Source: Chryseobacterium sp. 52 (GTDB lineage: Bacteria; Bacteroidota; Bacteroidia; Flavobacteriales; Weeksellaceae). From it: 64,000 nt of DNA. The stretch spans positions 434,001-498,000 of the forward strand of contig NZ_PEEX01000001.1 of the NCBI RefSeq assembly GCF_002754245.1, given 5' to 3'. The stretch's first letter is position 1, and each line of letters opens with the position of its first letter. A program made the translations under genes and the position numbers. A model generated the notes under the pieces. That model saw only the letters and a list, made by a program, of their open reading frames with translations. It searched no databases and was not told where the DNA came from. Positions 1-64,000 of the stretch are shown here, one piece after another.

Positions 1-1
1 A

Positions 2-934
2 GGTAAAAAAGCCGTAAGATACCAAAGTGGCTCTGAAGAGTTCACGCCAAAAAGCGGTAAAAATTATAGCACCAAAATTTATAATGCGAAACTAGCCAAC
101 GAAGCAAAGGTAATTGCTGAGATGGGTGCACAATATACAAAAACAGCTCCTGCTGTAGTAGGGCTTATTGAAGTAGAAAACAGACAGGTGATTGAAGATC
201 TTGTTAAACAGCCTGCTCTTGCCAAATACGATTATGGAATTGTACATTATAATTCTTATGATTACAGGGGGATTGATGTAGCTCTGATCTACCAGAAAAG
301 AAGATTCACAGTAACCAATTCTTTAAAGAAAGAATTGAAAGTTTTCGGTGATGACGGTAAAAGAGAATATACCAGAGATATTTTGGTCGTAACAGGTTTT
401 CTTGACAATGAGAAAGTAGCATTCTTTATGAACCACTGGCCTTCAAGAAGAGGAGGTGAAGCCGTTTCATTACCAAAAAGGAATGCTGCCGCGGCATTAC
501 TAAAACAACAGATGGACAGCATAAGAACAGCAGATCCTACGACAAAACTTTTCGCAATGGGTGACTTTAATGATGATCCTGTAAGTGCAAGTTTAAAGAA
601 TCATTTAAAAGCAGTTGCAAGCCCTAAAGATTTAACAGAAACAACTCCTTACCTTAATTTAATGTATCCATTATATAAGAAAGGAATTGCTTCATTAGCA
701 TATCAGGATGCGCCGAACCTGTTTGACCAGATTATTGTTTCTAAAAACTTAATGTCTGATCAGGTAACAAAAGAATATTCAGTGTATAAAGCAGAGATCT
801 TTGCTCCCCCATATTTAGTAAATAAAGAAGGGAATTACAAAGGTTATCCTTTCAGGTCCTGGAACGGGGATCAGTTTACAGGAGGATACAGTGACCACTT
901 CCCGGCATTTGTGATCCTGCAAAAAGAACCATAA
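2..934 (+). CDS. Endonuclease/exonuclease/phosphatase family protein (5'-partial)
   Basis: The reading frame is open from base 2, so the N-terminus lies outside the window; the ATG at 122 is internal. The visible part has the hallmarks of the DNase I-like metal-dependent phosphoesterase fold: GLIEVENR with the metal-binding Glu, NHWPSRRGG, AMGDFND with the catalytic Asp/Asn, and a C-terminal SDHFP with the catalytic His. Family members cleave nucleic acid or phosphoester bonds. Flavobacterial homologues are usually exported, but the signal peptide cannot be seen here and the substrate is unknown. The gene ends just before a strong hairpin terminator. Confidence 0.88.
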   Translation, partial: GKKAVRYQSGSEEFTPKSGKNYSTKIYNAKLANEAKVIAEMGAQYTKTAPAVVGLIEVENRQVIEDLVKQPALAKYDYGIVHYNSYDYRGIDVALIYQKRRFTVTNSLKKELKVFGDDGKREYTRDILVVTGFLDNEKVAFFMNHWPSRRGGEAVSLPKRNAAAALLKQQMDSIRTADPTTKLFAMGDFNDDPVSASLKNHLKAVASPKDLTETTPYLNLMYPLYKKGIASLAYQDAPNLFDQIIVSKNLMSDQVTKEYSVYKAEIFAPPYLVNKEGNYKGYPFRSWNGDQFTGGYSDHFPAFVILQKEP

Positions 935-939
935 AATAT

Positions 940-967
940 AAAGCACTCTAGATTGAGTGCTTTTTTT
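940..967 (+). terminator. Rho-independent terminator
   Basis: The arms AAGCACTC and GAGTGCTT flank a 6-nt loop and are followed by a T run, 6 bases after the endonuclease-family stop codon. Confidence 0.85.
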
Positions 968-983
968 ATGTACCTTTATAAGT

Positions 984-1406
984 ATGAAAAATTTAGTTTT
1001 GATCGTCTTTTTAGTATGTATTCCTTTTAGCTGCTTTTCACAAAACACTCCTAAAAGCGATAAGGATGACTCTGAAATTAAGCCATCAAAAAACGATGAC
1101 GGAGAATGGGACATTACAGTGATCGATACACAGTTCGATTACTTTTTAAATGCAATAGCCCAGCCGATAAGCCAATATTCGGAATCTTATCTGAAAACAA
1201 AGAATACTTTTCTGGTGACTGAATGGAATTCATATTATAACTCAGGAAAATACAGGAATATCATAGAGTCAGGGATAGATTACAGCCCGAGGGAAAACTA
1301 TGGGATTAAATTTGAGTACAAGCTGTATCAGGTTTTCGCGTATGTCAACTGGAAATATGGGTTGAAAATGAATGGGCTTTCCGGAAGTGATGCGACAAGG
1401 AGATAA
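984..1406 (+). CDS. DUF6146 family exported protein
   Basis: This is a 140-residue protein with a signal peptide (MKNLVLIVFLVCIPFSCFSQ) and a charged linker. The C-terminal block runs from VIDTQFDYFLN through ESYLKTKN and VTEWNSYYNSGKY to GIDYSPRENYGIKFEYKLYQVF. I recognise this pattern as the small flavobacterial family DUF6146, whose function is unknown. An in-frame GTG at 957 would extend the N-terminus, but it lies inside the upstream terminator. ATG 984 gives a clean signal peptide and is preferred. A Cys near the end of the hydrophobic segment (FSCFSQ) leaves a lipoprotein possible. Confidence 0.7.
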   Translation: MKNLVLIVFLVCIPFSCFSQNTPKSDKDDSEIKPSKNDDGEWDITVIDTQFDYFLNAIAQPISQYSESYLKTKNTFLVTEWNSYYNSGKYRNIIESGIDYSPRENYGIKFEYKLYQVFAYVNWKYGLKMNGLSGSDATRR

Positions 1407-1462
1407 GATACACCAGTATATTTTAAGACTAAAAATAGTTTAATACAATCTTCATTACAATA

Positions 1463-1495
1463 AAAAAGGTTCAGAATTTCTTCTGAACCTTTTAC
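1463..1495. terminator. Bidirectional terminator between convergent genes
   Basis: The arms AAAAGGTTCAGAA and TTCTGAACCTTTT form a 13-bp perfect stem with a 4-nt loop. A and T runs on either side allow it to end both the DUF6146 gene and the superoxide dismutase gene. Confidence 0.85.
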
Positions 1496-1513
1496 TTTTA
1501 TAATAGCTGAAAA

Positions 1514-2110
1514 TTATTTGTTAAATAATTCCTCTACTTTATCCCAGTTTACTACACTAAAGAATGCAGAAACATAATCAGGTCTTCTGTTTTGGTAGTT
1601 CAAATAATAAGCGTGCTCCCAAACATCCAATCCTAAAACCGGAGTTCCTTTAACGTCTGCAACAGGCATTAATGGGTTATCCTGGTTTGGAGTAGAAGAA
1701 ACAGAAACAGAACCGTCAGCATTTTTAACTAACCAGGCCCATCCGGAACCGAATCTTGTTTTAGCTGCATCAGAAAAATCAGTTTTGAATTTTTCAAGAC
1801 CACCATAGTTTTCGATCGCTGCTTTTACGTTTCCTACAGGCTCATTGCTTCCTCCCGGAGTTAAAATATCCCAGAATAAAGAGTGGTTGAAGTGTCCTCC
1901 ACCATTATTTCTTACCGCTGGCTTGTCAGTCCCTGTCTGGCAGATCTCTTCAATAGTTTTCCCTGCTAATTCAGTCCCTTCGATTGCTTTATTTAAATTG
2001 TCGATATATGCCTGGTGGTGCTTTGTATAATGGATCTCCATTGTTTTTGCATCAATAGTAGGCTCCAATGCATCATATGCATATCCTAGTTTTGGTAATT
2101 CAAATGACAT
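1514..2110 (-). CDS. sodA: Superoxide dismutase, Mn-type signature
   Basis: This 198-residue protein has the complete Fe/Mn superoxide dismutase fold: [13 protein letters not shown] (first metal His), [13 protein letters not shown] (second His) and [18 protein letters not shown] (metal Asp and third His). It converts superoxide to hydrogen peroxide and oxygen. GGH at the position where iron enzymes have AAQ, together with NQDNPLM further on, is the pattern of Mn-preferring or cambialistic members. There is no signal peptide, so it is cytoplasmic. An ATG at 2137 would add nine residues, but it overlaps the -7 promoter element, so the start at 2110 ([10 protein letters not shown]) is chosen. 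Confidence 0.95.
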
Positions 2111-2134
2111 AATTTTATTTTTAATGTTATATTC

Positions 2135-2165
2135 CAAATTTAGCCAATATTTAAGCTATTATCAA
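2135..2165 (-). promoter_or_regulatory. Promoter of the superoxide dismutase gene
   Basis: On the minus strand TTG (2165-2163) is followed after 20 nt by TAAATTTG (2142-2135). This is an exact match to the Bacteroidota consensus TTG-N19..23-TAnnTTTG. It leaves a leader of about 20 nt before ATG 2110. Confidence 0.7.
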
Positions 2166-2294
2166 AAACTGGGCATTACTTTAATAAATCTTTAACATTG
2201 ATGCATTGATTTAGAATCAATTAAATTTTAAAGTATTTTTTTTAATGGAAGGCATTAGCTTTCAGAAATTAGCCAAAGGAGATATTTAAACATA

Positions 2295-2330
2295 AAAAAG
2301 CACGAAAACCATCAGATCTCCGTGCTTTTT
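2295..2330 (-). terminator. Terminator of rho
   Basis: On the minus strand AAAAAGCACG and CGTGCTTTTT pair across a 16-nt loop and run into a T tract, 18 bases after the rho stop codon. Confidence 0.8.
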
Positions 2331-2347
2331 ATTTAACAAAATTAAAT

Positions 2348-4189
2348 TTATTTATTCATAGACATCAGGAATTCTTCATTATTTAAAGTTCCTCTGATGT
2401 TTTTATTGACAAATTCCATGGCTTCTACAGGATTCATTTCAGAAAGATACTTTCTAAAGATCCACATTCTCTGAGAAGTAACTTCATCTAAAAGAAGATC
2501 ATCTCTACGTGTGCTTGAAGAGACAAGATCGATTGCAGGATAAATTCTTCTGTTTGCAATTTTTCTGTCCAGCTGAAGTTCCATGTTACCCGTTCCTTTG
2601 AATTCTTCAAAGATCACTTCGTCCATTTTAGAACCTGTATCAATCAATGCTGTAGCAATAATCGTTAATGAGCCACCTCCTTCAATTTTTCTTGCCGCCC
2701 CGAAAAATCTTTTCGGCTTGTGAAGTGCATTGGCATCTACCCCACCGGAAAGAACCTTTCCTGATGCAGGAGTAACGGTGTTGTAAGCTCTTGCCAATCT
2801 TGTAATAGAATCCAGAAGGATTACCACATCATGTCCGCATTCAACCATTCTCTGAGCTTTTGCCAAAACAAGGTTAGCCACTTTTACGTGCTTGTCAGCT
2901 GCTTCATCGAATGTAGATGCAATAACTTCAGCATTTACACTTCTTTCCATATCGGTAACTTCTTCAGGACGTTCGTCGATCAGAAGGACCATCATATATA
3001 CTTCAGGGTGATTGGCTGCAATAGAGTTGGCGATATCTTTAAGCAACATCGTTTTACCCGTTTTAGGCTGGGCAACAATCATTGCTCTCTGTCCTTTCCC
3101 GATTGGCGCGAATAAATCAACAATTCTTGTAGACATTGTAGAATTATCTCCTGCCAGATTAAATTTTTCTTCAGGGAAAAGTGGCGTTAAATATTCAAAA
3201 GCAACACGGTCTTTAATAAAGGCAAGATCACGTCCGTTTACTTCTATTGGCTTTAATAATGAAAAATATTTTTCTCCTTCTTTTGGAAGTCTAACAATAC
3301 CTTTAACAGTATCACCTGTTTTTAATCCAAAATTTCTGATCTGTGCCGTAGAAACATACACGTCGTCAGGAGAAGAAATATAACTGAAATCCGATGAACG
3401 AAGGAATCCGTAGTTATCCGGAAGGATCTCTAAAACCCCTTCAATACTTACCATCCCATCAAAACTGAATTCTTTTCTCTGTTCAGAATGATGTTCCTCA
3501 GCCCTTTCAGCATGTTGTCTGTGCTGATTTTGGTTTTGGTTTGGATTCTGATTCGAATTTTGGTTCTGATTCTGATTCTGGTGTTGATTTTGATTTTTAT
3601 GCTGATTTCCGCTGTTCTGCGGATTGTTGTGTCCTTTTTGTTGGGATCTAGCCTGAGGTTGAGGAGTATTAGGCTTTTCTTCAGATGGAGCAGATTCTTG
3701 AGGTTCTGCATTTTTAGGAGCTTCTGCTCTTTCTTGTTGAGTGTCTGTATTGGCAGGCACCCTTTTTCTTTTTTTCTTAGCTTGTGCTGAATTATTTTCT
3801 TCAGGAGCAGAAACTGTTTCAGTTTTAGGCTCTTCCTGCTTTACTTCTTCAGCAACCGGCACCTTTTCTTCTACTTTCTCTTCAGTTTTGGGCTGTTCTT
3901 CTATAGGTGCTTGTACTTCTGCTTTAGGTTTTGCGGGTTGTCTTTTAGGCGCTGCTCTTTTCACAGGAGCCTTGACAGGTTTTTCTGAGGGTTGTTCTTC
4001 AGTATCCATACTGGTTTCTGTGGCGTTGAAATAATCTTTTGCAACTTTAGGGTTAGAAGCCTGAAAGTCAAGAACGGCAAAGATCTTATCATTATCATTG
4101 CTGTTTCTAGCAACTTTAACGCCTAAATCTTTTAAGATTTTAGTCAGTTCCGTTACGGATTTTGACCTTAACGTTTCTATGTTAAACAT
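2348..4189 (-). CDS. rho: Transcription termination factor Rho with Q/N-rich insert
   Basis: Rho is a hexameric RNA helicase that ends transcription. Residues 1-45 form the Rho N-domain ([18 protein letters not shown]). Residues 55-180 are a Pro/Glu/Lys-rich disordered stretch. Residues about 183-226 are almost entirely Gln and Asn. The OB-fold RNA-binding domain covers about 245-320 ([16 protein letters not shown]). The ATPase domain follows, with Walker [13 protein letters not shown] near 373-384 and Walker [14 protein letters not shown]. At 613 residues it is about 190 longer than E. coli Rho, and the extra length is all in the disordered insert. Long inserts are usual in Bacteroidota Rho. 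The gene stands alone, divergent from the DUF4293 gene. Confidence 0.97.
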
Positions 4190-4269
4190 ACTTAATGTAA
4201 AAATGTAATTAATTGTGAGTAAGAAAAGTAAGTCCGGTGACTTTTATTTTCAAGTACATATGTATAATG

Positions 4270-4299
4270 CAAATCTACACTTATTTTTGAATTGTGCAA
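4270..4299 (-). promoter_or_regulatory. Promoter of rho
   Basis: Minus-strand TTG (4299-4297) is followed after 19 nt by TAGATTTG (4277-4270), a full match to the Bacteroidota promoter pattern. The leader to ATG 4189 is about 75 nt. Its -33 region lies inside the divergent promoter at 4287-4316. Confidence 0.65.
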
Positions 4300-4316
4300 A
4301 ATTTATGTTATTTTTG
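4287..4316 (+). promoter_or_regulatory. Promoter of the DUF4293 gene
   Basis: TTG (4287-4289) is followed after 19 nt by TATTTTTG (4309-4316), a full match to TAnnTTTG. It overlaps the rho promoter on the opposite strand, so two polymerases could not occupy both at once. Confidence 0.65.
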
Positions 4317-4334
4317 CAAAGTATTTAATAATCT

Positions 4335-4724
4335 ATGTTACAGAGAATACAGACTATATGGACTCTTTTGGCGGTTTTAGCCGCAGTTTCCCTTTTCCTT
4401 ACGGGACAGGATGTTGACATTTTTGGCAATATTCCGGTAATTGATATAAGCTGTATTGCCCTTGTTTTGGCAGGAGCATTAAGTATTTTCAGTTTTAAAA
4501 ACAGAAAAAGACAAATTGTGCTGAATACGTTCAGCATCATTATAAACGTTTTGTTGATTGGTGTATTGGCGTACTGGTTACTAAACTTATCCGGAGGAAT
4601 TCAGATTCCTGAGAAGGGTATTGAGCCGGTTTTCCCATTGATCGCGGTGATCTGCCTGTTTATTGCAAACCTATTGATCCGCAAAGATGAGAGGCTCGTA
4701 AAATCTGTAGACCGACTTCGATAG
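4335..4724 (+). CDS. DUF4293 family membrane protein
   Basis: This 129-residue protein has four predicted transmembrane helices (about residues 7-25, 35-52, 62-84 and 95-113). It starts MLQRIQTIWTLLA and ends RKDERLVKSVDRLR, the typical ends of DUF4293. The family is found in Bacteroidota, has no established function, and is often encoded beside rho as here. It is an inner-membrane protein with a short cytoplasmic C-terminus. The mRNA leader predicted from the promoter is only about 10-15 nt. Confidence 0.8.
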   Translation: MLQRIQTIWTLLAVLAAVSLFLTGQDVDIFGNIPVIDISCIALVLAGALSIFSFKNRKRQIVLNTFSIIINVLLIGVLAYWLLNLSGGIQIPEKGIEPVFPLIAVICLFIANLLIRKDERLVKSVDRLR

Positions 4725-4748
4725 CCTTACAACGATTTTTTGAGTGAG

Positions 4749-4779
4749 AACAGTTTCCTTTTTGGAAGCTGTTTTTTTT
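4749..4779 (+). terminator. Rho-independent terminator
   Basis: AACAGTTTCC pairs with GGAAGCTGTT (one G-U pair) over a short T loop and is followed by a run of T, downstream of the DUF4293 gene. Confidence 0.8.
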
Positions 4780-4848
4780 ATTTAAATATATTATCTTGTG
4801 CAACATTTCCGTAAAGGATACGACAGATTATTCAAAATTTATCTAAAA

Positions 4849-5769
4849 ATGAAAAAACTAACCTACCTTACTTTATCTCTTTTTTCAGCATTTGCTTTCG
4901 CACAGGACGTTTCAAAAGAAAGAATCACCACGGTGATTTCAACACTAGCTTCTGATGAAATGAAAGGCCGTGAAATAGGAACTCCTGAAAATGATAAAGC
5001 TGCAGAATACATTGCAACACTTTTTAAGGAAAACAAACTTGAATACTGTACCGGAAATTCTTACCTGGTTCCATTTGATTACAAAGGAAAAACAGTATAT
5101 AATGTGTGTGGTGTAAAAAAAGGAAAGACTGATAAATATTTAGGTTTCTCAGGACATTTTGATCATATCGGAACCAACAATAAATCCGGCGATAATATTT
5201 TTAACGGAGCTGATGACGATGCAAGCGGAATTACCACTTTGGTAGGGATTTCGGATTATTTTAAAAATAAAAAACCTGAATTTTCAATGGTTTTCATGGC
5301 ATTTAATGGGGAGGAAAAAGGAATGCTAGGGTCAACAGCCATTGCTGAAGATAAAAATTTAGATAAGATTTATAATAATCTAACTGCTCTGTTCAATTTT
5401 GAAATGGTTGCCACTGAATCCGAATTTGGAAAGAATGCCGTTTTCATGACTGGTGATGAGTTTTCTGACCTTGATGAACTTTTCAATAAAAATGCAGTAA
5501 ACGGATTAAAGATCAATGCTGACCCATATGCTTCAGAACAGTTGTTTTACAGATCTGACAATGTAAATTTCGTAAAGAAGAAAATCATTGCCCATTCTAT
5601 TTCTACTGCTGACATGAGTAAAATAAAGCATTATCATCAGGTGAATGACGATGTAAGTATTGTAGATTTTGATAATATGACCCAGCTTATTAATAATTTC
5701 GGGAAGACTCTGGAAAAATTAAGTCCCAAGAATTTCACTCCAAAATATAATGATAAAGTAGAGTTTTAA
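4849..5769 (+). CDS. M28 family zinc metallopeptidase, exported
   Basis: This 306-residue protein is a probable aminopeptidase of the M28 family. The signal peptide is MKKLTYLTLSLFSAFAFAQ. Candidate zinc and catalytic residues are visible: His103/Asp105 in SGHFDHIG, Asp122-124 in GADDDASG, Glu155-Glu156 in NGEEKG, and a later HYHQ. M28 enzymes release N-terminal residues from peptides in the periplasm or outside the cell. An in-frame GTG at 4798 would put 17 extra residues before the signal peptide, so ATG 4849 is chosen. It is a single-gene unit between two terminators. Confidence 0.88.
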   Translation: MKKLTYLTLSLFSAFAFAQDVSKERITTVISTLASDEMKGREIGTPENDKAAEYIATLFKENKLEYCTGNSYLVPFDYKGKTVYNVCGVKKGKTDKYLGFSGHFDHIGTNNKSGDNIFNGADDDASGITTLVGISDYFKNKKPEFSMVFMAFNGEEKGMLGSTAIAEDKNLDKIYNNLTALFNFEMVATESEFGKNAVFMTGDEFSDLDELFNKNAVNGLKINADPYASEQLFYRSDNVNFVKKKIIAHSISTADMSKIKHYHQVNDDVSIVDFDNMTQLINNFGKTLEKLSPKNFTPKYNDKVEF

Positions 5770-5787
5770 TTGATTCTTAATATAATA

Positions 5788-5815
5788 GAAACCGCCTAAA
5801 TGGCGGTTTTTCCTT
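5788..5815 (+). terminator. Rho-independent terminator
   Basis: AAACCGCC and GGCGGTTT pair over a 5-nt loop, followed by a T run, 20 bases after the M28 peptidase stop. The following 210 bases to the ABC transporter hold nothing else I recognise except a -7-like TAATTTTG at 6001-6008. Confidence 0.85.
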
Positions 5816-6027
5816 TTCGCACAGATATCTTCCGGCTTCTATTTTCTGATATGGGATTCAGGATTCTGAGATTTTCTATATCTACTTTTAAGCCTCCGAT
5901 AATCTAAAATTAAACGCAGGTTTGTAACGAAAGAGATTTAATTGAAACATATTAATTAAAGTAAAACAGGATTAAGAACGTCTTTTCCTTTAATTTTACG
6001 TAATTTTGCTATCCAATTTTTCATTGA

Positions 6028-7860
6028 ATGAAACCATTACAAAGAATACTTTATTTCGCGAAACCGCATCAAAAATACCTTTTCGGAAGTATGTTTTTCA
6101 ATATTCTATACTCCTTACTGAATATCTTATCCGTAGGAACAATGCTTCCTATTTTGGGATTAATGTTCGGCACGATTGAAAAACAAGGAAAAGAACCGGT
6201 ATGGAGCGGAGCTTTCGGTGACTATTTCAATTATATAAAAGATAAGGCCTATTACTTCGTACAGACACAAATTGATCAGCACGGTGCCGTTCAAGTACTT
6301 GCCGTCCTTTGTGCTATAACAGGGGTATCATTTCTACTGAGAAATATTTTCAGATATATCGGATCTTTTCTTTTGGTGAATTACCGTGTCGGTATTACCA
6401 AAGATCTCCGTACTGCAATGTATAATAAATTCCTGCAGCTTCCGGTTTCATTCTTTACAGAACAGAGAAAGGGAGATATGATGTCCAGAATTTCCAATGA
6501 TATCGGAGGTGTAGAAGGCGGAATTATGGGTGTATTGGTGGATATCATCAATGCTCCCTTCATGATTATCTCTTCTCTGATCGCGTTATTTTTACTTTCT
6601 CCTCAGCTGACCCTTTTTTCCTTAGTGGTTTTCCCGATTATGGGTTTGCTGATCTCATGGACAGGAAAAAGCTTAAAAAAACAGGCTCATTATGCCCAGG
6701 CTGAGCTCGGAAATCTTTTTTCGCTAGTAGATGAGACTTTGAAATCGTCAAAAGTGATCAAGATTTTTAATGCCGATAAGATCCTTAAGAACAGATTCAA
6801 CGAAACAACGACCAACTGGCAGAACTTCGCCATTGATATGAGCAGAAAAAGAGAATTAGCATCTCCTATGAGCGAATTCTTAGGTTCTATCACCATTCTT
6901 ATTATTACCTGGTATGCGGGAACACAGATTTTAGAGGACCAGACTATGAAACCTCAGGCTTTCCTTGTTTTCATAGGAATGTTCTTCCAGATCCTGGACC
7001 CTGCTAAAAAGCTTTCCAGCGCCATCTCTTCTATTCAGGGAGGTATGGCAAGTTTAGAGAGAGTAGCTGAAGTTCTTGATTATGATTTAAAAGTGGAAGA
7101 AATTGCAGAGCCAGTTTCTATCTCTACTCTCAGCAATCAGATTGAATTCAAAAACATTGGATTCTATTATGACAAAGACAACGTTATCCTGAAAAATTTC
7201 TCGCTGATTATTCCGAAAGGAAAAACCATAGCGCTTGTAGGACAGAGCGGAAGCGGAAAAACGACTATAGCCAATCTTCTGGCAAGATTCTATGATGTAA
7301 CTGAAGGTCAAATATTAATTGACGGAACGGATATCAAGCATTTAAAATTAAAGGAATACCGCCAGCTTTTGGGAATGGTAACTCAGGAATCTGTATTATT
7401 CAATGACTCGGTTTACAATAATATTCTGATGGGTAAACCTGAAGCAACAATGGAAGAAGTGATTGAAGCTGCAAAAATTGCCAATGCTGATTCTTTCATT
7501 ACCAATCTTCCTGATGGATATAACAGCAATATTGGTGATGATGGAAATAAGCTTTCCGGAGGTCAGAAACAAAGGGTTTCTATTGCCAGAGCAGTACTGA
7601 AAAATCCGCCGGTAATGATCCTGGATGAGGCTACTTCGGCATTGGATACAGAATCTGAAAGATTTGTTCAGGATGCTTTAGATAAAATGATGGAAAACAG
7701 AACGTCTCTGGTTATTGCCCACAGACTTTCAACCATTCAAAAAGCAGACTGGATCGTAGTAATGGAGAAAGGAATCGTGGTAGAACAAGGCACACATCAC
7801 GATCTTATTGCTAAGAAAGGAATGTACCACAAGCTTGTGGAACTTCAAAATTTTGACTAA
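6028..7860 (+). CDS. ABC exporter, fused permease and ATPase (MsbA-like)
   Basis: This 610-residue half-transporter works as a homodimer. The N-terminal 330 residues form a six-helix exporter-type membrane domain. The nucleotide-binding domain has Walker A GQSGSGKTT near residue 405, a Q-loop (VTQES), the signature LSGGQKQR near 509, Walker B VMILDEATSALD near 529, and the switch His (IAHRLST). MsbA-type proteins flip lipid A-core or other lipids across the inner membrane. The sequence alone does not separate lipid from drug or peptide export. A TAATTTTG -7-like element lies 20 bases upstream, with no good -33 TTG. The DUF1801 gene follows 27 bases later and may be co-transcribed. Confidence 0.9.
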   Translation: MKPLQRILYFAKPHQKYLFGSMFFNILYSLLNILSVGTMLPILGLMFGTIEKQGKEPVWSGAFGDYFNYIKDKAYYFVQTQIDQHGAVQVLAVLCAITGVSFLLRNIFRYIGSFLLVNYRVGITKDLRTAMYNKFLQLPVSFFTEQRKGDMMSRISNDIGGVEGGIMGVLVDIINAPFMIISSLIALFLLSPQLTLFSLVVFPIMGLLISWTGKSLKKQAHYAQAELGNLFSLVDETLKSSKVIKIFNADKILKNRFNETTTNWQNFAIDMSRKRELASPMSEFLGSITILIITWYAGTQILEDQTMKPQAFLVFIGMFFQILDPAKKLSSAISSIQGGMASLERVAEVLDYDLKVEEIAEPVSISTLSNQIEFKNIGFYYDKDNVILKNFSLIIPKGKTIALVGQSGSGKTTIANLLARFYDVTEGQILIDGTDIKHLKLKEYRQLLGMVTQESVLFNDSVYNNILMGKPEATMEEVIEAAKIANADSFITNLPDGYNSNIGDDGNKLSGGQKQRVSIARAVLKNPPVMILDEATSALDTESERFVQDALDKMMENRTSLVIAHRLSTIQKADWIVVMEKGIVVEQGTHHDLIAKKGMYHKLVELQNFD

Positions 7861-7887
7861 TCGTTTATTGAATTAAATTTCAATTAA

Positions 7888-8235
7888 ATGAATCCTATAC
7901 AAGAGTACTTCTACAGAATCGATGAGCCTGAAAGAAGTACTCTTTTGTTTTTACGTAAAAAGATCCTGGAATCTGATCCTGAGAACATTACAGAAACTTT
8001 AAGTTTCGGACTTCCTTTCTTTAAGTATAAAAAGAAAATGCTGTGCTATTTCTACTACAGCAAGAAATACAAGCAACATTACATCAGTTTTTATCATGGA
8101 GACAGACTTGACCATCCTTTTCTGATTCAGGACGGCAGAAAGAAGTTTAAAATCCTTCTGATTGATGTGGAAGAAGATTTGCCTGTAGAACTTATTTTAG
8201 CCCTGACAGAAGAGGTTAAAAAGCATATAAAGTAA
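7888..8235 (+). CDS. DUF1801 domain protein
   Basis: This 115-residue cytoplasmic protein matches the compact YdhG-like DUF1801 fold. It opens NPIQEYFYRIDEPERSTLLFLRK, has the conserved TETLSFGLPFFKYKKKMLCYF segment and the YISFYHGDRL strand, and ends with a Lys-rich helix. The biochemical role of the family is not established. It lies 27 bases after the ABC exporter and is closed by a very strong hairpin, so the two genes probably form one unit. Confidence 0.75.
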   Translation: MNPIQEYFYRIDEPERSTLLFLRKKILESDPENITETLSFGLPFFKYKKKMLCYFYYSKKYKQHYISFYHGDRLDHPFLIQDGRKKFKILLIDVEEDLPVELILALTEEVKKHIK

Positions 8236-8272
8236 AAGGCTTCGGCATGGTTTCACCATGCCGAAGCCTTTT
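8235..8272. terminator. Strong bidirectional terminator
   Basis: AAAGGCTTCGGCATGG and its complement form a 16-bp GC-rich stem around a TTTC loop with T and A runs on either side. It starts at the DUF1801 stop codon. Confidence 0.9.
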
Positions 8273-8361
8273 ACTATTCTTTAAGAATCTTCATAGGCGT
8301 AAAAGCTCATAATCAAAAGAACCCCTTCTGTTAATCATCATCTATAGCAGGTATTAAATAA

Positions 8362-8387
8362 AAAAGGAGAAAACTTAATTTCTCCTT
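8362..8387 (-). terminator. Terminator of the psd cluster
   Basis: On the minus strand AAAGGAGAAA pairs with TTTCTCCTTT over a short loop and is followed by T residues, about 25 bases after the psd stop codon. Confidence 0.75.
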
Positions 8388-8410
8388 TCTATATTTTAAT
8401 TGTATCGGTC

Positions 8411-9064
8411 TTAATCTTTCATTTTGGCGATCACATCCAGACCTCCTTTTGTAATATCTCCGATCTTACAGATGATTTCCGTATCTAAAGGCAGGAAAAC
8501 ATCCATTCTTGAGCCGAATTTGATGAAACCAAACTCATGTCCGGCTTTTGCCTGATCTCCTTCATTACAATAGAAAACAATCCTTCTTGCCACATATCCT
8601 GCAATCTGTCTGAATACAACCTGATGATTCGTCGGCGTTTCTACCGCTATTGTTGTTCTTTCATTCTCTGTAGACGATTTCTCATGCCATGCCACAAGGT
8701 ATTTTCCGGGATGGTATTTTTTGTAAATCACTTTTCCGGATACCGGGTATCTGCAGATATGAACATTAAGTGGCGACATGAAGATAGAAACCTGAATAGC
8801 TTTTCCTTTCAGAAATTCAGTTTCTTCCACTTCTTTGATCATAACCACTTTTCCATCTACCGGAGCGATCACATTTTCTCTGTGCTCCAGAATATTTCGG
8901 GCCGGCACTCTGAAAAACCAAAATACCAGGCTGTAAACAATCAATAATGGCATAATGATCAGTAACGACCACATTTTAAGAAAATAAATAGCCAACACAC
9001 TTATTATAATAAACAGTATCGTTGCTACGGTAATCGTTCCTTTCGATTCTCTGTGTAGTTTCAT
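8411..9064 (-). CDS. psd: Phosphatidylserine decarboxylase proenzyme
   Basis: This 217-residue enzyme makes phosphatidylethanolamine from phosphatidylserine at the inner membrane. It is the short form of the family, with two N-terminal membrane helices (residues about 12-50). It has the core VIAPVDGKVV, SIFMSPLNVHICRYPVSGKV and, near the C-terminus, the self-cleavage site FGSRMD, where the chain is cut before Ser to form the pyruvoyl cofactor. It lies 4 bases after cdsA, so both enzymes of the phospholipid pathway are coupled. Confidence 0.95.
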   Translation of the reverse strand: MKLHRESKGTITVATILFIIISVLAIYFLKMWSLLIIMPLLIVYSLVFWFFRVPARNILEHRENVIAPVDGKVVMIKEVEETEFLKGKAIQVSIFMSPLNVHICRYPVSGKVIYKKYHPGKYLVAWHEKSSTENERTTIAVETPTNHQVVFRQIAGYVARRIVFYCNEGDQAKAGHEFGFIKFGSRMDVFLPLDTEIICKIGDITKGGLDVIAKMKD

Positions 9065-9068
9065 GAGA

Positions 9069-9941
9069 TTAAATAAATTTTTCTAAAATAAAGTACAAAT
9101 ATACGACAGGAACGCAAATTAAAAAACTATCCAGTCTGTCCAGCACGCCTCCGTGCCCCGGAATGATGTTTCCGCTGTCTTTTACGCCGAAATTTCTTTT
9201 AAGCTGGCTTTCTACAAGATCTCCAAGCGGGGCAAATGCCGCAATCAGGAAACCAACTACCATCCAGTTACCTCTGAGTTCTGGCTGATAATGCTCTATA
9301 AAGTAGGATAGAACCAACGTTAAGACAACTCCGCCCGCATAGCCCTCCCAGGTTTTCTTTGGAGAGATTTTAGGGGCCATTTTATGTTTTCCGAAAAACT
9401 TTCCGGTAAGATAAGCAAAGGTATCACTGCTCCAGATCAGAATAAACAGGAAAAGAACTTCCAGTGAAAAGGTTCCGTCAAAACTGGAAAACTTAGGCAG
9501 ACCTAATGCGAAACTAAAAGGCAGTGCCACATAGATCACTGTAAAAATCAGTTTTCCGCTGTCGTAGTATAATTCGTTAGGGTATTTAAATAAAGTAACC
9601 ACAGCAATAGCGACCAGTGAAAGCGCTAATATTTCGTTCAGTCTGAAATCGAAAAAGAAGTCGTGGTGGAAATATCTTTTGGAGAAAACGTAAAAAATAA
9701 AAATAACCAGTGGAAATACGATCCATTTTTCGTAGCCTTTCCCGAATTTCATGATTTTAACGCATTCCCAGGTACCTACTACCAAAAGAAGACTGATCAG
9801 TCCGTAATACAGATATTCCTGCCTGATAAGGTCCGGATGGATCTTATTGATCAGCTGGGCACCCAGCGGTGTTGTGCAAAGAATGATAACGGCAACGTAA
9901 ACAAGTCCGGAAATAGTTCTTTGAATAAGGTTTTTGTCCAA
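9069..9941 (-). CDS. cdsA: Phosphatidate cytidylyltransferase
   Basis: This 290-residue integral membrane enzyme makes CDP-diacylglycerol from phosphatidate and CTP, the precursor used upstream of Psd. About eight hydrophobic helices are visible. The family signature near the C-terminus is intact: SQLKRNFGVKD, then PGHGGVLDRLDS. The gene is followed 4 bases later by psd and preceded by the LUD protein gene, giving a compact membrane-biogenesis cluster on the minus strand. Confidence 0.95.
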   Translation of the reverse strand: MDKNLIQRTISGLVYVAVIILCTTPLGAQLINKIHPDLIRQEYLYYGLISLLLVVGTWECVKIMKFGKGYEKWIVFPLVIFIFYVFSKRYFHHDFFFDFRLNEILALSLVAIAVVTLFKYPNELYYDSGKLIFTVIYVALPFSFALGLPKFSSFDGTFSLEVLFLFILIWSSDTFAYLTGKFFGKHKMAPKISPKKTWEGYAGGVVLTLVLSYFIEHYQPELRGNWMVVGFLIAAFAPLGDLVESQLKRNFGVKDSGNIIPGHGGVLDRLDSFLICVPVVYLYFILEKFI

Positions 9942-9965
9942 AATGTAAAATTTATAAGTTGATGC

Positions 9966-10547
9966 TTAATCTTCAAGCAGCAATAAAAACAGTTTTGTAT
10001 TCGTATGGGAAGAAGTATCTAAACTTGACTGCCCTCCGCTGATAGAAGTTAGGTTTTTGATATTCCCGTTTCTTTTGATCTTCCCCATCGCATCATTAAG
10101 GTTATTCACAATCTGTGAAACATTGGCCATGATAATGATCTTACCCGGAAGTCTTGAAGAATGGTAATGCAGGATATTGTTGTGCGACAGCATAATTCTG
10201 CCATCGTACGCAATAAGATATTCACAGGTAATAAAGGCGGCATCATTGGAATGTTCCATATCTGAAGTATAAGGTGTCTTCACTACATTCAAAAAGCTCT
10301 GAAGCTCTTTGTCCCAGCAGAAAACATTCCCTATCCCTTCTATTTTGATAATTTGATTTAAAGTCTGTAGAGCCTCCGCTTCATCTGCACAATAATTAAA
10401 AAATCCCCCTGAATGCGTAAATAATTGCGCAAACTTATAGTCAAGATCCGCATTTTTCAGCGAATCCCCGAGCTTCTCCAGACTCTGTTTTTCCTCTTCC
10501 TCAGGCTGGTTGGTAAGTTTGCTTACAATCCTCTTGAATAAATTCAA
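9966..10547 (-). CDS. LUD domain protein (LutC/YkgG-like)
   Basis: This 193-residue protein resembles the LUD domain of lactate-utilization proteins: LKNADLDYKFAQLFTHSGGFFNYC near the start, and ITCEYLIAYDGRIMLS with the nucleotide-binding-like strand LPGKIIIMANVSQIVNNL. It is a stand-alone LUD protein without LutA or LutB partners, and a role in lactate oxidation is not supported. The frame opens with TTG at 10547, directly after ATT AAG and an in-frame TAG, and the next Met is deep in the domain. TTG (or ATT) is therefore the likely start. A -7-like TATTTTTG lies at 10582-10575. A terminator separates it from ftsH. Confidence 0.7.
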   Translation of the reverse strand: MNLFKRIVSKLTNQPEEEEKQSLEKLGDSLKNADLDYKFAQLFTHSGGFFNYCADEAEALQTLNQIIKIEGIGNVFCWDKELQSFLNVVKTPYTSDMEHSNDAAFITCEYLIAYDGRIMLSHNNILHYHSSRLPGKIIIMANVSQIVNNLNDAMGKIKRNGNIKNLTSISGGQSSLDTSSHTNTKLFLLLLED

Positions 10548-10625
10548 CTTAATCTATTTTTAGTCAACTTTATACAAAAATAGAAAATAATTACAATAGA
10601 TTCTAAAAATGTGCCTTTAAATATG

Positions 10626-10659
10626 AAAAAACCTGACAATTCTAAGACTGTCAGGTTTT
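10626..10659 (-). terminator. Terminator of ftsH
   Basis: AAAACCTGACA and TGTCAGGTTTT form an 11-bp stem over a 10-nt loop with T residues on the minus strand, 23 bases past the ftsH stop codon. Confidence 0.8.
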
Positions 10660-10681
10660 ATTTATTCTATTTTAAAGCATT

Positions 10682-12697
10682 TTAAAGCTGCGAAGGACTC
10701 TCTGGAGCCTGAATTTCGCTTTCTTCTTCTTTGTCTTTAATAATGATTTGCTCATCGGGTTCTTTCGCCGTAACAATTGTACTGGTTACAGGTCTTTCTG
10801 TTAATTCAGGATCCCAGGCTCTTTTACCGAATATATCTTCAAGGTCTTCACGGAAGATCACTTCTTTTTCTAAAAGTTTATTCGCTAAAGCATCTAGTTT
10901 ATCTTTATTCTCAGTAAGAATCTGAACTGCTCTCTCATATTGGTTTTCGATAATTGATTTAATCTCAACATCAATCTTATTTGCCGTTTCTTCAGAATAT
11001 GGTTTTCCAAAATTATATTCAGACTGTCCTGAACTGTCATAATAAGAAATATTACCAATAGTAGGGCTCAGACCGTACACTGTAACCATAGCCTGCGCTC
11101 TTTTCGTTACAGATTCCAGGTCAGACAATGCGCCTGTTGAAATATTGTTAAAAATTACCTGTTCTGCTGCTCTACCTCCTAAAGTGGCACACAACTCGTC
11201 CAACATCTGCTCCGTAGTAGTCAATTGTCTTTCTTCCGGAAGATACCATGCTGCTCCTAATGAACGTCCTCTAGGAACAATCGTTACTTTTAAAAGCGGT
11301 GCCGCGTGTTCTACCAACCAAGAGATGGTAGCGTGACCTGCTTCATGATAAGCAACTCTTCTTTTTTCAGAAGGTTTGATGGCCATATTCTTCTTCTCAA
11401 GACCACCGATGATTCTGTCTACAGCATCAAGGAAATCCTGTTTAGTTACTGAAGTGTGGCTATTTCTGGCTGCAATCAATGCTGCTTCATTACAAACGTT
11501 AGCGATATCTGCTCCACTGAATCCAGGGGTTTGTTTCGCTAAGAAGTCTCTGTCAACAGTATCGTCTAGTTTGATTTTCAACAAGTGAACATCAAAAATC
11601 TCTCTTCTTTCATGCAATTCCGGAAGGTCTACATAGATTGAACGGTCAAAACGTCCGGCTCTCATCAGGGCTTTATCAAGGATATCCGCTCTGTTGGTTG
11701 CTGCCATTACGATTACGTTCACGTCTGTTCCGAAACCATCCATTTCTGTAAGAAGCTGATTCAGGGTATTCTCTCTTTCGTCGTTTCCGCCTGAGAAGTT
11801 ATTCTTTCCTCTTGCACGTCCGATGGCGTCAATCTCATCGATAAAGATAATAGCCGGAGATTTAGCTTTTGCCTGAGCAAAAAGGTCTCTAACTCTTGAA
11901 GCACCTACTCCAACGAACATTTCCACGAAGTCAGAACCTGAAAGTGAGAAGAATGGTACTTTGGCTTCACCTGCAACAGCTTTTGCCAATAATGTTTTAC
12001 CGGTTCCCGGAGGTCCTACCAAAAGGACACCTTTAGGAATCTTACCACCCAGTTTTGTGTACTTTTCAGAGTTTTTAAGGAAATCTACAACTTCCTGTAC
12101 TTCTTCTTTAGCTCCTTCAAGACCTGCAACATCTTTAAATGTTACCTGAATTCTTTCTTTTTCGTCAAAAAGCTTTGCTTTAGATTTCCCGATTGAGAAG
12201 ATCTGTCCGCCAGGGCCTCCGCCACCACCCATCTTTCTGAAAAGAAGGAAGTAGAAAAGTCCTAAGATCGCGATCCATATCAATGCAGAAACCAAGATAT
12301 CCATGAACGGGTTCTTCCCTGCTCCGTAATCTTTTGTCGTCTTGATATTAGCATCGGTAGCTTTTACCTGATCAAATTTTTGAAGGAAAAGCTGAAGGTC
12401 TCCGTATTTCACAGAAAAATCTGCTTTTGGAGCCATCTCGAATGCAGAAAGAGGATTGCTCTGATTGGCCGTTTTATTGACCATAGCTGTCTTTGCTGCT
12501 TTTGTCAGGAAAACATCAGCCTTCTCTGTGTCTTTGTATATTATAACGTTTTGGACCTTTCCTGCCTGCATTTCTCTAAAGAAAGCATCCTCATCAATAG
12601 ATTTTGCACTGTCGCCTCCTAAAAAATTGGAACCGAAAAATAACAAAAGAGCTACGATTGCAATTGGAAAAAACCAGTTGAATCCTTTATTGTTCAT
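10682..12697 (-). CDS. ftsH: ATP-dependent zinc metalloprotease FtsH
   Basis: FtsH is a hexameric membrane protease that degrades damaged and short-lived membrane and cytosolic proteins. Helix 1 (about 8-25) and helix 2 (about 133-153) flank the periplasmic domain. The AAA domain has Walker A GPPGTGKT at 228-235, Walker [12 protein letters not shown] and the second region of homology ([20 protein letters not shown]). The zinc motif HEAGH is at 451-455. The 671-residue length is normal, with a Pro/Glu-rich tail. It lies 16 bases after rsfS. Confidence 0.98.
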
Positions 12698-12713
12698 TTA
12701 TACTTTTTAAATT

Positions 12714-13082
12714 TTAATATTCATATTCTATTTTGGTGATTTTGGCATCACCCCAAAGTTCTTCAATATCATAGTACTCACGGGTTTCTCTCTGGAAAAT
12801 GTGAACGACTACAGTTACGTAATCTACCAAAACCCACATTGAATTTTCTGTACCCTCTACATGCCAAGGTCTGTCTTTAAGATCATTCCTTACTTTTTTC
12901 TCAACACTTCCTGCCAATGCAGATACCTGAGTGTTTGAATTTCCGCTACAAATTATAAAAGTTTCCGCTACAGAATTTTCAATCTTCGAAAGATCGAAAA
13001 TCATAATATCTTCACCCTTTACATCCTGGATGGCTTCAACAATTTTATCTATTAGTGCCTGCTTTTCTGCTGTTTTATTCAT
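12714..13082 (-). CDS. rsfS: Ribosomal silencing factor RsfS
   Basis: This 122-residue protein binds ribosomal protein uL14 and blocks subunit joining in starving cells. The DUF143 core is plain: EDIMIFDLSKIENSVAETFIICSGNS, RPWHVEGTENSMWVLVDY and VVHIFQRETREYYDIEELWGDAK. An ATG at 13103 would add seven residues, but it lies within a TAAATTTG -7-like box (13108-13101), so ATG 13082 is preferred. It is the first gene of the rsfS-ftsH pair. Confidence 0.93.
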   Translation of the reverse strand: MNKTAEKQALIDKIVEAIQDVKGEDIMIFDLSKIENSVAETFIICSGNSNTQVSALAGSVEKKVRNDLKDRPWHVEGTENSMWVLVDYVTVVVHIFQRETREYYDIEELWGDAKITKIEYEY

Positions 13083-13108
13083 TAAAATATCTATAATCTG
13101 CAAATTTA

Positions 13109-13139
13109 TTGTTTTTCTTTTACTTTAGCCTTACTTTTA
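13109..13139 (+). promoter_or_regulatory. Probable birA promoter
   Basis: TTG (13109-13111) is followed after 20 nt by TACTTTTA (13132-13139), one mismatch from TAnnTTTG. It overlaps the opposite-strand -7 box of rsfS, so the two genes have back-to-back start regions. Confidence 0.4.
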
Positions 13140-13167
13140 GCCCTTTAAAGTCTTAAAGTTTTCTTAA

Positions 13168-13884
13168 ATGAACCAATTATTCCAGTTAAAAGAATGCTCT
13201 TCTACTAATGACGAAGTTTCAAAGTTTTTACTTTATGAAAATTCAGATTTTATTGGGGTCTCTACATTCAATCAAACAAAAGGCCGTGGACAATATGGAA
13301 ATACATGGGCGGCGGCAGCCGGAAAAAACGTAGCATACACACTGGCAGTCCGGGCTCAAAGCTTTCTGCTCTCAGACTTTATATTCAATTACTATACCGC
13401 AGTTGTTATTCGGGATTTCCTTGCCAATTTGACTGACAATGTCGTGAAAATAAAGTGGCCGAATGATATTATTCTTAAAAATAAAAAAATCGTTGGAATT
13501 TTAATTGAAAAGAAAAAATTCAACCAAAATAATTACTTCATTATTGGCGCAGGCTTCAATGTTCTGCAGGATAAATTTGATGAAATATCACACGCAGGAT
13601 CACTTCTCACACAGACAGGAAAGGTTTTTGACCTTGATGATTTCGTATTTAATCTTCATGAATATTTGACAGAGAAGCTGAAAAACATTCCTACAGAACA
13701 GGACATCATTGATCAGTTTAATCTGAATTTATTCCGAAAGGACGAGATATCGGTCTTCGAAATTGAAAAAGAAAGACAAAATGGCATTATCCGAAATGCT
13801 GACGAAAAAGGAGAACTCTGGATAGAACTTGAAAAAGACGGCTTAAAGCCTTTCTACCATAAAGAGATCAAACTCCTTTACTGA
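13168..13884 (+). CDS. birA: Biotin--[acetyl-CoA-carboxylase] ligase
   Basis: This 238-residue enzyme activates biotin with ATP and attaches it to biotin carboxyl carrier protein. The catalytic domain is complete: the biotinyl-AMP loop KGRGQYGNTWAA, VKIKWPNDI, and GILIEKK followed by IIGAGFNV. It lacks the N-terminal helix-turn-helix of E. coli BirA, so it should be an enzyme only and not a repressor. The last seven bases overlap the convergent LptF/G gene. Confidence 0.93.
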   Translation: MNQLFQLKECSSTNDEVSKFLLYENSDFIGVSTFNQTKGRGQYGNTWAAAAGKNVAYTLAVRAQSFLLSDFIFNYYTAVVIRDFLANLTDNVVKIKWPNDIILKNKKIVGILIEKKKFNQNNYFIIGAGFNVLQDKFDEISHAGSLLTQTGKVFDLDDFVFNLHEYLTEKLKNIPTEQDIIDQFNLNLFRKDEISVFEIEKERQNGIIRNADEKGELWIELEKDGLKPFYHKEIKLLY

Positions 13885-14990
13885 TTTGCTCTTTTCAGAT
13901 ATAGATACAGCGTAAGCGGAAAGAAAACCATATTGGGAAGCCACATCGCTACTGCCGGCGAAAGACTTTTGTTCTCTGAAACTACTTTTAAGGCTTCAAA
14001 AGAGAAAACAAAAACAAATGCCAGAGAAATCCCTATCGCCAGATTGACTCCAAGACCTCCTCTTTTCTTCTGGGAAGCCAGAGAAAGCGCCAGGAATGTC
14101 AAAATAATGATAGCAACCGGCATTGACGTTCTCTGATGAAACTCATTAAGGTAAGAATTCAGATTGCTGTTTCCTTTCTCTTTTTCCCTGTCAATGAATT
14201 TGATAAGCTCTGGAGTGGTTTTATTCTGCCCAAGAAGTTCGTTCGGGAAGAGTTCTTCAGGAGAATGCCCGTAACTTTTCCTCATTTCAACCCCGTTGCC
14301 CAGTTTTTCCGTATTGTTTTTATTGATGGTTTTTTCGAGGTAATTGGTAAGGATAAACTGTTTTTTAGCTTTATCCCAATATACTTCAGATGCTTTCAGT
14401 TCATAGGTCATCTTTCTGTTTTTATCAAACTTCTGATAAACAAATCCTGAACCTCTGGTTTCTCTTTTGTTCCAGGAGTTGACAAAGATGTATTCTGTTT
14501 TACTGAACTGAGCTGATGCCGGACCCGTTCCAAGGATCTTCTCCTTATTGGCCGCATTATAAGTGTAGGCCTCCAGCTGGTTTTTCTTAATATTAGCCCA
14601 CGGAAGCACCATATGATTAACGACAAGTGATACCATAGCAATCAAGAGAGATGTATACAGATACGGTTTTGCAAATCTATGGAAACTGGCTCCACTACTG
14701 ATCACCGCAACAATTTCTGTATTGTTGGCCATTCTGGATGTGAAATAAATTACAGAAATAAACACCAGGATAGCCAGAAACGTTACCACCAGGTTAATGA
14801 TCCAGAAGGGATAAAAATGGATAAGGAAATACATAAGATCCAGTTTCGGATCCAGTGCTTTCGCATTCTCAATCCTCGGGATCTTCTGCTGTACATCGAT
14901 CACCAATACAACTATAGACAGCAATATCAGCATGAAACTGAATGTTCCAAGATATTTTTTAATGATATATCGGTCTATAATTTTGATCAT
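13878..14990 (-). CDS. LptF/LptG family permease
   Basis: This 370-residue inner-membrane protein belongs to the lipopolysaccharide-export permeases. It opens IIDRYIIKKYLGTFSFMLILL, has further helices at about 60-82 and 103-123, a beta-jellyroll periplasmic region (about 150-280), and three helices near the C-terminus (about 290-365). With LptB and a second permease it would extract LPS from the inner membrane and push it onto the Lpt bridge. LptF and LptG cannot be told apart with confidence here. It lies 12 bases after tgt on the same strand. Confidence 0.88.
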   Translation of the reverse strand: MIKIIDRYIIKKYLGTFSFMLILLSIVVLVIDVQQKIPRIENAKALDPKLDLMYFLIHFYPFWIINLVVTFLAILVFISVIYFTSRMANNTEIVAVISSGASFHRFAKPYLYTSLLIAMVSLVVNHMVLPWANIKKNQLEAYTYNAANKEKILGTGPASAQFSKTEYIFVNSWNKRETRGSGFVYQKFDKNRKMTYELKASEVYWDKAKKQFILTNYLEKTINKNNTEKLGNGVEMRKSYGHSPEELFPNELLGQNKTTPELIKFIDREKEKGNSNLNSYLNEFHQRTSMPVAIIILTFLALSLASQKKRGGLGVNLAIGISLAFVFVFSFEALKVVSENKSLSPAVAMWLPNMVFFPLTLYLYLKRANQ

Positions 14991-15002
14991 GATCTTTTTA
15001 TT

Positions 15003-16133
15003 TTAAAGTCTCTGTCTAAGAACGGGTACCACAGATTTTTTCCATTCATAGAAATCACCTGCTACAATATGTTCTCTTGCTACTTTTACAAGGTCTAAAT
15101 AAAACGCCAAGTTATGAATTGATGCAATTTGTTTTGCCAGATATTCTTTGGAAACAAATAAATGACGCAGATACGCTTTTGAATATTCTCTATCTACGAA
15201 ACTTGTTCCAAATTCATCTAAAGGCGAAAAATCCTGCTTCCATTTTTCATTTTTAAGATTCATTACCCCCTGCCAGGTGAAAAGCATTGCATTTCTTGCA
15301 TTTCTGGTAGGCATTACACAGTCCATCATATCGATTCCCAAACCAATAGATTCAAGAATATTCCATGGTGTTCCTACTCCCATCAGGTATCTGGGCTTAT
15401 CTTTTGGAAGAATATCCGTCACTTCATCGGTAATTCTGTACAGTTCTTCTTCAGGCTCCCCAACAGAAAGGCCACCAATAGCATTTCCTTCTGCTCCAGC
15501 TTCAGAAATCACTTCAGCAGATATTTTTCTTAAATCCGAATATGTTGACCCTTGAACAATAGGGAAAAACCTTTGTTTATGTCCATACAATTCAGGATTT
15601 TTTTCATTCCAGTCAATACATCTTTTTAACCAGCGATGGGTCATTTCCATGGAAGCTTTTACCTGATTGTATTCTGAAGGATATGCTACACACTCGTCAA
15701 AGGCCATGAAGATATCGGCTCCGATCTGTCTTTGGATTTCCATAGACTTTTCAGGAGTAAATAAGTGATAACTTCCATCAATATGGGATTTGAACTTCAC
15801 TCCCTCCTCTGACATTTTTCTGCTTCCTGAAAGCGAAAACACCTGAAAACCTCCCGAGTCTGTAAGAATAGGAAGATCCCAGTTCATGAATTTGTGTAAA
15901 CCTCCTGCAGCCTGCATTGTCTCCATTCCGGGACGAAGGTATAAATGATATGTATTACCCAGAATGATCTGGGCTTTAATGTCTTCTTTTAATTCTCTCT
16001 GGTGAACTGTTTTTACACTTGCTACAGTTCCTACAGGCATAAAGATGGGCGTTTGTATCTTCCCGTGATCTGTGGTGATCTCTCCTGCTCTTGCTTTTCC
16101 TTCAGAGGTTTTTTCTACATTAAAAAATTTCAT
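15003..16133 (-). CDS. tgt: tRNA-guanine transglycosylase (queuine family), zinc cysteines missing
   Basis: Tgt swaps guanine 34 for preQ1 in GUN-anticodon tRNAs. The 376-residue chain has the catalytic Asp segments ILTDSGGFQVFS and GIDMMDCVMPTRNARNA, and the substrate segment GGLSVGEP. In E. coli Tgt, three Cys of a CxCxxC stretch plus a His bind structural zinc. Here the equivalent stretch (residues about 304-320, PLDEFGTSFVDREYS) has no Cys, while the His of SIHNL is kept. The fold is otherwise complete, so I call it functional but zinc-free at this site. The LptF/G permease gene follows 12 bases downstream. Confidence 0.93.
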   Translation of the reverse strand: MKFFNVEKTSEGKARAGEITTDHGKIQTPIFMPVGTVASVKTVHQRELKEDIKAQIILGNTYHLYLRPGMETMQAAGGLHKFMNWDLPILTDSGGFQVFSLSGSRKMSEEGVKFKSHIDGSYHLFTPEKSMEIQRQIGADIFMAFDECVAYPSEYNQVKASMEMTHRWLKRCIDWNEKNPELYGHKQRFFPIVQGSTYSDLRKISAEVISEAGAEGNAIGGLSVGEPEEELYRITDEVTDILPKDKPRYLMGVGTPWNILESIGLGIDMMDCVMPTRNARNAMLFTWQGVMNLKNEKWKQDFSPLDEFGTSFVDREYSKAYLRHLFVSKEYLAKQIASIHNLAFYLDLVKVAREHIVAGDFYEWKKSVVPVLRQRL

Positions 16134-16202
16134 TCGTCTATTCTTTTAATTCACCGCTATCAGCAGTTCTGTTTTTGCCGAATGCACGCTTCTGCATCAT
16201 TA

Positions 16203-16571
16203 TTATTTTTCTAAAACGGGTACATTTCCTGTGTTTTTCAACTTATCCTTGATGTACTTATCCGCTTTCGGGTCTTTTTTTAATACTATTTTCTGTGCGT
16301 TTTCAGCAATATCTTTCATTTTGTCTTTGATGACATAATATTTAAAGCTTTCAATAAAATCTTCAGATTTTACCTTGTGGGTTTTAAGAACAAATCTTGT
16401 CCCTGCTTCTAAATTTTTATTCTGATAGATAGCAACCGCCTGATCCGTAATCGCAAGATCAGCCATGATCTCAGCCATAGCATCCGGCTCGATCATATTC
16501 TTGGGTTTGTCGATATAGTCGCCGCATGAGAACAGGCACAGCATAACGAAAATGAAGACCAGCTTTTTCAT
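16203..16571 (-). CDS. DUF4296 lipoprotein
   Basis: This is a 122-residue lipoprotein. The signal MKKLVFIFVMLCLFSC ends in a lipobox Cys, followed by GDYIDKPKNMIEPDAMAEIMADL, the conserved opening of DUF4296, and a Lys-rich helical tail. The function is unknown. The ATG at 16571 overlaps the glycosyltransferase stop as ATGA, implying translational coupling. An ATG 24 bases further upstream would place eight polar residues before the signal peptide and is not preferred. Confidence 0.8.
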   Translation of the reverse strand: MKKLVFIFVMLCLFSCGDYIDKPKNMIEPDAMAEIMADLAITDQAVAIYQNKNLEAGTRFVLKTHKVKSEDFIESFKYYVIKDKMKDIAENAQKIVLKKDPKADKYIKDKLKNTGNVPVLEK

Positions 16572-17284
16572 AATCTGTTGATTATTGATTTCCACTTTAA
16601 ATTTAAAACTCCAAATACGGCTTCATGAATAATTCCACCGTTCATTTTACTTTCTCCTAAAATTCTGTTTGTAAATATAATAGGAACTTCTACAATTTTG
16701 AAACCTTTTTTGAATGCACGGAACTTCATTTCTATCTGAAAGCCGTAGCCTTTAAGTTTTACGTTATTCAGCCCGATCTCTTCAAGGACTTTTCTTGAAA
16801 AACAAACAAATCCTGCAGTAGTATCATGAATCGGAAGACCTAAAATAAATCTTACATACTTGGACGCAAAATAGGAAAGTAAAACTCTGCCCATTGGCCA
16901 ATTCACTACATTGACTCCCTTCGAATACCGTGACCCGATGGCCATATCTGCCTGTAAACAGGCTTCAAAAAGTTTAGGAAGATCATTGGGATTGTGGGAA
17001 AAATCGGCATCCATTTCAAAAATGTAGTCATAATTGTTTTCGATAGCCCATTTAAACCCGTGAATATACGCTTTCCCCAACCCGTCTTTCACATGCCTTA
17101 CCGACATATGCAGATGGTGGGAAAACCTTTTCTGAAGTTCTCTGACAATCTCTGCCGTTCCATCCGGAGAAGAGTCATCCACCACTAAAATATGAAAGTC
17201 GTCTTCCAACGCAAAAACTGCGGAAATAATATTTTCAATATTTTCCTTTTCGTTATAAGTAGGGATGATGACGAGTTTTTTCAT
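16568..17284 (-). CDS. Polyprenol monophosphomannose synthase-like GT2 glycosyltransferase
   Basis: This 238-residue GT-A fold enzyme resembles dolichol/polyprenol-phosphate mannose synthase. It opens KLVIIPTYNEKENI, has VVDDSSPDGT for nucleotide binding, the DxD-type EMDADFSHNP, IGSRYSKG and DTTAGFVCFSRKVL, and has no membrane domain. It probably transfers a hexose from GDP- or UDP-sugar to a lipid phosphate on the cytoplasmic face. The donor is inferred only. MKKLV at 17284 is chosen over an upstream GTG, TTG or ATG because a TATCTTTG -7-like element lies at about 17301-17294. Confidence 0.82.
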   Translation of the reverse strand: MKKLVIIPTYNEKENIENIISAVFALEDDFHILVVDDSSPDGTAEIVRELQKRFSHHLHMSVRHVKDGLGKAYIHGFKWAIENNYDYIFEMDADFSHNPNDLPKLFEACLQADMAIGSRYSKGVNVVNWPMGRVLLSYFASKYVRFILGLPIHDTTAGFVCFSRKVLEEIGLNNVKLKGYGFQIEMKFRAFKKGFKIVEVPIIFTNRILGESKMNGGIIHEAVFGVLNLKWKSIINRL

Positions 17285-17360
17285 TTCAGTTTGCAAAGAT
17301 AGTTTATTTAACCTTTTTATTTTATACAAAATAATCTATAATTTTGCAAAAAACATTCCT

Positions 17361-18029
17361 TTGCTGTTATCACAAAACTTTATCAACCACGTAAGAATAC
17401 CTGAGAACAATGACTGGGTAATCTTTATCCTGATCGGATGCATATTTCTGTACGTTTTCATGATGAATATCATTGAAAGAGATGCCAGCCTGAAAGATTT
17501 TCTGCTTCAGAAATATTTTGACGCCAGCAACAACCTGCCAAGCTGGATCATCACTTCCTGTGTAACGGCACTCACCCTGTCTGTCTTGCTTTCTCAGTAT
17601 ATCCCCATTGTTCCGAAATACATCGCGAACCTGCAAATTATGGGATACCAGCTCAATAAATTCGGATATACACTTTTAATGGTTTTATTTTTTTATGTGT
17701 CAAAATCTGCATTGGGATTTTTATTTTACCAAAGTATAGGTGACGGCAAAAAATGGTCTGTTTTTTATTTCACCTCCACAAAATTCTACTTCATTCTTTC
17801 ATTTTTATTAATAATTCTGTGTGTAACCCACTATTATTTCCCCGTGGACAGAAATAAAATATTTTTATACTATTTCTCTTTCTTCGCATTTGTCGCTGTT
17901 TTCAAGATTTTCTTCTATTTGTTTCACAAAAACAATATACTTCCCGAAAAATGGTATTATAAATTTTTGTATATTTGCACCCTCCAAATCGCACCTTTAT
18001 TGTTGCTATGGAAGTTGTTATTTTTTTAA
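17361..18029 (+). CDS. DUF4271 family membrane protein
   Basis: This protein of about 222 residues has six or so transmembrane helices and the family opening RIPENNDWVIFILIG, with YFDASNNLPSW and an aromatic-rich C-terminal half. DUF4271 is a Bacteroidota membrane family of unknown function that often precedes hemD, as here. There is no ATG before the conserved region. TTG 17361 (LLLSQNFINHV) fits best, 15 bases after a TAATTTTG -7 element (17339-17346). Longer upstream readings would run through the opposite gene's promoter region. The exact start is uncertain. Confidence 0.72.
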   Translation: MLLSQNFINHVRIPENNDWVIFILIGCIFLYVFMMNIIERDASLKDFLLQKYFDASNNLPSWIITSCVTALTLSVLLSQYIPIVPKYIANLQIMGYQLNKFGYTLLMVLFFYVSKSALGFLFYQSIGDGKKWSVFYFTSTKFYFILSFLLIILCVTHYYFPVDRNKIFLYYFSFFAFVAVFKIFFYLFHKNNILPEKWYYKFLYICTLQIAPLLLLWKLLFF

Positions 18030-18038
18030 TAAAAGTCA

Positions 18039-18782
18039 ATGATGAGAATAAAGTCTATATTGGTTTCTCAACCAGCGCCTAGTGAGTCTTCTCCATACCT
18101 GGATATAGCAAAGAAGGAAAAAATAAAGATTGATTTCCGTCCTTTCATCCACGTCGAAGGAGTTGACAACAAAGAACTCAGAACACAGAAGATAGATCTG
18201 ACGCAATATACTGGGATCATTTTTACCAGCAAAAATGCGATAGACCATTACTTCAGACTTGCCGAGGAGCTGCGTTTTGCCGTTCCGGACACGATGAGAT
18301 ACATCTGCCAGTCTGAGGCGATTGCCAACTATCTACAGAAACATATTGTTTATAGAAAGAGAAAGATCAGCTTTGGGGAGAAAAACTTCTCAGACCTTCT
18401 GCCTCTATTTAAAAAATTCCCTACTGAAAAATACCTTCTGCCGTCTTCGGATGTGTTGAGCCCGGATATTGTAAAAACAATGGACTCATCAAACGTTGAC
18501 TGGACAAGAGCGATCATGTACAGAACGGTATGCAGTGATCTTACAGATATCAATGCTAAAGATTACGACATGCTGATCTTTTTCAGTCCACAGGGAATTA
18601 AATCTCTACAGCAGAATTACCCGGACTTCAAACAGGATGAAACAAAGATCGGTGTTTTCGGAAACACAACTTTAGCAGCAGCAGAAGAAGCAGGCTTAAA
18701 GGTAGATCTTATGGCTCCTACAAAGGAAACTCCGTCTATGACAATGGCACTTGAAAAGTATATTAAAGCACTCCATAAATAG
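18039..18782 (+). CDS. hemD: Uroporphyrinogen-III synthase
   Basis: This 247-residue enzyme closes and inverts hydroxymethylbilane to uroporphyrinogen III in heme synthesis. Sequence conservation in the family is low. The diagnostic pieces are SILVSQPAPSESSPYLDIAKK, the first-domain end YTGIIFTSKNAIDHYFR, DYDMLIFFSPQGIKSL and the second-domain IGVFGNTTLAAAEEAG, followed by TPSMTMALEKY. It starts 9 bases after the DUF4271 gene, and a second ATG at 18042 is equally possible. A TATATTTG box inside the upstream gene (17970-17977) could give a separate transcript. Confidence 0.88.
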   Translation: MMRIKSILVSQPAPSESSPYLDIAKKEKIKIDFRPFIHVEGVDNKELRTQKIDLTQYTGIIFTSKNAIDHYFRLAEELRFAVPDTMRYICQSEAIANYLQKHIVYRKRKISFGEKNFSDLLPLFKKFPTEKYLLPSSDVLSPDIVKTMDSSNVDWTRAIMYRTVCSDLTDINAKDYDMLIFFSPQGIKSLQQNYPDFKQDETKIGVFGNTTLAAAEEAGLKVDLMAPTKETPSMTMALEKYIKALHK

Positions 18783-18803
18783 TCTTTAATACTTAAGATA
18801 AAA

Positions 18804-18841
18804 ACAGCCGTCTTTTCAATACAGGAAAGATGGCTTTTTTT
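18804..18841 (+). terminator. Terminator of hemD
   Basis: AGCCGTCTTTTC pairs with GGAAAGATGGCT (with G-U pairs) and is followed by eight T. Confidence 0.8.
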
Positions 18842-18941
18842 TAACTAAATTTGAACAAGAATTAATATTGAATGAAACGTCCCTATAAAACAAATATATA
18901 AGTACGTTCCATCCGGCCCAATAAAAACTTAAAATATTCGG

Positions 18942-20990
18942 ATGAAAGCTCCACAGGCAAAAAAAATAGAAAAAATACTAGAAATACACGGCGACAGAAG
19001 AACTGATAATTACTTCTGGCTTAACGAAAGGGAAAATCCCGAAGTCATTACATATCTTGAAGAGGAAAATGCCTACGAAGAGCTGATGATGAAAGACACA
19101 GAAGTTTTTCAGGAAGAGCTTTTCGAGGAAATGAAAGCCCGCTATAAAAAAGACGATGAGTCTCTCCCTTATTTCTTTAACGGATACTGGTACATTGTAC
19201 GTTATGAAGAAGGAAAAGAATATCCTATTTTCTGCAGAAAACATAAAAGTCTGGAGAATACAGAGGAAATCATCATTGATGTCAATATTTTAGCAGAAGG
19301 AGAAACTTATTTTGAAGTGGGAAGCGTTGCCGTTTCTCCGAATAATGAACTGGTTTCTTTTTCATCGGATAATGTGAGCCGCAGAATCTATACGATCAAT
19401 TTTAAAAATCTTATAACGGGGAAAGTTTTCTCTGATCAAATTCTGAACACTACCGGAAAAGCGGTCTGGGCGAATGACAATGAACATGTTTTCTATATCA
19501 GAAAGGACGAAAGTCTTCGTGCATTTCAGGTTTACAGACACAAACTGGGTACGGATTCTTCAGAAGATATTTTAATTTTCCATGAAGACGATGATACTTT
19601 TGATGTGAATGTTTTCAAGACAAAATCAATGGAATACATTTTCCTTGCCAGCTCAAGCACGATTTCTGACGAACACAGATTTATTCCTTCTGACAATGTT
19701 TTTGCAGAATGGAAAATCATTCAGCCAAGAATAGATGATCTTGAATATTCTGTGGAACATTATGAAGATGAGTTCTACATCATTACAAATGCAGATGATG
19801 CTACTAATTTTAAGATCGTAAAAACAAAAATTGACCATTGCGGAATGGACAACTGGGTCGATGTTATTCCACACCGTGCTGAAGTTTTGCTGGAAGGCTT
19901 TGAAATCTTCAGGGATTATCTGGTTCTTGAAGAAAGAGAAGAGGGGCTTCTCCAAATCAAAATCATTGATGAAAAAACTCAGGAATCGTATTATCTTCCT
20001 TTTTCTGATCCAACGTATACGACTTACATTGGAATCAATATGGAATTTGATACTGAGGTTCTCCGTTATGGCTATACGTCACTCACACAGCCAAGCTCAA
20101 CATATGAGTACAATATGAAGGAGAAAACCACTCTGCTTCTGAAACAACAGGAAGTTCTTGGCGGAAAATTCGTCCCTGAAAACTATATTTCAGAAAGAGT
20201 TTGGGCAGAATCCAGAGATGGAGAAACAAGAATCCCGATCTCATTGGTTTATCATAAAGACACTCCAAAATCCGCAGACACTCCATTGCTTTTATATGGA
20301 TATGGAAGCTACGGACATACAGTAGATGCAAGCTTCTCCAACGTCAGACTTTCCATTTTAGACCGAGGGTTTATTTATGCGATTGCTCATATCCGAGGGG
20401 GAGAATATTTAGGCAGAGAATGGTATGAAGAGGGAAAAATGCTTTTTAAGAAAAATACATTCTTCGATTTCATCGATGCAGGAAAATACTTAACTCAGGA
20501 AAACTATACATCATCCGGTCATCTGTATGCAATGGGTGGCAGCGCTGGTGGACTTCTGGTAGGAGCTGTAGTTAATTATGAACCCCAGCTTTTTAACGGA
20601 ATTGTAGCACAGGTACCATTTGTAGATGTGGTTACCACGATGCTGGACGAAACTATTCCATTAACAACCGGGGAATATGATGAATGGGGAAATCCTAACG
20701 ATAAGGAGTATTATCAATATATGAAAGACTATTCACCTTACGATAATATTGAAGCGAAAGACTACCCACATATGCTGATCACGACAGGTCTCCACGATTC
20801 ACAGGTACAGTACTGGGAGCCTGCAAAATGGACGGCAAAATTGAGAGAATTAAAAACAGATGACAATCTTTTATTATTCAAAACAGATATGAGCTCTGGC
20901 CATGGCGGAGCCAGCGGAAGATTTGAATCATTAAAAGAAGATGCATTGGAGTATGCTTTTCTGTTTAAATTAGAAAATATAAAAAAATGA
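18942..20990 (+). CDS. ptrB: S9A serine peptidase, oligopeptidase B type
   Basis: This 682-residue prolyl-oligopeptidase-fold enzyme cleaves short peptides, typically after Lys or Arg in the oligopeptidase B branch. The N-terminal part has RTDNYFWLNERENPEV and a beta-propeller (about 70-400). The hydrolase domain has YGSYGHTVDASFS, the nucleophile motif GGSAGG, DVVTTMLDETIPLTTGEYDEWGNP, the catalytic Asp in GLHDSQVQYWEPAKW, and the catalytic His in SSGHGGASGRFE. There is no signal peptide, so it is likely cytoplasmic. The next gene overlaps its stop by 4 bases. Confidence 0.93.
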   Translation: MKAPQAKKIEKILEIHGDRRTDNYFWLNERENPEVITYLEEENAYEELMMKDTEVFQEELFEEMKARYKKDDESLPYFFNGYWYIVRYEEGKEYPIFCRKHKSLENTEEIIIDVNILAEGETYFEVGSVAVSPNNELVSFSSDNVSRRIYTINFKNLITGKVFSDQILNTTGKAVWANDNEHVFYIRKDESLRAFQVYRHKLGTDSSEDILIFHEDDDTFDVNVFKTKSMEYIFLASSSTISDEHRFIPSDNVFAEWKIIQPRIDDLEYSVEHYEDEFYIITNADDATNFKIVKTKIDHCGMDNWVDVIPHRAEVLLEGFEIFRDYLVLEEREEGLLQIKIIDEKTQESYYLPFSDPTYTTYIGINMEFDTEVLRYGYTSLTQPSSTYEYNMKEKTTLLLKQQEVLGGKFVPENYISERVWAESRDGETRIPISLVYHKDTPKSADTPLLLYGYGSYGHTVDASFSNVRLSILDRGFIYAIAHIRGGEYLGREWYEEGKMLFKKNTFFDFIDAGKYLTQENYTSSGHLYAMGGSAGGLLVGAVVNYEPQLFNGIVAQVPFVDVVTTMLDETIPLTTGEYDEWGNPNDKEYYQYMKDYSPYDNIEAKDYPHMLITTGLHDSQVQYWEPAKWTAKLRELKTDDNLLLFKTDMSSGHGGASGRFESLKEDALEYAFLFKLENIKK

Positions 20991-21328
20991 TTAACGAAGG
21001 GGAATATTGGAAAAAGATAGAACAGTTTTTTGAAGACAATTTCGAAACTGAAAAAAATCCTCCGATTGAAACACTTTTGTTTCTGATTGGATTACAAGAG
21101 CTGGGAAGCGGCCAGCAGAAATATACAAAGGAAGACAAGGTCAATTTGATACATATTGCAGTGTGCAGACTCCTGGAACCATTCGGTTACTATAAGTTTA
21201 CCCACTATGAAGATGGGTGGCCGCAGTACGATAAACTGGAAACGCTGCCGGAATTAAGACCAAACGAACAGTCTCTTCTCATGAAAAAAGCAATTATACA
21301 GTATTTTCAGGAAGAGGAACTCATTTAA
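20987..21328 (+). CDS. Conserved hypothetical protein, coupled to ptrB
   Basis: I do not recognise a named family. The 113-residue protein is acidic, soluble and largely helical, with no signal peptide. Motifs that look conserved are PPIETLLFLIGLQELG, EDKVNLIHIAVCRLLEPFGYY and the closing LMKKAIIQYFQ. The ATG overlaps the ptrB stop as ATGA, so it is translated with the peptidase, and a strong terminator follows. The pairing suggests a shared condition of expression, not a known joint function. Confidence 0.7.
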   Translation: MINEGEYWKKIEQFFEDNFETEKNPPIETLLFLIGLQELGSGQQKYTKEDKVNLIHIAVCRLLEPFGYYKFTHYEDGWPQYDKLETLPELRPNEQSLLMKKAIIQYFQEEELI

Positions 21329-21355
21329 TTTGCAGATATCGCGATATAAAAATGT

Positions 21356-21389
21356 AAAAGAGACGGGCTTTAGCCTGTCTCTTTTTTTA
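21356..21389 (+). terminator. Rho-independent terminator
   Basis: AAGAGACGGG pairs with CCTGTCTCTT (one G-U) over a 6-nt loop, followed by a T run. Confidence 0.85.
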
Positions 21390-21447
21390 TCCAAAGTATA
21401 AGGCTTATCAATTATGCTACAAATTGAAACCTCCTTAAATCCTTACA

Positions 21448-21933
21448 TTATTTGATAATTCCTTCCAGTTGGGTCAGTCCCATTTTAAATCCTTCTTCAA
21501 AACCCATTTCAAGCAGCTTCTTCATTGCTTCCTGAGACGGAAAATGAATATTGACGGTCACTTTTGTTCCTTCTTCAATTCCTGTAAATCCGAACAGCCA
21601 CTTCGATGACTCAAAATCCTTATTGATGTTTCCTTTCTCATCACAGAAATAATCTAGTCCATCAAAGCTCCTGTGTTCCGTCATCTCACCATATTGTACC
21701 AGAGCGTACATTTTTTCGCCCTCCGGTCCTACCATAGCATAATGCCAGGCACCACCCTCTTTAAAATCCTGCTTTACAGTTTCACATTTCCAGGGCTCCG
21801 GAGCCCACCATTGATCCAATAATTCGGATTTGGTAAAATAATCCCACACTTTTGAAACATCAGCATCATAAATTTTCATGACATAGACACTGTCTGAATC
21901 AAAATCTTTGTTGAAAACGATATTAGATTCCAT
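21448..21933 (-). CDS. SRPBCC (AHSA1-like) domain protein
   Basis: This 161-residue cytoplasmic protein has the START-like helix-grip fold of the AHSA1/COG3832 family: DADVSKVWDYFTKSELLDQWWAPEPW, a GGAWHYAMVGPEG strand, the EEGTKVTVNIHF strand and a long C-terminal helix GFKMGLTQLE. These proteins bind hydrophobic ligands or chaperone clients, and no specific role can be assigned. A TAGCTTTG -7-like element sits at 21957-21950 on the minus strand, without a convincing -33 TTG. It is a single-gene unit. Confidence 0.85.
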   Translation of the reverse strand: MESNIVFNKDFDSDSVYVMKIYDADVSKVWDYFTKSELLDQWWAPEPWKCETVKQDFKEGGAWHYAMVGPEGEKMYALVQYGEMTEHRSFDGLDYFCDEKGNINKDFESSKWLFGFTGIEEGTKVTVNIHFPSQEAMKKLLEMGFEEGFKMGLTQLEGIIK

Positions 21934-22068
21934 AAGTAATTATTTTTGACAAAGCTACCTATTTTATCAGTTTAAAGGACTTTTCATATGACAAGTAATT
22001 TAAAATTCATAAATAATTGTTAAAAAACTCCCTTTTAAGAGAAATTAAACAATTTTTTGGCTCGTTTT

Positions 22069-22100
22069 TTGTTTATCAAGTCTTAAAATAATTAATTTTA
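22069..22100 (+). promoter_or_regulatory. Probable promoter of the histidine kinase gene
   Basis: TTG (22069-22071), then 21 nt, then TAATTTTA (22093-22100), one mismatch from TAnnTTTG. It lies 36 bases before the kinase start codon. Confidence 0.4.
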
Positions 22101-22135
22101 ACATTCATTTTTCCCAATATATATAAAATCAAATA

Positions 22136-23680
22136 ATGAATAATAAATTCATCCCAATAATTTCGGTGTTTATGACAATCTCACTGATTGTTTTTGTTAC
22201 GCTCCAATTTTATTGGCTGAAGGGTTATTACGGTGCTCTGGAGCAGGAATTTTCTAATAAGGTGTATTCTGCTTTAGAAAATACAGCAAAAAATATTGAA
22301 GAAATTGAGGCCGATAAATATCTCAATAAAGATTATAATAATCTAAGAAACAATATTCTTGCCAGTAAAGACCAACCCTCTCTAACTACAATTCAGCAGG
22401 TAGAAGATTCCGGCACCCAACGCCAGATCATCTATTCTAAAAATATTATTTCAAAAACGCAGCTTCCCATCTCTCCGAAAGGAGATTCTTTAAAGATGAC
22501 TACTTTATATACCGATGCAGCTGCTTATAAGGTAAAGAAAGACACCAGCAACCGGGAAATCCTTACTACAGAACTTAATAATGACATCGAAAACGGAGAT
22601 TATGCTGTAAAAGAATTTGTAAAAGTTCTTGGTACCAATCTGCCAATCGCTAAAAGAGTAGATCCTACTATTCTTGATTCTGTAATTACCAAAGAACTTA
22701 AAATAAGAGGCATTACTGCAAAATTCGGGTATGGAGTCGTTGACAAAAGCAATAAACTTACCAGCGTAGCCAATAAAGCATACAAAGAAAAGAAAGACAG
22801 CAATACTTACAGCTACCCTCTTTTCACAGATAAAAACCAGACTTTATATAGCCTGGCATTGGTGTTTCCTAAAAAAGAATACTCTCTGGCGATGAACAAC
22901 TGGCCGATGCTGCTGGGAACTTTTCTCTCGTTATTAACCATTTTGGGAATTTATATTATTTCCATTAATTATATGATGAGACAAAAGAAACTGGCAGAAG
23001 TGAAGACGGATTTCATCAACAATATGTCTCACGAATTTAAAACGCCACTGGCCACGATCTCTGTTGCTACGGACTCTTTAGCGAATGACAAAATCGCCAC
23101 CAATCCTGAAAAAGTAAAATATTACTCGGAACTGATTAAGCAGGAAAACTTAAGAATGAAAAAGCAGGTGGAAAACGTCCTGAATATGTCTAAGCTTGAA
23201 AGAAATGAAGTAGAACTATTCTTAAGGGAAGCCAATGTCCGGGAACTGATCAAAAGAACAACAGAATCTTTCAATCTTATTGTAAAACAAAGAAACGGGT
23301 CATTGACACAGGAATTCAATGCTACGAATTATACTTTTAAAATAGATGAGTTCCATATTTCAAACATGCTGGTTAATTTACTGGACAATGCCAACAAATA
23401 TTCTCCGGAAGCTCCTGAAATTCATGTAAAAACAAGAAATGAAGGAAACTGGTATGTTATAGAGATCTCCGATAAAGGAATGGGAATGGAAACCGAGAAT
23501 AAGACCAAGATCTTCGAAAAATTCTTTAGAGAAGAAACAGGAAACATCCACAATGTAAAAGGACAGGGACTGGGGCTTTCTTACGTTAAGAAAATCGCAG
23601 AACTACACAAAGGACAGATTATCGTAGACTCTCACAAGGACAAAGGAAGTACGTTTACGATAAAGCTTCCCATGAGCTAA
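22136..23680 (+). CDS. Sensor histidine kinase
   Basis: This 514-residue membrane kinase has helix 1 at about 7-28, a periplasmic sensor region of about 225 residues with no recognised fold, and helix 2 at about 257-280. The HisKA dimerisation domain carries the phospho-acceptor His299 in NNMSHEFKTPLAT. The ATPase domain has the N box (LVNLLDNANKYSPE), G1 (ISDKGMGM) and G2 (GQGLGLSYVKK). There is no HAMP domain between helix 2 and HisKA. The partner regulator gene follows after 120 bases. The signal sensed is unknown. Confidence 0.93.
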   Translation: MNNKFIPIISVFMTISLIVFVTLQFYWLKGYYGALEQEFSNKVYSALENTAKNIEEIEADKYLNKDYNNLRNNILASKDQPSLTTIQQVEDSGTQRQIIYSKNIISKTQLPISPKGDSLKMTTLYTDAAAYKVKKDTSNREILTTELNNDIENGDYAVKEFVKVLGTNLPIAKRVDPTILDSVITKELKIRGITAKFGYGVVDKSNKLTSVANKAYKEKKDSNTYSYPLFTDKNQTLYSLALVFPKKEYSLAMNNWPMLLGTFLSLLTILGIYIISINYMMRQKKLAEVKTDFINNMSHEFKTPLATISVATDSLANDKIATNPEKVKYYSELIKQENLRMKKQVENVLNMSKLERNEVELFLREANVRELIKRTTESFNLIVKQRNGSLTQEFNATNYTFKIDEFHISNMLVNLLDNANKYSPEAPEIHVKTRNEGNWYVIEISDKGMGMETENKTKIFEKFFREETGNIHNVKGQGLGLSYVKKIAELHKGQIIVDSHKDKGSTFTIKLPMS

Positions 23681-23760
23681 ATCATAAATGATGAATGATC
23701 ATTTAGATATAAAAATAGAAACCAAATAACAAAATATAGGAAGATAGAGTGAGAACGTTC

Positions 23761-23788
23761 ATTCTTAATTTTTAATTCTTAATTTTTA
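23761..23788. repeat. Tandem 14-bp repeat, two copies
   Basis: The unit ATTCTTAATTTTTA occurs twice without a gap between the kinase and regulator genes, 13 bases before the regulator start codon. It makes the leader extremely AT-rich, and no function is evident. Confidence 0.6.
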
Positions 23789-23800
23789 ATTATTAAAATC

Positions 23801-24487
23801 ATGAGCAACAGAATATTATTAGTAGAAGACGATCAGAGTTTCGGAGCAGTGCTGAAGGATTATTTAACAATCAATAACTTTGAGGTCAACCTTGCGACAG
23901 ATGGAGAACAGGGGTTAAAAGAATTTACAGAAAATGAGTTTGATATCTGTATTTTCGACGTGATGATGCCGAAGAAAGACGGATTTTCATTAGCCGAAGA
24001 TGTAAAAAAAATCGATAAAAATACACCCATCATATTCCTTACGGCAAGAAATATGAGAGAAGATATTCTGAAAGGATATCAATTGGGAGCAGACGACTAT
24101 ATTACAAAGCCGTTTGATACAGAACTCCTTCTGTATAAGATCAAAGCGATCCTGCAGAGAAGCTCTACTCTGGAAAATGAGGAGCAGGAGCAGTTCAAGA
24201 TCAGTAACATTTTCTTCGACTCTATGCTTAGACAGCTGAAAGTAGGTGATAAAGAATATAAGCTTTCTCCAAAAGAAAATGAATTATTAAAACTTCTTTG
24301 TATCCACAGAAATGATTTCATGCCGAGAGATCTGGCTTTAAGAAAGATCTGGAAAAAGGAAAATTACTTTACAGCAAGAAGTATGGACGTATATATCGCA
24401 AAACTTCGTAAACTGTTAAAAGATGACGAAGGATTGGAGATTATCAACGTTCATGGAGAAGGATTTAGACTTTTAGTTAAAAATTAG
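23801..24487 (+). CDS. OmpR-family response regulator
   Basis: This 228-residue regulator has a receiver domain (1-120) with acidic pocket VEDD, the phospho-acceptor Asp53 in IFDVMMPKKDG, the Thr of FLTARN and the Lys of ITKPFD. A winged-helix DNA-binding domain (about 130-226) follows, with KLSPKENELLKLLCIHRN and RSMDVYIAKLRKLL. It should be phosphorylated by the kinase upstream and act as a transcription factor. Its targets are not evident. The metal-handling genes begin 80 bases downstream, after a long inverted repeat, so local control is possible but unproven. Confidence 0.93.
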   Translation: MSNRILLVEDDQSFGAVLKDYLTINNFEVNLATDGEQGLKEFTENEFDICIFDVMMPKKDGFSLAEDVKKIDKNTPIIFLTARNMREDILKGYQLGADDYITKPFDTELLLYKIKAILQRSSTLENEEQEQFKISNIFFDSMLRQLKVGDKEYKLSPKENELLKLLCIHRNDFMPRDLALRKIWKKENYFTARSMDVYIAKLRKLLKDDEGLEIINVHGEGFRLLVKN

Positions 24488-24510
24488 ATCTAAAAACAGA
24501 TTATAAATAT

Positions 24511-24548
24511 AAAATTAGCAAAACAATTAAAAATGTTTTGCTAATTTT
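24511..24548 (+). terminator. 15-bp perfect inverted repeat: terminator and possible operator
   Basis: The arms at 24511-24525 (AAAATTAGCAAAACA) and 24534-24548 are perfectly complementary over an 8-nt loop. The position after the response-regulator stop suggests a terminator. The right arm also forms most of a TAATTTTG -7 box (24542-24549) for the next gene, so it could also serve as an operator. Confidence 0.6.
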
Positions 24549-24566
24549 GTTTCATACCGATTGGAT

Positions 24567-25187
24567 ATGAAAAATACATTCTTAGGCGTTATCGCCATTT
24601 CCTTATTAGCTGTTTCATGCAATAAAGATGAAAAAGCTACTTATTTAAAAGAAGAGGCTGGCGTTCAACAGCCCAATGTGGCAGTTAATGCTGCTCCCAA
24701 AGCATCTCTGATGGATCAGGCAGGTGTACAGTCCAATTCAAATCCGGCTCCTATTACAGCACCCGGGATTAAAAACCCGGCACATGGACAGCCAGGTCAC
24801 AGATGCGATATTCCGGTAGGACAGCCTTTAAACGGAGCTCCGGCACCACAGACTGCTCCCGGCCAAAATCCTAACAACGCTATTAAAATTGACCCTAATT
24901 CAATGTCACCCGGAAAGGTGATGATTGATAATAATGGAAAACAGGTAAAAACAGCACCGGGTATGAACCCTCCACACGGACAACCAGGTCACAGATGTGA
25001 TATTCCTGTAGGACAGCCTTTAAACAGCAAACCGGCTCCGGCACCACAGCCTATTCAAAGTGCAGCACAAAATGTTCCGGCTCCTGTACAAGCTGCAGCT
25101 CCAACAGGTGAAAAACCAAAACTTAACCCGGCACACGGTGAACCTTGGCACAACTGTGCGTTAAAAGTTGGTGATCCTTTGTCATAA
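24567..25187 (+). CDS. Lipoprotein with three His/Cys repeats
   Basis: No named family is recognised. The 206-residue protein has a lipoprotein signal (MKNTFLGVIAISLLAVSC, Cys18). The rest is a Pro/Ala/Gln-rich disordered chain carrying three 20-residue repeats at residues 70-89, 134-153 and 187-206. Their common form is NPxHGxPxHxCxxxVGxPL, with HGQPGHRCDIPVG in the first two and a divergent third copy (HGEPWHNCALKVG) that ends the protein. Each repeat offers two His and one Cys, which suggests metal binding, an inference. The next two genes encode a Cys-rich protein and an HMA-TonB receptor, which supports a metal role. A TTG at 24561 would add two residues. Confidence 0.72.
   Translation: MKNTFLGVIAISLLAVSCNKDEKATYLKEEAGVQQPNVAVNAAPKASLMDQAGVQSNSNPAPITAPGIKNPAHGQPGHRCDIPVGQPLNGAPAPQTAPGQNPNNAIKIDPNSMSPGKVMIDNNGKQVKTAPGMNPPHGQPGHRCDIPVGQPLNSKPAPAPQPIQSAAQNVPAPVQAAAPTGEKPKLNPAHGEPWHNCALKVGDPLS
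24774..25184 (+). repeat. Three 60-bp coding repeats in the lipoprotein gene
   Basis: The copies lie at 24774-24833, 24966-25025 and 25125-25184. The first two are near-identical in DNA, and the third shares mainly the protein pattern. Spacing is uneven (192 and 159 bases between starts), so this is dispersed duplication of a motif and not a tandem array. Confidence 0.8.
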
Positions 25188-25201
25188 TTTTTGTATTTTT
25201 G
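25168..25201 (+). promoter_or_regulatory. Probable promoter of the Cys-rich protein gene
   Basis: TTG (25168-25170), then 23 nt, then TATTTTTG (25194-25201). It lies inside the end of the lipoprotein gene, and the -7 box ends only 5 bases before ATG 25207. If used, it would give an almost leaderless mRNA. Confidence 0.4.
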
Positions 25202-25206
25202 CAGAG

Positions 25207-25566
25207 ATGAAGCTGTTTCACATTCTTGCAGTTATTTTTTGTCTAGGAATTTTTTTAGTTCCTAAAGGCAGCTTCTTCTCTCAATCTATGCAGGAAACCT
25301 GCTGCAAAGCAAAGTCCGAAAAGAGCGACTGTTGCAAAAATCACACCTCAAAAGACAACAAACACAACCAAACAACATCTTCATGTAATGACGACTGCTG
25401 TTCTACCTGTGTTACCTGTTTTACGTATATTGAAACTCCGTTTTCAAAAAATCTACACCTGGAACTTTCTTACTACAAAGCAAGTAAGAATCCTCAGTTC
25501 CAGTATTCAGCACCTTATCTTTCAGACCGTTTAAAAGAGATCTGGCAACCGCCTAAAATAGGTTAA
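25207..25566 (+). CDS. Small Cys-rich exported protein
   Basis: This 119-residue protein has an N-terminal hydrophobic signal (MKLFHILAVIFCLGIFLV). A stretch rich in Cys, Lys and Asn follows, with nine Cys in pairs and CxxC forms: TCCK, DCCK, NDDCC, STCVTC. The conserved end is LKEIWQPPKIG. I know similar unnamed proteins encoded next to metal-related outer-membrane receptors in flavobacteria, but no function has been shown to my knowledge. The Cys pattern suggests binding of a soft metal such as copper. ATG 25207 is chosen because the longer reading from 25168 overlaps the lipoprotein gene and hides the signal peptide. Confidence 0.68.
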   Translation: MKLFHILAVIFCLGIFLVPKGSFFSQSMQETCCKAKSEKSDCCKNHTSKDNKHNQTTSSCNDDCCSTCVTCFTYIETPFSKNLHLELSYYKASKNPQFQYSAPYLSDRLKEIWQPPKIG

Positions 25567-25580
25567 TTATTACACAAAGA

Positions 25581-25610
25581 GTCCGTTAAGTCTTTTAATG
25601 GACCGTTTTT
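25581..25610 (+). terminator. Possible terminator or attenuator
   Basis: GTCCGTTA pairs with TAATGGAC (one G-U pair) over a 7-nt loop, followed by CGTTTTT. It sits between the Cys-rich protein and the receptor gene, 25 bases before the receptor start. Confidence 0.5.
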
Positions 25611-25634
25611 AATTAATCTAAATTTTTAAACAAA

Positions 25635-28325
25635 ATGAAATTATATATTTCCAAGTTCATTCTTGGTCTAATGATCCTGTCTGTACAGTTTATATCCGCT
25701 CAAAATCTTTCAAAAAGCCAGTTTCAGGTCAAAGGAAACTGTGAGATGTGTAAATCAAGAATAGAAACTGCAGCCAAAAAAGCAGGCGCCAAAACGGCAG
25801 TTTATTCTATTGATCTGCAAACTTTAACTTTAGAAACAGACAGCAAAGCTTCTACAGATGAAATTCTAAAGAAAGTGGCCGATGCGGGTCACGACAATGA
25901 AAAATTCAAGTCATCTGATGACATTTATAAAGGTCTTCCGGGATGCTGTCATTATGAAAGGGATGCTCAACCTTCCGCTACGGAAGCTCATCAACATCAT
26001 GCTAAAAAAGACAATGAGTTTTATGTAAAAGGGAACTGTGCCTCATGCAAAGCCAGAATCGAAAAAGCAGCAAAAGAAGCTGGTGCAGATTCAGCAGACT
26101 GGAGTGCAGAAAAACAAACCGTAACCTTAGGTTTTGATGCTTCAAAAACCTCATCGGATAAGGTTTTGAAAGCTATTGCTGATGCGGGTCATGACAATGA
26201 AAAATACAAAACATCGGAATCTGTTTACAAAAATCTTCCGGGTTGTTGTCTGTACGATAGAGATATTCCTTTCGGAAAAGATAATCCAAATGTTCATTTC
26301 GAGGAAGCGGCAAAAAACGAAGATCACAAAGAGCATCAGTCTGCTTCTGATAATGAAGAAGCTCACAGTCAAAGTGAAAAAAGCATTGAAGGGGTCACGA
26401 TTACAGGCTCAAGAGCCGCAACTGCATTAAGCAAGAAAGAAGCAGGCCTTGTTTTTAATATTGATAAAAAAGAATTATTAAAAGCGGCTTGCTGTAACCT
26501 GTCTGAAAGCTTTGAGACCAATGCAACCGTAGACGTTTCTTTCAGCAATGCTGTTACGGGGACAAAACAGCTAAAAATGCTTGGTCTGGATCAAAAATAT
26601 ACAAGTTTAACGAAGGAGCTTCTTCCGGAGATCAGAGGTCTTGCTTCAGCTTACGGACTGAATTTTATTCCTGGAAGATGGATCGAGAGTATTCAGCTGA
26701 CGAAAGGAGGAAGTACGGTAACGAATGGTTATGAAAGCATCACGGGACAGATCAATACGGAACTGATTAAAAATGCTAAAGAACCTGAAACTTCTTTAAA
26801 TATTTTTGCCGATTTCAATGGAAGAGCAGAAGCTAATATTACCAGCGTTTCTGCGATTAATGACAAATGGTCACAGACCTTTTTACTGCATGGAAACGGA
26901 ACTTTCGGAAATACAGATATGAATCATGACGGTTTTCTGGACAGACCGAAAGGCACACAGATCAACGCAGCTTATCTGCTTAATTATAATGATCTGGAAA
27001 AATCCGGTTTCGGATCTCACTTTGGAATCAATTTTATCCGGGATGAGAGAACAGCCGGACAGATTGGTTTCGATAAAAACCTATCTCAGGACAAGCAGAG
27101 TGCTTATGGTGTTGGAATTGACATTTCAAGATTTCAGGTTTGGAACAAAACAGGATATGTATTTAAAGGGAAGCCTTACCAGAGTTTAGGCTGGATGAAT
27201 CAATATGTATATCATCAGCAGGACAGCTTTTTCGGACTGAGAAATTATGCCGGAAAGCAACACACCTATTATTCAAATTTGATCTTTGAAAGCATCATCG
27301 GAAATACCAATCATAAGTATAAAGCGGGAGCCAGCTTTATGTATGACGGTTATGAGGAAACGTATTTAACCAATGATATGAGGAGAAATGAAATTGTTCC
27401 GGGAATTTTTGCAGAATATACTTTAACAGGACTAAAATATACTTTAGTGGCAGGAGCAAGAGCAGACTTCCATAATCTTGCAGGTACTCAGTTTACCCCA
27501 AGAGTCAATTTTAAGTATGATTTCACGCCTCAGACGATCTTAAGACTTTCTGCAGGCAGAGGATTCAGAACAGCGAATGTTTTTGCTGAAAATCAACAGT
27601 ATTTTGCATCGAACAGAAGTATTCAGATTCTGCCAAGTAATGGAAGTATTTATGGTTTAAGACCTGAAATCGCATGGAATTATGGAGTAAGCTTACAACA
27701 GGAATTCAAACTTTTCGGAAGAAAGTCTTCAATCGTTGCAGATTTTTTCAGAACCGATTTCCAGGATCAGGTTCTTGTTGACCTTGACCGTTCTCCGCAA
27801 CAACTTACCTTTTATAATTTGGAAGGAAAATCTTTCGCCAACTCTTTTCAGACGCAGTGGGATTTCACGCCTTTCAAAAATTTTGATGTAAGACTTGCCT
27901 ATAAATATTACGATGTTCAGGCAGATTATATTGATGGCAGAAGAGAGGTTCCTTTCATGGCGAAGCACAGAGGTTTTGTCAATCTTGCTTATTCAACCAA
28001 CAAAAATGATAAGGGAGGATTCTGGAGTTTTGACACCACTTTAAACTGGGTAGGAAAGCAGAGACTTCCTGATACTTCAAGCAATCCTGCTGAATTTCAG
28101 CTACCAGTATATTCTGACTCTTATGCGGTACTGAATGCACAGGTTTCAAGGAATTTCAACAAAAAGATCAGGGCTTATGTAGGGGGTGAAAATCTTACGT
28201 CTTATTATCAGAAAAATGCAATCGTTGATTTCAGAAATCCTTTTGGAAATTATTTTGATGGTGGAATGGTGTATGCACCTATTATGAAAGCTAATTTTTA
28301 TGTAGGGCTGGACGTGACTTTCTAA
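25635..28325 (+). CDS. TonB-dependent receptor with two HMA domains
   Basis: This 896-residue outer-membrane protein has a signal peptide (1-22). Two heavy-metal-associated domains follow at about 28-110 and 128-210, with GNCEMC (Cys36, Cys39) and GNCASC (Cys135, Cys138), and each ends in LPGCC. Between and after them are His-rich linkers (EAHQHHAKK; EDHKEHQ). The plug begins near 253 (GVTITGSRAATALSKKEAGLVF) and has an AACCNLSESF segment. The rest is the beta-barrel, ending in Phe. The usual CarboxypepD-like N-terminal domain is replaced by the HMA pair. It probably takes up a metal such as copper, or a metal complex, across the outer membrane. The substrate is inferred. Confidence 0.88.
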   Translation: MKLYISKFILGLMILSVQFISAQNLSKSQFQVKGNCEMCKSRIETAAKKAGAKTAVYSIDLQTLTLETDSKASTDEILKKVADAGHDNEKFKSSDDIYKGLPGCCHYERDAQPSATEAHQHHAKKDNEFYVKGNCASCKARIEKAAKEAGADSADWSAEKQTVTLGFDASKTSSDKVLKAIADAGHDNEKYKTSESVYKNLPGCCLYDRDIPFGKDNPNVHFEEAAKNEDHKEHQSASDNEEAHSQSEKSIEGVTITGSRAATALSKKEAGLVFNIDKKELLKAACCNLSESFETNATVDVSFSNAVTGTKQLKMLGLDQKYTSLTKELLPEIRGLASAYGLNFIPGRWIESIQLTKGGSTVTNGYESITGQINTELIKNAKEPETSLNIFADFNGRAEANITSVSAINDKWSQTFLLHGNGTFGNTDMNHDGFLDRPKGTQINAAYLLNYNDLEKSGFGSHFGINFIRDERTAGQIGFDKNLSQDKQSAYGVGIDISRFQVWNKTGYVFKGKPYQSLGWMNQYVYHQQDSFFGLRNYAGKQHTYYSNLIFESIIGNTNHKYKAGASFMYDGYEETYLTNDMRRNEIVPGIFAEYTLTGLKYTLVAGARADFHNLAGTQFTPRVNFKYDFTPQTILRLSAGRGFRTANVFAENQQYFASNRSIQILPSNGSIYGLRPEIAWNYGVSLQQEFKLFGRKSSIVADFFRTDFQDQVLVDLDRSPQQLTFYNLEGKSFANSFQTQWDFTPFKNFDVRLAYKYYDVQADYIDGRREVPFMAKHRGFVNLAYSTNKNDKGGFWSFDTTLNWVGKQRLPDTSSNPAEFQLPVYSDSYAVLNAQVSRNFNKKIRAYVGGENLTSYYQKNAIVDFRNPFGNYFDGGMVYAPIMKANFYVGLDVTF

Positions 28326-28442
28326 ACATTAAACTGTGTTGAAGTTTTTAAACGCAAAGTTGATGATATATGCTGTAGATTTGAGGAGGCAAAGGAGGAA
28401 TCAACAAGTTGATCTGATGAAGTGGACTGTTTAGAATCTACA

Positions 28443-28473
28443 AACCTTATAGGTTTTTGAAACCTATAAGGTT
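28443..28473. repeat. Perfect hairpin without T run (REP-like)
   Basis: AACCTTATAGGTTT and AAACCTATAAGGTT form a 14-bp stem with a TTG loop, about 120 bases after the receptor gene. With no T tract it is not a classic terminator, and it looks like a dispersed palindromic unit. The remainder of 28326-28529 shows no gene. Confidence 0.55.
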
Positions 28474-28529
28474 ATGATTATCACGCATATGACATTATTT
28501 TCAATATCGTTTTTCTATTACATAAAAAC

Positions 28530-28558
28530 AAAAACAGCATCGGATCGATGCTGTTTTT
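28530..28558 (-). terminator. Terminator at the end of the N-glycan locus
   Basis: AAAAACAGCATCG and CGATGCTGTTTTT form a 13-bp stem over a 3-nt loop with a T run on the minus strand, 22 bases past the last gene of the locus. Confidence 0.85.
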
Positions 28559-28579
28559 ATTTTTTATAATAAGGATTAA

Positions 28580-29077
28580 TTATCTTCCGAAATCATCCTG
28601 AACTCTTACGATGTCATCTTCATCCGAAGGATTGGAAGCATCTGTATGCTGCCATATTTCAGCCACTACCCCCCAGCCATCTAAACCAATCAGTCTGTGT
28701 CTCTCGCCCTGCTGAAGTTTGATCTGATCTTTTGGTTTGTATTCTTTCAGTTCACCCTCTTCATCGGTATTGCTTGTTTTGATTCCAACCGTTCCTTCAA
28801 CAACCTGCCAGATTTCGGCTCTGCGGTGATGGTACTGCCAGCTTAACCGGGCATTCGGAGCAACAAGAAGGATTTTAGGGCTTAGTTTACCGCCTATTTT
28901 TAGACTCTCTACATTAATTCCGTCAAAATACTGATTGGCAAAGTCCTGAGCCTGATTTTCATCGATCACGAAAAAACCACCCCAAGGTCTTGTATTATCT
29001 TTTGCTGCAATAGTAAAACCCCGGGTCTCCAGCATTTTTTCTATTTTATCGAATATTTCTGTTTTCTCTGCACTCAT
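28580..29077 (-). CDS. Cupin mannose-6-phosphate isomerase-like protein
   Basis: This 165-residue single-cupin protein matches the isomerase part of type II phosphomannose isomerases: RPWGGFFVID, LLVAPNARLSWQYHHRRAEIWQVVEG and QQGERHRLIGLDGWGVVAEIW. Similar small proteins are often mislabelled phosphoheptose isomerase. The metal ligands would be the two His and Glu of YHHRRAE plus the His of GERHR. It should interconvert mannose-6-phosphate and fructose-6-phosphate. This fits its place as the last gene of a mannose-releasing locus behind a sugar kinase gene. The reaction is inferred from family and context. Confidence 0.75.
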   Translation of the reverse strand: MSAEKTEIFDKIEKMLETRGFTIAAKDNTRPWGGFFVIDENQAQDFANQYFDGINVESLKIGGKLSPKILLVAPNARLSWQYHHRRAEIWQVVEGTVGIKTSNTDEEGELKEYKPKDQIKLQQGERHRLIGLDGWGVVAEIWQHTDASNPSDEDDIVRVQDDFGR

Positions 29078-29127
29078 AATTTATTCCTATTCTAAAATTA
29101 TTTTTCAAATATAAAGTTTGTTAATGA

Positions 29128-31398
29128 TTATTCCTTCGACATTGAATATGGAAAGTCTTTTTCCTGTGAGCCTCTCTCTTTATTGGGCTTACTGTCCATC
29201 TCAAATTCCAAGACCGCTCCTTTCATCAGTTCTTGATGACTAAGCCAGTTTTTCGAGTAAGACCGAAGGTTTACGTTTAATGATTTAACATATAGATTTT
29301 CAGCACTGTTTGCGGGTGCTTTTATTTCAATTTTCTTGCCGTTTTCCAAGTGAATTACTGCTTCTTTAAAAAGCGGTGTTCCCAAAACATACTGATCCGT
29401 TGCCGGCGTTACGGGATAAAATCCTAATGCTGAGAATACATACCAGGCGGAAGTCTGTCCGTTATCTTCATCACCGCAATATCCGTCCGGTGTGGCATAA
29501 TACAGTTTATCCATAACCTGTCTTGTCCAGTATTGTGTTTTGTATGGCGCTCCGGCATAGTTGTAAAGATAAATCATATGCTGAATAGGCTGGTTTCCGT
29601 GTGCATACTGCCCCATATTCATAATCTGCATTTCGCGGATCTCATGAATAACGCTTCCGTAATAACTGTCATCAAATACCGGAGGAAGGGAAAATACCTC
29701 ATCCAGTTTGGCTTCAAATTTCTTTTTACCACCCATTAATTTAGACAAGCCATCAATATCCTGAAAAACAGACCAGGTATAATGCCAGCTGTTTCCTTCT
29801 GTAAAAGCATCGCCCCATTTAAAGGGATTGAATGGTGACTGGAATTTTCCGTCTTTATTTTTACCACGCATCAGACCTGTTTCCGGGTCGAACACATTTT
29901 TGTAGTTGTTGGCTCTTTTTTTATAAATATCAATTTCCGAAGCCGGTTTTCCTAATGCCTTCCCCAATTGATAGATTGCAAAATCATCGTAAGCATATTC
30001 CAGAGTTCGGGCTGCATTTTCATTGATTTTAACATCATAAGGAACGTAGCCTAAAGTATTGTAATATTCTACCCCTCTGCGCCCTACTGCATCAATAGGA
30101 CCTTCATTATTGGCTCCATGTTTTACGGCCTGCCAAAGGGTTTCCACATCATATCCGCGAAGTCCTTTTATATAAGCATCTGCCACTACAGAAGCAGAAT
30201 TATTCCCGATCATAATATCGGAGTAGCCGGGACTGCTCCATTCCGGGAGAAAACCTCCTTCTTTAAAGGTATTGGCTAATCCTTCCTGCATTTCTACATT
30301 GATGCTTGGATACACGAGATTCAGGAAAGGGTACAATGCACGGAAGGTATCCCAAAATCCGGTTCCTGCAAACATTTTCCCATCCAGGATCTTTCCATTG
30401 TAAGGGCTCCAGTGTTTTACTTTGTTCTGGGCATCGATCTCATATAACTTCTGAGGGAAAAATAAGGTTCTGTACAGAGAAGAATACAATGTTCTCATCT
30501 GCTGATCGGTTCCACCTTTAACTTCAATTCTTCCTAAAGTTTTATTCCAGATATTTTTAGCATCTGTTTTTACCTGTTCAAAATTTCTGCCACCAATTTC
30601 TCTTTTCAGATTCAATTCAGCCTGTTCGAAGCTGATGAATGAAGAGGCCGTTCTGGCATAAACGCTTTCTTTATTTTTTAATTTAAATCCAACGATTGCT
30701 CCTGCATGATCGCTTGTAATTTCTAATTGGTTTTTCACAAAGGCAGTATCCTTCCAGGTAGTCGTTAAATCGAAATCTTTATCAAACTGAATGACAAAAT
30801 AGTTTTTGAAGTTATTATATTTCCCTCTTGAATATTTGGTAGTATACCCCAGAATTTTTCTTTCTTTGGGAAGAATTTTGATATAAGAACCTTTATTTAA
30901 AGCATCAATCACAACATAAGCACTGTCTGTTTTTGGAAAATCAAATTTGAAAAAAGCAGCTCTTTCTGTTGGAGTCAATTCTGTTGTTACATTAATATCA
31001 GCGAGATAAACACTGTAGCTGTAAGGCTTTGCATTCTCAGCTTTATGGCTGAACCAGCTTGCACGTTCTTCTTCTTTAAATTTTAGTTTCCCCACTCCCG
31101 GCATAATTGCAAAAGCGCCGTAATCATTCATCCATGGAGATGGTTGGTGGGTCTGTTTGAACCCTTTTATTTTGTCTGCATCGTAGGTATAAGCCCATCC
31201 GTCACCCATTTTTCCGGTTTGCGGTGTCCAGAGATTCATTCCCCAGGGAAGTCCTATAGCCGGATAGGTATTTCCATTCGACAAAGAGGGTTTGGACTGG
31301 GTTCCCATTAAGGGATTTACATAATCTGCAGGAGATATTTCCTGACCCAATGCAAAGATATTGAGTGCAATAAAAAAAGTTGAAAATAAAAACTTCAT
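29128..31398 (-). CDS. GH92 alpha-mannosidase, probably alpha-1,2-specific
   Basis: This 756-residue calcium-dependent exo-alpha-mannosidase has an ordinary signal peptide (MKFLFSTFFIALNIFALGQ), so it is likely periplasmic. GH92 signatures include GxxHQPSPW, GFWDTFRALYP, the catalytic acid Glu534 in FTEGNSWHY, YLYNYAGAPYKTQ and GDEDNGQTSAWYVFSALGFYP, which carries Asp643 and Asp645. It also has His585-Glu586 (VIHEIREM). From memory, this pair in Bacteroides BT3990 marks alpha-1,2-mannosidases. It should trim alpha-1,2-mannose from high-mannose glycans. The start lies 4 bases after the ROK kinase gene, giving tight coupling. Confidence 0.92.
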   Translation of the reverse strand: MKFLFSTFFIALNIFALGQEISPADYVNPLMGTQSKPSLSNGNTYPAIGLPWGMNLWTPQTGKMGDGWAYTYDADKIKGFKQTHQPSPWMNDYGAFAIMPGVGKLKFKEEERASWFSHKAENAKPYSYSVYLADINVTTELTPTERAAFFKFDFPKTDSAYVVIDALNKGSYIKILPKERKILGYTTKYSRGKYNNFKNYFVIQFDKDFDLTTTWKDTAFVKNQLEITSDHAGAIVGFKLKNKESVYARTASSFISFEQAELNLKREIGGRNFEQVKTDAKNIWNKTLGRIEVKGGTDQQMRTLYSSLYRTLFFPQKLYEIDAQNKVKHWSPYNGKILDGKMFAGTGFWDTFRALYPFLNLVYPSINVEMQEGLANTFKEGGFLPEWSSPGYSDIMIGNNSASVVADAYIKGLRGYDVETLWQAVKHGANNEGPIDAVGRRGVEYYNTLGYVPYDVKINENAARTLEYAYDDFAIYQLGKALGKPASEIDIYKKRANNYKNVFDPETGLMRGKNKDGKFQSPFNPFKWGDAFTEGNSWHYTWSVFQDIDGLSKLMGGKKKFEAKLDEVFSLPPVFDDSYYGSVIHEIREMQIMNMGQYAHGNQPIQHMIYLYNYAGAPYKTQYWTRQVMDKLYYATPDGYCGDEDNGQTSAWYVFSALGFYPVTPATDQYVLGTPLFKEAVIHLENGKKIEIKAPANSAENLYVKSLNVNLRSYSKNWLSHQELMKGAVLEFEMDSKPNKERGSQEKDFPYSMSKE

Positions 31399-31402
31399 GA
31401 TA

Positions 31403-32278
31403 TCATTTTGTTAAATTGATTCGGGCTTTCTTCAAGGCATAACCTGCAGCACCGAGAATAGCAGCATCTTCAAAAATAGCTGAAATTTTAATAGGAAGAT
31501 TGATTTTATGCTCTTCCAGATGTTGATTTAACCTCTTTTTAAAGTAAGGATACACTTTTGCAATATTTCCTCCTATTACTAAAACTTCAGGATCATAGTT
31601 TTTGATATATTTTACAATAAATTCTGCAAAAGAATCAGCATAATCGTCAAATATTCTGGCTTGTATTTCTTCCGGTTTGTCTAATAAATCTTTGGTTCCT
31701 GAAATCTGTTCCCCGGTTAAAGCAGCATAATGGTTCACAAACCATCTTGTAGCCAGATAGTCTTCACAGATAGAATCTTTGAAAGGCGAATCCCAAAGGT
31801 CTTCATCCGACGCCACTTCTCCATTGTAAAAAGCTGTTCCCAGGCCTGTTCCCAGGGTTACCCCAAAAATCTTGTTATAATTCTGTACACAGCCTCCAAA
31901 AACTTCTCCTTCCAGAAAAGCTCCGGCATCATTCACAAAATAAATCTGGTCCGTTGAAACGGAAAGCCTTTTTGCTAATTCTTCTTTAATATTGACTTGA
32001 TAGATATCAATAAATTTACCCTGCTGCATGAGCGAAATTCCATTTTCATAATCAAAAGGACCGGGCATTGCTATACCCATCAGAAGATCATCTTTGATAA
32101 GATCACGTGTTACTTTTTCAATGGCCGAAATCCAGGCAGAAAAAATAGCTTCTCTGTTTCCGAAAGAGTCTACATGCTCTCTCACATACGTGGACGTAAT
32201 GATTTCCCGTTTTCCGGGATCAACCTGAGCCATGGTAATATGCGAACCGCCAATATCTATTCCTACTATATTTTGCAT
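31403..32278 (-). CDS. ROK family sugar kinase without the zinc motif
   Basis: This 291-residue cytoplasmic kinase has the ROK phosphate-binding loop IVGIDIGGSHI, the catalytic Asp in FVNDAGAFLEGEVFGG, the GVTLGTGLGTAF loop and the adenosine motif VLVIGGNIAK. The usual ROK zinc site (GH followed by CxCGxxGC) is absent, and the region reads SPFKDSICEDYLATRWF. It probably phosphorylates mannose or GlcNAc released by the surrounding enzymes. Which hexose is not decided by sequence. The GH92 gene follows 4 bases downstream. Confidence 0.85.
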   Translation of the reverse strand: MQNIVGIDIGGSHITMAQVDPGKREIITSTYVREHVDSFGNREAIFSAWISAIEKVTRDLIKDDLLMGIAMPGPFDYENGISLMQQGKFIDIYQVNIKEELAKRLSVSTDQIYFVNDAGAFLEGEVFGGCVQNYNKIFGVTLGTGLGTAFYNGEVASDEDLWDSPFKDSICEDYLATRWFVNHYAALTGEQISGTKDLLDKPEEIQARIFDDYADSFAEFIVKYIKNYDPEVLVIGGNIAKVYPYFKKRLNQHLEEHKINLPIKISAIFEDAAILGAAGYALKKARINLTK

Positions 32279-32316
32279 TATACTTTTGCGTTGTTTTTAG
32301 TCTTTAACCTTAAAAG

Positions 32317-32355
32317 AGACAGACAAGAAAGCTTATTTTCGCTCCCTGTCTGTCT
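32317..32355 (-). terminator. Possible attenuator hairpin within the N-glycan locus
   Basis: AGACAGACA and TGTCTGTCT form a 9-bp stem over a 21-nt loop, followed on the minus strand by CTTTT. It lies between the GH18 gene and the ROK kinase gene. Confidence 0.45.
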
Positions 32356-32411
32356 ACAATAAAATCCCCTAATTTATTTTTACTTTTTATATGCCCACTG
32401 AGGATTATTTT

Positions 32412-34808
32412 TTATTCTACAATCACTTTTCCGGAAGACTGAGTCTTACTGTCTTTTGAATGTATTTTATAGATATAGATTCCTGCCGATAGATTCTGAC
32501 TGCTGATTACCATATCATTTTTATCAATTTTTTTATTAACGATTAATTTTCCTGCCATATCATACAATGTGATGTCACTGGCAGATTTATCTTTGATCGC
32601 AAAATGAATATCATTTCCTTTTTTAACAGGATTTGGATATGCATAATTCACCTGATTTTTTTCCGAAGAAATATCCTGAGTTGACAGTGTCGTACAGGCT
32701 ACATCTGTTCTCCAGTTTGTATTGGTCATTCCGGTCAGAGTTGCAAAGTGGGTATTGGCTGTAGCATCCAAAGCTCCGTTTCCACTGCCTTCATTCATTT
32801 TCCAGTTCGCTTCAAGTGCTGGTGAGTTGGCCGGCACATTACAGTTGTTGGTAAGAATTTCTGTGGCTGTCAATGCTCTTTTCCATACTCTAAATTCGTC
32901 TAAGAATCCATTAAGGGAACGGGCATTTTCATAATTTCTGGCCAGATACAGAATTCCGTTTGCTGTAAAATTACCTGACGCAGGAACACTTGCATCCAGA
33001 ACACCATTGACATAGATCTTCATTGCTGAACCATCATAAGTAGCTGCTATATGATACCATGTATTTGTACTGAATGTTGTAGCGGTGTTAAGCTTTACCT
33101 GGGCAGATCCAAAGCTTAAAATAAACTGTAATTTATTATTAGCCAGATTTCCATCCCCAAATCTCAGAATGGCAGAATTACTGTCACCCACTTCGATCCC
33201 CATTACGGATGAAATATAAGGAAACGCCGTTTTAAATGCATTTACCTTTACCCATCCTTCAAATGTTACTGCATTTCCGCTAATATTGAACTGTCCGGCA
33301 TTCAGATAATGGGTACTTCCATTAAAAGAAAGAGATCTTGCACCGGGACTTTGTACAGGAGCAAACCCACTGTTGAATGTTGCTTCACCTGAATATGAAC
33401 TCGTACTGGTTCCACCACAAACCGCCTGTACTTTCCATACATAGTTTGTATTTTCTGTTAAGCCTGGCAGCGTATATGAATTCGTAGTAATATTCTGAAC
33501 ATCAATCCAGGTCGTTGCTGCAGCTGTTTTATATTGCAGATTATATGAAGATGCACCAGGTACTGTATCCCATGACAATTGAGTTGAAGTTCCTATATAA
33601 TTTCCGGCAGTAAGGCTTGACGGAGTTCCGCATCCACTTCCAGAATTGAACCTTGGCGCAAACAGATATGTACTTTTTATGGTTGCAGAGCAGTTCGACT
33701 GTATTCTCCAGTCATAATCTGTATTTAACGTCAGGTTATTGATGATGATATTACTTCCTGAATAATTATTAGCCACATTGGTCCAGGTCGTTGAATTGGC
33801 AGGTTTATAATCGATATTATAAGTCTGGGAAGCATTGGCTGTCCAGTTTAATTTGGCTGAAATACCTGTAACGTTTGTTACTTCAAGCCCTAAAGGAGGA
33901 TCACAGGCGTCTCCCTGGCTCCATGAATAGAGCTGACCTGTAAGCAATGTATTCTCTGTGTAAAGAATATTGGATCCCGTGCTTAAGTAGCTGGCATTAT
34001 TAGCTCCATTAAGGTCATACCACATAAACACTCCATAACCGTCATTTTTTGTATTGGTTGCCAGATTTGTAAGTATAGATGTGGATGTATTCCCGATCCA
34101 TGTTGCAGCAGCAGAAAGCTTTGCATTGGTAAGGGGCGGTACTACAGGGGCATCATAGGTTCCGTAATATGCATTCCAGCTATAGTTGATATAATTTCCG
34201 GCTGCATCACCATTATAACTCTGTCTTGTCGTCGCAGGTCCTATGTAATAAAACGTAATCAGTTTATCAGGCATGGCCATTTTAAGTTCCTGTAAAAGCA
34301 TTACGAAAGAACTGCTGTTGGGTTGTCCTGTTCCGTTATTTCCGTAACCGGCATATTCATCATCCAGATCAACACCGTCCAGACCGTAAGTATATACGGT
34401 ATGTGCTACCTGCAAAGCAAAGTCTTTTGCCGCCGCTCTGTTAGGAAAATTGGAAATCCCCGCTCCCTGATGATTTCCTAAAAGATCCAGCAATACTTTG
34501 ATCCCTTTTTGCTGTAAAGGTCTCACGTAAGTATTTACATCATTCAATACTTTGGTGACGTTGTTATTATTGGAAATATAAGCTCTGCTTTTGGAAACAT
34601 CATAATTAATATTGGCTGCAAAAATAATAGCCACATCAAAAAGCTGTTTACCGCTGTTTTGCAGGGTATAAGAACCTGCATTCAGCATATTATTGTTATT
34701 CACTTCTACATAGCATATTCCCACAGGATTATTCTGCTGCGCATTAAGTGCGGATGCTGCCTGAATAATCAGCAGGATCAGAGCCGTAAAAATAGATTTG
34801 TTTTTCAT
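32412..34808 (-). CDS. EndoH/EndoF1-like GH18 endoglycosidase with two FN3, LamG and T9SS domains
   Basis: This 798-residue exported enzyme should cut between the two GlcNAc residues of high-mannose N-glycans. It has a signal peptide (1-24), then a GH18 domain (about 27-300) with DGVDLDDE at 144-151 (catalytic Glu151) and the run EYAGYGNNGTGQPNSSSFV, very close to Streptomyces EndoH. Two fibronectin III-like domains (about 303-385 and 392-480), a LamG/concanavalin-like domain (about 490-690, FEGWVKVNAF, WYHIAATYDG, DEFRVWKRAL) and a type A T9SS sorting domain (about 723-798, AYPNPVKKG) follow. It should be secreted or surface-attached. A close paralogue lies immediately upstream. Confidence 0.93.
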   Translation of the reverse strand: MKNKSIFTALILLIIQAASALNAQQNNPVGICYVEVNNNNMLNAGSYTLQNSGKQLFDVAIIFAANINYDVSKSRAYISNNNNVTKVLNDVNTYVRPLQQKGIKVLLDLLGNHQGAGISNFPNRAAAKDFALQVAHTVYTYGLDGVDLDDEYAGYGNNGTGQPNSSSFVMLLQELKMAMPDKLITFYYIGPATTRQSYNGDAAGNYINYSWNAYYGTYDAPVVPPLTNAKLSAAATWIGNTSTSILTNLATNTKNDGYGVFMWYDLNGANNASYLSTGSNILYTENTLLTGQLYSWSQGDACDPPLGLEVTNVTGISAKLNWTANASQTYNIDYKPANSTTWTNVANNYSGSNIIINNLTLNTDYDWRIQSNCSATIKSTYLFAPRFNSGSGCGTPSSLTAGNYIGTSTQLSWDTVPGASSYNLQYKTAAATTWIDVQNITTNSYTLPGLTENTNYVWKVQAVCGGTSTSSYSGEATFNSGFAPVQSPGARSLSFNGSTHYLNAGQFNISGNAVTFEGWVKVNAFKTAFPYISSVMGIEVGDSNSAILRFGDGNLANNKLQFILSFGSAQVKLNTATTFSTNTWYHIAATYDGSAMKIYVNGVLDASVPASGNFTANGILYLARNYENARSLNGFLDEFRVWKRALTATEILTNNCNVPANSPALEANWKMNEGSGNGALDATANTHFATLTGMTNTNWRTDVACTTLSTQDISSEKNQVNYAYPNPVKKGNDIHFAIKDKSASDITLYDMAGKLIVNKKIDKNDMVISSQNLSAGIYIYKIHSKDSKTQSSGKVIVE

Positions 34809-34834
34809 AGTATATTAATTTTAATGGTAGGGAA

Positions 34835-34860
34835 AATCATTGGGCCTAGGCCCAATGATT
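34835..34860 (-). terminator. 26-bp perfect palindrome between the two GH18 genes
   Basis: AATCATTGGGCCT (34835-34847) is followed directly by its exact complement (34848-34860), then TTTT on the minus strand. It lies 6 bases after the upstream GH18 stop and 26 bases before the next start. It can act as a terminator, a processing hairpin or a protein-binding site. Confidence 0.65.
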
Positions 34861-34866
34861 GATTCT

Positions 34867-37017
34867 TTATTTTATAATTAGTTTTTCAGTTTGTTTCAAA
34901 TCTGCATTCTGGGATTCAAATTGAATAATATAATTTCCCATCGAAAGTTTCGACAGATCATATTGATGATCCCCGGCCTGTAATATTTTTGTTTCTGCTA
35001 TCCTTCCATTAAAATTATATATTGTTAATTTTCCTCTGTTATATTCTTCAGGTACAGAAATAGTAAGTGGTGAAGATTGACTTACCGGATTCGGATAAAG
35101 TCTGATCTGTTTTTTAGTGGTTACCTGATCCAGACCTGTTGCTTTTTGGCTTTTTGCATTAGCTGAAACTTTTTGAGTGCCTGCAGGACAAGGTATATCC
35201 GTTCCCCAATTGGAAGCATCGACCCCTGTTAAGGTTAATGTAACTCCGTTCCCAGAAGTATCCTGAACCGACGAACCGCTTCCTTCATTAAATTTCCAAT
35301 AAGCAGCAAGTGAAGTGGCCGGAAATACTACATTACACCTATTCTGACTGATCTCTGTCTGGCTCAATGCCCGTTTCCAAACCCGCACCTCATCTACTTT
35401 ACCATTGAAGTTTCTGGATGTATTGTATAAATACCCTACATTAAATGCTCCGTTGGAAGAAACGTTTCCGGTCTGAGATTTACTGGCATCAAGAGCACCA
35501 TTGATATAAATTTTCATGGCAGCCCCGTCATAGGTTGCTGCAACGTGATACCATGTATTGGCTGTCAATGCCGTAGTAGCCGTCAGCTTTTGCTGTACAT
35601 TATTGATACTTATTACAAACTGGAGCTTGTTATTGGCAATATTAGCGTCTCCCAATCGTAAAAATGCAGAATTGCTGTCACTTACTTCAGTACCCATAAC
35701 AGAGGAAATATAAGGGGATGCAGACTTGAAAGAAGATGGTTTTATCCAGCCTTCAAAGGATAATGCTGAACCGCTTAAATTAAGACTTCCTGCTGACCCG
35801 GATTCGGTGCTTCCATCTAAAGAAAGAGAGCTGGAACCTGTAGGAGTAGTTCCTCCTGTTCCGCTGTTAAATCTTGGGGCAAAAATATAAGTACTTTTCA
35901 CACTGCAGTTCGTTCTGATTCTCCAGTCATATTCAGTATTTGCTGTTAAACCTGATATTGTTACCGAAGTGGAGTTAATAGCCGTTGCAGCGCTTGTCCA
36001 AGTGGTTGCAGAGGCTGGTTTATAATCCACATCATACGTATTGGTTCCTACGGCTGACCAGTTTAATTTCGCACTTGTTCCGGTAAGGTTGCTTGTATAT
36101 AATCCAATCGGGGCATCGCAATTGGTTCCTGCTGTCCATGACTGTAAAGCTGTGCTTAAAACAGTTTGTTCTCCGTATAATGTCTGTGTTCCTGCTGACA
36201 GCTGTGATGTTTCATTGGTTCCGTGAAGATCATACCACATAAACACTCCATATCCGCCGTTCTTGGTCTGGGTAGCCAGGCTGGTGGTGGTAGCGTTTGA
36301 AGTATTTCCCATCCAAACCGCTGCCGGAGAAATCTGTGCATTTGTAAGCGGTGGAACATTCGGTGCGGAGAAAGTTCCGTACATCGCATTCCAGCTGTAG
36401 TTTACATAATCACCTACTCTAAGCCCATTCCAGGAAAGTCTGGAAGCGGCAGGGCCATAATAATAAAATGTAATCATTTTATTCGGCAGTAAAGCTTTTA
36501 ATTCCTGAATAAGCATCACAAAAGAACTGGCATTCGGCTGTCCGGTCCCGTTTTGTCCATAATCCGAATATTCATCATCAAAATCAATTCCGTCGAGACC
36601 ATACGTATTCACCGTTTGGGCAAGCTGCTGTGCAAAGTCTTTGGCTGCTTCACGGCTAGGAAAATTACAAAAACCTGCTCCCTGGTGGTTTCCTAAAATA
36701 GTCAATACCACCTTCATTCCTTTTGCCTGAAGCGGTTTTATGTAGGTATCTGCGTTGGTAAGGACTTTTGTAACGTTATTATTGCAGTACAGATAAGGTC
36801 TGTTTTTAGCGGTATCGTAATTGATATTGGCTGCAAAAATATTGACGACATTAAACAGATACTTGCCTGATGTCTGCAACTTATACGATCCCGCATTCAG
36901 GATGTTGTTATTATTTACTTCTACATAACATATTCCTGTAGGGCTAAGCTGCTGTGCATTCAGCGCAGGAATTGCATGCATGATCAGTAAGATCAATGTG
37001 ATAAAGGCTTTTTTCAT
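34867..37017 (-). CDS. EndoH/EndoF1-like GH18 endoglycosidase with one FN3, LamG and T9SS domains
   Basis: This 716-residue paralogue of the next gene has the same plan but a single FN3 domain. The order is signal peptide (1-22), GH18 domain with DGIDFDDE at 142-149 (catalytic Glu149) and EYSDYGQNGTGQPNASSFV, one FN3 (about 300-380), LamG (about 400-600, FEGWIKPSSF, WYHVAATYDG, DEVRVWKRAL) and a T9SS sorting domain (about 640-716, LYPNPVSQS). The missing FN3 explains the 82-residue length difference. It is probably a T9SS-exported endo-beta-N-acetylglucosaminidase for high-mannose N-glycans. The two copies may differ in glycan or protein-acceptor preference. Confidence 0.92.
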   Translation of the reverse strand: MKKAFITLILLIMHAIPALNAQQLSPTGICYVEVNNNNILNAGSYKLQTSGKYLFNVVNIFAANINYDTAKNRPYLYCNNNVTKVLTNADTYIKPLQAKGMKVVLTILGNHQGAGFCNFPSREAAKDFAQQLAQTVNTYGLDGIDFDDEYSDYGQNGTGQPNASSFVMLIQELKALLPNKMITFYYYGPAASRLSWNGLRVGDYVNYSWNAMYGTFSAPNVPPLTNAQISPAAVWMGNTSNATTTSLATQTKNGGYGVFMWYDLHGTNETSQLSAGTQTLYGEQTVLSTALQSWTAGTNCDAPIGLYTSNLTGTSAKLNWSAVGTNTYDVDYKPASATTWTSAATAINSTSVTISGLTANTEYDWRIRTNCSVKSTYIFAPRFNSGTGGTTPTGSSSLSLDGSTESGSAGSLNLSGSALSFEGWIKPSSFKSASPYISSVMGTEVSDSNSAFLRLGDANIANNKLQFVISINNVQQKLTATTALTANTWYHVAATYDGAAMKIYINGALDASKSQTGNVSSNGAFNVGYLYNTSRNFNGKVDEVRVWKRALSQTEISQNRCNVVFPATSLAAYWKFNEGSGSSVQDTSGNGVTLTLTGVDASNWGTDIPCPAGTQKVSANAKSQKATGLDQVTTKKQIRLYPNPVSQSSPLTISVPEEYNRGKLTIYNFNGRIAETKILQAGDHQYDLSKLSMGNYIIQFESQNADLKQTEKLIIK

Positions 37018-37195
37018 AATGTTTTTTTTAAGTTATTTGATGTATTTATCTCTATACATTTTCTCCTAAAAAGAAGAAAATGGTTAGCTACGGACTAAGA
37101 ATTTCATTGGATTTATCTCAATGAAGTCTTTGTAAAACACTGAACTAAAAAAACGGAAATAAAGGGCATCCTGCCATCTGCTGCAACGATCAATT

Positions 37196-38623
37196 CTACG
37201 TCAGTAAATCCTGATTTTCGTTAAAGGTTTTCCATAATAATTCTCCGAATAAGGTATTGGCCCAGGCGAACCATTCTCTGGTGAATTTTTTGTCATTGTC
37301 CTTATGGAAAGATTCGTGCATAAAACCTGTTCCTCCATGGGTTTTCTGAAGGGTTTCTATACACCATTTGATTTCTTTTCTATCTTTAGTGGTAAGGGCT
37401 TTCATAATGATACTCATAGGCCAGATCATATCAAGACCGATATGAGGACCTCCGATTCCTTCAGCCATTTTTCCTTTGAAAAAGAAAGGATTATCTTTTG
37501 ACCAGATGTATTTTCTGGTATTTAAATAGACAGGATCATCTGCTTTTACCGCATCCAGATAAGGAAGTCCCAAAAGACTCGGGCAATTGGCATCATCCAT
37601 TAAATTATAACTTCCAAACCCGTTTGTTTCGAAAGCATATATCTTTCCGTACTCAGGATGATCATAGATTCCGTATTTTTTGATGGCTGCGTCTACCTCA
37701 TCGGCAAGACTGTTGAGCTGCTGGGCAAGTTGCTTTTCATTTTTGATCTGCGAAACCATTTCTGCAGCCTGACGTAAACTTACTACTGCAAATAAATTGG
37801 AAGGGATCAGAAAGGCATAAATCGTAGCATCATCACTTGGACGGAACATCGAGTTGATGAGTCCAACCGGATTTGTAGGATAGCCATACCCACCCATCGG
37901 AATTCCGTCTGTAGCCCAGGCTGTTGTACGTTCGAATTTGTATGGGCCTAAACTTGTTTTTCTCTGCTGTTCTATAAAAGTCTGTAAAGTCAGCTTAATT
38001 CCCTGCAGCCAATTGTTATCAAAAGGTTTTGTATCTCCCGTGGTCTTCCAGAAATGGTAAGCCAAACGGATAGGATAACACAGGGAGTCTATTTCCCATT
38101 TTCTTTCGTGGATCCCGGATTTCATGTCCGTATGATCGTATTCTTTCCATTTGCTTATTTTATTCTCATCATTATAGAAGGCATTGGCATATGGATCTTT
38201 AAGGATAAATTCTGTTTGTTTGTGAATAACTCCGGAGATCAGTTGATGAAGTTTTTCATCTTTTTTAGAAAACTGCAGGTATGGGAAAACCTGAGCAGAA
38301 CTGTCGCGGAGCCACATGGCATCAATATCTCCTGTAATCACATAAGTGTCTGGAGTTCCGTTCGTTTCTTTATAAAAAACTGTAGTATCTAATGTATTGG
38401 GAAAGCAGTTTTCAAAAAGCCATGACAATTCTTTGTTCTTTACTTTCTTTTTAAAAGCTGCTATTGCATTTTCTACCGTTTCGCTGCTAAAATTTCTTTT
38501 ATCTTTCGGAACACGTACCACAGGGAAATCTTCCACATTCAATGTTTTTGCAAAAACATTCTGGGAAAATAACAATCCTGCTCCTGCAATTGCACTTGTC
38601 TTTATAAACTTTCTCCTTTCCAT
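37196..38623 (-). CDS. GH125 exo-alpha-1,6-mannosidase with Tat-like signal
   Basis: This 475-residue enzyme of the GH125 family removes alpha-1,6-linked mannose from the non-reducing end. It opens with a twin-arginine-like signal, MERRKFIKTSAIAGAGLLF, suggesting export in folded form to the periplasm. Family motifs are GDIDAMWLRDSSAQ (about 98-111), KWEIDSLCYPIRLAY, FRPSDDATIYAFLIPSN, which I take to hold the acid Asp (about 264-265), GGPHIGLDMIWPMS and MHESFHKD with the likely base Glu (about 436). It would finish trimming the alpha-1,6 arm after GH92 action. The GH92 gene ends 32 bases upstream. Confidence 0.9.
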   Translation of the reverse strand: MERRKFIKTSAIAGAGLLFSQNVFAKTLNVEDFPVVRVPKDKRNFSSETVENAIAAFKKKVKNKELSWLFENCFPNTLDTTVFYKETNGTPDTYVITGDIDAMWLRDSSAQVFPYLQFSKKDEKLHQLISGVIHKQTEFILKDPYANAFYNDENKISKWKEYDHTDMKSGIHERKWEIDSLCYPIRLAYHFWKTTGDTKPFDNNWLQGIKLTLQTFIEQQRKTSLGPYKFERTTAWATDGIPMGGYGYPTNPVGLINSMFRPSDDATIYAFLIPSNLFAVVSLRQAAEMVSQIKNEKQLAQQLNSLADEVDAAIKKYGIYDHPEYGKIYAFETNGFGSYNLMDDANCPSLLGLPYLDAVKADDPVYLNTRKYIWSKDNPFFFKGKMAEGIGGPHIGLDMIWPMSIIMKALTTKDRKEIKWCIETLQKTHGGTGFMHESFHKDNDKKFTREWFAWANTLFGELLWKTFNENQDLLT

Positions 38624-38655
38624 TATACTTTTTATTTCGTTAGTTTTTTATTGAT

Positions 38656-40890
38656 TTATTTTACCGGCTTGCTTCCCATTACAAATTTCAGTTCACCACC
38701 ATTCATAATATCACTGTGATTGATTTCCCAGCTTTTGAATTCTTTACCATTCAAAAACATTTTCTGAACATACATATTCTTGTCGGATATCTTCTCTGCA
38801 ATTACCGTGAAGGTTTTTCCGTTCTCAAGCTTCAGCGCTACTTTTGGAAACTGAGGTGCCCCAATGGCATAGACCGGTTTTCCGGGCGTCACAGGATAAA
38901 ATCCTAATGATGAAAAGATATACCATGCCGACATCTGCCCACAGTCTTCATTATTCACAATTCCGTCCGGTTTTGCCGCATACATATTGTCGCGGATGTG
39001 TTTGATCATCTTCTGGGTCTTGTAAGGAGTTCCCGCATAATTATACAGATAAGGAACATGATGTCCCGGTTCGTCACCAAATCCCAGAGAACCTATAAAT
39101 CCTGAAATATCCACATGTTGCTCGCCGAGCATTTTAAGCTCTTCAGTAAAGGTTTTGTCCAGTTTTTCTTCAAAACCTTTTTTACCTCCATAAAGTTTGA
39201 TCATTTCATCAATCTGATGAGGAACAAAAAAGTCATATGCCCAGATATTTCCGGAAACCCAGTGCGGCTGTAGTTTTTTCCAGTCATTTAAAGTAAAATC
39301 AGGAATAAATTCTCCGTTTTTCTGTTTTGGCCAGAAATGATTATTGTCTTTGTTAAAAGTATTAAGGAAGCTCATAGAACGTTTCTTATATACTTCAGCT
39401 TCTTCTTTTTTGCCCAATTTTTCGGCAAGCTGCTGAATACACCAGTCGTCATATGCATATTCCAGCGTCGCAGAAACAGAAGCTCCGTTTTCTGAAGGGG
39501 TGTAGCCCAGTTTGATATAATCGTTGAGACCACCTCCTCCATCGCTGCTGCTCATTTTGTCTGTTAAAGAAGCATCTATCATCGCGGCAAATGCTTTCTC
39601 TTCATCAATTCCCGGTACGCCTTTGGAAATAGCATCCCAGATTACCGATACACTGTGATAGCCAAGCATACAGAAGTTATCGTAACCACACAGTTCCCAG
39701 ATCGGCATGTGATCTTTACGGTCTGTATACCTGCTGATCAACGAGTTGGCAAATTCTTTCGTATGTTTCTGGTCCATAATAGTCAGCAACGGATGGGTTG
39801 CCCTGAAGCCATCCCAATAAGAATAGGTACTGTAATTCGTAAACCATTTGGTATTCATATTTTCCTGAGCGGCTACATAATCTCCATTGGTGTCCATATA
39901 CAGATTGGGTGCAATGAATGTATGATACACTCCGGTATAGAAAATTTTTCTCTGGTCATCTGTACCTCCTGTCACCTGGAATCTGTTGATCAGATCTCTC
40001 CATGTATTCTGAGCCGTTTCTTTAGCTTTTGCAAAATCTACATTCTTTGCTTCTGCATCAAAGTTTTCCTGTGCTCCTTCTGTACTTACCGGCGATAGGG
40101 AAACTTTTACTTCAATACTTTCATTTTCGCTGGTTGAAAACCGTACAAAAGCTTTGGCATCTTTAGCCAATGCTATTTTTTCATTCTCTTTTATTTCTCC
40201 GTCTGCATAAACTCCGTAAGATTTAAAAGGCTTTGAAAATTCCATGACGAAGTAGGCAAATCTTTTACCTCCCCATCCATTGCTGTAGCAGTATCCTTTG
40301 ATTTTATTATTTCCTTCCACACTCACGAGTGTATGATAAATATTTCCAAAAATTTTATTGGTAGGATCAATGATAACGTTTGATTCTTCACTTTTCGGGA
40401 AGGTGTATTTATGGAATCCTACTCTTGGAGAGGCTGTCAGTTCAGCCTTAATTCCGTAGCTGTCCAGCATCACAGAATAGTATCCCGGTGATGCGGTCTC
40501 TCTTTCATGACTGAATGTTGAACGGTAACCGCTTTCCGGTTTTTCTTCTGACCCCGGAAGCATCTTTATTTTTCCGACTGTTGGCATTACTAAAATATCT
40601 CCAAGATCTGCCCAGCCTGTTCCGCTGAGATGATTATGACTGAATCCCATTATGGTTTTACTGCTGTAATGGTACCCTGAACACCAATCCCAGTCACCGC
40701 TTTTGGTATTCTGATCCGGACTAAGCTGAATCATTCCGAATGGCGTTGTAGCTCCGGGAAATGTATGGCCATGCCCTCCTGTTCCAATAAATGGATCTAC
40801 CCATGAAAGGACATCATCCTTCTTTTGCTGGGCGTTTCCAGTGTATGAACACAGCGTAATTAACAAAAATATCAGCAATTGTTTTTTCAT
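38656..40890 (-). CDS. GH92 family protein with altered catalytic acid
   Basis: This 744-residue exported GH92 protein has a signal peptide (MKKQLLIFLLITLCSYTGNA). The fold motifs are intact: DPFIGTGGHGHTFPGA, GYHYSSKTIMGFSHNHLSGTG, YWDGFRATHPLL, YLYNYAGTPYKTQK and NNEDCGQMSAWYIFSSLGFYP. At the catalytic-acid position, where the other GH92 here has FTEGNSWHY, it has WVSGNIWAY, that is Ser546 in place of Glu. The His-Glu pair of alpha-1,2-mannosidases is also absent. It may act on a linkage whose leaving group needs no protonation, such as a mannosyl phosphate, use another acid, or be a binding protein. The start is at the second ATG of ATGATTATG. Confidence 0.9.
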   Translation of the reverse strand: MKKQLLIFLLITLCSYTGNAQQKKDDVLSWVDPFIGTGGHGHTFPGATTPFGMIQLSPDQNTKSGDWDWCSGYHYSSKTIMGFSHNHLSGTGWADLGDILVMPTVGKIKMLPGSEEKPESGYRSTFSHERETASPGYYSVMLDSYGIKAELTASPRVGFHKYTFPKSEESNVIIDPTNKIFGNIYHTLVSVEGNNKIKGYCYSNGWGGKRFAYFVMEFSKPFKSYGVYADGEIKENEKIALAKDAKAFVRFSTSENESIEVKVSLSPVSTEGAQENFDAEAKNVDFAKAKETAQNTWRDLINRFQVTGGTDDQRKIFYTGVYHTFIAPNLYMDTNGDYVAAQENMNTKWFTNYSTYSYWDGFRATHPLLTIMDQKHTKEFANSLISRYTDRKDHMPIWELCGYDNFCMLGYHSVSVIWDAISKGVPGIDEEKAFAAMIDASLTDKMSSSDGGGGLNDYIKLGYTPSENGASVSATLEYAYDDWCIQQLAEKLGKKEEAEVYKKRSMSFLNTFNKDNNHFWPKQKNGEFIPDFTLNDWKKLQPHWVSGNIWAYDFFVPHQIDEMIKLYGGKKGFEEKLDKTFTEELKMLGEQHVDISGFIGSLGFGDEPGHHVPYLYNYAGTPYKTQKMIKHIRDNMYAAKPDGIVNNEDCGQMSAWYIFSSLGFYPVTPGKPVYAIGAPQFPKVALKLENGKTFTVIAEKISDKNMYVQKMFLNGKEFKSWEINHSDIMNGGELKFVMGSKPVK

Positions 40891-41019
40891 AATCATAATA
40901 GGGAAATCTTAAAAATTTCTCAATATAGGAGTTTATTCAACAATATAAAAACCGAAACAATGATTTCAACAAGCGAAAAAATAAAGTTGCCCGGCATATT
41001 TAGTATAATTTTAATCCGC

Positions 41020-41991
41020 TTAAAGCGAGTTATTTTTCATAAAATCAATAATCTCAGAAATATATCCAAAGGCAAGAGCAACAGTGGTATCAGCAGCTCC
41101 ATAGTATACAGTAACCTTATCTCCTTCTGACAAAGCAGCACATGGGAAGATGACATTAGGAACATCTCCTGTAAGCTCATACAATTCTGCTGGTGCCAGC
41201 AAATAAGGCTTTGTCCGGTACAATACTTTCGATGGATCTTCAAGGTCAAGCAATGCGGCTCCCATAGAATATCTGAAACCACTGCATGTATTGATCACTC
41301 CATGATAGAAAAGCAGCCAACCTTCATCTGTTTTTATTGGAACCGGGCCTCCTCCTATTTTTGTACATTGCCATGCACTCTCTTCGAAAGGAGCTACTTT
41401 CATTACACAACGGTGCTCGCCCCAGTATTTCATATCAGGGCTGTAACTGATATAAATATCTCCAAAAGGAGTATGCCCATTATCACTTGGACGGCTCAGC
41501 ATGGCATATTTTCCTTCAATCTTTTCAGGAAACAGCACCCCGTTTCTATTAAAGGGTAGAAAAGCATTTTCGCACTGGAAAAATTCTTTAAAATCAAAAG
41601 TATACCCTATCCCAATTGTAGGACCATTATATCCGTTACACCATGTGATCCAGTAACGGTCTTCTATAAAAGCGACACGGGGATCATATTTGTAATCAGA
41701 TTCTATCATCTCAGTATTTCCGGCCTGCATTTCAATAGGATCGTGATTGATCTCCCAATTGACACCATCCTTACTGAAGCCTGCAAAAATATTCATCTGC
41801 ACGGCTTTGTTATCACAACGGAAAACTCCTGCGAATCCATCTTCAAAAGGAACCACTGCGCTATTGAAGATACTGTTGGACGTAGGTATTGCATATCTGT
41901 TAATAATTGGATTTGCAGAGTAACGCCACATGATATCACGGCTGTCTTCCGAACGATCCTGCCAAGGGATCTTTGCTGGTTGAAATGTCAT
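41020..41991 (-). CDS. GH130 mannoside phosphorylase, probably Man-beta-1,4-GlcNAc phosphorylase
   Basis: This 323-residue cytoplasmic enzyme has the five-bladed propeller of GH130: [55 protein letters not shown] (with the proton-donor Asp region), [45 protein letters not shown] and the closing YYGAADT. GH130 members use phosphate to split beta-mannosides into mannose-1-phosphate and a free sugar. With EndoH-like GH18, GH92 and GH125 partners, the expected substrate is Man-beta-1,4-GlcNAc, as for Bacteroides BT1033. There is no signal peptide, so the disaccharide must be imported first. Confidence 0.9.
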
Positions 41992-42033
41992 AAAGTATTT
42001 TTACTTTTTTATTTAATTATTTAATAAATGATT

Positions 42034-43329
42034 TTAGTGTTGTTCTTTCAATTTTTCAGGATATGAAAATGGAACAAGCAGCGTGACAATAAAGGCTGGT
42101 ATCGTAGCAATCAGGACCCAGATAAAGAACATTTTATATCCTATCCAGTCACTGATCATCCCGCTGAACATTCCAGGGATCATTACTCCAAGATTCATAA
42201 TTCCGGTTGCAAACGCATAATGGGCAGTTTTATGTTCACCCGGTGCTATCTGCTGCATGATATACAGCATAAGCCCTACAAAACCAAACCCGTAGCCAAA
42301 ATATTCTACTACGACTGCAATGCCTACCGGAAGAAGTTCGGTTGGCTGGAAGTATGCCAATAATGCATATACTACAAATGGAATATTAAAGGCGGAACAC
42401 AGCCATATGAGAGACCTTTTCAGTCCTCTGGCAGCAATAAAATACCCCGCCAGAACAGATCCCAAAATAAATGCGGCTGAACCGTAAGTCCCGTAAATAA
42501 GTCCAATATCTGATGTCGATAGTCCCAATCCTCCTGAAGTTCGGGGTGCTTTAAAGAATAAGGGTGCTATTTTTATTGCAAATCCCTCCGCAAAACGATA
42601 GAGAATAATAAAAAGAACCGCCCACATAATATTCTTTTTTTTGAAGAAAGAGGTAATTACTTCCAGCAGTTCTTTGCGGATATTTCCTGCTTTTCTTCTT
42701 TCTTTTTGCTCTTCCTGTTTATTTTCTTTTGGTAAAACAGCATAATGATATATTGCCAAAGCAAAAAACAATAGGGCATAAATTCCCATGATGATCATCC
42801 AGGCATTGGCGACTCCTTTTGTTTTTTCCAAGACTCCGGCGAAATACACCAGAACTCCACTGCTGATGATCTTGGCCAGGTTGTAGAAAGCACCCTGCCA
42901 GCCGATATATCTTGCCTGTTCTTTATTGGTTAAAAAATTAATATACGTCCCGTCTGCAGCAATATCATGCGTAGCCCCACAAAATGCAACGACTGCAAAA
43001 AGAGCAATGCTGTATTTGAAAAAATCAGGCAGCGGCAAAGTTAATACGACCAATGCAAATAGAATTCCTATCGCAAACTGGGTAACCACCACAAAGAATT
43101 TCTTCGTTTTATAGATCTCCAGAAAAGGACTCCAAAGTGGTTTTAAGGTCCAGGAAAACATAATGAGAGCGGTCCAGAACGTAATCTTAGAATCTGAAAT
43201 TCCCATATCCTTATACATAATCCCGGAGACCGCATTAATGGTTACAAAGGGAATTCCCATTGCAAAATATAATGTGGAGATCCAGAGGATCGGTTTTACA
43301 GAATGTGTTTCAGACTTATTGTTTTCCAT
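42034..43329 (-). CDS. AmpG-like MFS transporter, probable Man-GlcNAc importer
   Basis: This 431-residue inner-membrane protein has 12 predicted helices and resembles the AmpG branch of the major facilitator superfamily: LYFAMGIPFVTINAVSGIMYKDMG, KPLWSPFLEIYKTKKFFVV and ATHDIAADGTYINFL. AmpG itself imports GlcNAc-anhydro-muropeptides, so uptake of a GlcNAc-ended disaccharide is reasonable. It lies 42 bases before the cytoplasmic GH130 phosphorylase, which needs imported Man-GlcNAc. ATG 43329 is used; the in-frame TTG at 43335 adds only two residues. Confidence 0.85.
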   Translation of the reverse strand: MENNKSETHSVKPILWISTLYFAMGIPFVTINAVSGIMYKDMGISDSKITFWTALIMFSWTLKPLWSPFLEIYKTKKFFVVVTQFAIGILFALVVLTLPLPDFFKYSIALFAVVAFCGATHDIAADGTYINFLTNKEQARYIGWQGAFYNLAKIISSGVLVYFAGVLEKTKGVANAWMIIMGIYALLFFALAIYHYAVLPKENKQEEQKERRKAGNIRKELLEVITSFFKKKNIMWAVLFIILYRFAEGFAIKIAPLFFKAPRTSGGLGLSTSDIGLIYGTYGSAAFILGSVLAGYFIAARGLKRSLIWLCSAFNIPFVVYALLAYFQPTELLPVGIAVVVEYFGYGFGFVGLMLYIMQQIAPGEHKTAHYAFATGIMNLGVMIPGMFSGMISDWIGYKMFFIWVLIATIPAFIVTLLVPFSYPEKLKEQH

Positions 43330-43353
43330 ATTCAAACTAAAATATTAAAGAAA

Positions 43354-43490
43354 AGAGGGCCTCTCAAAAGCATCATTCCGGATTGAAACGAAACTAAAAA
43401 TGAAGAATATTAAACTAACGTATATCTGATACTTCTTCTCTACCGGAATGAAAAAAAACCAAATTAAATCTAACTTTTGAGACGGCCTCT
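43354..43490. mobile_element. MITE-like element with imperfect terminal inverted repeats
   Basis: The left end (43354-43370, AGAGGGCCTCTCAAAAG) and right end (43474-43490) are inverted copies with about 3 differences. A second inner inverted pair, TCATTCCGG (43372-43380) and CCGGAATGA (43443-43451), lies inside. The 137-bp unit has no coding capacity and sits between susD and the MFS gene. The ends resemble IS termini seen in Bacteroidota. No target duplication is obvious, so a large RNA hairpin is the alternative. Confidence 0.45.
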
Positions 43491-43520
43491 ATATCTTTAT
43501 AATTGATGTGCTTAAAATTA

Positions 43521-45158
43521 TTACTTTTTATCCCACCACAGTTTGGTTCCTCCTGTATCAGGACCGCCTAATTGCTGAAGTGCCTGTGCGTAATTAAAAG
43601 TCGAATTTTTGGTGTCATTTGTGAACGGAATTCTTCTAATCATCTGATCTGTATTAATTAATCCGCCACTATCATTTTTTCTGACTTTGAATAAAACAGG
43701 ATATCCTGTTCTTCTTTGTTCAGTCCATGCTTCAGGACCATCCGGATAAAGAGCCAACCATTTTTGAGTTATAATTCTTTCAAGTTTCTTTTCGTTAGAA
43801 TCGCTGTTGTTCCAGGCAATTGTAATAGTACTTAATTGTGAATCTCCGGCTAGAATATTATTATTTGTATTTTTAGGGTCAATATAGGGTGCTTCTGTTG
43901 AAACACTATCCGCAAGATAAGTAGCTACATCCGAACTTTTACCCCATTCCCCAAAAGACTGACTGACACCGGTTTGATAATTCGTTTGTACATCACCTGC
44001 ACCCGAATAACCCCTCAAGGCTGCCTCAGCTTTTAAAAACCAAGTTTCAGCAGCAGTAAATAATTTGAATTTTCCATCTGTGCCAGAAAAATAATCTCCA
44101 CTGGCAGCTCTTGCTGCGGGTTGAGAATAGCCACCATAGGTCGGTTGTCCATTTATTAGATCAATACCTTGACGTATTCCTATATATTGAGGTTGACCAT
44201 TTATAAAGGTTGCCGGATCTTTTGCTGGATTGGCATACGCAGAAAGTCTGGCATCTTTGAAGCCATTCATATAAGCCATTATTGGTGCCCCTATAGAACA
44301 ATCTCCCCACGAATAGATAATAAAACTTAATTCGTGTTGCCCAACATTGATCAAAGCGTTGTCTGCATTATCAGATATTAATCCTGCGGATGAGGCCAGA
44401 GCTTCTTCCGCATACTTTTTTGACTTTGCGGGATCAGCATAACTCATACGCAAAGCAAACCTCAGTTTAAGAGAGTTGGCCAATTTTGCCCATTTGGCTA
44501 TATCTCCACCATAAATCAAATCTGATTTTTTCACAACACTTTTATCTTCTACGTTCTGCGTCGCTGAAGTATTTTGTACTTTTTGCAAATCAGAAACAGC
44601 AATGGTAAGATCATTAATAAAATTGTTGTAAGCGTCCTGCTGAGAATCGAAATCTGTAATACCGTTTGCATTAGGCGTGTCATATTTGCTATACACTACA
44701 GGTCCGTGGCGATCTGAAACTCTTGCCGCTGTAAGGATTTTTAATATTTTTTTAACGGCAAAAGTTGCTGTGAAATCTATCCCCGGATAATTGTTTTTTG
44801 CAGCATTATCAATGATAATAGAATTATTAAAAGTATCCTGCTGTCTTGCAATGATCCTATTGTTCCATCCGTCCATCATTAAATAAGTGAGATTATTTGT
44901 TCCCCCATTAAATTGTGATGCTGTACTAAACATTCCACTAAACATATCTGCATTGAGATTGGTCGCTAACTGATAATCTGCCTGAAAACCTCTTTGTATG
45001 GTTTTCATAGGATCTACAATTGCTTTAAAATCTGCATAAAAATTTTCCGGACTTCCAACTTTTTGCTGATTAAACTCGTCAAAGTCTCCGGTACAACTGG
45101 AGGCAGAAAAAAACACTGCTACTCCAAGTATATAAGTTTTAAAATTAATTATTTTCAT
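43521..45158 (-). CDS. SusD/RagB-type glycan-binding lipoprotein
   Basis: This 545-residue surface lipoprotein has signal residues 1-21 and lipobox Cys22 (FFSASSC). It belongs to the SusD-like branch annotated as nutrient-binding outer-membrane lipoprotein: GDFDEFNQQ near the start, QRGFQADYQLATNLNADMFSGMF, LTAARVSDRHGPVVYSKY, a TPR-like helical middle and the C-terminal KLERIITQKWLALYPDGPEAWTEQRRTGYPVLF. It caps the SusC barrel and holds the glycan. It lies 15 bases after susC, and the substrate (high-mannose N-glycan) is inferred from the locus. Confidence 0.92.
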   Translation of the reverse strand: MKIINFKTYILGVAVFFSASSCTGDFDEFNQQKVGSPENFYADFKAIVDPMKTIQRGFQADYQLATNLNADMFSGMFSTASQFNGGTNNLTYLMMDGWNNRIIARQQDTFNNSIIIDNAAKNNYPGIDFTATFAVKKILKILTAARVSDRHGPVVYSKYDTPNANGITDFDSQQDAYNNFINDLTIAVSDLQKVQNTSATQNVEDKSVVKKSDLIYGGDIAKWAKLANSLKLRFALRMSYADPAKSKKYAEEALASSAGLISDNADNALINVGQHELSFIIYSWGDCSIGAPIMAYMNGFKDARLSAYANPAKDPATFINGQPQYIGIRQGIDLINGQPTYGGYSQPAARAASGDYFSGTDGKFKLFTAAETWFLKAEAALRGYSGAGDVQTNYQTGVSQSFGEWGKSSDVATYLADSVSTEAPYIDPKNTNNNILAGDSQLSTITIAWNNSDSNEKKLERIITQKWLALYPDGPEAWTEQRRTGYPVLFKVRKNDSGGLINTDQMIRRIPFTNDTKNSTFNYAQALQQLGGPDTGGTKLWWDKK

Positions 45159-45173
45159 TTTAGTATTGTCTAT

Positions 45174-48134
45174 TTAGAAGTTAGCTTTTAATGATAATCC
45201 GATAGATCTGGTAATTGGTATACCAAAAGAATCCACTCCTACACCACCAGGTGTATTTCCTGAAACCTGTTCAGGATCAAACGGTGCTTTTTTATAAAAG
45301 AAAAATAGATTTGTTCCCACTATACTTACAGTTGCGCTTCTCAGGTAGCTAGAGTTAACATCAAAAGTATATGCTATAGATGCCTGGCGCAGTCTTACAG
45401 TTGTTGCACTATATATATACGCTTCATCAATTCCTGCTCCTTCCTGGTTCGCTCCTACAGCTTTATAATAAACTTTAGCATCGGTTAACCCGGTGTACGC
45501 CGCTCCTGCATTAGGAGTTCCTGGCGCATATACAGCATTCGGGATAGATACTCCGCCTGCATCCCTGGCAGAAGCGCTTGTCTGGCTTACCCCAAGCATA
45601 TCATTTGCTTTTTCTGTAAGAGATAGAACTTTACCCCCAAACTTTCCATCAATCAGAAAAGAAATTCCCAATTTTCCAATATTAAAAGAGTTGTTAAACC
45701 CTAACATAAATTTAGGATTCGGATTCCCTAAATAACCAAGGTTTTTATCTGCCAAAGGCTTTCCATCAGCATCAACCAGAATTCTCCCCTGGTCATCTCT
45801 CAGGAATTTAATCCCATAGATATCCCCGAAAGACCCGCCCAATTTAAGCTTTGTATAAGCACCACCTCCAGTAAGTGCAAGAAGTTGATTTTCCGGAACC
45901 TTTAACCTATCTGGAAACAATTCTACAATTTTGTTTTTGTTTGTAGACCCATTTAAACTAGCCGTCCAGCCTAATTTTTCTGAATTTAATATTTTATAGG
46001 ATAGGGAAGATTCAAAACCTGTATTTTGTATTTTTCCAGCATTTACATAATAGGAACCAGATGGCAAACCTCCTAAATTAGAGGAGATAGTAACCGGCAG
46101 AAGCTGGTTGGTCGCTTTTGAATTGTAATAGGTGATATCAAAACTTAAACGGTTTTTAAACAATCTTAATTCAGTACCAGCTTCAAAAGTCTTATTGAGT
46201 TCCGGCTTTACAAATAATTCACTGAAAGCAGGATCTGTCACAAGTGAATATTTAGGATATAAAATCTGACCGGCATCCACAATATATCCGTAAGCAGTAT
46301 TATATGGAGATGTTGCAGTTGTTAAATTTGCTGGTAATCCTAATCCTACTGTAGCATAAGATCCTCTTATTTTCCAAAAGCTAATGGTTTCAGGTAGTTT
46401 AAAGATGGAGGATAATACAGCATTAGCACCTACAGATTCATAATCGTACCCATTAGTTCCTGTTAAAGCCAAACTAGAATCCCAATCATTTCTAAAGGTC
46501 ATATCTACATAAAACATATTTTTGTACCCCAAAGACGCGCTTGCAAAAACGGATTGTATTTGTTTTTTAGTACTGTAATATAAATTATGAAACCCATCTC
46601 CTACGCTTCTATCTACATTCCATTGCAGATTACTGACTGTAAACAGATTCGGAGCTGACAAATAGGCATTATCAATTTCTGTAACTGTATTTCTTGAGGT
46701 ATTGATACTTCCACCCACTGTAAAATCTAATGAAATATCTTCGCTCAATTTTGGACTTCCTACTAATAAGACATCGCCATAAGTAGAAGAGTTTTCATAT
46801 TTGTTCTGAAGAAGCCTGCCATTAATTCCGCTACTCGTTATAAGATTTGGATCTGAATATGCTGAAACTCCTCTTTGACTATCTGTAACATTCCAACTAT
46901 AATTCCCTCTTACCCTTGCAGATAACCATGGGTTGATTTGATATGCCAGAGATAAAGCACTATACGTGTTTTTGTTATTGACAGTAACTTTATTTCTGTT
47001 TAATATCCAGTAAGGATTTTGTGTGGCAGGATTTCCGTTGAATTTTCCGTCCGGTCCTATAGCCCACCAGTTTTGAGCAGGTAATAATCTCGTTTTGTCT
47101 ATAAAAGAATAGTTACTATCATTATATTGATCAAAATCTACTCCTCTGGGTAACCAATATAAACTGACTAAAGGAGAAAAAGAAACACCGGGAGTCTGTC
47201 TGTTGACACTATTCTGCAAAGAACCAATAAAATTAGCATCCAACGTTAATTTATCATTCAGGTATTTACTGGAATTCCTAAAAGAGATATTGTATTGATC
47301 GAAATAAGAAGAAGGAACAATCCCTTTATTAGTGGTATTCCCTATTGAGAAATAATTCGTTGATTTTTCTGTTCCTGACTCGAAAGAAAGGCTATTAACC
47401 CATGTTGTTCCATTCTGTAGAAAATCTTTCAGGTGATCCTTAGAAGCACCTTTTGCTCCCCAGCTTTCATTGGAAATACCAGGGGCTTGGCCAGAAACTG
47501 CAGGATCATAAGAAAGATAGCTATGTTGCAGCTTGGGAAGACTATATGCCTGATCTACCGTCAGACTGGTGTTATAACTTATAGAACTTCTACCCAGTTT
47601 TCCTTTCTTAGTTGTAATCAGGATAACTCCATTACCCCCCATAGAACCATAAAGAGCTGAAGCAGAAGCCCCTTTTAAGAAGTTCATGCTTTCAATATCA
47701 TCTGGATTGATGGAGCTTAAAACATCTCCTGCATCAGGCATTGTAGAATATTGGCTGGCCTCAGGAGCCTTTCCAACTCCGTTAATAATAGGGATACCAT
47801 CTATTACATATAGCGGCTGACTACTGTTGGCAGATTTATTCCCTCTCATCAAAACCCTAACCGAACTTCCCACACCGTTAGTTCTATTGATCTGTACGTT
47901 GGAAACTTTTCCACTGATAGAGTTTAAAAAATTGGGCGTTTTCACTTCCGTCAATTCATCTCCACCAATCTGCTGGCTGGAGTACGTAAGAGAGCGGGCC
48001 TGCCTTTTGATCCCCAAAGAGGTTACAACCACCTCTTCAATTTTGGTTGTATTAGCAGTATCTGCTTTTTTAGTTTCCTGTGCGTAAGCAGATAAAGAAA
48101 AAACTAATAAAACCGGTATAACAGTTTTTCTCAT
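45174..48134 (-). CDS. SusC-type TonB-dependent transporter without carboxypeptidase-like domain
   Basis: This 986-residue outer-membrane transporter carries oligosaccharides with SusD. After the signal peptide (MRKTVIPVLLVFSLSAYAQ) and a short linker, a TonB-box-like region KIEEVVVTSLGIKRQ leads straight into the plug (LNSISGKVSNVQINR, SSVRVLMRGNKS, PLYVIDGIPI, GASASALYGSMGGNGVILITTKKG). The CarboxypepD_reg-like domain that usually precedes the plug in SusC proteins is missing. The barrel ends in LKANF. ATG 48134 gives the clean signal peptide; a longer reading to 48197 adds 21 residues. The substrate is inferred from neighbours. Confidence 0.93.
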   Translation of the reverse strand: MRKTVIPVLLVFSLSAYAQETKKADTANTTKIEEVVVTSLGIKRQARSLTYSSQQIGGDELTEVKTPNFLNSISGKVSNVQINRTNGVGSSVRVLMRGNKSANSSQPLYVIDGIPIINGVGKAPEASQYSTMPDAGDVLSSINPDDIESMNFLKGASASALYGSMGGNGVILITTKKGKLGRSSISYNTSLTVDQAYSLPKLQHSYLSYDPAVSGQAPGISNESWGAKGASKDHLKDFLQNGTTWVNSLSFESGTEKSTNYFSIGNTTNKGIVPSSYFDQYNISFRNSSKYLNDKLTLDANFIGSLQNSVNRQTPGVSFSPLVSLYWLPRGVDFDQYNDSNYSFIDKTRLLPAQNWWAIGPDGKFNGNPATQNPYWILNRNKVTVNNKNTYSALSLAYQINPWLSARVRGNYSWNVTDSQRGVSAYSDPNLITSSGINGRLLQNKYENSSTYGDVLLVGSPKLSEDISLDFTVGGSINTSRNTVTEIDNAYLSAPNLFTVSNLQWNVDRSVGDGFHNLYYSTKKQIQSVFASASLGYKNMFYVDMTFRNDWDSSLALTGTNGYDYESVGANAVLSSIFKLPETISFWKIRGSYATVGLGLPANLTTATSPYNTAYGYIVDAGQILYPKYSLVTDPAFSELFVKPELNKTFEAGTELRLFKNRLSFDITYYNSKATNQLLPVTISSNLGGLPSGSYYVNAGKIQNTGFESSLSYKILNSEKLGWTASLNGSTNKNKIVELFPDRLKVPENQLLALTGGGAYTKLKLGGSFGDIYGIKFLRDDQGRILVDADGKPLADKNLGYLGNPNPKFMLGFNNSFNIGKLGISFLIDGKFGGKVLSLTEKANDMLGVSQTSASARDAGGVSIPNAVYAPGTPNAGAAYTGLTDAKVYYKAVGANQEGAGIDEAYIYSATTVRLRQASIAYTFDVNSSYLRSATVSIVGTNLFFFYKKAPFDPEQVSGNTPGGVGVDSFGIPITRSIGLSLKANF

Positions 48135-48542
48135 AAGGTTTAGTTTTATTAAGATTTGTTTGAGAATCAACCACATCACTTTAAATACTATTAACAATTA
48201 TAAAACACAACTAATCTTCTTTTTTCTGCAACATTATGTTCTATATGCAATAAATAATTAAAGTTTTGTTAAGATTTAATTCATATTAGCAAATCTAAAT
48301 TTTGTTAACAGTCAGATATAATGCTATTTTATCATAAAACGATATTATTTTTTCAGGTATTTTTAAAACACTGGATTTACGCCCTGATTTGCAGTACAGT
48401 ACAGGGATTTCCTACTTATTAATTTACATAACACTTTTTTAACATTTTTTGATTAAAATGCATGTGATATTCACAAAAAAATCCGGATAAAGCTATCCGG
48501 ATATTGAAAATATTAAAAGGTATCTCTTTAATATTAAAAGAG
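48135..48542 (-). promoter_or_regulatory. Regulatory gap upstream of susC
   Basis: This 408-base stretch has no gene. On the minus strand a TAGATTTG -7-like box lies at 48297-48290, without a good -33 TTG, which would give a leader of about 150 nt. Short direct repeats CAGTA-CAGTA-CAGG at 48392-48405, flanked by CCCTG and CAGGG, are candidate activator half-sites. The araC terminator occupies 48473-48502, and an AT-rich palindrome lies near 48524-48542. Activation by the AraC protein is inferred. Confidence 0.4.
48473..48502 (-). terminator. Terminator of the araC gene
   Basis: ATCCGGATA and TATCCGGAT form a 9-bp perfect stem over a 4-nt loop, followed by seven T on the minus strand. It separates the regulator transcript from susC. 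Confidence 0.85.
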
Positions 48543-49421
48543 TTATTCTATTTTTTTTACGCCTTTAAAAAGTTCTTTAAATTCAGTAGGTGTTGTTTTC
48601 TTAATGGATTTAAAAACCTTGTTGAAATTGGCTATATTATTAAAACCAGCCTCAAAAGCGGTTTCAAAAACTGTCAGATTCTTCTCCATCAGCCACCGCG
48701 CAGCATAACTGATCCTTATTTCGTTCAGATAATTCACAAATGTCTTCCCTGTCCTTTTTTTGATAAATCGGTTAAAGGTCACACTGCTCATATTGATCAG
48801 CGAAGCAGCATCATGGAGTGTTATTTTATTTTCAAAATTCTTGTGGACAAAATCATGAACAATCTTCATTCTGTCATTATCCGCAAAGGTTTCAAGTTCT
48901 ATACTATAGGAGGATAACAGGGTTTTATCTTCTGCAATGGCCAGCTCATTAAGAATCTTCATAATTTCAATGAAAGACTCAAAACTGTTCATTTTAGATA
49001 GATTGAAGAAAGAATCTTTCAGTTTTTCAGCAGTTTCCTGCGAGAACAAAATTCCCCGAATAGAGTCCTTCATCAGATTGCTGATGGGTTTCAGAATATT
49101 TTTATCCATCATAGACTGATTAAAAAAATCCTGATTGAACTGTACCGTAATCTCATGGGTCTTCCTGTTTTTGCATTTGTGATTGGCCCAGCAGTGCGGC
49201 AGATTAGGACCTACCAATACCAGCTCAATATCCCCGATCTCTCCGGTATGATCACCAATCATTCTCCGGTATCCCTTTCCTTTACTTATAAAATTGATCT
49301 CGATTTCCGGATGATAATGGTAGGGAAAATCAAAGGATGCCTTTATCCGGTCAAACACAAGAAAACTGTCCTCGGGAGATAATGGAGTTATTTCTCTCAA
49401 AATATTTTCTAGCTTGCTCAT
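48543..49421 (-). CDS. AraC-family regulator of the N-glycan locus
   Basis: This 292-residue regulator has an N-terminal cupin sensor (FDFPYHYHPEIEINFISKGKGYR, GDIELVLVGPNLPHCWANH) and a C-terminal double helix-turn-helix (about 190-290; ITLHDAASLINMSSVTFNRFIKKRTGKTFVNYLNEIR, VFETAFEAGFNNIANFNKVFKSIKKTTPTEFK). The cupin probably binds a sugar from the pathway. It is the first gene on the strand of the locus, with its own terminator before susC. Many Bacteroidota glycan loci use hybrid two-component or sigma/anti-sigma pairs instead, neither of which is present here. Confidence 0.88.
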   Translation of the reverse strand: MSKLENILREITPLSPEDSFLVFDRIKASFDFPYHYHPEIEINFISKGKGYRRMIGDHTGEIGDIELVLVGPNLPHCWANHKCKNRKTHEITVQFNQDFFNQSMMDKNILKPISNLMKDSIRGILFSQETAEKLKDSFFNLSKMNSFESFIEIMKILNELAIAEDKTLLSSYSIELETFADNDRMKIVHDFVHKNFENKITLHDAASLINMSSVTFNRFIKKRTGKTFVNYLNEIRISYAARWLMEKNLTVFETAFEAGFNNIANFNKVFKSIKKTTPTEFKELFKGVKKIE

Positions 49422-49679
49422 TTAATCTTTGAAGAAATTAAAGTTATAATTCAATACAGTACTTTTTTGCAAAATTGATAAAAAACCAATCAACTAATAT
49501 ATAATTTTTATTTTTTCTATGTTTTTCATCAAAAAAGTGAAATGAAAATTGAAAATAATTCCTAGAATAGATAATTAAGCCTTAATTTTATTCTACAAAA
49601 TCATACCTATAAAAAATAGGTTTCACTAATTAACGCTGTTAAAACCTTCTTTTTTGTATCTTTAAGCTAAAGTAATTGT

Positions 49680-50546
49680 ATGCAGCAGCAGCTTATTTTT
49701 GAAGATCACTATAAAAAACTTGGACTTGAAATTTTCTCTGAAGAAAATCTGGCAGCAGTCAATGGAAATACATTCAGATATGACATTAAAATCCTTTTCA
49801 TCCCGGAAGGCTATGAACTGACTGTAGATTTTAATCATTATAAAGTCTCAAAACCCTCCCTATTCTTTCTTACCAGCCAGCATCTGAAGATAGAAAAAGG
49901 AAAAGAAGAATCTATGTTACTGTATTATAACCGTGATTTTTACTGTATCCAGATTCACGATAAGGAAGTAGCCTGCGATGGACTTCTCTTTCATAATATC
50001 TTTGAAATTCCATTTGTAGAACTTGATTATGTAGAAACAGCTGTTATTAAAAGTTTATTTCAAAACATTAAAGATGAGCTGGAATGGAAAGATTCTTCTG
50101 TTGAGGAAATGATCAGAACGTATGTAAAACAGATTATTATCCGGGCTACCAGAAACTGGAAGAAACAACACCTTCATAATGATACCATAAAAATTCCCGG
50201 AAGCGAACTGGATATTTTCAGGGATTTCAGCAGGTATCTTGAAATTCATTTCAGAGAAAAACATCATGTTGCAGCGTATGCTGAGCTCCTTCATATCGCC
50301 CCGAAAACACTCACCCATAAGTTTAAAAACCTGAATCTGGAATCACCCAACCAACTCATTATCAACAGAATTCTCCTTGAGGCTAAACGACTTCTATTTT
50401 ATACTGACAAGCCTGTTAAAGAGATCGCCTATGATCTTGGCTATGAGGATCCGGCTTATTTCAACCGGCTTTTTACCCATAAAACAGGAAATACACCTTC
50501 AAATTTCAAAAAAAATTACTCATCGGGAAAAAAGTACAATACTTAA
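49680..50546 (+). CDS. AraC-family transcriptional regulator
   Basis: This 288-residue regulator has a C-terminal AraC DNA-binding domain (about 185-285): HHVAAYAELLHIAPKTLTHKFKNLNLESPNQLIINRIL and VKEIAYDLGYEDPAYFNRLFTHKTGNTPSNFKK. The N-terminal half (about 1-150) is a likely sensor without a motif I can name. It is transcribed away from the N-glycan locus, with 258 bases of AT-rich sequence between the two araC genes. Its targets are unknown; osmC, 85 bases downstream, has its own promoter. Confidence 0.88.
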   Translation: MQQQLIFEDHYKKLGLEIFSEENLAAVNGNTFRYDIKILFIPEGYELTVDFNHYKVSKPSLFFLTSQHLKIEKGKEESMLLYYNRDFYCIQIHDKEVACDGLLFHNIFEIPFVELDYVETAVIKSLFQNIKDELEWKDSSVEEMIRTYVKQIIIRATRNWKKQHLHNDTIKIPGSELDIFRDFSRYLEIHFREKHHVAAYAELLHIAPKTLTHKFKNLNLESPNQLIINRILLEAKRLLFYTDKPVKEIAYDLGYEDPAYFNRLFTHKTGNTPSNFKKNYSSGKKYNT

Positions 50547-50559
50547 GCCTTTTTATCTA

Positions 50560-50590
50560 TTGAATCTGGCTTATAACCACTTTATCTTTG
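50560..50590 (+). promoter_or_regulatory. osmC promoter
   Basis: TTG (50560-50562), then 20 nt, then TATCTTTG (50583-50590), an exact match to the Bacteroidota consensus, 41 bases before the osmC start codon. Confidence 0.7.
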
Positions 50591-50631
50591 TATCATCAAA
50601 ATCAATATATTAAACAACAAAAACAAACATT

Positions 50632-51048
50632 ATGAGACGTAACGCAACAGCCGTTTGGAACGGTAACATTAAAGAAGGAAAAGGACATTTAACGACTCAA
50701 AGCACTACCTTAAATGAAACCCAATATTCTTTTAACAGCCGTTTTGCTGACGGAGTGGGAACAAATCCTGAAGAATTACTGGCAGCAGCACATGCGGGAT
50801 GTTTCACAATGAAACTAAGCGCAGAGCTTTCTCAGGCAGGTTTCACCCCTGAAGAACTAAAAACAACTTCAGTAATAACCCTTGATCCGAGTGCAGGAAA
50901 GATTACAAAATCTGAACTGACTTTAACAGCAAAAGTTCCGGGACTTTCTGAGGAAGAATTTCAAAAATATGCTAAAATTGCTGAAGAAGGATGTCCTGTA
51001 AGCGCGGCGTTCAACTTTGAAATTACACTGAATGCAACTTTAGCGTAA
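50632..51048 (+). CDS. OsmC-family peroxiredoxin
   Basis: This 138-residue protein of the OsmC family reduces organic hydroperoxides with two active-site Cys. They are visible in [13 protein letters not shown] and [11 protein letters not shown]. It also has the N-terminal strands [19 protein letters not shown] and [20 protein letters not shown]. It is cytoplasmic. The gene has its own consensus promoter and a strong terminator, so it is a stand-alone unit. OsmC and Ohr types are close, and the overall pattern favours OsmC. Confidence 0.9.
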
Positions 51049-51067
51049 TCCTATTTAAATTTCTTTT

Positions 51068-51107
51068 AAACCATTAAGATTTACGGCTCAGTAGATCTTA
51101 ATGGTTT
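51068..51107 (+). terminator. Terminator of osmC
   Basis: AAACCATTAAGAT and ATCTTAATGGTTT form a 13-bp perfect stem over a 14-nt loop, 20 bases after the osmC stop. Confidence 0.7.
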
Positions 51108-51177
51108 ATCTATTCCATTTTAAAATTTTCGAGTAATATTTTATGCTTTTATCATTGCAGATGAATCAATTTAAAAT

Positions 51178-51201
51178 AAAATATACCGATTGGTATATTT
51201 T
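51178..51201 (+). promoter_or_regulatory. Palindromic operator upstream of the tetR gene
   Basis: AAAATATACC (51178-51187) and GGTATATTTT (51192-51201) are perfect inverted arms around GATT. The site ends just before a TATATTTG -7 box (51204-51211), so a bound dimer would block the promoter. The ATACC/GGTAT core is typical of TetR-family sites, so autoregulation is likely. Confidence 0.72.
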
Positions 51202-51231
51202 CGTATATTTGCATTGAAATTAAGCACTTAA

Positions 51232-51837
51232 ATGTCAAAAGCAGAAAAGACGAAACAATTCATCATTGAGAAAACCGCTTCTTTATTCAATACTAAAGGC
51301 TATACTTCTACGTCATTATCAGACATTACAGAAGCCACAGGCCTTACAAAAGGAAGCATCTACGGCAATTTTGAAAATAAAGATGAAGTGGCTCTTGAGG
51401 TTTACAAATACAACTCCAGTCTTTTATCCAAAAGCATGGCCAGATCTTTAGGGGAAGATTTTCCAGGTACAATTGATAAATTAAATGCCTTTGTCAATTT
51501 TTACCGGAAAAACTGGAAAGCGGTTTTTGAAAACGGAGGTTGCCCCTTAATGAATGCAGCCACAGAAGCTGATGATACTTTTCCGAGTCTGAAAAAACAG
51601 GTCACTCAATCTTTCGAAGGCTGGATAAAAAAAATCACTTCCGTTATTGTTCATGGACAGGAAAACGGAGAAATTGATCAAAATATCAACGCTGATGAAT
51701 ACGGTTCGCTCTTCATCATGCTTGTTGAAGGCGGAATATTACTTTCCAAAACAACAGAAGACGAAAAATATTTGCATCTGGCTTTAGACAAAATATTATT
51801 CATGATCGACAAAGAACTAAACATACTTCCATCATAA
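51232..51837 (+). CDS. TetR/AcrR-family regulator
   Basis: This 201-residue repressor has the TetR helix-turn-helix at residues about 8-55 (FIIEKTASLFNTKGYTSTSLSDITEATGLTKGSIYGNFENKDEV) and an all-helical ligand domain containing GGCPLMNAATEADD, common in one TetR subgroup. It is the first gene of an operon with thiolase, thioesterase and ketosynthase genes (gaps of 11, 10 and 2 bases). It probably senses a fatty acyl-CoA or similar lipid and controls the operon through the operator at 51178-51201. The ligand is inferred. Confidence 0.9.
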   Translation: MSKAEKTKQFIIEKTASLFNTKGYTSTSLSDITEATGLTKGSIYGNFENKDEVALEVYKYNSSLLSKSMARSLGEDFPGTIDKLNAFVNFYRKNWKAVFENGGCPLMNAATEADDTFPSLKKQVTQSFEGWIKKITSVIVHGQENGEIDQNINADEYGSLFIMLVEGGILLSKTTEDEKYLHLALDKILFMIDKELNILPS

Positions 51838-51848
51838 ATTTTTTCAAT

Positions 51849-53117
51849 ATGGAGACAAAAAAAGTGGCTATCGTAGGATACAGCAGAATTCCTTTCGCCA
51901 GAATCAATACAGCTTACGGAGACCTGGACAATCAGGAACTTCTGGAAGCAACCCTCAACGGCATAGTCAATAAGTATCATCTACAAGGAAAACTCCTTGG
52001 TGAAGTTGCCGGAGGTGCTGTTATCAAACACATTTCAGAAAGCAACCTCATCAGAGAAACTGTGATGAATACGGCACTTGACCCCGCTACTCCCGCATGT
52101 GATCTACAGCAGGCCTGTGATACAGGAATTGAAGCAGCGGTATACATCGGGAACAAAATTGCTTTGGGACAGATTGAAAGCGGTATCGCCTGTGGGGTAG
52201 AAGCAATGAGCAATATTCCATTTGAATCTGCACCAAGACTGAGAAAAGCTCTATTAAAAGCGAATAAAGAAAAATCAGTATTCGGGAAGCTAAAACAGCT
52301 TTTAAGTCCCAAATTAAAAGACTGGATGCCCATCCCCTACAAAGGACAGGAACCGAAAACAGGTTTAACGATGGGCGGACATACTGAAATTACGGCAAAG
52401 TATTATCAGATTTCCCGTGAAGAGCAGGACCAATTAGCCTTAAAAAGTCATCAGAATATGGCAAAAGCTTATGATGAAGGATTCTTTAATGATATGATTA
52501 TACCTGCTTTTGGCTTAGATAAAGATAATAATCTTCGCCGTGACACCAGTCTTGAAAAATTATCTGCGCTGAAACCTGCATTTGATAAAGAGAACGGAAC
52601 CCTGACTGCCGGAAATTCTACTCCTTTTACAGATGGTGCTTCAGCAGTCTTACTGGCCAGTGAAGAATGGGCTCATGCCAATAACCTTCCTATTCTGGCT
52701 TATATTACTTTTTCAGAAGTTGCAGGAATAGAATATGTTGAAAATGAACACAATTTGCTTCTTGCTCCGGTTTTTGCAGCAGACAGAATGCTTAAAAAAG
52801 CAGGAATGAGCCTTGAAGACTTTGATTACTACGAAATTCATGAAGCGTTTGCGGCACAGGTTCTTGCCACCATTAAGATCTGGGAAAATGATGATCTGGC
52901 TAAAAAATTCGGACTGGAAAAAGCATTAGGAAAAATAGACAGAGACAGACTGAATGTGAAAGGTGGAAGTCTCGCAGTAGCACACCCTTTTGCTGCAACT
53001 GGTGGAAGAATTATTGGAACTCTCGCCAAACTGCTTCACGAAAAAGGAAGCGGAAAGGGGTTTATTTCTATTTGTGCCGCACGCGGACAGGGTGTAACAA
53101 TGATTTTAGAAAAATAA
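51849..53117 (+). CDS. Thiolase family protein (acetyl-CoA C-acyltransferase)
   Basis: This 422-residue thiolase has the nucleophile Cys90 in LQQACDTGIEA, His in YEIHEAFAAQ, NVKGGSLAVAHPFAATGGR, and the second Cys in ICAARGQG. Thiolases split or form beta-ketoacyl-CoA. The length and an insertion around residues 120-160 (ALLKANKEKSVFGKLKQLL) resemble the FadI type of fatty acid oxidation. The operon lacks FadB-like and acyl-CoA dehydrogenase genes and pairs the thiolase with a thioesterase and a ketosynthase, so biosynthetic use is possible. Confidence 0.9.
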   Translation: METKKVAIVGYSRIPFARINTAYGDLDNQELLEATLNGIVNKYHLQGKLLGEVAGGAVIKHISESNLIRETVMNTALDPATPACDLQQACDTGIEAAVYIGNKIALGQIESGIACGVEAMSNIPFESAPRLRKALLKANKEKSVFGKLKQLLSPKLKDWMPIPYKGQEPKTGLTMGGHTEITAKYYQISREEQDQLALKSHQNMAKAYDEGFFNDMIIPAFGLDKDNNLRRDTSLEKLSALKPAFDKENGTLTAGNSTPFTDGASAVLLASEEWAHANNLPILAYITFSEVAGIEYVENEHNLLLAPVFAADRMLKKAGMSLEDFDYYEIHEAFAAQVLATIKIWENDDLAKKFGLEKALGKIDRDRLNVKGGSLAVAHPFAATGGRIIGTLAKLLHEKGSGKGFISICAARGQGVTMILEK

Positions 53118-53127
53118 AATAGAAAAT

Positions 53128-53553
53128 ATGGACAGATTAGCACAGCTGCAGCAATTTATCGGAAAGGAATTTGACCAGTCTCCGTCTCCTTTTATGAAAT
53201 GGCTCAATCCTATTGTCCTTTCTGTAGAAGAAGGGCATCTGGAATTCCAATATACCGTAAGACCGGAATGGCTCAACCCGATCGGAAATCTTCATGGAGG
53301 TGTAACGGCAGCTATTGTTGACGACATCATTGGAGCCACAATGTTCTCACTCAATGAAAATTCTTTCATAACGACCATCAATAATGTGATCGATTATTTT
53401 TCAACTGCAAAAGAAAATGATAATATTGTAGCCGAAACGAAAATTATAAAAAGAGGGCGGCAGTTTGTCAATGCACAATGCGAAATATGGAACGCAGATA
53501 AGACAAGACTGATTGCCAGAGGAACCTCTAATCTATTCAAAATTAATAACTAG
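53128..53553 (+). CDS. PaaI-type hotdog thioesterase
   Basis: This 141-residue single-domain hotdog protein has the PaaI/YigI-type motif NPIGNLHGGVTAAIVDDIIGATMFSL, in which HGG and the following Asp form the active site, and DYFSTAKENDNIVAETKIIKRGRQFVNAQCEIW. It should hydrolyse acyl-CoA or acyl-ACP thioesters in the cytoplasm. It lies 10 bases after the thiolase gene and 2 bases before the ketosynthase gene. Confidence 0.87.
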   Translation: MDRLAQLQQFIGKEFDQSPSPFMKWLNPIVLSVEEGHLEFQYTVRPEWLNPIGNLHGGVTAAIVDDIIGATMFSLNENSFITTINNVIDYFSTAKENDNIVAETKIIKRGRQFVNAQCEIWNADKTRLIARGTSNLFKINN

Positions 53554-53555
53554 AT

Positions 53556-54797
53556 ATGAAAAGAGTTGTCATTACAGGACTGGGCGCTGTGACGCCTTTG
53601 GGGAACAATGTCGAAGATTTTTGGCAAAACAGTATTAACGGAGTCAGCGGAGCCGGTTTAATTACCCATTTTGATTCGGAAAAATTTAAGTTACACTTCG
53701 CCTGTGAAGTGAAAAACTTTGATCCGAAATTATGTCTGACCCACAACGAAATAAAAAGAAGCGACTTATTTTCACAATATGCAATGTACGCTTCCAATGA
53801 AGCCATTCAGGACTCAGGTCTTGAACTTGAAAAAATGGATCCTTTTGATACAGGAGTAATCTGGGGAACAGGGCAAGGCGGTATGAATACTTTTGAAGGG
53901 GAAATCATGAATTTTGCAGAAGGGGACGGAACACCAAGATTCAACCCTTTCTTTGTGCCTAAGTTTATTGCGAACATGGCTTCAGGAATGATTTCTATGA
54001 AATTTGGCCTTCAGGGAATCAATTATACAACCATTTCAGCCTGTGCAACAGGAAATACAGCTTTGATGGACGCCTTTAATTATATCCGTCTTGGAAAAGC
54101 AAAAGTGATTATAAGCGGAGGTTCTGAGGCTGCCATTACACCGGCTTCTGTAGGAGGTTTTGCTGTAATGAAGGCAATGTCTACCAGAAACGATGATTTT
54201 GCAACAGCCAGCCGACCATATGATGCCGAAAGAGATGGTTTTGTAATGGGGGAAGGTGCAGGCGCTTTAGTCCTTGAAGAGTACGAACATGCCAAAGCAA
54301 GAGGTGCAAAAATATATGCTGAATTAGCTGGTGCTGCAATGACCGCTGATGCTTATCACATGACGGCACCTCATCCGGACGGAGTGAGTGCTATTAAGGC
54401 AATGCAGCTGGCCATGAAGGAGGCAGGAGCCAATATTGAAGATATTGATTATCTTAATCCTCATGCGACTTCTACTCCTCTTGGAGATCTTGTGGAGCTA
54501 AAAGCGATCAGTAATATATTCAGAGGGAGCAAAAACCTTGATATCAGCGCAACAAAATCCATGACAGGACATTTATTGGGGGCTGCCGGGGCTGCTGAAG
54601 CAATTTTGTCGATCAAAGCTATAGAAAAAGGAATTATTCCTCCAACCATTAACCTTCACAACATCGACGAAAATATTCCTAAGGATGTGAATATCGTTTT
54701 TGGGGAAGCAAAAGAAAAGGACATTAATTTTGCATTAAGTAATGCTTTCGGTTTCGGAGGCCACAATACGACTTTGGTATTCAAGAAATTTAGTTAA
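53556..54797 (+). CDS. Beta-ketoacyl-ACP synthase, FabF-like
   Basis: This 413-residue condensing enzyme has the catalytic triad Cys163 in TISACATGNTAL, His in NPHATSTPLGD and His in KSMTGHLLGAAGA, plus the Lys of SATKS and the GFGGHN loop near the end. FabF enzymes extend acyl-ACP with malonyl-ACP. NPHATST differs slightly from the usual NAHGTST and suggests a paralogue and not the housekeeping enzyme, which would normally sit beside acpP. It is the last gene of the TetR-controlled operon. Confidence 0.9.
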   Translation: MKRVVITGLGAVTPLGNNVEDFWQNSINGVSGAGLITHFDSEKFKLHFACEVKNFDPKLCLTHNEIKRSDLFSQYAMYASNEAIQDSGLELEKMDPFDTGVIWGTGQGGMNTFEGEIMNFAEGDGTPRFNPFFVPKFIANMASGMISMKFGLQGINYTTISACATGNTALMDAFNYIRLGKAKVIISGGSEAAITPASVGGFAVMKAMSTRNDDFATASRPYDAERDGFVMGEGAGALVLEEYEHAKARGAKIYAELAGAAMTADAYHMTAPHPDGVSAIKAMQLAMKEAGANIEDIDYLNPHATSTPLGDLVELKAISNIFRGSKNLDISATKSMTGHLLGAAGAAEAILSIKAIEKGIIPPTINLHNIDENIPKDVNIVFGEAKEKDINFALSNAFGFGGHNTTLVFKKFS

Positions 54798-54820
54798 TTT
54801 CGCAAAAACAGATACAGCAA

Positions 54821-55375
54821 ATGTCCAAATTAAAAGAAATAAGGGAGCAAAAAAACATGACTCAGGAAGAGTTAGCCGAAAGCTCCGGTATTTCTGTTAG
54901 GACCATACAACGGATAGAAGCAGGAACTCAACCAAAGGGTCATACGCTTCGGGTTTTGGCGAAAGCTCTGGAAATAAAAGAAAGCGATTTCCAAAACCTA
55001 GAAATTGAAAAAGAAGATCCGGAAATTCAGGAAGAGCAGATTTCCATCAATTATTCATTGATCAAAATAATCAATCTTTCTTCTATCCCTTGTATATTGC
55101 TTCCTCCATTAAATATTTTGGTTCCTCTCATTTTGATGTTTAAGCTAAAACAGAAAAATTATTTAGCAAAACAAATTATTTCTGTTCAGATCCTTTGGAC
55201 CATATTAGCCCCTATTACATTCATGCTCGGTATCTTTTTAAAACCGGGGCCCACACTTACACTGATCATTATGATACTGATTATCCTGTCCAATGTGTTT
55301 ATTATTCTTCGAAACGCTGCCGAAATAGACAGGAACAAAAAGCTTCTTTACAAACTGAATTTCAACATGATATAA
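54821..55375 (+). CDS. Membrane-tethered XRE-type transcriptional regulator
   Basis: This 184-residue protein joins an N-terminal XRE helix-turn-helix (about 1-60; LKEIREQKNMTQEELAESSGISVRTIQRIEAGTQPKGHTLRVLAKAL) to an acidic linker and three hydrophobic segments (about 88-108, 122-140, 144-165). The DNA-binding domain would be held at the inner membrane. Similar HTH plus DUF4870-like fusions occur in Bacteroidota, with unknown signals. It lies 23 bases after the ketosynthase gene and may be read through from that operon. Confidence 0.82.
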   Translation: MSKLKEIREQKNMTQEELAESSGISVRTIQRIEAGTQPKGHTLRVLAKALEIKESDFQNLEIEKEDPEIQEEQISINYSLIKIINLSSIPCILLPPLNILVPLILMFKLKQKNYLAKQIISVQILWTILAPITFMLGIFLKPGPTLTLIIMILIILSNVFIILRNAAEIDRNKKLLYKLNFNMI

Positions 55376-55416
55376 TCTTGTCGGATTATTGTCGGGCTTT
55401 TGTCAGGTTCCTTTTT

Positions 55417-55446
55417 TTGTACTGAAAACAAGAAATATAATCTTTG
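55417..55446 (+). promoter_or_regulatory. Probable promoter of the serine hydrolase gene
   Basis: TTG (55417-55419), then 18 nt, then TAATCTTTG (55438-55446), which is TAnnTTTG with one extra base. ATG 55464 follows 17 bases later. Confidence 0.4.
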
Positions 55447-55463
55447 TCAAAAAAATTAGAACA

Positions 55464-56537
55464 ATGACAAAGACAGTTTGTTTTACCCTATTACTTCTCC
55501 TTCTATTTTTCGCTAAAGTGAATGCGCAGTCCGAAAAAGTAAGTGAACTTGCCGCTACAAATTCAATTTTAGATAACGATACTGAAATTGAAAATTGGCT
55601 GAAAGAGCTTAAAGTTCCGGCTCTTGGTCTTGGCATTATTGAAGATGGGAAACTCAAGCAGATTAAAGTTTTTGGCACAATAAAAGAAAATAGCCCGGCA
55701 CCTTATAATACCATTTTTAATGTAGCATCACTTACCAAACCAATTACGGCAATGGTAGCATTACATTTGGTCAGTCTGGGAAAATGGGATCTTGACGAAC
55801 CTGTTAATCAATATTGGACAGATCCGGATATTGCTAATGACCCCCGAAACAAAAAACTAACAACAAGAATAATATTAAGTCATCAAACCGGTTTTCCCAA
55901 CTGGAGGTATATGAAAAAAGACAAAAAGTTGAGTTTTGATTTTGACCCGGGAACAAAATTTCAATATTCAGGAGAAGGTTTTGAATATTTAAGAAAAGCT
56001 ATTGAAAATAAGTTTAAAAAACCTATTCAACAATTAGCAAAAGAACTCATATTTCAACCTTTAAAAATGAATGATACCAACTACATTTGGGATAAAAATA
56101 CAGATAAATCAAGATTTGCAATTGGCTATGACAAAAATGAGAAACCCTATGAAGTAGAGGAAAACAAACATGCCAATGGGGCTGATGATTTACATACAAC
56201 GATAGAAGATTATGGAAACTTTCTCGCTAATATTCTTGACGGTGGAGACCTTAACAAAGCTGTTTATCTGGAAATGATCAAAAGACAGATTCAAACCGGG
56301 AAAAGTAAATACTTTGGATTAGGCTTTGTAATTTATGATCTGGGAAATGGAGAATATGCCCTATCACATGGTGGTTCAGATGAGGGAACATTTTGTCTTA
56401 CCTTGATCCTTCCAAAAACCAAACAGGGAATTCTCATATTCACTAATTCAGATAATGGTTATAAAACTTTCGATAAACTCCTTCCGCGATATTTAGGAGA
56501 AAATGGTAAAAAAATTGTAGAAATAGAAACTAAATAA
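55464..56537 (+). CDS. Beta-lactamase-fold serine hydrolase, exported
   Basis: This 357-residue protein of the class C beta-lactamase/DD-peptidase/esterase superfamily has a signal peptide (MTKTVCFTLLLLLLFFAKVNAQ). The catalytic SxxK is SLTK at about 89-92, the Tyr motif is YSGEGFEYL, and HGGSDEG stands in for the KTG box. It may be an esterase, peptidase or cell-wall enzyme, and a resistance role is not supported by sequence. A longer reading from 55389 would add 25 residues over the promoter region, so ATG 55464 is chosen. Confidence 0.85.
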   Translation: MTKTVCFTLLLLLLFFAKVNAQSEKVSELAATNSILDNDTEIENWLKELKVPALGLGIIEDGKLKQIKVFGTIKENSPAPYNTIFNVASLTKPITAMVALHLVSLGKWDLDEPVNQYWTDPDIANDPRNKKLTTRIILSHQTGFPNWRYMKKDKKLSFDFDPGTKFQYSGEGFEYLRKAIENKFKKPIQQLAKELIFQPLKMNDTNYIWDKNTDKSRFAIGYDKNEKPYEVEENKHANGADDLHTTIEDYGNFLANILDGGDLNKAVYLEMIKRQIQTGKSKYFGLGFVIYDLGNGEYALSHGGSDEGTFCLTLILPKTKQGILIFTNSDNGYKTFDKLLPRYLGENGKKIVEIETK

Positions 56538-56542
56538 CAAAA

Positions 56543-56566
56543 AAAGCAGTCCAAACGGGTTGCTTT
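56543..56566 (+). terminator. Weak hairpin after the serine hydrolase gene
   Basis: AAAGCAGTCC pairs with GGGTTGCTTT (two G-U pairs) over AAAC, but no T run follows. Confidence 0.4.
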
Positions 56567-56618
56567 CAACATTGTATCAATTATACAAAACACTGATTAA
56601 GTGATTTTATATGAAAAA

Positions 56619-57050
56619 TTATTTATCATCTGCAATAAAGAAATCATCTGCATCTTCAGTAATAGGAACATACATTCTCTCCCATTCTTTGCTTTTTACC
56701 ATCTCCCAGCTATGTCCTTCTCCTTTAAGATCTTCTGCCAAAAGAATGGTTCCCGGTTGAATAAGGAAAGTAGAACCGTCGCTTACTTTAAACCTGACAT
56801 TCCCTTTTAAAGTGATCACATATTGTCTTCTTGGTGCCGGATGCGTATTCTTCTCCCATTCCTCTGTTTTGGTGCTCAGCCAGAACGTTGTTGTGTTCAT
56901 ATGCTTTAGGGTAGGAAGTTTACCTTTCTCAAAAGTACATGAACCATCAGGATTATTCAAGAGCCTTACAGCGGAAATAAATTCTGTAGTACTTTCTGTA
57001 CTTTCTGTACTTACACTTATATCATTGTGTTTTTTATGCTGTGCATCCAT
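56619..57050 (-). CDS. Cupin-domain protein
   Basis: This 143-residue protein has one cupin domain: THPAPRRQYVITLKGNVRFKVSDGSTFLIQPGTILLAEDLKGEGHSWE. The N-terminal 30 residues are Ser/Thr/Glu-rich and polar, without a signal peptide. The ligand or reaction is unknown. Only one of the usual metal-binding His is obvious (TTHP is NTHPAP here, plus GHSW), so a non-metal binding role is possible. It lies alone between a convergent hydrolase gene and a 216-base gap (57051-57266) that holds only the transpeptidase terminator. Confidence 0.78.
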   Translation of the reverse strand: MDAQHKKHNDISVSTESTESTTEFISAVRLLNNPDGSCTFEKGKLPTLKHMNTTTFWLSTKTEEWEKNTHPAPRRQYVITLKGNVRFKVSDGSTFLIQPGTILLAEDLKGEGHSWEMVKSKEWERMYVPITEDADDFFIADDK

Positions 57051-57233
57051 AATCCTACCGTGCTTAATGCGATCATAAGGCTGATGCCTTTAACTCTATT
57101 TCTATTAGTAAATTTAATTTTTTTATTTTTAATCGTAGGCTATATCATGTACTCAAACTCTACATTCTTGTATGAGCACGACATTCCGGAAGCTAGCTGA
57201 AACTTTTAATATTTCTGAAGAGGAGAAGAAAAT

Positions 57234-57264
57234 AAAAAAGCAGTCTAAAACCAGACTGCTTTTG
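57234..57264 (-). terminator. Terminator of the L,D-transpeptidase gene
   Basis: AAAAGCAGTCT and AGACTGCTTTT form an 11-bp stem over a 6-nt loop with T residues on the minus strand, at the transpeptidase stop codon. Confidence 0.8.
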
Positions 57265-57266
57265 TT

Positions 57267-58022
57267 TTATGCTTTTAACCATTCCGACGAAGAAAGATAC
57301 TTCTGATCGGGATAGTAGATGAAGAGGCAGTTTCTTCCTTTTATCGTATTGATAATCGGCTGCGTCAATGCTTTTGGTACAGCAGGACATCCCCAGCTTC
57401 TTCCGATTCTTTTGTGCATGGTTGCAAAATCTTCACTTACATAATCTGCTCCGTGCATAACGATCGCTCTTTTATAAGCTGCATCATTAAAACCTTTATC
57501 CATGCCCAACAATCTTAAAGAATACCCGTTGTCTCCGTTGTAAGTAGCATCTGTAATATAAAATCCTAAGCTACTTTGAAGCGAACTGTTTGTATTCGAA
57601 AAGTTAGTGGCAAACTCCTCCCCTGTATTCTTTCCGTGCGCTACCAGTGAGTTAAATAACACTTTCTTTTCTTCTGTATCAATGACCCAAAGTCTTTTCA
57701 TATTTGAAGACATCGAAAAATCGCATACTGTTAATAAGTGAGCATCCTGATTAAGCAAACCAGCTTTCTTTAAATTTTCAAAACCCGTTAAGGCTTTAAA
57801 GAAAACTTCTTCGTTAAGTTCGTGCCCTGCTTCAAATGTAATTGACTTGTACAATGCCTCTGATGAAGATACGGTTTCAGTTGCCTTCTCAGATTTCGTG
57901 TCTGCTACTTTTTCAATTTTTGTTGTATTGACATTCTCATGCTTTACTGCCGTTCTTGGCGAAAGATAGAATGAAGTCGTGACCATATAAACCAGGCCTA
58001 GTACACTATAAATTCCTCTCAT
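57267..58022 (-). CDS. Murein L,D-transpeptidase catalytic-domain protein (YkuD_2)
   Basis: This 251-residue exported protein has an N-terminal membrane or signal segment (residues 1-20), a linker rich in Thr, Lys and Glu, and a catalytic domain of the YkuD_2 type. Key motifs are FSMSSNMKRLWVIDTEEKKVLFNSLVAHG, AIVMHGADYVSE (His) and RIGRSWGCPAVP with the nucleophile Cys. Such enzymes crosslink peptidoglycan or attach proteins to it, or cut such links, in the periplasm. It is a single-gene unit. Confidence 0.88.
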   Translation of the reverse strand: MRGIYSVLGLVYMVTTSFYLSPRTAVKHENVNTTKIEKVADTKSEKATETVSSSEALYKSITFEAGHELNEEVFFKALTGFENLKKAGLLNQDAHLLTVCDFSMSSNMKRLWVIDTEEKKVLFNSLVAHGKNTGEEFATNFSNTNSSLQSSLGFYITDATYNGDNGYSLRLLGMDKGFNDAAYKRAIVMHGADYVSEDFATMHKRIGRSWGCPAVPKALTQPIINTIKGRNCLFIYYPDQKYLSSSEWLKA

Positions 58023-58204
58023 TCAATAATATTAAATTCCAAATTAGTGAGGCAAAATTATAAAAACATAATTACCAGCCCGTTATAAATCCGGAAAGTT
58101 TAACTGAATTTAAGAAACTTTAACGTCCTGATTATGTGAATAATCTGATGATCCTTCAGCCAAAATATTTTATATTTGGGAATAACCAAAACAAAAAAAA
58201 CAAT

Positions 58205-59710
58205 ATGCCAATTCAAATTTTAAACCCTGCAACAGACGAAACTTTAAATTATTTTCCTGTCACAAATTTTCTTCATGACAATCAACCAATCACTTCATCT
58301 GGTATAATAAATGATGGAGTTCTTTATATTGAACAATCGGGACTTTTTTATGTTCTGGAAGATTTTATGGGTGGTAATCCCATCAATGCAAGAAGATTTG
58401 GAGCTAGTAATTCTTTAGGCGACAGAGGTTACACTTCAACAGCTATCAATAAAGCAATAAATCTTGCAAAGAACTACAATTATAAGTCTCTGTATATTCC
58501 CAGTGGAAACTATGATATATCGGAAACCATTAATATTGATGTTACAGATGACACTATCATAAAAATTGATGGACAATTAATCCTTAACAGTGAGTTTGCC
58601 GGTATAGGTATTATTGTAGGACAATCAAACAAGTATTTGTCAGGACTTAATATCCAAGGACTTAACTGCTCCGTGGAAAAAGATTATTCTGATCCTATTG
58701 GAATAAAAATAATGAATATTATATTTTCAACCATTGAAATTAAAAGAATAACCGGATTTAATATCGGAGCTCTATTATATTCTGATAGTGAAAATGGAGG
58801 TATATCGTATAATTCTTTCTATCTGAATTACTTACACAACAATACAACCAATCTCAAATTTGAAAAAGCAGATACTGCAGGATATATCAACGAAAATATA
58901 TTTTATGGAGGATCTTTCAATCATACCAGTGAATTTCCGAAAAAACAGACATATCATATACATATGCTTCATAATCCTGAGAATTCAAATCCATATAACA
59001 ATAACAGATTTTTTTACCCATCCTTTGAAGACAATGATAAAGATTACGCTGTAGCTGCCATTATAACAGGAGACAGTAATACAATCGTAAACCCTAGAAT
59101 GGAAAATCCGAAAAACTCACAATATCAAATTGTATTGGATGAACACTCAATAAGATGTCAAATCCTTTCCAAAGGTTTTGTGCTTAATGAAAATTCAATA
59201 GATGATAAGGGTAAAGAAAACTCTTATGAAACCAATACAGGTAGTTTTTTAAGGACTAATTCCACTAATCCGGTACTGACATTACAAAACGGAGCTTCCT
59301 CTTCTCTTAAACTCTACAGCGGGTTGGATGCTTCAACACCAAATCCAAATGAAGTATTCTTTGTAACGGGTGAAGGAAAAGGATATTACAGCCATTCTAT
59401 ATATGTAGAACAAGGAATCAGATGGGTCTCATCTGACGGAAGCAGAAATGATCGTGGCCTTTTTTCAGGCACTGGAGATCCTACTGTCACCGCAAACCCG
59501 GGAAGTCTATACGTCAATAATAATGGTGGAGATATAATGCTTTGGGTAAAAACAAGTGGTGGAAGCTCTGCAGGGTGGAAGCCTATTGGAACGCAGGCAG
59601 CCCCACTTACAGCCCCTGTTCCTCCATCTCCCGTGAATGCACAAGATGTTTGGGCCAGACTGGAAGATCTGGAAAATAAACTGAAAGCTTCAGGCTTACT
59701 TTCTTCTTAA
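58205..59710 (+). CDS. Tailspike-like beta-helix protein
   Basis: This 501-residue protein has a right-handed beta-helix of the pectate-lyase-3/tailspike type, seen in PINARRFGASNSLGDRGYTSTAINKAINLAKN, SLYIPSGNYDISETINID and many Asn/Gly-rich rungs. The C-terminal part (about 400-480) has DPTVTANPGSLYVNNNGGDIMLWVKTSGG, common in phage tail proteins, and ends in a short coiled coil (DVWARLEDLENKLKA) suited to trimer formation. There is no signal peptide. No phage genes adjoin it. A TATATTTG -7 box at 58171-58178 supports ATG 58205 over the GTG at 58136. The ligand or enzymatic activity is unknown. Confidence 0.75.
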   Translation: MPIQILNPATDETLNYFPVTNFLHDNQPITSSGIINDGVLYIEQSGLFYVLEDFMGGNPINARRFGASNSLGDRGYTSTAINKAINLAKNYNYKSLYIPSGNYDISETINIDVTDDTIIKIDGQLILNSEFAGIGIIVGQSNKYLSGLNIQGLNCSVEKDYSDPIGIKIMNIIFSTIEIKRITGFNIGALLYSDSENGGISYNSFYLNYLHNNTTNLKFEKADTAGYINENIFYGGSFNHTSEFPKKQTYHIHMLHNPENSNPYNNNRFFYPSFEDNDKDYAVAAIITGDSNTIVNPRMENPKNSQYQIVLDEHSIRCQILSKGFVLNENSIDDKGKENSYETNTGSFLRTNSTNPVLTLQNGASSSLKLYSGLDASTPNPNEVFFVTGEGKGYYSHSIYVEQGIRWVSSDGSRNDRGLFSGTGDPTVTANPGSLYVNNNGGDIMLWVKTSGGSSAGWKPIGTQAAPLTAPVPPSPVNAQDVWARLEDLENKLKASGLLSS

Positions 59711-59713
59711 ATT

Positions 59714-59752
59714 GAAAGACACCTATAACGACTTTGATATAGGTGTCTTTTT
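59714..59752. terminator. Bidirectional terminator
   Basis: AAAGACACCTATA and TATAGGTGTCTTT form a 13-bp stem over a 10-nt loop with A and T runs. It serves the beta-helix gene and the convergent msrB. Confidence 0.85.
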
Positions 59753-60198
59753 TATTTCTCTGAATCTCCAGCAAATTCCAGACTTACAGAATTCATACAA
59801 TAACGCAATCCCGTAGGCTTTGGACCGTCATCAAAAACATGTCCCAGATGCGAGTCACATCGTTTGCAAAGCACTTCTACCCTTTCCATTCCGTATGCAT
59901 TATCTCTTTTGTAATAAACACCTTCTTTATCGGCTTCAAAAAAACTTGGCCATCCGCAACTGCTGGAAAATTTGGAAGTGGAACGGAACAGATGATTACC
60001 ACAAACGGCACAATAATAGTCCCCAATCTCATCGAATTCATTATACTTTCCTGTAAATGCTCTTTCCGTAGCAGCTTCTCTTGATACAGCATACAAGTCA
60101 GGAGCCAGGATTTTTTTCCACTCTTCGTTAGGGATATCAAGTTTTGTGGTGTCGGTTCTGGAGTAGTATGGATTGTTTTTTGCTTCTTTATTTTCCAT
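59752..60198 (-). CDS. msrB: Peptide-methionine (R)-S-oxide reductase
   Basis: MsrB reduces methionine-R-sulfoxide in proteins. The 148 residues from ATG 60198 hold the complete domain: ELYAVSREAATERAF-like opening, the zinc motifs CAVCGNHLF and CKRCDSHLGHVFDDGP, SSCGWPSF, and the catalytic Cys in LRYCMNS. Upstream, the same frame stays open to 60297 and encodes a near-perfect lipoprotein signal, KPIIKFLIFIIILTVLQAC, starting after an ATA codon at 60291. The true product is therefore probably a lipoprotein of about 179 residues begun at a non-standard codon. Otherwise the signal was lost by a start-codon mutation. Confidence 0.93.
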   Translation of the reverse strand: MENKEAKNNPYYSRTDTTKLDIPNEEWKKILAPDLYAVSREAATERAFTGKYNEFDEIGDYYCAVCGNHLFRSTSKFSSSCGWPSFFEADKEGVYYKRDNAYGMERVEVLCKRCDSHLGHVFDDGPKPTGLRYCMNSVSLEFAGDSEK

Positions 60199-60425
60199 AG
60201 GAATAGTTTTAATAGGCTGATACTTCTGCGGACATGCCTGCAGAACGGTTAATATGATAATGAAGATTAAAAATTTGATAATAGGTTTTATCTTTAATTA
60301 AGCCCCAAATGGGGTGAAGATTTTTAAACACTTCAACTTAATATAAAGCCTCAATCTTCTCCTTTCTCAATTGTAGTTTAACTTTTAAACTCAATCTCAT
60401 GACCAAATTTAGTAAATTTGAGAAT

Positions 60426-61670
60426 ATGAATGATGAAGCAAAAAGAAAACAGCTCAAAAAATATAAAGCATTTGCCACCGGATTATTTGTCCTGATGGCC
60501 ATTATCTTTATAGCCACAACCCTACTTCAGAAGTCAAATCATTCCCATTGGGTGGGTTATGTCCGGGCTTTTTCCGAGGCAGCCATGGTTGGGGCTCTGG
60601 CAGACTGGTTTGCTGTGACAGCTTTGTTCAGGCATCCGCTTGGGCTTCCGATTCCGCATACCAACCTTATTGAAAACAGTAAACAGAGGCTGGGAGACAA
60701 TCTTGGCAGTTTCGTAGTAAGTAATTTCCTTTCGCCGCAGAATATCCGTCCTTACATCCAGAAGCTTAAAATTTCAAACTTTGTAGGAGAATGGCTTGGT
60801 AAAGAAAAAAGTCAGGAGATTTTGATCCGGAATCTTTCAGATATCGTTCTCGATATCCTCAATAAACTGGATGATACTTCGGTGAGTCAGTTTATCAGCA
60901 AGAAAGTTTCGGAAATGACGGATGATATCAAGCTTAATAAAGTGGTTGGAAACGGGATCAGTTATATTCTGGAGAAAAATGATCATCAGAGAATCGTTAC
61001 CAATCTTTCCAAACAGATTAAAGAATATATTATCGAAAACGATGAAATGATCAAAGATCGGGTAGAAAAGGGAAGCTATTCATTTATTCCCTCTTTTGTT
61101 GATCATAAGATTGCCGATAAAATTGCCAGCGGGCTTGCCGATTTTTTCAAGGAAATTGAAGAAGATCCGGAGCATGAGATCAGAAATTTAATTACTCAGA
61201 AGATCCAGGAATTTTCTACTGACCTGAAGGAAGATCCGAAATGGGAAGATGAATTTAAAACCATCAAAAACGGCCTTCTGAAAAATGATAAACTGGACGA
61301 ATATTCCAATGACATCTGGGTTTCCATTAAGAAAACATTAATGAAGGAACTTCAGGACGACCAATCCTCCTTAAAAGGTTATCTTACCAAAAATCTGAAT
61401 GAATTTTCCCAAAATTTAAAGACCGACGAAAATCTTCAGAATAAAATTGATCACTGGGTACGAGTGACAGCCTATAAATATATCCTTAAAAATACCCATC
61501 AGTTTGGAAACCTCATCAGCTCCACCGTAGGAAACTGGCAGGGCAAAGAACTGAGTGAAAAGCTGGAACTGGAAGTAGGAAAAGACCTGCAGTTTATCCG
61601 GGTCAACGGAACACTCGTTGGAGGACTTGTAGGACTTATTATCTACACCATTGCCAATTTCTTCCTCTAA
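60426..61670 (+). CDS. DUF445 family membrane protein
   Basis: This 414-residue protein has an N-terminal helix (about 17-36), the conserved DUF445 segment VRAFSEAAMVGALADWFAVTALFRHPLGLPIPHTNLI, a long amphipathic helical body and a C-terminal helix (VGGLVGLIIYTIANFFL). The family is widespread and membrane-bound with no settled role. A TAAATTTG -7 box at 60413-60420 ends 5 bases before ATG 60426, so the earlier ATG at 60399 is less likely and the mRNA would be nearly leaderless. The next gene starts 19 bases after its stop. Confidence 0.87.
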   Translation: MNDEAKRKQLKKYKAFATGLFVLMAIIFIATTLLQKSNHSHWVGYVRAFSEAAMVGALADWFAVTALFRHPLGLPIPHTNLIENSKQRLGDNLGSFVVSNFLSPQNIRPYIQKLKISNFVGEWLGKEKSQEILIRNLSDIVLDILNKLDDTSVSQFISKKVSEMTDDIKLNKVVGNGISYILEKNDHQRIVTNLSKQIKEYIIENDEMIKDRVEKGSYSFIPSFVDHKIADKIASGLADFFKEIEEDPEHEIRNLITQKIQEFSTDLKEDPKWEDEFKTIKNGLLKNDKLDEYSNDIWVSIKKTLMKELQDDQSSLKGYLTKNLNEFSQNLKTDENLQNKIDHWVRVTAYKYILKNTHQFGNLISSTVGNWQGKELSEKLELEVGKDLQFIRVNGTLVGGLVGLIIYTIANFFL

Positions 61671-61689
61671 AAACTATTCACCACCAACC

Positions 61690-62577
61690 ATGAAAAAAAT
61701 CTTTATTACATTATTCCTTTCACTTTCCGTACTCGTCTGGTGTCAGAAAGTTGAATTAAAAGCTGTCACTGATTCCTCACAGGTCTTCAAAGGAGAGATC
61801 GCAGGAGTTCCTGTGACCATGCATCTTAGCTATACCGGAATTGCTGACTGTAGTTTATATCAGTATTTTGTAGACGGATGGTATTATTATGATAAGTATC
61901 AAAAGAAAATACCGCTGACAGGTATTTATGACTATGGAAAACTGTCTCTGTATAATTTTGGAAACAAGCAAAAGCAAAATTCCCAATTATTTAAAGATCA
62001 GATCACTTCCCCTCAGAAAGTGGAAAAAACAGCTGAAATTGCAGAAATGATGAACCCTAAAGAATCTATTACTTTTGCAACAGACAACGCTAAAGAAAAT
62101 TCCATTACGGGGAATTTTTACGCAGATAAAAAAACTCTGCCTGCAAAGTTGTTTACCAGCAATGATATGATCTACCGGTATAACAATTATCTGACATTAC
62201 CCAATAACAAAAAGATCAATACATTCGACTTCATCAATAAACACGGAGGGAATCAACTGATTTCCTTTGCATCCGGGGAAAAAGGCAATAGGGTTCTGCT
62301 CTATTTTGAACACTCGTCCAATTTTAATGCCTGCGGAAGATGTGGTGCCAGCGAAGGAGAAAAAGGCTACCGGGTTCTCTATTTCACCAAAGACTGGAAT
62401 TATAAAAACTATGAAGAATACCTTACAGAAAGCTGTCTGGATAATATTTATGACACTCAGAAGATAAAATCCAAAGGCCCAGAAATAATCCAGTTTAATA
62501 TCAAAAAAACACAATCTTCTTCAGCGTATACTTTAACCGTAAATAAGAAAAATGCATCTGTCTCAAAACTGAAATAG
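61690..62577 (+). CDS. Exported hypothetical protein
   Basis: I do not recognise a family. The 295-residue protein has a signal peptide (MKKIFITLFLSLSVLVWC; the Cys could make it a lipoprotein, though LVWC is a poor lipobox). A beta-rich body follows: VFKGEIAGVPVTMHLSYTGIADCSLYQYFVDGWYYYDKYQKKIPLTG is repeated in looser form as SITGNFYADKKTLPAKLF. The later part has a pair CGRC in FNACGRCGASEGEKGYRVLYF. It is probably co-transcribed with the DUF445 gene and ends in a strong terminator. No function is assigned. Confidence 0.7.
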   Translation: MKKIFITLFLSLSVLVWCQKVELKAVTDSSQVFKGEIAGVPVTMHLSYTGIADCSLYQYFVDGWYYYDKYQKKIPLTGIYDYGKLSLYNFGNKQKQNSQLFKDQITSPQKVEKTAEIAEMMNPKESITFATDNAKENSITGNFYADKKTLPAKLFTSNDMIYRYNNYLTLPNNKKINTFDFINKHGGNQLISFASGEKGNRVLLYFEHSSNFNACGRCGASEGEKGYRVLYFTKDWNYKNYEEYLTESCLDNIYDTQKIKSKGPEIIQFNIKKTQSSSAYTLTVNKKNASVSKLK

Positions 62578-62583
62578 ATTAAA

Positions 62584-62618
62584 AAAAGAAAAGAGAGCAT
62601 TACACTCTCTTTTCTTTT
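62584..62618. terminator. Bidirectional terminator
   Basis: AAAAGAAAAGAGAG and CTCTCTTTTCTTTT form a 14-bp stem over a 7-nt loop. It lies 6 bases after the exported hypothetical gene and directly abuts the pyrD stop codon. Confidence 0.85.
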
Positions 62619-63641
62619 TTATCTTGGAAGCCTGCTGGCTCTCTTTAAAAGTTCTTTATTGATTTCATTAATCAGTTCCGGGCCTTCATAAATAAATCCG
62701 GTGTAAAGCTGTACCAGGCTTGCTCCTGCATCCAGTTTATCGATGGCGTCTTTTGCAGAATGAATTCCTCCTACTCCAATGATTGGAAACGCTCTGTTGC
62801 TTTTCTCTGAAAGGAAACGGATCACTTCAGTAGATCTCTTTGTAAGCGGCTTTCCGGAAAGCCCACCTGTTTCTGATTTATTTTCTGAACTTAAATTTTC
62901 GCGTGAAAGCGTTGTATTGGAAGCAATAACGCCTGCAATTTCTGTTTCTTTTACAATATCAATGATGTCTAAAAGCTGATCATCAGACAAATCCGGAGCT
63001 ATTTTAAGAAGGATAGGTTTTGGATTTGCTTTTTCAGTGTTCATTTTTTGCAGTGTTCCCAGAAGCTCTGTTAAAGGTTCCTTATCCTGCAATGCACGGA
63101 GATTGGGTGTATTTGGTGAGCTTACATTCACGACAAAATAATCTACGTAAGGAAAAAGTTTCTCGAAGCAGATTTTATAGTCATTTACAGCTTCCTCGTT
63201 AGGAGTCACTTTATTTTTTCCGATGTTTCCACCGATAAGGACATTTTTATTTTTTTTAAGGCGTTCTACAGCTGCATCTACTCCGTCATTATTAAAGCCC
63301 ATTCTGTTAATGATTGCAGAATCTTCCATTAATCGGAACAATCTTTTTTTATCATTTCCGGGTTGACCTTTTGGAGTCAACGTTCCGATTTCTATAAATC
63401 CGAAACCAAGATCTGAAAGCTCGTTAAAAAGCACTGCATTTTTGTCGAAACCTGCCGCCAATCCAACCGGATTTTTAAATTTCAGGCCAAAGACTTCTCT
63501 TTCCAATCTCTTGTCTACAATAGGTTTTGGGAGAAAAAGTTTTGTTAAAAAAGAGAAATTTTTAAGCATCGAAAAAGTAAAATAATGAACTTCTTCTGGA
63601 TCGAATTTAAAAAGAATGGGACGGATCAGGGTTTTGTACAT
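62619..63641 (-). CDS. pyrD: Dihydroorotate dehydrogenase (quinone), class 2
   Basis: PyrD oxidises dihydroorotate to orotate in pyrimidine synthesis and passes electrons to quinone. The 340-residue class 2 enzyme has the N-terminal membrane-associating helices ([17 protein letters not shown]), [41 protein letters not shown], the catalytic Ser in [11 protein letters not shown], and the FMN-binding GVGGI and [20 protein letters not shown] -7-like box at 63665-63658 precedes the start. It is a single-gene unit. Confidence 0.95.
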
Positions 63642-63743
63642 GCCTTTTTTTGGAATACAAAGGTAATTATTTTAGTTGAGAATTAATTGGTTTAAGGTTA
63701 AGACTAAAGCGGAGTTTCTAATAGAGAAGAAATGCTGAGAATG

Positions 63744-64000
63744 CTAAGAATACAAACTCAAATCGAAATTCAAAATACCTGCTACTCTTTTGAACTCTTC
63801 GTTGACAGTTGCATTCAGCGTAATTTTTTCGTTGGTAATGGGATGATTAAAAGTCAATTGATGCGCATGAAGCATCATTTTGTTCATATTGAAAGTCTCC
63901 AGCCACAATTTATTTTGTTTATTGCAGCCATGAGGACGGCTTCCCAAAATAGGATGTAAAATATGTTTAAAATGCTTTCTCAGCTGATGCATTCTACCCG
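63744..64000 (-). CDS. Pseudouridine synthase, RluA/TruC family (5'-partial)
   Basis: Only the last 85 or so residues are inside the window, and the frame runs off the edge (GRMHQLRKHF). The segment GRMHQLRKHFKHILHPILGSRPHG is the conserved C-terminal motif of RluA-type pseudouridine synthases. The following NKQNKLWLETFNMNKMMLHAHQLTFNHP matches their closing strands. The form of the motif is closest to TruC, which modifies U65 of tRNA, but the family member cannot be fixed without the catalytic region. The ATG at 63992 is internal. Confidence 0.82.
   Translation of the reverse strand, partial: GRMHQLRKHFKHILHPILGSRPHGCNKQNKLWLETFNMNKMMLHAHQLTFNHPITNEKITLNATVNEEFKRVAGILNFDLSLYS

Follow-up and report, generated by a model that had tools for sequence, protein, structure and literature searches.

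A very probable high-mannose N-glycan utilization locus in Chryseobacterium, with an exchanged SusC/SusD cassette and a GH92 enzyme lacking the family general acid

We conclude that twelve adjacent Chryseobacterium genes very probably form a utilization locus (PUL) for high-mannose N-glycans, with a route from glycan release to phosphorolysis of Man-GlcNAc. A first-pass annotation had made the same proposal. It is supported by the enzyme families encoded, two EndoH equivalogs, a BT3990-type GH92 (GH92b), and a gene order conserved in 65 of 65 related loci. Within the locus, the SusC/SusD transporter genes are exchanged between species, and a second GH92 enzyme (GH92a) has lost the family general acid.

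From the gene content, we infer the following substrates, localisation, reaction order and regulation. Two T9SS-exported EndoH-type enzymes would cleave between the core GlcNAc residues of glycoproteins, and the Man(n)GlcNAc produced would be taken up by SusC/SusD. In the periplasm, GH92b would remove alpha-1,2-mannose and GH125 would remove alpha-1,6-mannose. The alpha-1,3-mannose would most likely be removed by GH92a, despite its altered catalytic site. Man-beta-1,4-GlcNAc would then pass to the cytoplasm, via an AmpG-like carrier, for conversion to Man-1-P and GlcNAc by the phosphorolytic action of GH130. Free mannose would become fructose-6-P via a ROK kinase and cupin isomerase, and Man-1-P would be handled by a mutase encoded elsewhere. 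An AraC-family regulator would act on conserved DNA upstream of susC. Note that the natural substrate could just as well be mannoprotein from fungi.

Some observations count against this reading. GH92a is the sole candidate, in the locus, for the alpha-1,3 step, yet the general acid is absent; AnGH92A lost its activity once the equivalent Glu was changed to Gln or Ala (accessible text of PMC12858847). With the exception of GH92b, enzymes of loci resembling Bacteroides thetaiotaomicron PUL72 are just 30-40% identical to those described here. Furthermore, two of the 65 related loci are without any GH18, and NagA and NagB fall below family cut-offs in the host genome.

Gene content and conservation of the locus

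The DNA analysed (the window) is a 64,000-nucleotide stretch from a host genome of 5.30 Mb in one contig. The twelve-gene set spans positions 28580-49421. All twelve open reading frames are present, at their expected coordinates, on the reverse strand; the SusC/SusD cassette, the susC upstream block and the hairpin 3' of araC, described below, are also placed on this strand. Pfam and NCBIfam back every one of the twelve assignments, and the CAZymes and SusD match their families above curated cut-offs. This confirms the initial observation of twelve same-strand genes from named families. The set is also uninterrupted by unrelated genes, as first described, since no other gene lies within it. 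As expected for a PUL, neighbouring SusC and SusD genes are accompanied by CAZymes and a regulator. Rfam and tRNA scans of the 64-kb window gave zero matches. Reading by eye, we found SpI-type leaders on both GH92 and both GH18 proteins, a twin-arginine leader on GH125, and a lipobox on SusD; no leader was seen on GH130, ROK or the isomerase. The nearest named loci are from Chryseobacterium, and GH125 is 96% identical to the C. antibioticum copy. Adjoining the locus, on the opposite strand, is a gene for a TonB-dependent receptor with a heavy-metal-associated (HMA) domain (25635-28325). A response regulator (23801-24487) is encoded in the same region.

To assess conservation, 70 loci were retrieved via GH125. 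We kept 65 as related: 63 from Chryseobacterium and one each from Epilithonimonas and Soonwooa. The series SusC-SusD-MFS-GH130-GH92a-GH125 is complete, and its order is kept, in all 65. Retrieval depended on GH125, so the co-occurrence is conditional on the presence of that gene. Both ROK and GH92b are found in 64 of the 65 loci; one Chryseobacterium locus (L023) lacks the two genes and keeps the remainder. Two GH18 genes occur in 44 loci, one in 19, and none in 2. The isomerase was detected in 59 of 65 stretches, with the other six stopping within or just past GH92b. The AraC tail is present in 53 stretches. Of the 12 remaining genomes, 11 have a close AraC (87-99%) that, judging from coordinates, is at the stretch end or within 1 kb of it, and one gave no match. 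Overall, AraC is at its place in 64 of 65 loci. Searching independently of GH125, we found a GH92a orthologue in 99 of 320 genomes of the host family, Weeksellaceae (rows of at least 798 bits, counted by hand). The next matches in these 320 genomes had 47-49% identity.

Enzymes for glycan release, trimming and sugar metabolism

The two endoglycosidase genes are adjacent. GH18b (34867-37017) encodes an EndoH-type endo-beta-N-acetylglucosaminidase with a DGIDFDDE motif, Fn3, LamG, and a T9SS type A tail. GH18a (32412-34808), a second EndoH-type enzyme, has two Fn3 domains, LamG, and the same type of tail. Matches to NF045482, the Endoglyc_H equivalog with a cut-off of 300, are 402 bits for GH18b and 378 bits for GH18a. 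The T9SS C-terminal sorting domain TIGR04183 was also detected on both (54 and 36 bits, cut-off 23). Together, equivalog and tails bear out the earlier description of T9SS-exported EndoH-type endoglycosidases. Against solved enzymes, GH18b scores 306 bits with EndoH from Streptomyces and 145 bits with EndoF1, a Bacteroidota enzyme. Equivalent scores for GH18a are 288 and 149 bits. The catalytic regions of the Chryseobacterium and Streptomyces enzymes can be aligned, with DGVDLDDE of GH18a matching DGVDFDDE of EndoH. Unlike EndoH, the Chryseobacterium proteins add Fn3, LamG and a T9SS sorting tail, and are encoded by neighbouring paralogues. Such GH18s in Chryseobacterium are already annotated publicly as endo-beta-N-acetylglucosaminidase H. 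We suggest that, as in PUL72, a high-mannose-specific GH18 is present, here in two copies. Between the two genes (34835-34860) is an 11-bp hairpin, AATCATTGGGC-CTAG-GCCCAATGATT, that could tune their relative expression.

GH92b (29128-31398) has a signal peptide, scores 1111 bits against BT3990 (2wvx), and shares 62% identity with the PUL72-type enzyme found in two Bacteroides genomes. Hence, it is the predicted counterpart of the BT3990-type alpha-1,2-mannosidase of PUL72. We considered whether GH92b might be an odd GH92, with an HGNQP motif suggesting Gln as the acid. This was rejected; BT3990 shares HGNQP and the true acid, E534, is kept. GH125 (37196-38623; PF06824, 572 bits) is of the exo-alpha-1,6-mannosidase type and has an RRKFIK (Tat-like) leader. 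Solved relatives are 3p2c (596 bits) and BT3781 (2p0v, 582 bits). For the final core alpha-1,6-mannose, the accessible text of a 2022 paper states that no enzyme was known (PMC9522356), and that of a 2023 review gives GH38 enzymes of Bifidobacterium longum (PMC10154615). GH125 is a candidate, encoded in the locus, for this step.

The GH130 phosphorylase (41020-41991; PF04041) has no visible signal peptide. The nearest known systems are the GH130 mannoside phosphorylases Uhgb_MP and BT1033, and Uhgb_MP (4udg, 493 bits) is its best solved relative. By this resemblance, it is likely a Man-beta-1,4-GlcNAc phosphorylase. For the core Man-beta-1,4-GlcNAc, phosphorolytic cleavage is a known route, reportedly described by Nihira in 2013. 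For this linkage, the available part of a review names GH130 beside GH2 and GH5_18 (PMC10154615). Within the locus, GH130 stands in for a beta-mannosidase, as first suggested. Conversely, phosphorolysis is not the distinguishing novelty that it was taken for, since the GH130 route is already in that review and the locus enzyme is closest to Uhgb_MP.

The MFS transporter (42034-43335; PF07690) scores 142 bits with TIGR00901, below the AmpG cut-off of 350, so the label AmpG denotes resemblance only. By eye, its gene probably starts at an internal Met rather than the listed TTG. The protein is the putative Man-GlcNAc importer. The ROK sugar kinase (31403-32278; PF00480, 58 bits) gives weak matches to solved ROK kinases and is without the Cys zinc motif usual in ROK proteins. 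The family assignment is generic, and the substrate may be Man and/or GlcNAc. The last gene (28580-29077) encodes a short type II (cupin) mannose-6-phosphate isomerase (PF01050 MannoseP_isomer, 43.4 bits, cut-off 23.6).

The claim of a candidate for every step to glycolysis was overstated. In the host genome, the best scores are 24.7 bits for NagA (cut-off 225.65) and 58.2 bits for NagB (cut-off 236.9). Note that divergent NagA or NagB proteins could be missed, because only 7 and 4, respectively, of 14 control genomes have matches above the cut-offs of these models. We discounted the weak match as a real NagB; the open reading frame adjoins zwf and resembles 6-phosphogluconolactonase. Similarly, Man-1-P requires a mutase encoded outside the locus. 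Two phosphohexomutases are encoded elsewhere in the host genome.

Loss of the general acid in GH92a

GH92a (38656-40896) has a signal peptide and is encoded next to GH130. The GH92 fold and the general base Asp (D651) are retained. The family general acid, for which E533 of BT3990 is the reference, is absent, with Ser (S548) replacing Glu. Nearby, D608 takes the place of an Asn that is otherwise invariant in the GNEP/GNQP motif, and N648 replaces an otherwise invariant Gly. These substitutions are kept in 65 of 65 other loci, and Ser is found at the acid position in all 67 rows of the locus. Glu occupies this position in 24 of 24 comparison GH92 rows. Among the best 120 listed homologues of GH92a, the residue is Ser in 112, Thr in 7, and Ala in 1, with the base Asp retained throughout. 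Hence, the GH92 beside GH130 is not the ordinary mannosidase initially described.

GH92a is 38-39% identical to BT3991-type copies (those assigned via gene order), from which it differs in lacking the acid Glu. Similarly, compared with the alpha-1,3-mannosidases BT3130 (accessible text of PMC12858847) and 7zgm, which acts on plant N-glycans, GH92a has Ser for the acid Glu and differs at two nearby motif positions, where Asp replaces Asn and Asn replaces Gly. When 395 genomes of the host class were searched, only the host genome was returned at E <= 1e-210. A GH92 with the same S-D-N-D combination is encoded by plasmid pPP7 of Persicobacter psychrovividus (L148, 18001-20283). Zero other annotated CAZymes occur within 18 kb of this copy; therefore, the context reveals no function.

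Tentatively, we propose that GH92a belongs to a subfamily, spread across several Bacteroidota lineages, with a rebuilt catalytic site (Glu to Ser, Thr or Ala, the D608 carboxylate, and N648). As far as we have found, this subfamily is without a characterised member. The enzyme may be an inverting mannosidase whose acid has moved to another position, or else a diesterase acting on mannosyl phosphate. In this locus, it would do an N-glycan step done, in Bacteroides, by an ordinary GH92. Judging by titles and the starts of abstracts, among the matches listed, we found no paper dealing with a GH92 that lacks the general acid in the open literature.

An alternative, which we consider unlikely, is that the target of the locus is fungal mannoprotein, with N-glycans capped by mannosyl phosphate. 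In this case GH92a would hydrolyse Man-1-phosphate diesters, like CcMan5. The reported acid of CcMan5 is Gln instead of Glu, as Tiels is said to have found in 2012. Loss of the acid, with retention of the base, in the 120 homologues is consistent with this possibility; the leaving group requires no acid, so GH92a could cleave such diesters. Moreover, CcMan5, itself a GH92, acts on mannosyl phosphodiesters according to the available part of PMC5930347. CcMan5 scores lower than do the other GH92 structures. Separately, we noted a GH92, in a Bacteroides genome (G006, locus L181), in which Gln occupies the place of the acid (NNGLY[Q]GTRW). It is in two pieces, in one frame, and is possibly CcMan5-like.

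It is quite improbable, in our estimation, that GH92a is non-catalytic, or a scaffold, with another genomic GH92 responsible for the alpha-1,3 step. The invariable absence of the acid would fit, as would two further GH92 genes, elsewhere in the host genome, that both have Glu. In addition, when characterised GH92s are mutated to lose the acid, they become inactive or are strongly impaired (PMC12858847 and PMC10167667, as far as available). However, some activity was left in acid variants of BT3990 (available part of PMC10167667). Also arguing against a scaffold, an alignment of 52 sequences has 94 invariant columns, including D651, W361, D362 and R365. Furthermore, acid loss is accompanied by strict co-substitution at two further positions, and pairwise identity between loci is 74-99%. 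Finally, a yeast alpha-mannan PUL is very unlikely: GH92 and GH125 do occur in alpha-mannan systems, for instance with GH76 in a Salegentibacter operon (accessible text of PMC10154615), but the locus has no GH76 or GH99 endo-mannanase and instead encodes a pair of EndoH-type enzymes, along with a GH130 that most resembles Uhgb_MP.

Transporter exchange, regulation and comparison with PUL72

The SusC-like TonB-dependent transporter (45174-48197; TonB plug PF07715) is encoded upstream of a SusD-like lipoprotein (43521-45158; PF12741, 472.6 bits; lipobox SASSC by eye). The susC gene, by eye, probably starts at an internal Met and not the listed TTG. The two genes are swapped between species as one cassette, and flanking genes are conserved. 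We compared 63 SusC sequences (62 loci plus the window, with coverage of at least 85%; 3 loci were dropped). At 85% identity, these form 10 allele classes. SusD, among 64 sequences, falls into classes that nearly match those of SusC in size. Pairwise identities correlate at 0.97 for SusC and SusD, 0.46 for SusC and GH125, and 0.87 for MFS and GH125 (1830 pairs, which are not independent). Where GH125 is at least 93% identical (532 pairs), SusC is below 70% in 104 pairs, and MFS never drops below 80%.

The cassette contains mature SusC and SusD, and spans 43700-48000, with limits, placed by the drop in nucleotide identity, to about 200 bp. Seven loci were picked deliberately, to show both kinds of relationship to the window. 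In five (L005, L006, L010, L012 and L014), identity to the window is 71-92% upstream, falls near 48000 to 53-75% inside the cassette, and recovers near 43700 to 78-93% downstream. In the other two (L009 and L058), which share the allele class of the window, identity inside the cassette is 84-96%, above most of the downstream flank. A FastTree phylogeny built from four proteins encoded nearby (62 rows) requires 13 changes to account for the 10 SusC classes, when the minimum is 9; 22 of 59 inner branches are open, and the count stands without a shuffle control. In the available text of PMC11817032, the SusCD-type pair ragAB of Porphyromonas gingivalis has four alleles that are divergent and horizontally exchanged. 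The Chryseobacterium transporter is alike in having divergent, exchanged alleles. It is unlike ragAB in that exchange spans many species, inside an otherwise conserved glycan PUL.

The AraC-family regulator (48543-49421; PF12833/PF02311) has a cupin-like sensor and HTH_18. Its position, in 64 of 65 loci, upholds the first-pass claim of AraC regulation. A second AraC-family gene (49680-50546), in divergent orientation, adjoins it. Because a terminator-like hairpin (48481-48502; 9-bp stem and T run) lies 3' of araC, the gene probably has its own transcript. Note that a single such site is weak evidence, since 20 were found in the scanned region compared with 13.2 +/- 3.7 in shuffles. Upstream of susC is a conserved block of 98 nucleotides (48256-48353). 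Aligning 63 loci and the window, 76 of 98 positions are kept in at least 95% of the 64 sequences, compared with 6 of 187 and 6 of 58 in the flanks; block limits were set after viewing the profile. The block is conserved between species despite replacement of the susC gene downstream. Within it, TAGATTTG at 48297-48290 has each position kept at 98-100%, and fits the Bacteroidetes -7 box, TAnnTTTG. A pair of TTAACAAAA elements is found at 48308-48300 and 48272-48264, though in the upstream copy the three initial bases are kept in only 41-50%. The pair is a candidate AraC site, less firm than TAGATTTG. Given its conservation, the block is likely a promoter with an AraC site.

The locus is similar to PUL72 (the BT3983-BT3994 region) in combining SusC/SusD, a high-mannose GH18, a BT3990-type alpha-1,2 GH92, and periplasmic trimming. 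There are several differences. Where PUL72 has an ECF sigma/anti-sigma pair (available text of PMC11180146), the Chryseobacterium locus has AraC, and no sigma factor family is found among its twelve genes. EndoH-type T9SS GH18s are present, rather than the BT3987 type. GH92a replaces the BT3991 and BT3994 types, which all have Glu in two PUL72-like Bacteroides loci. An alpha-1,6 GH92 of the BT3994 type is absent, the only GH92s of the locus being GH92a and GH92b, and GH125 is present instead. According to the accessible text of PMC11180146, PUL72 leaves a trisaccharide to enzymes encoded elsewhere.

N-glycan PULs are already a known kind. The assembly, the regulator, the core steps within the locus, and the acid-switched GH92 set this locus apart as a variant. 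In the open literature, judged by titles and the starts of abstracts among the matches listed, we found no paper on this locus or on a Chryseobacterium high-mannose PUL. High-mannose N-glycan foraging would extend to Chryseobacterium, where one locus encodes candidates (GH125 and GH130) for the final core steps. The triple switch in GH92a offers a direct way to ask how a GH92 works without its general acid. Similarly, exchange of SusCD, in a fixed locus, makes it possible to ask what drives the diversity of the transporter: substrate, phage or immunity.
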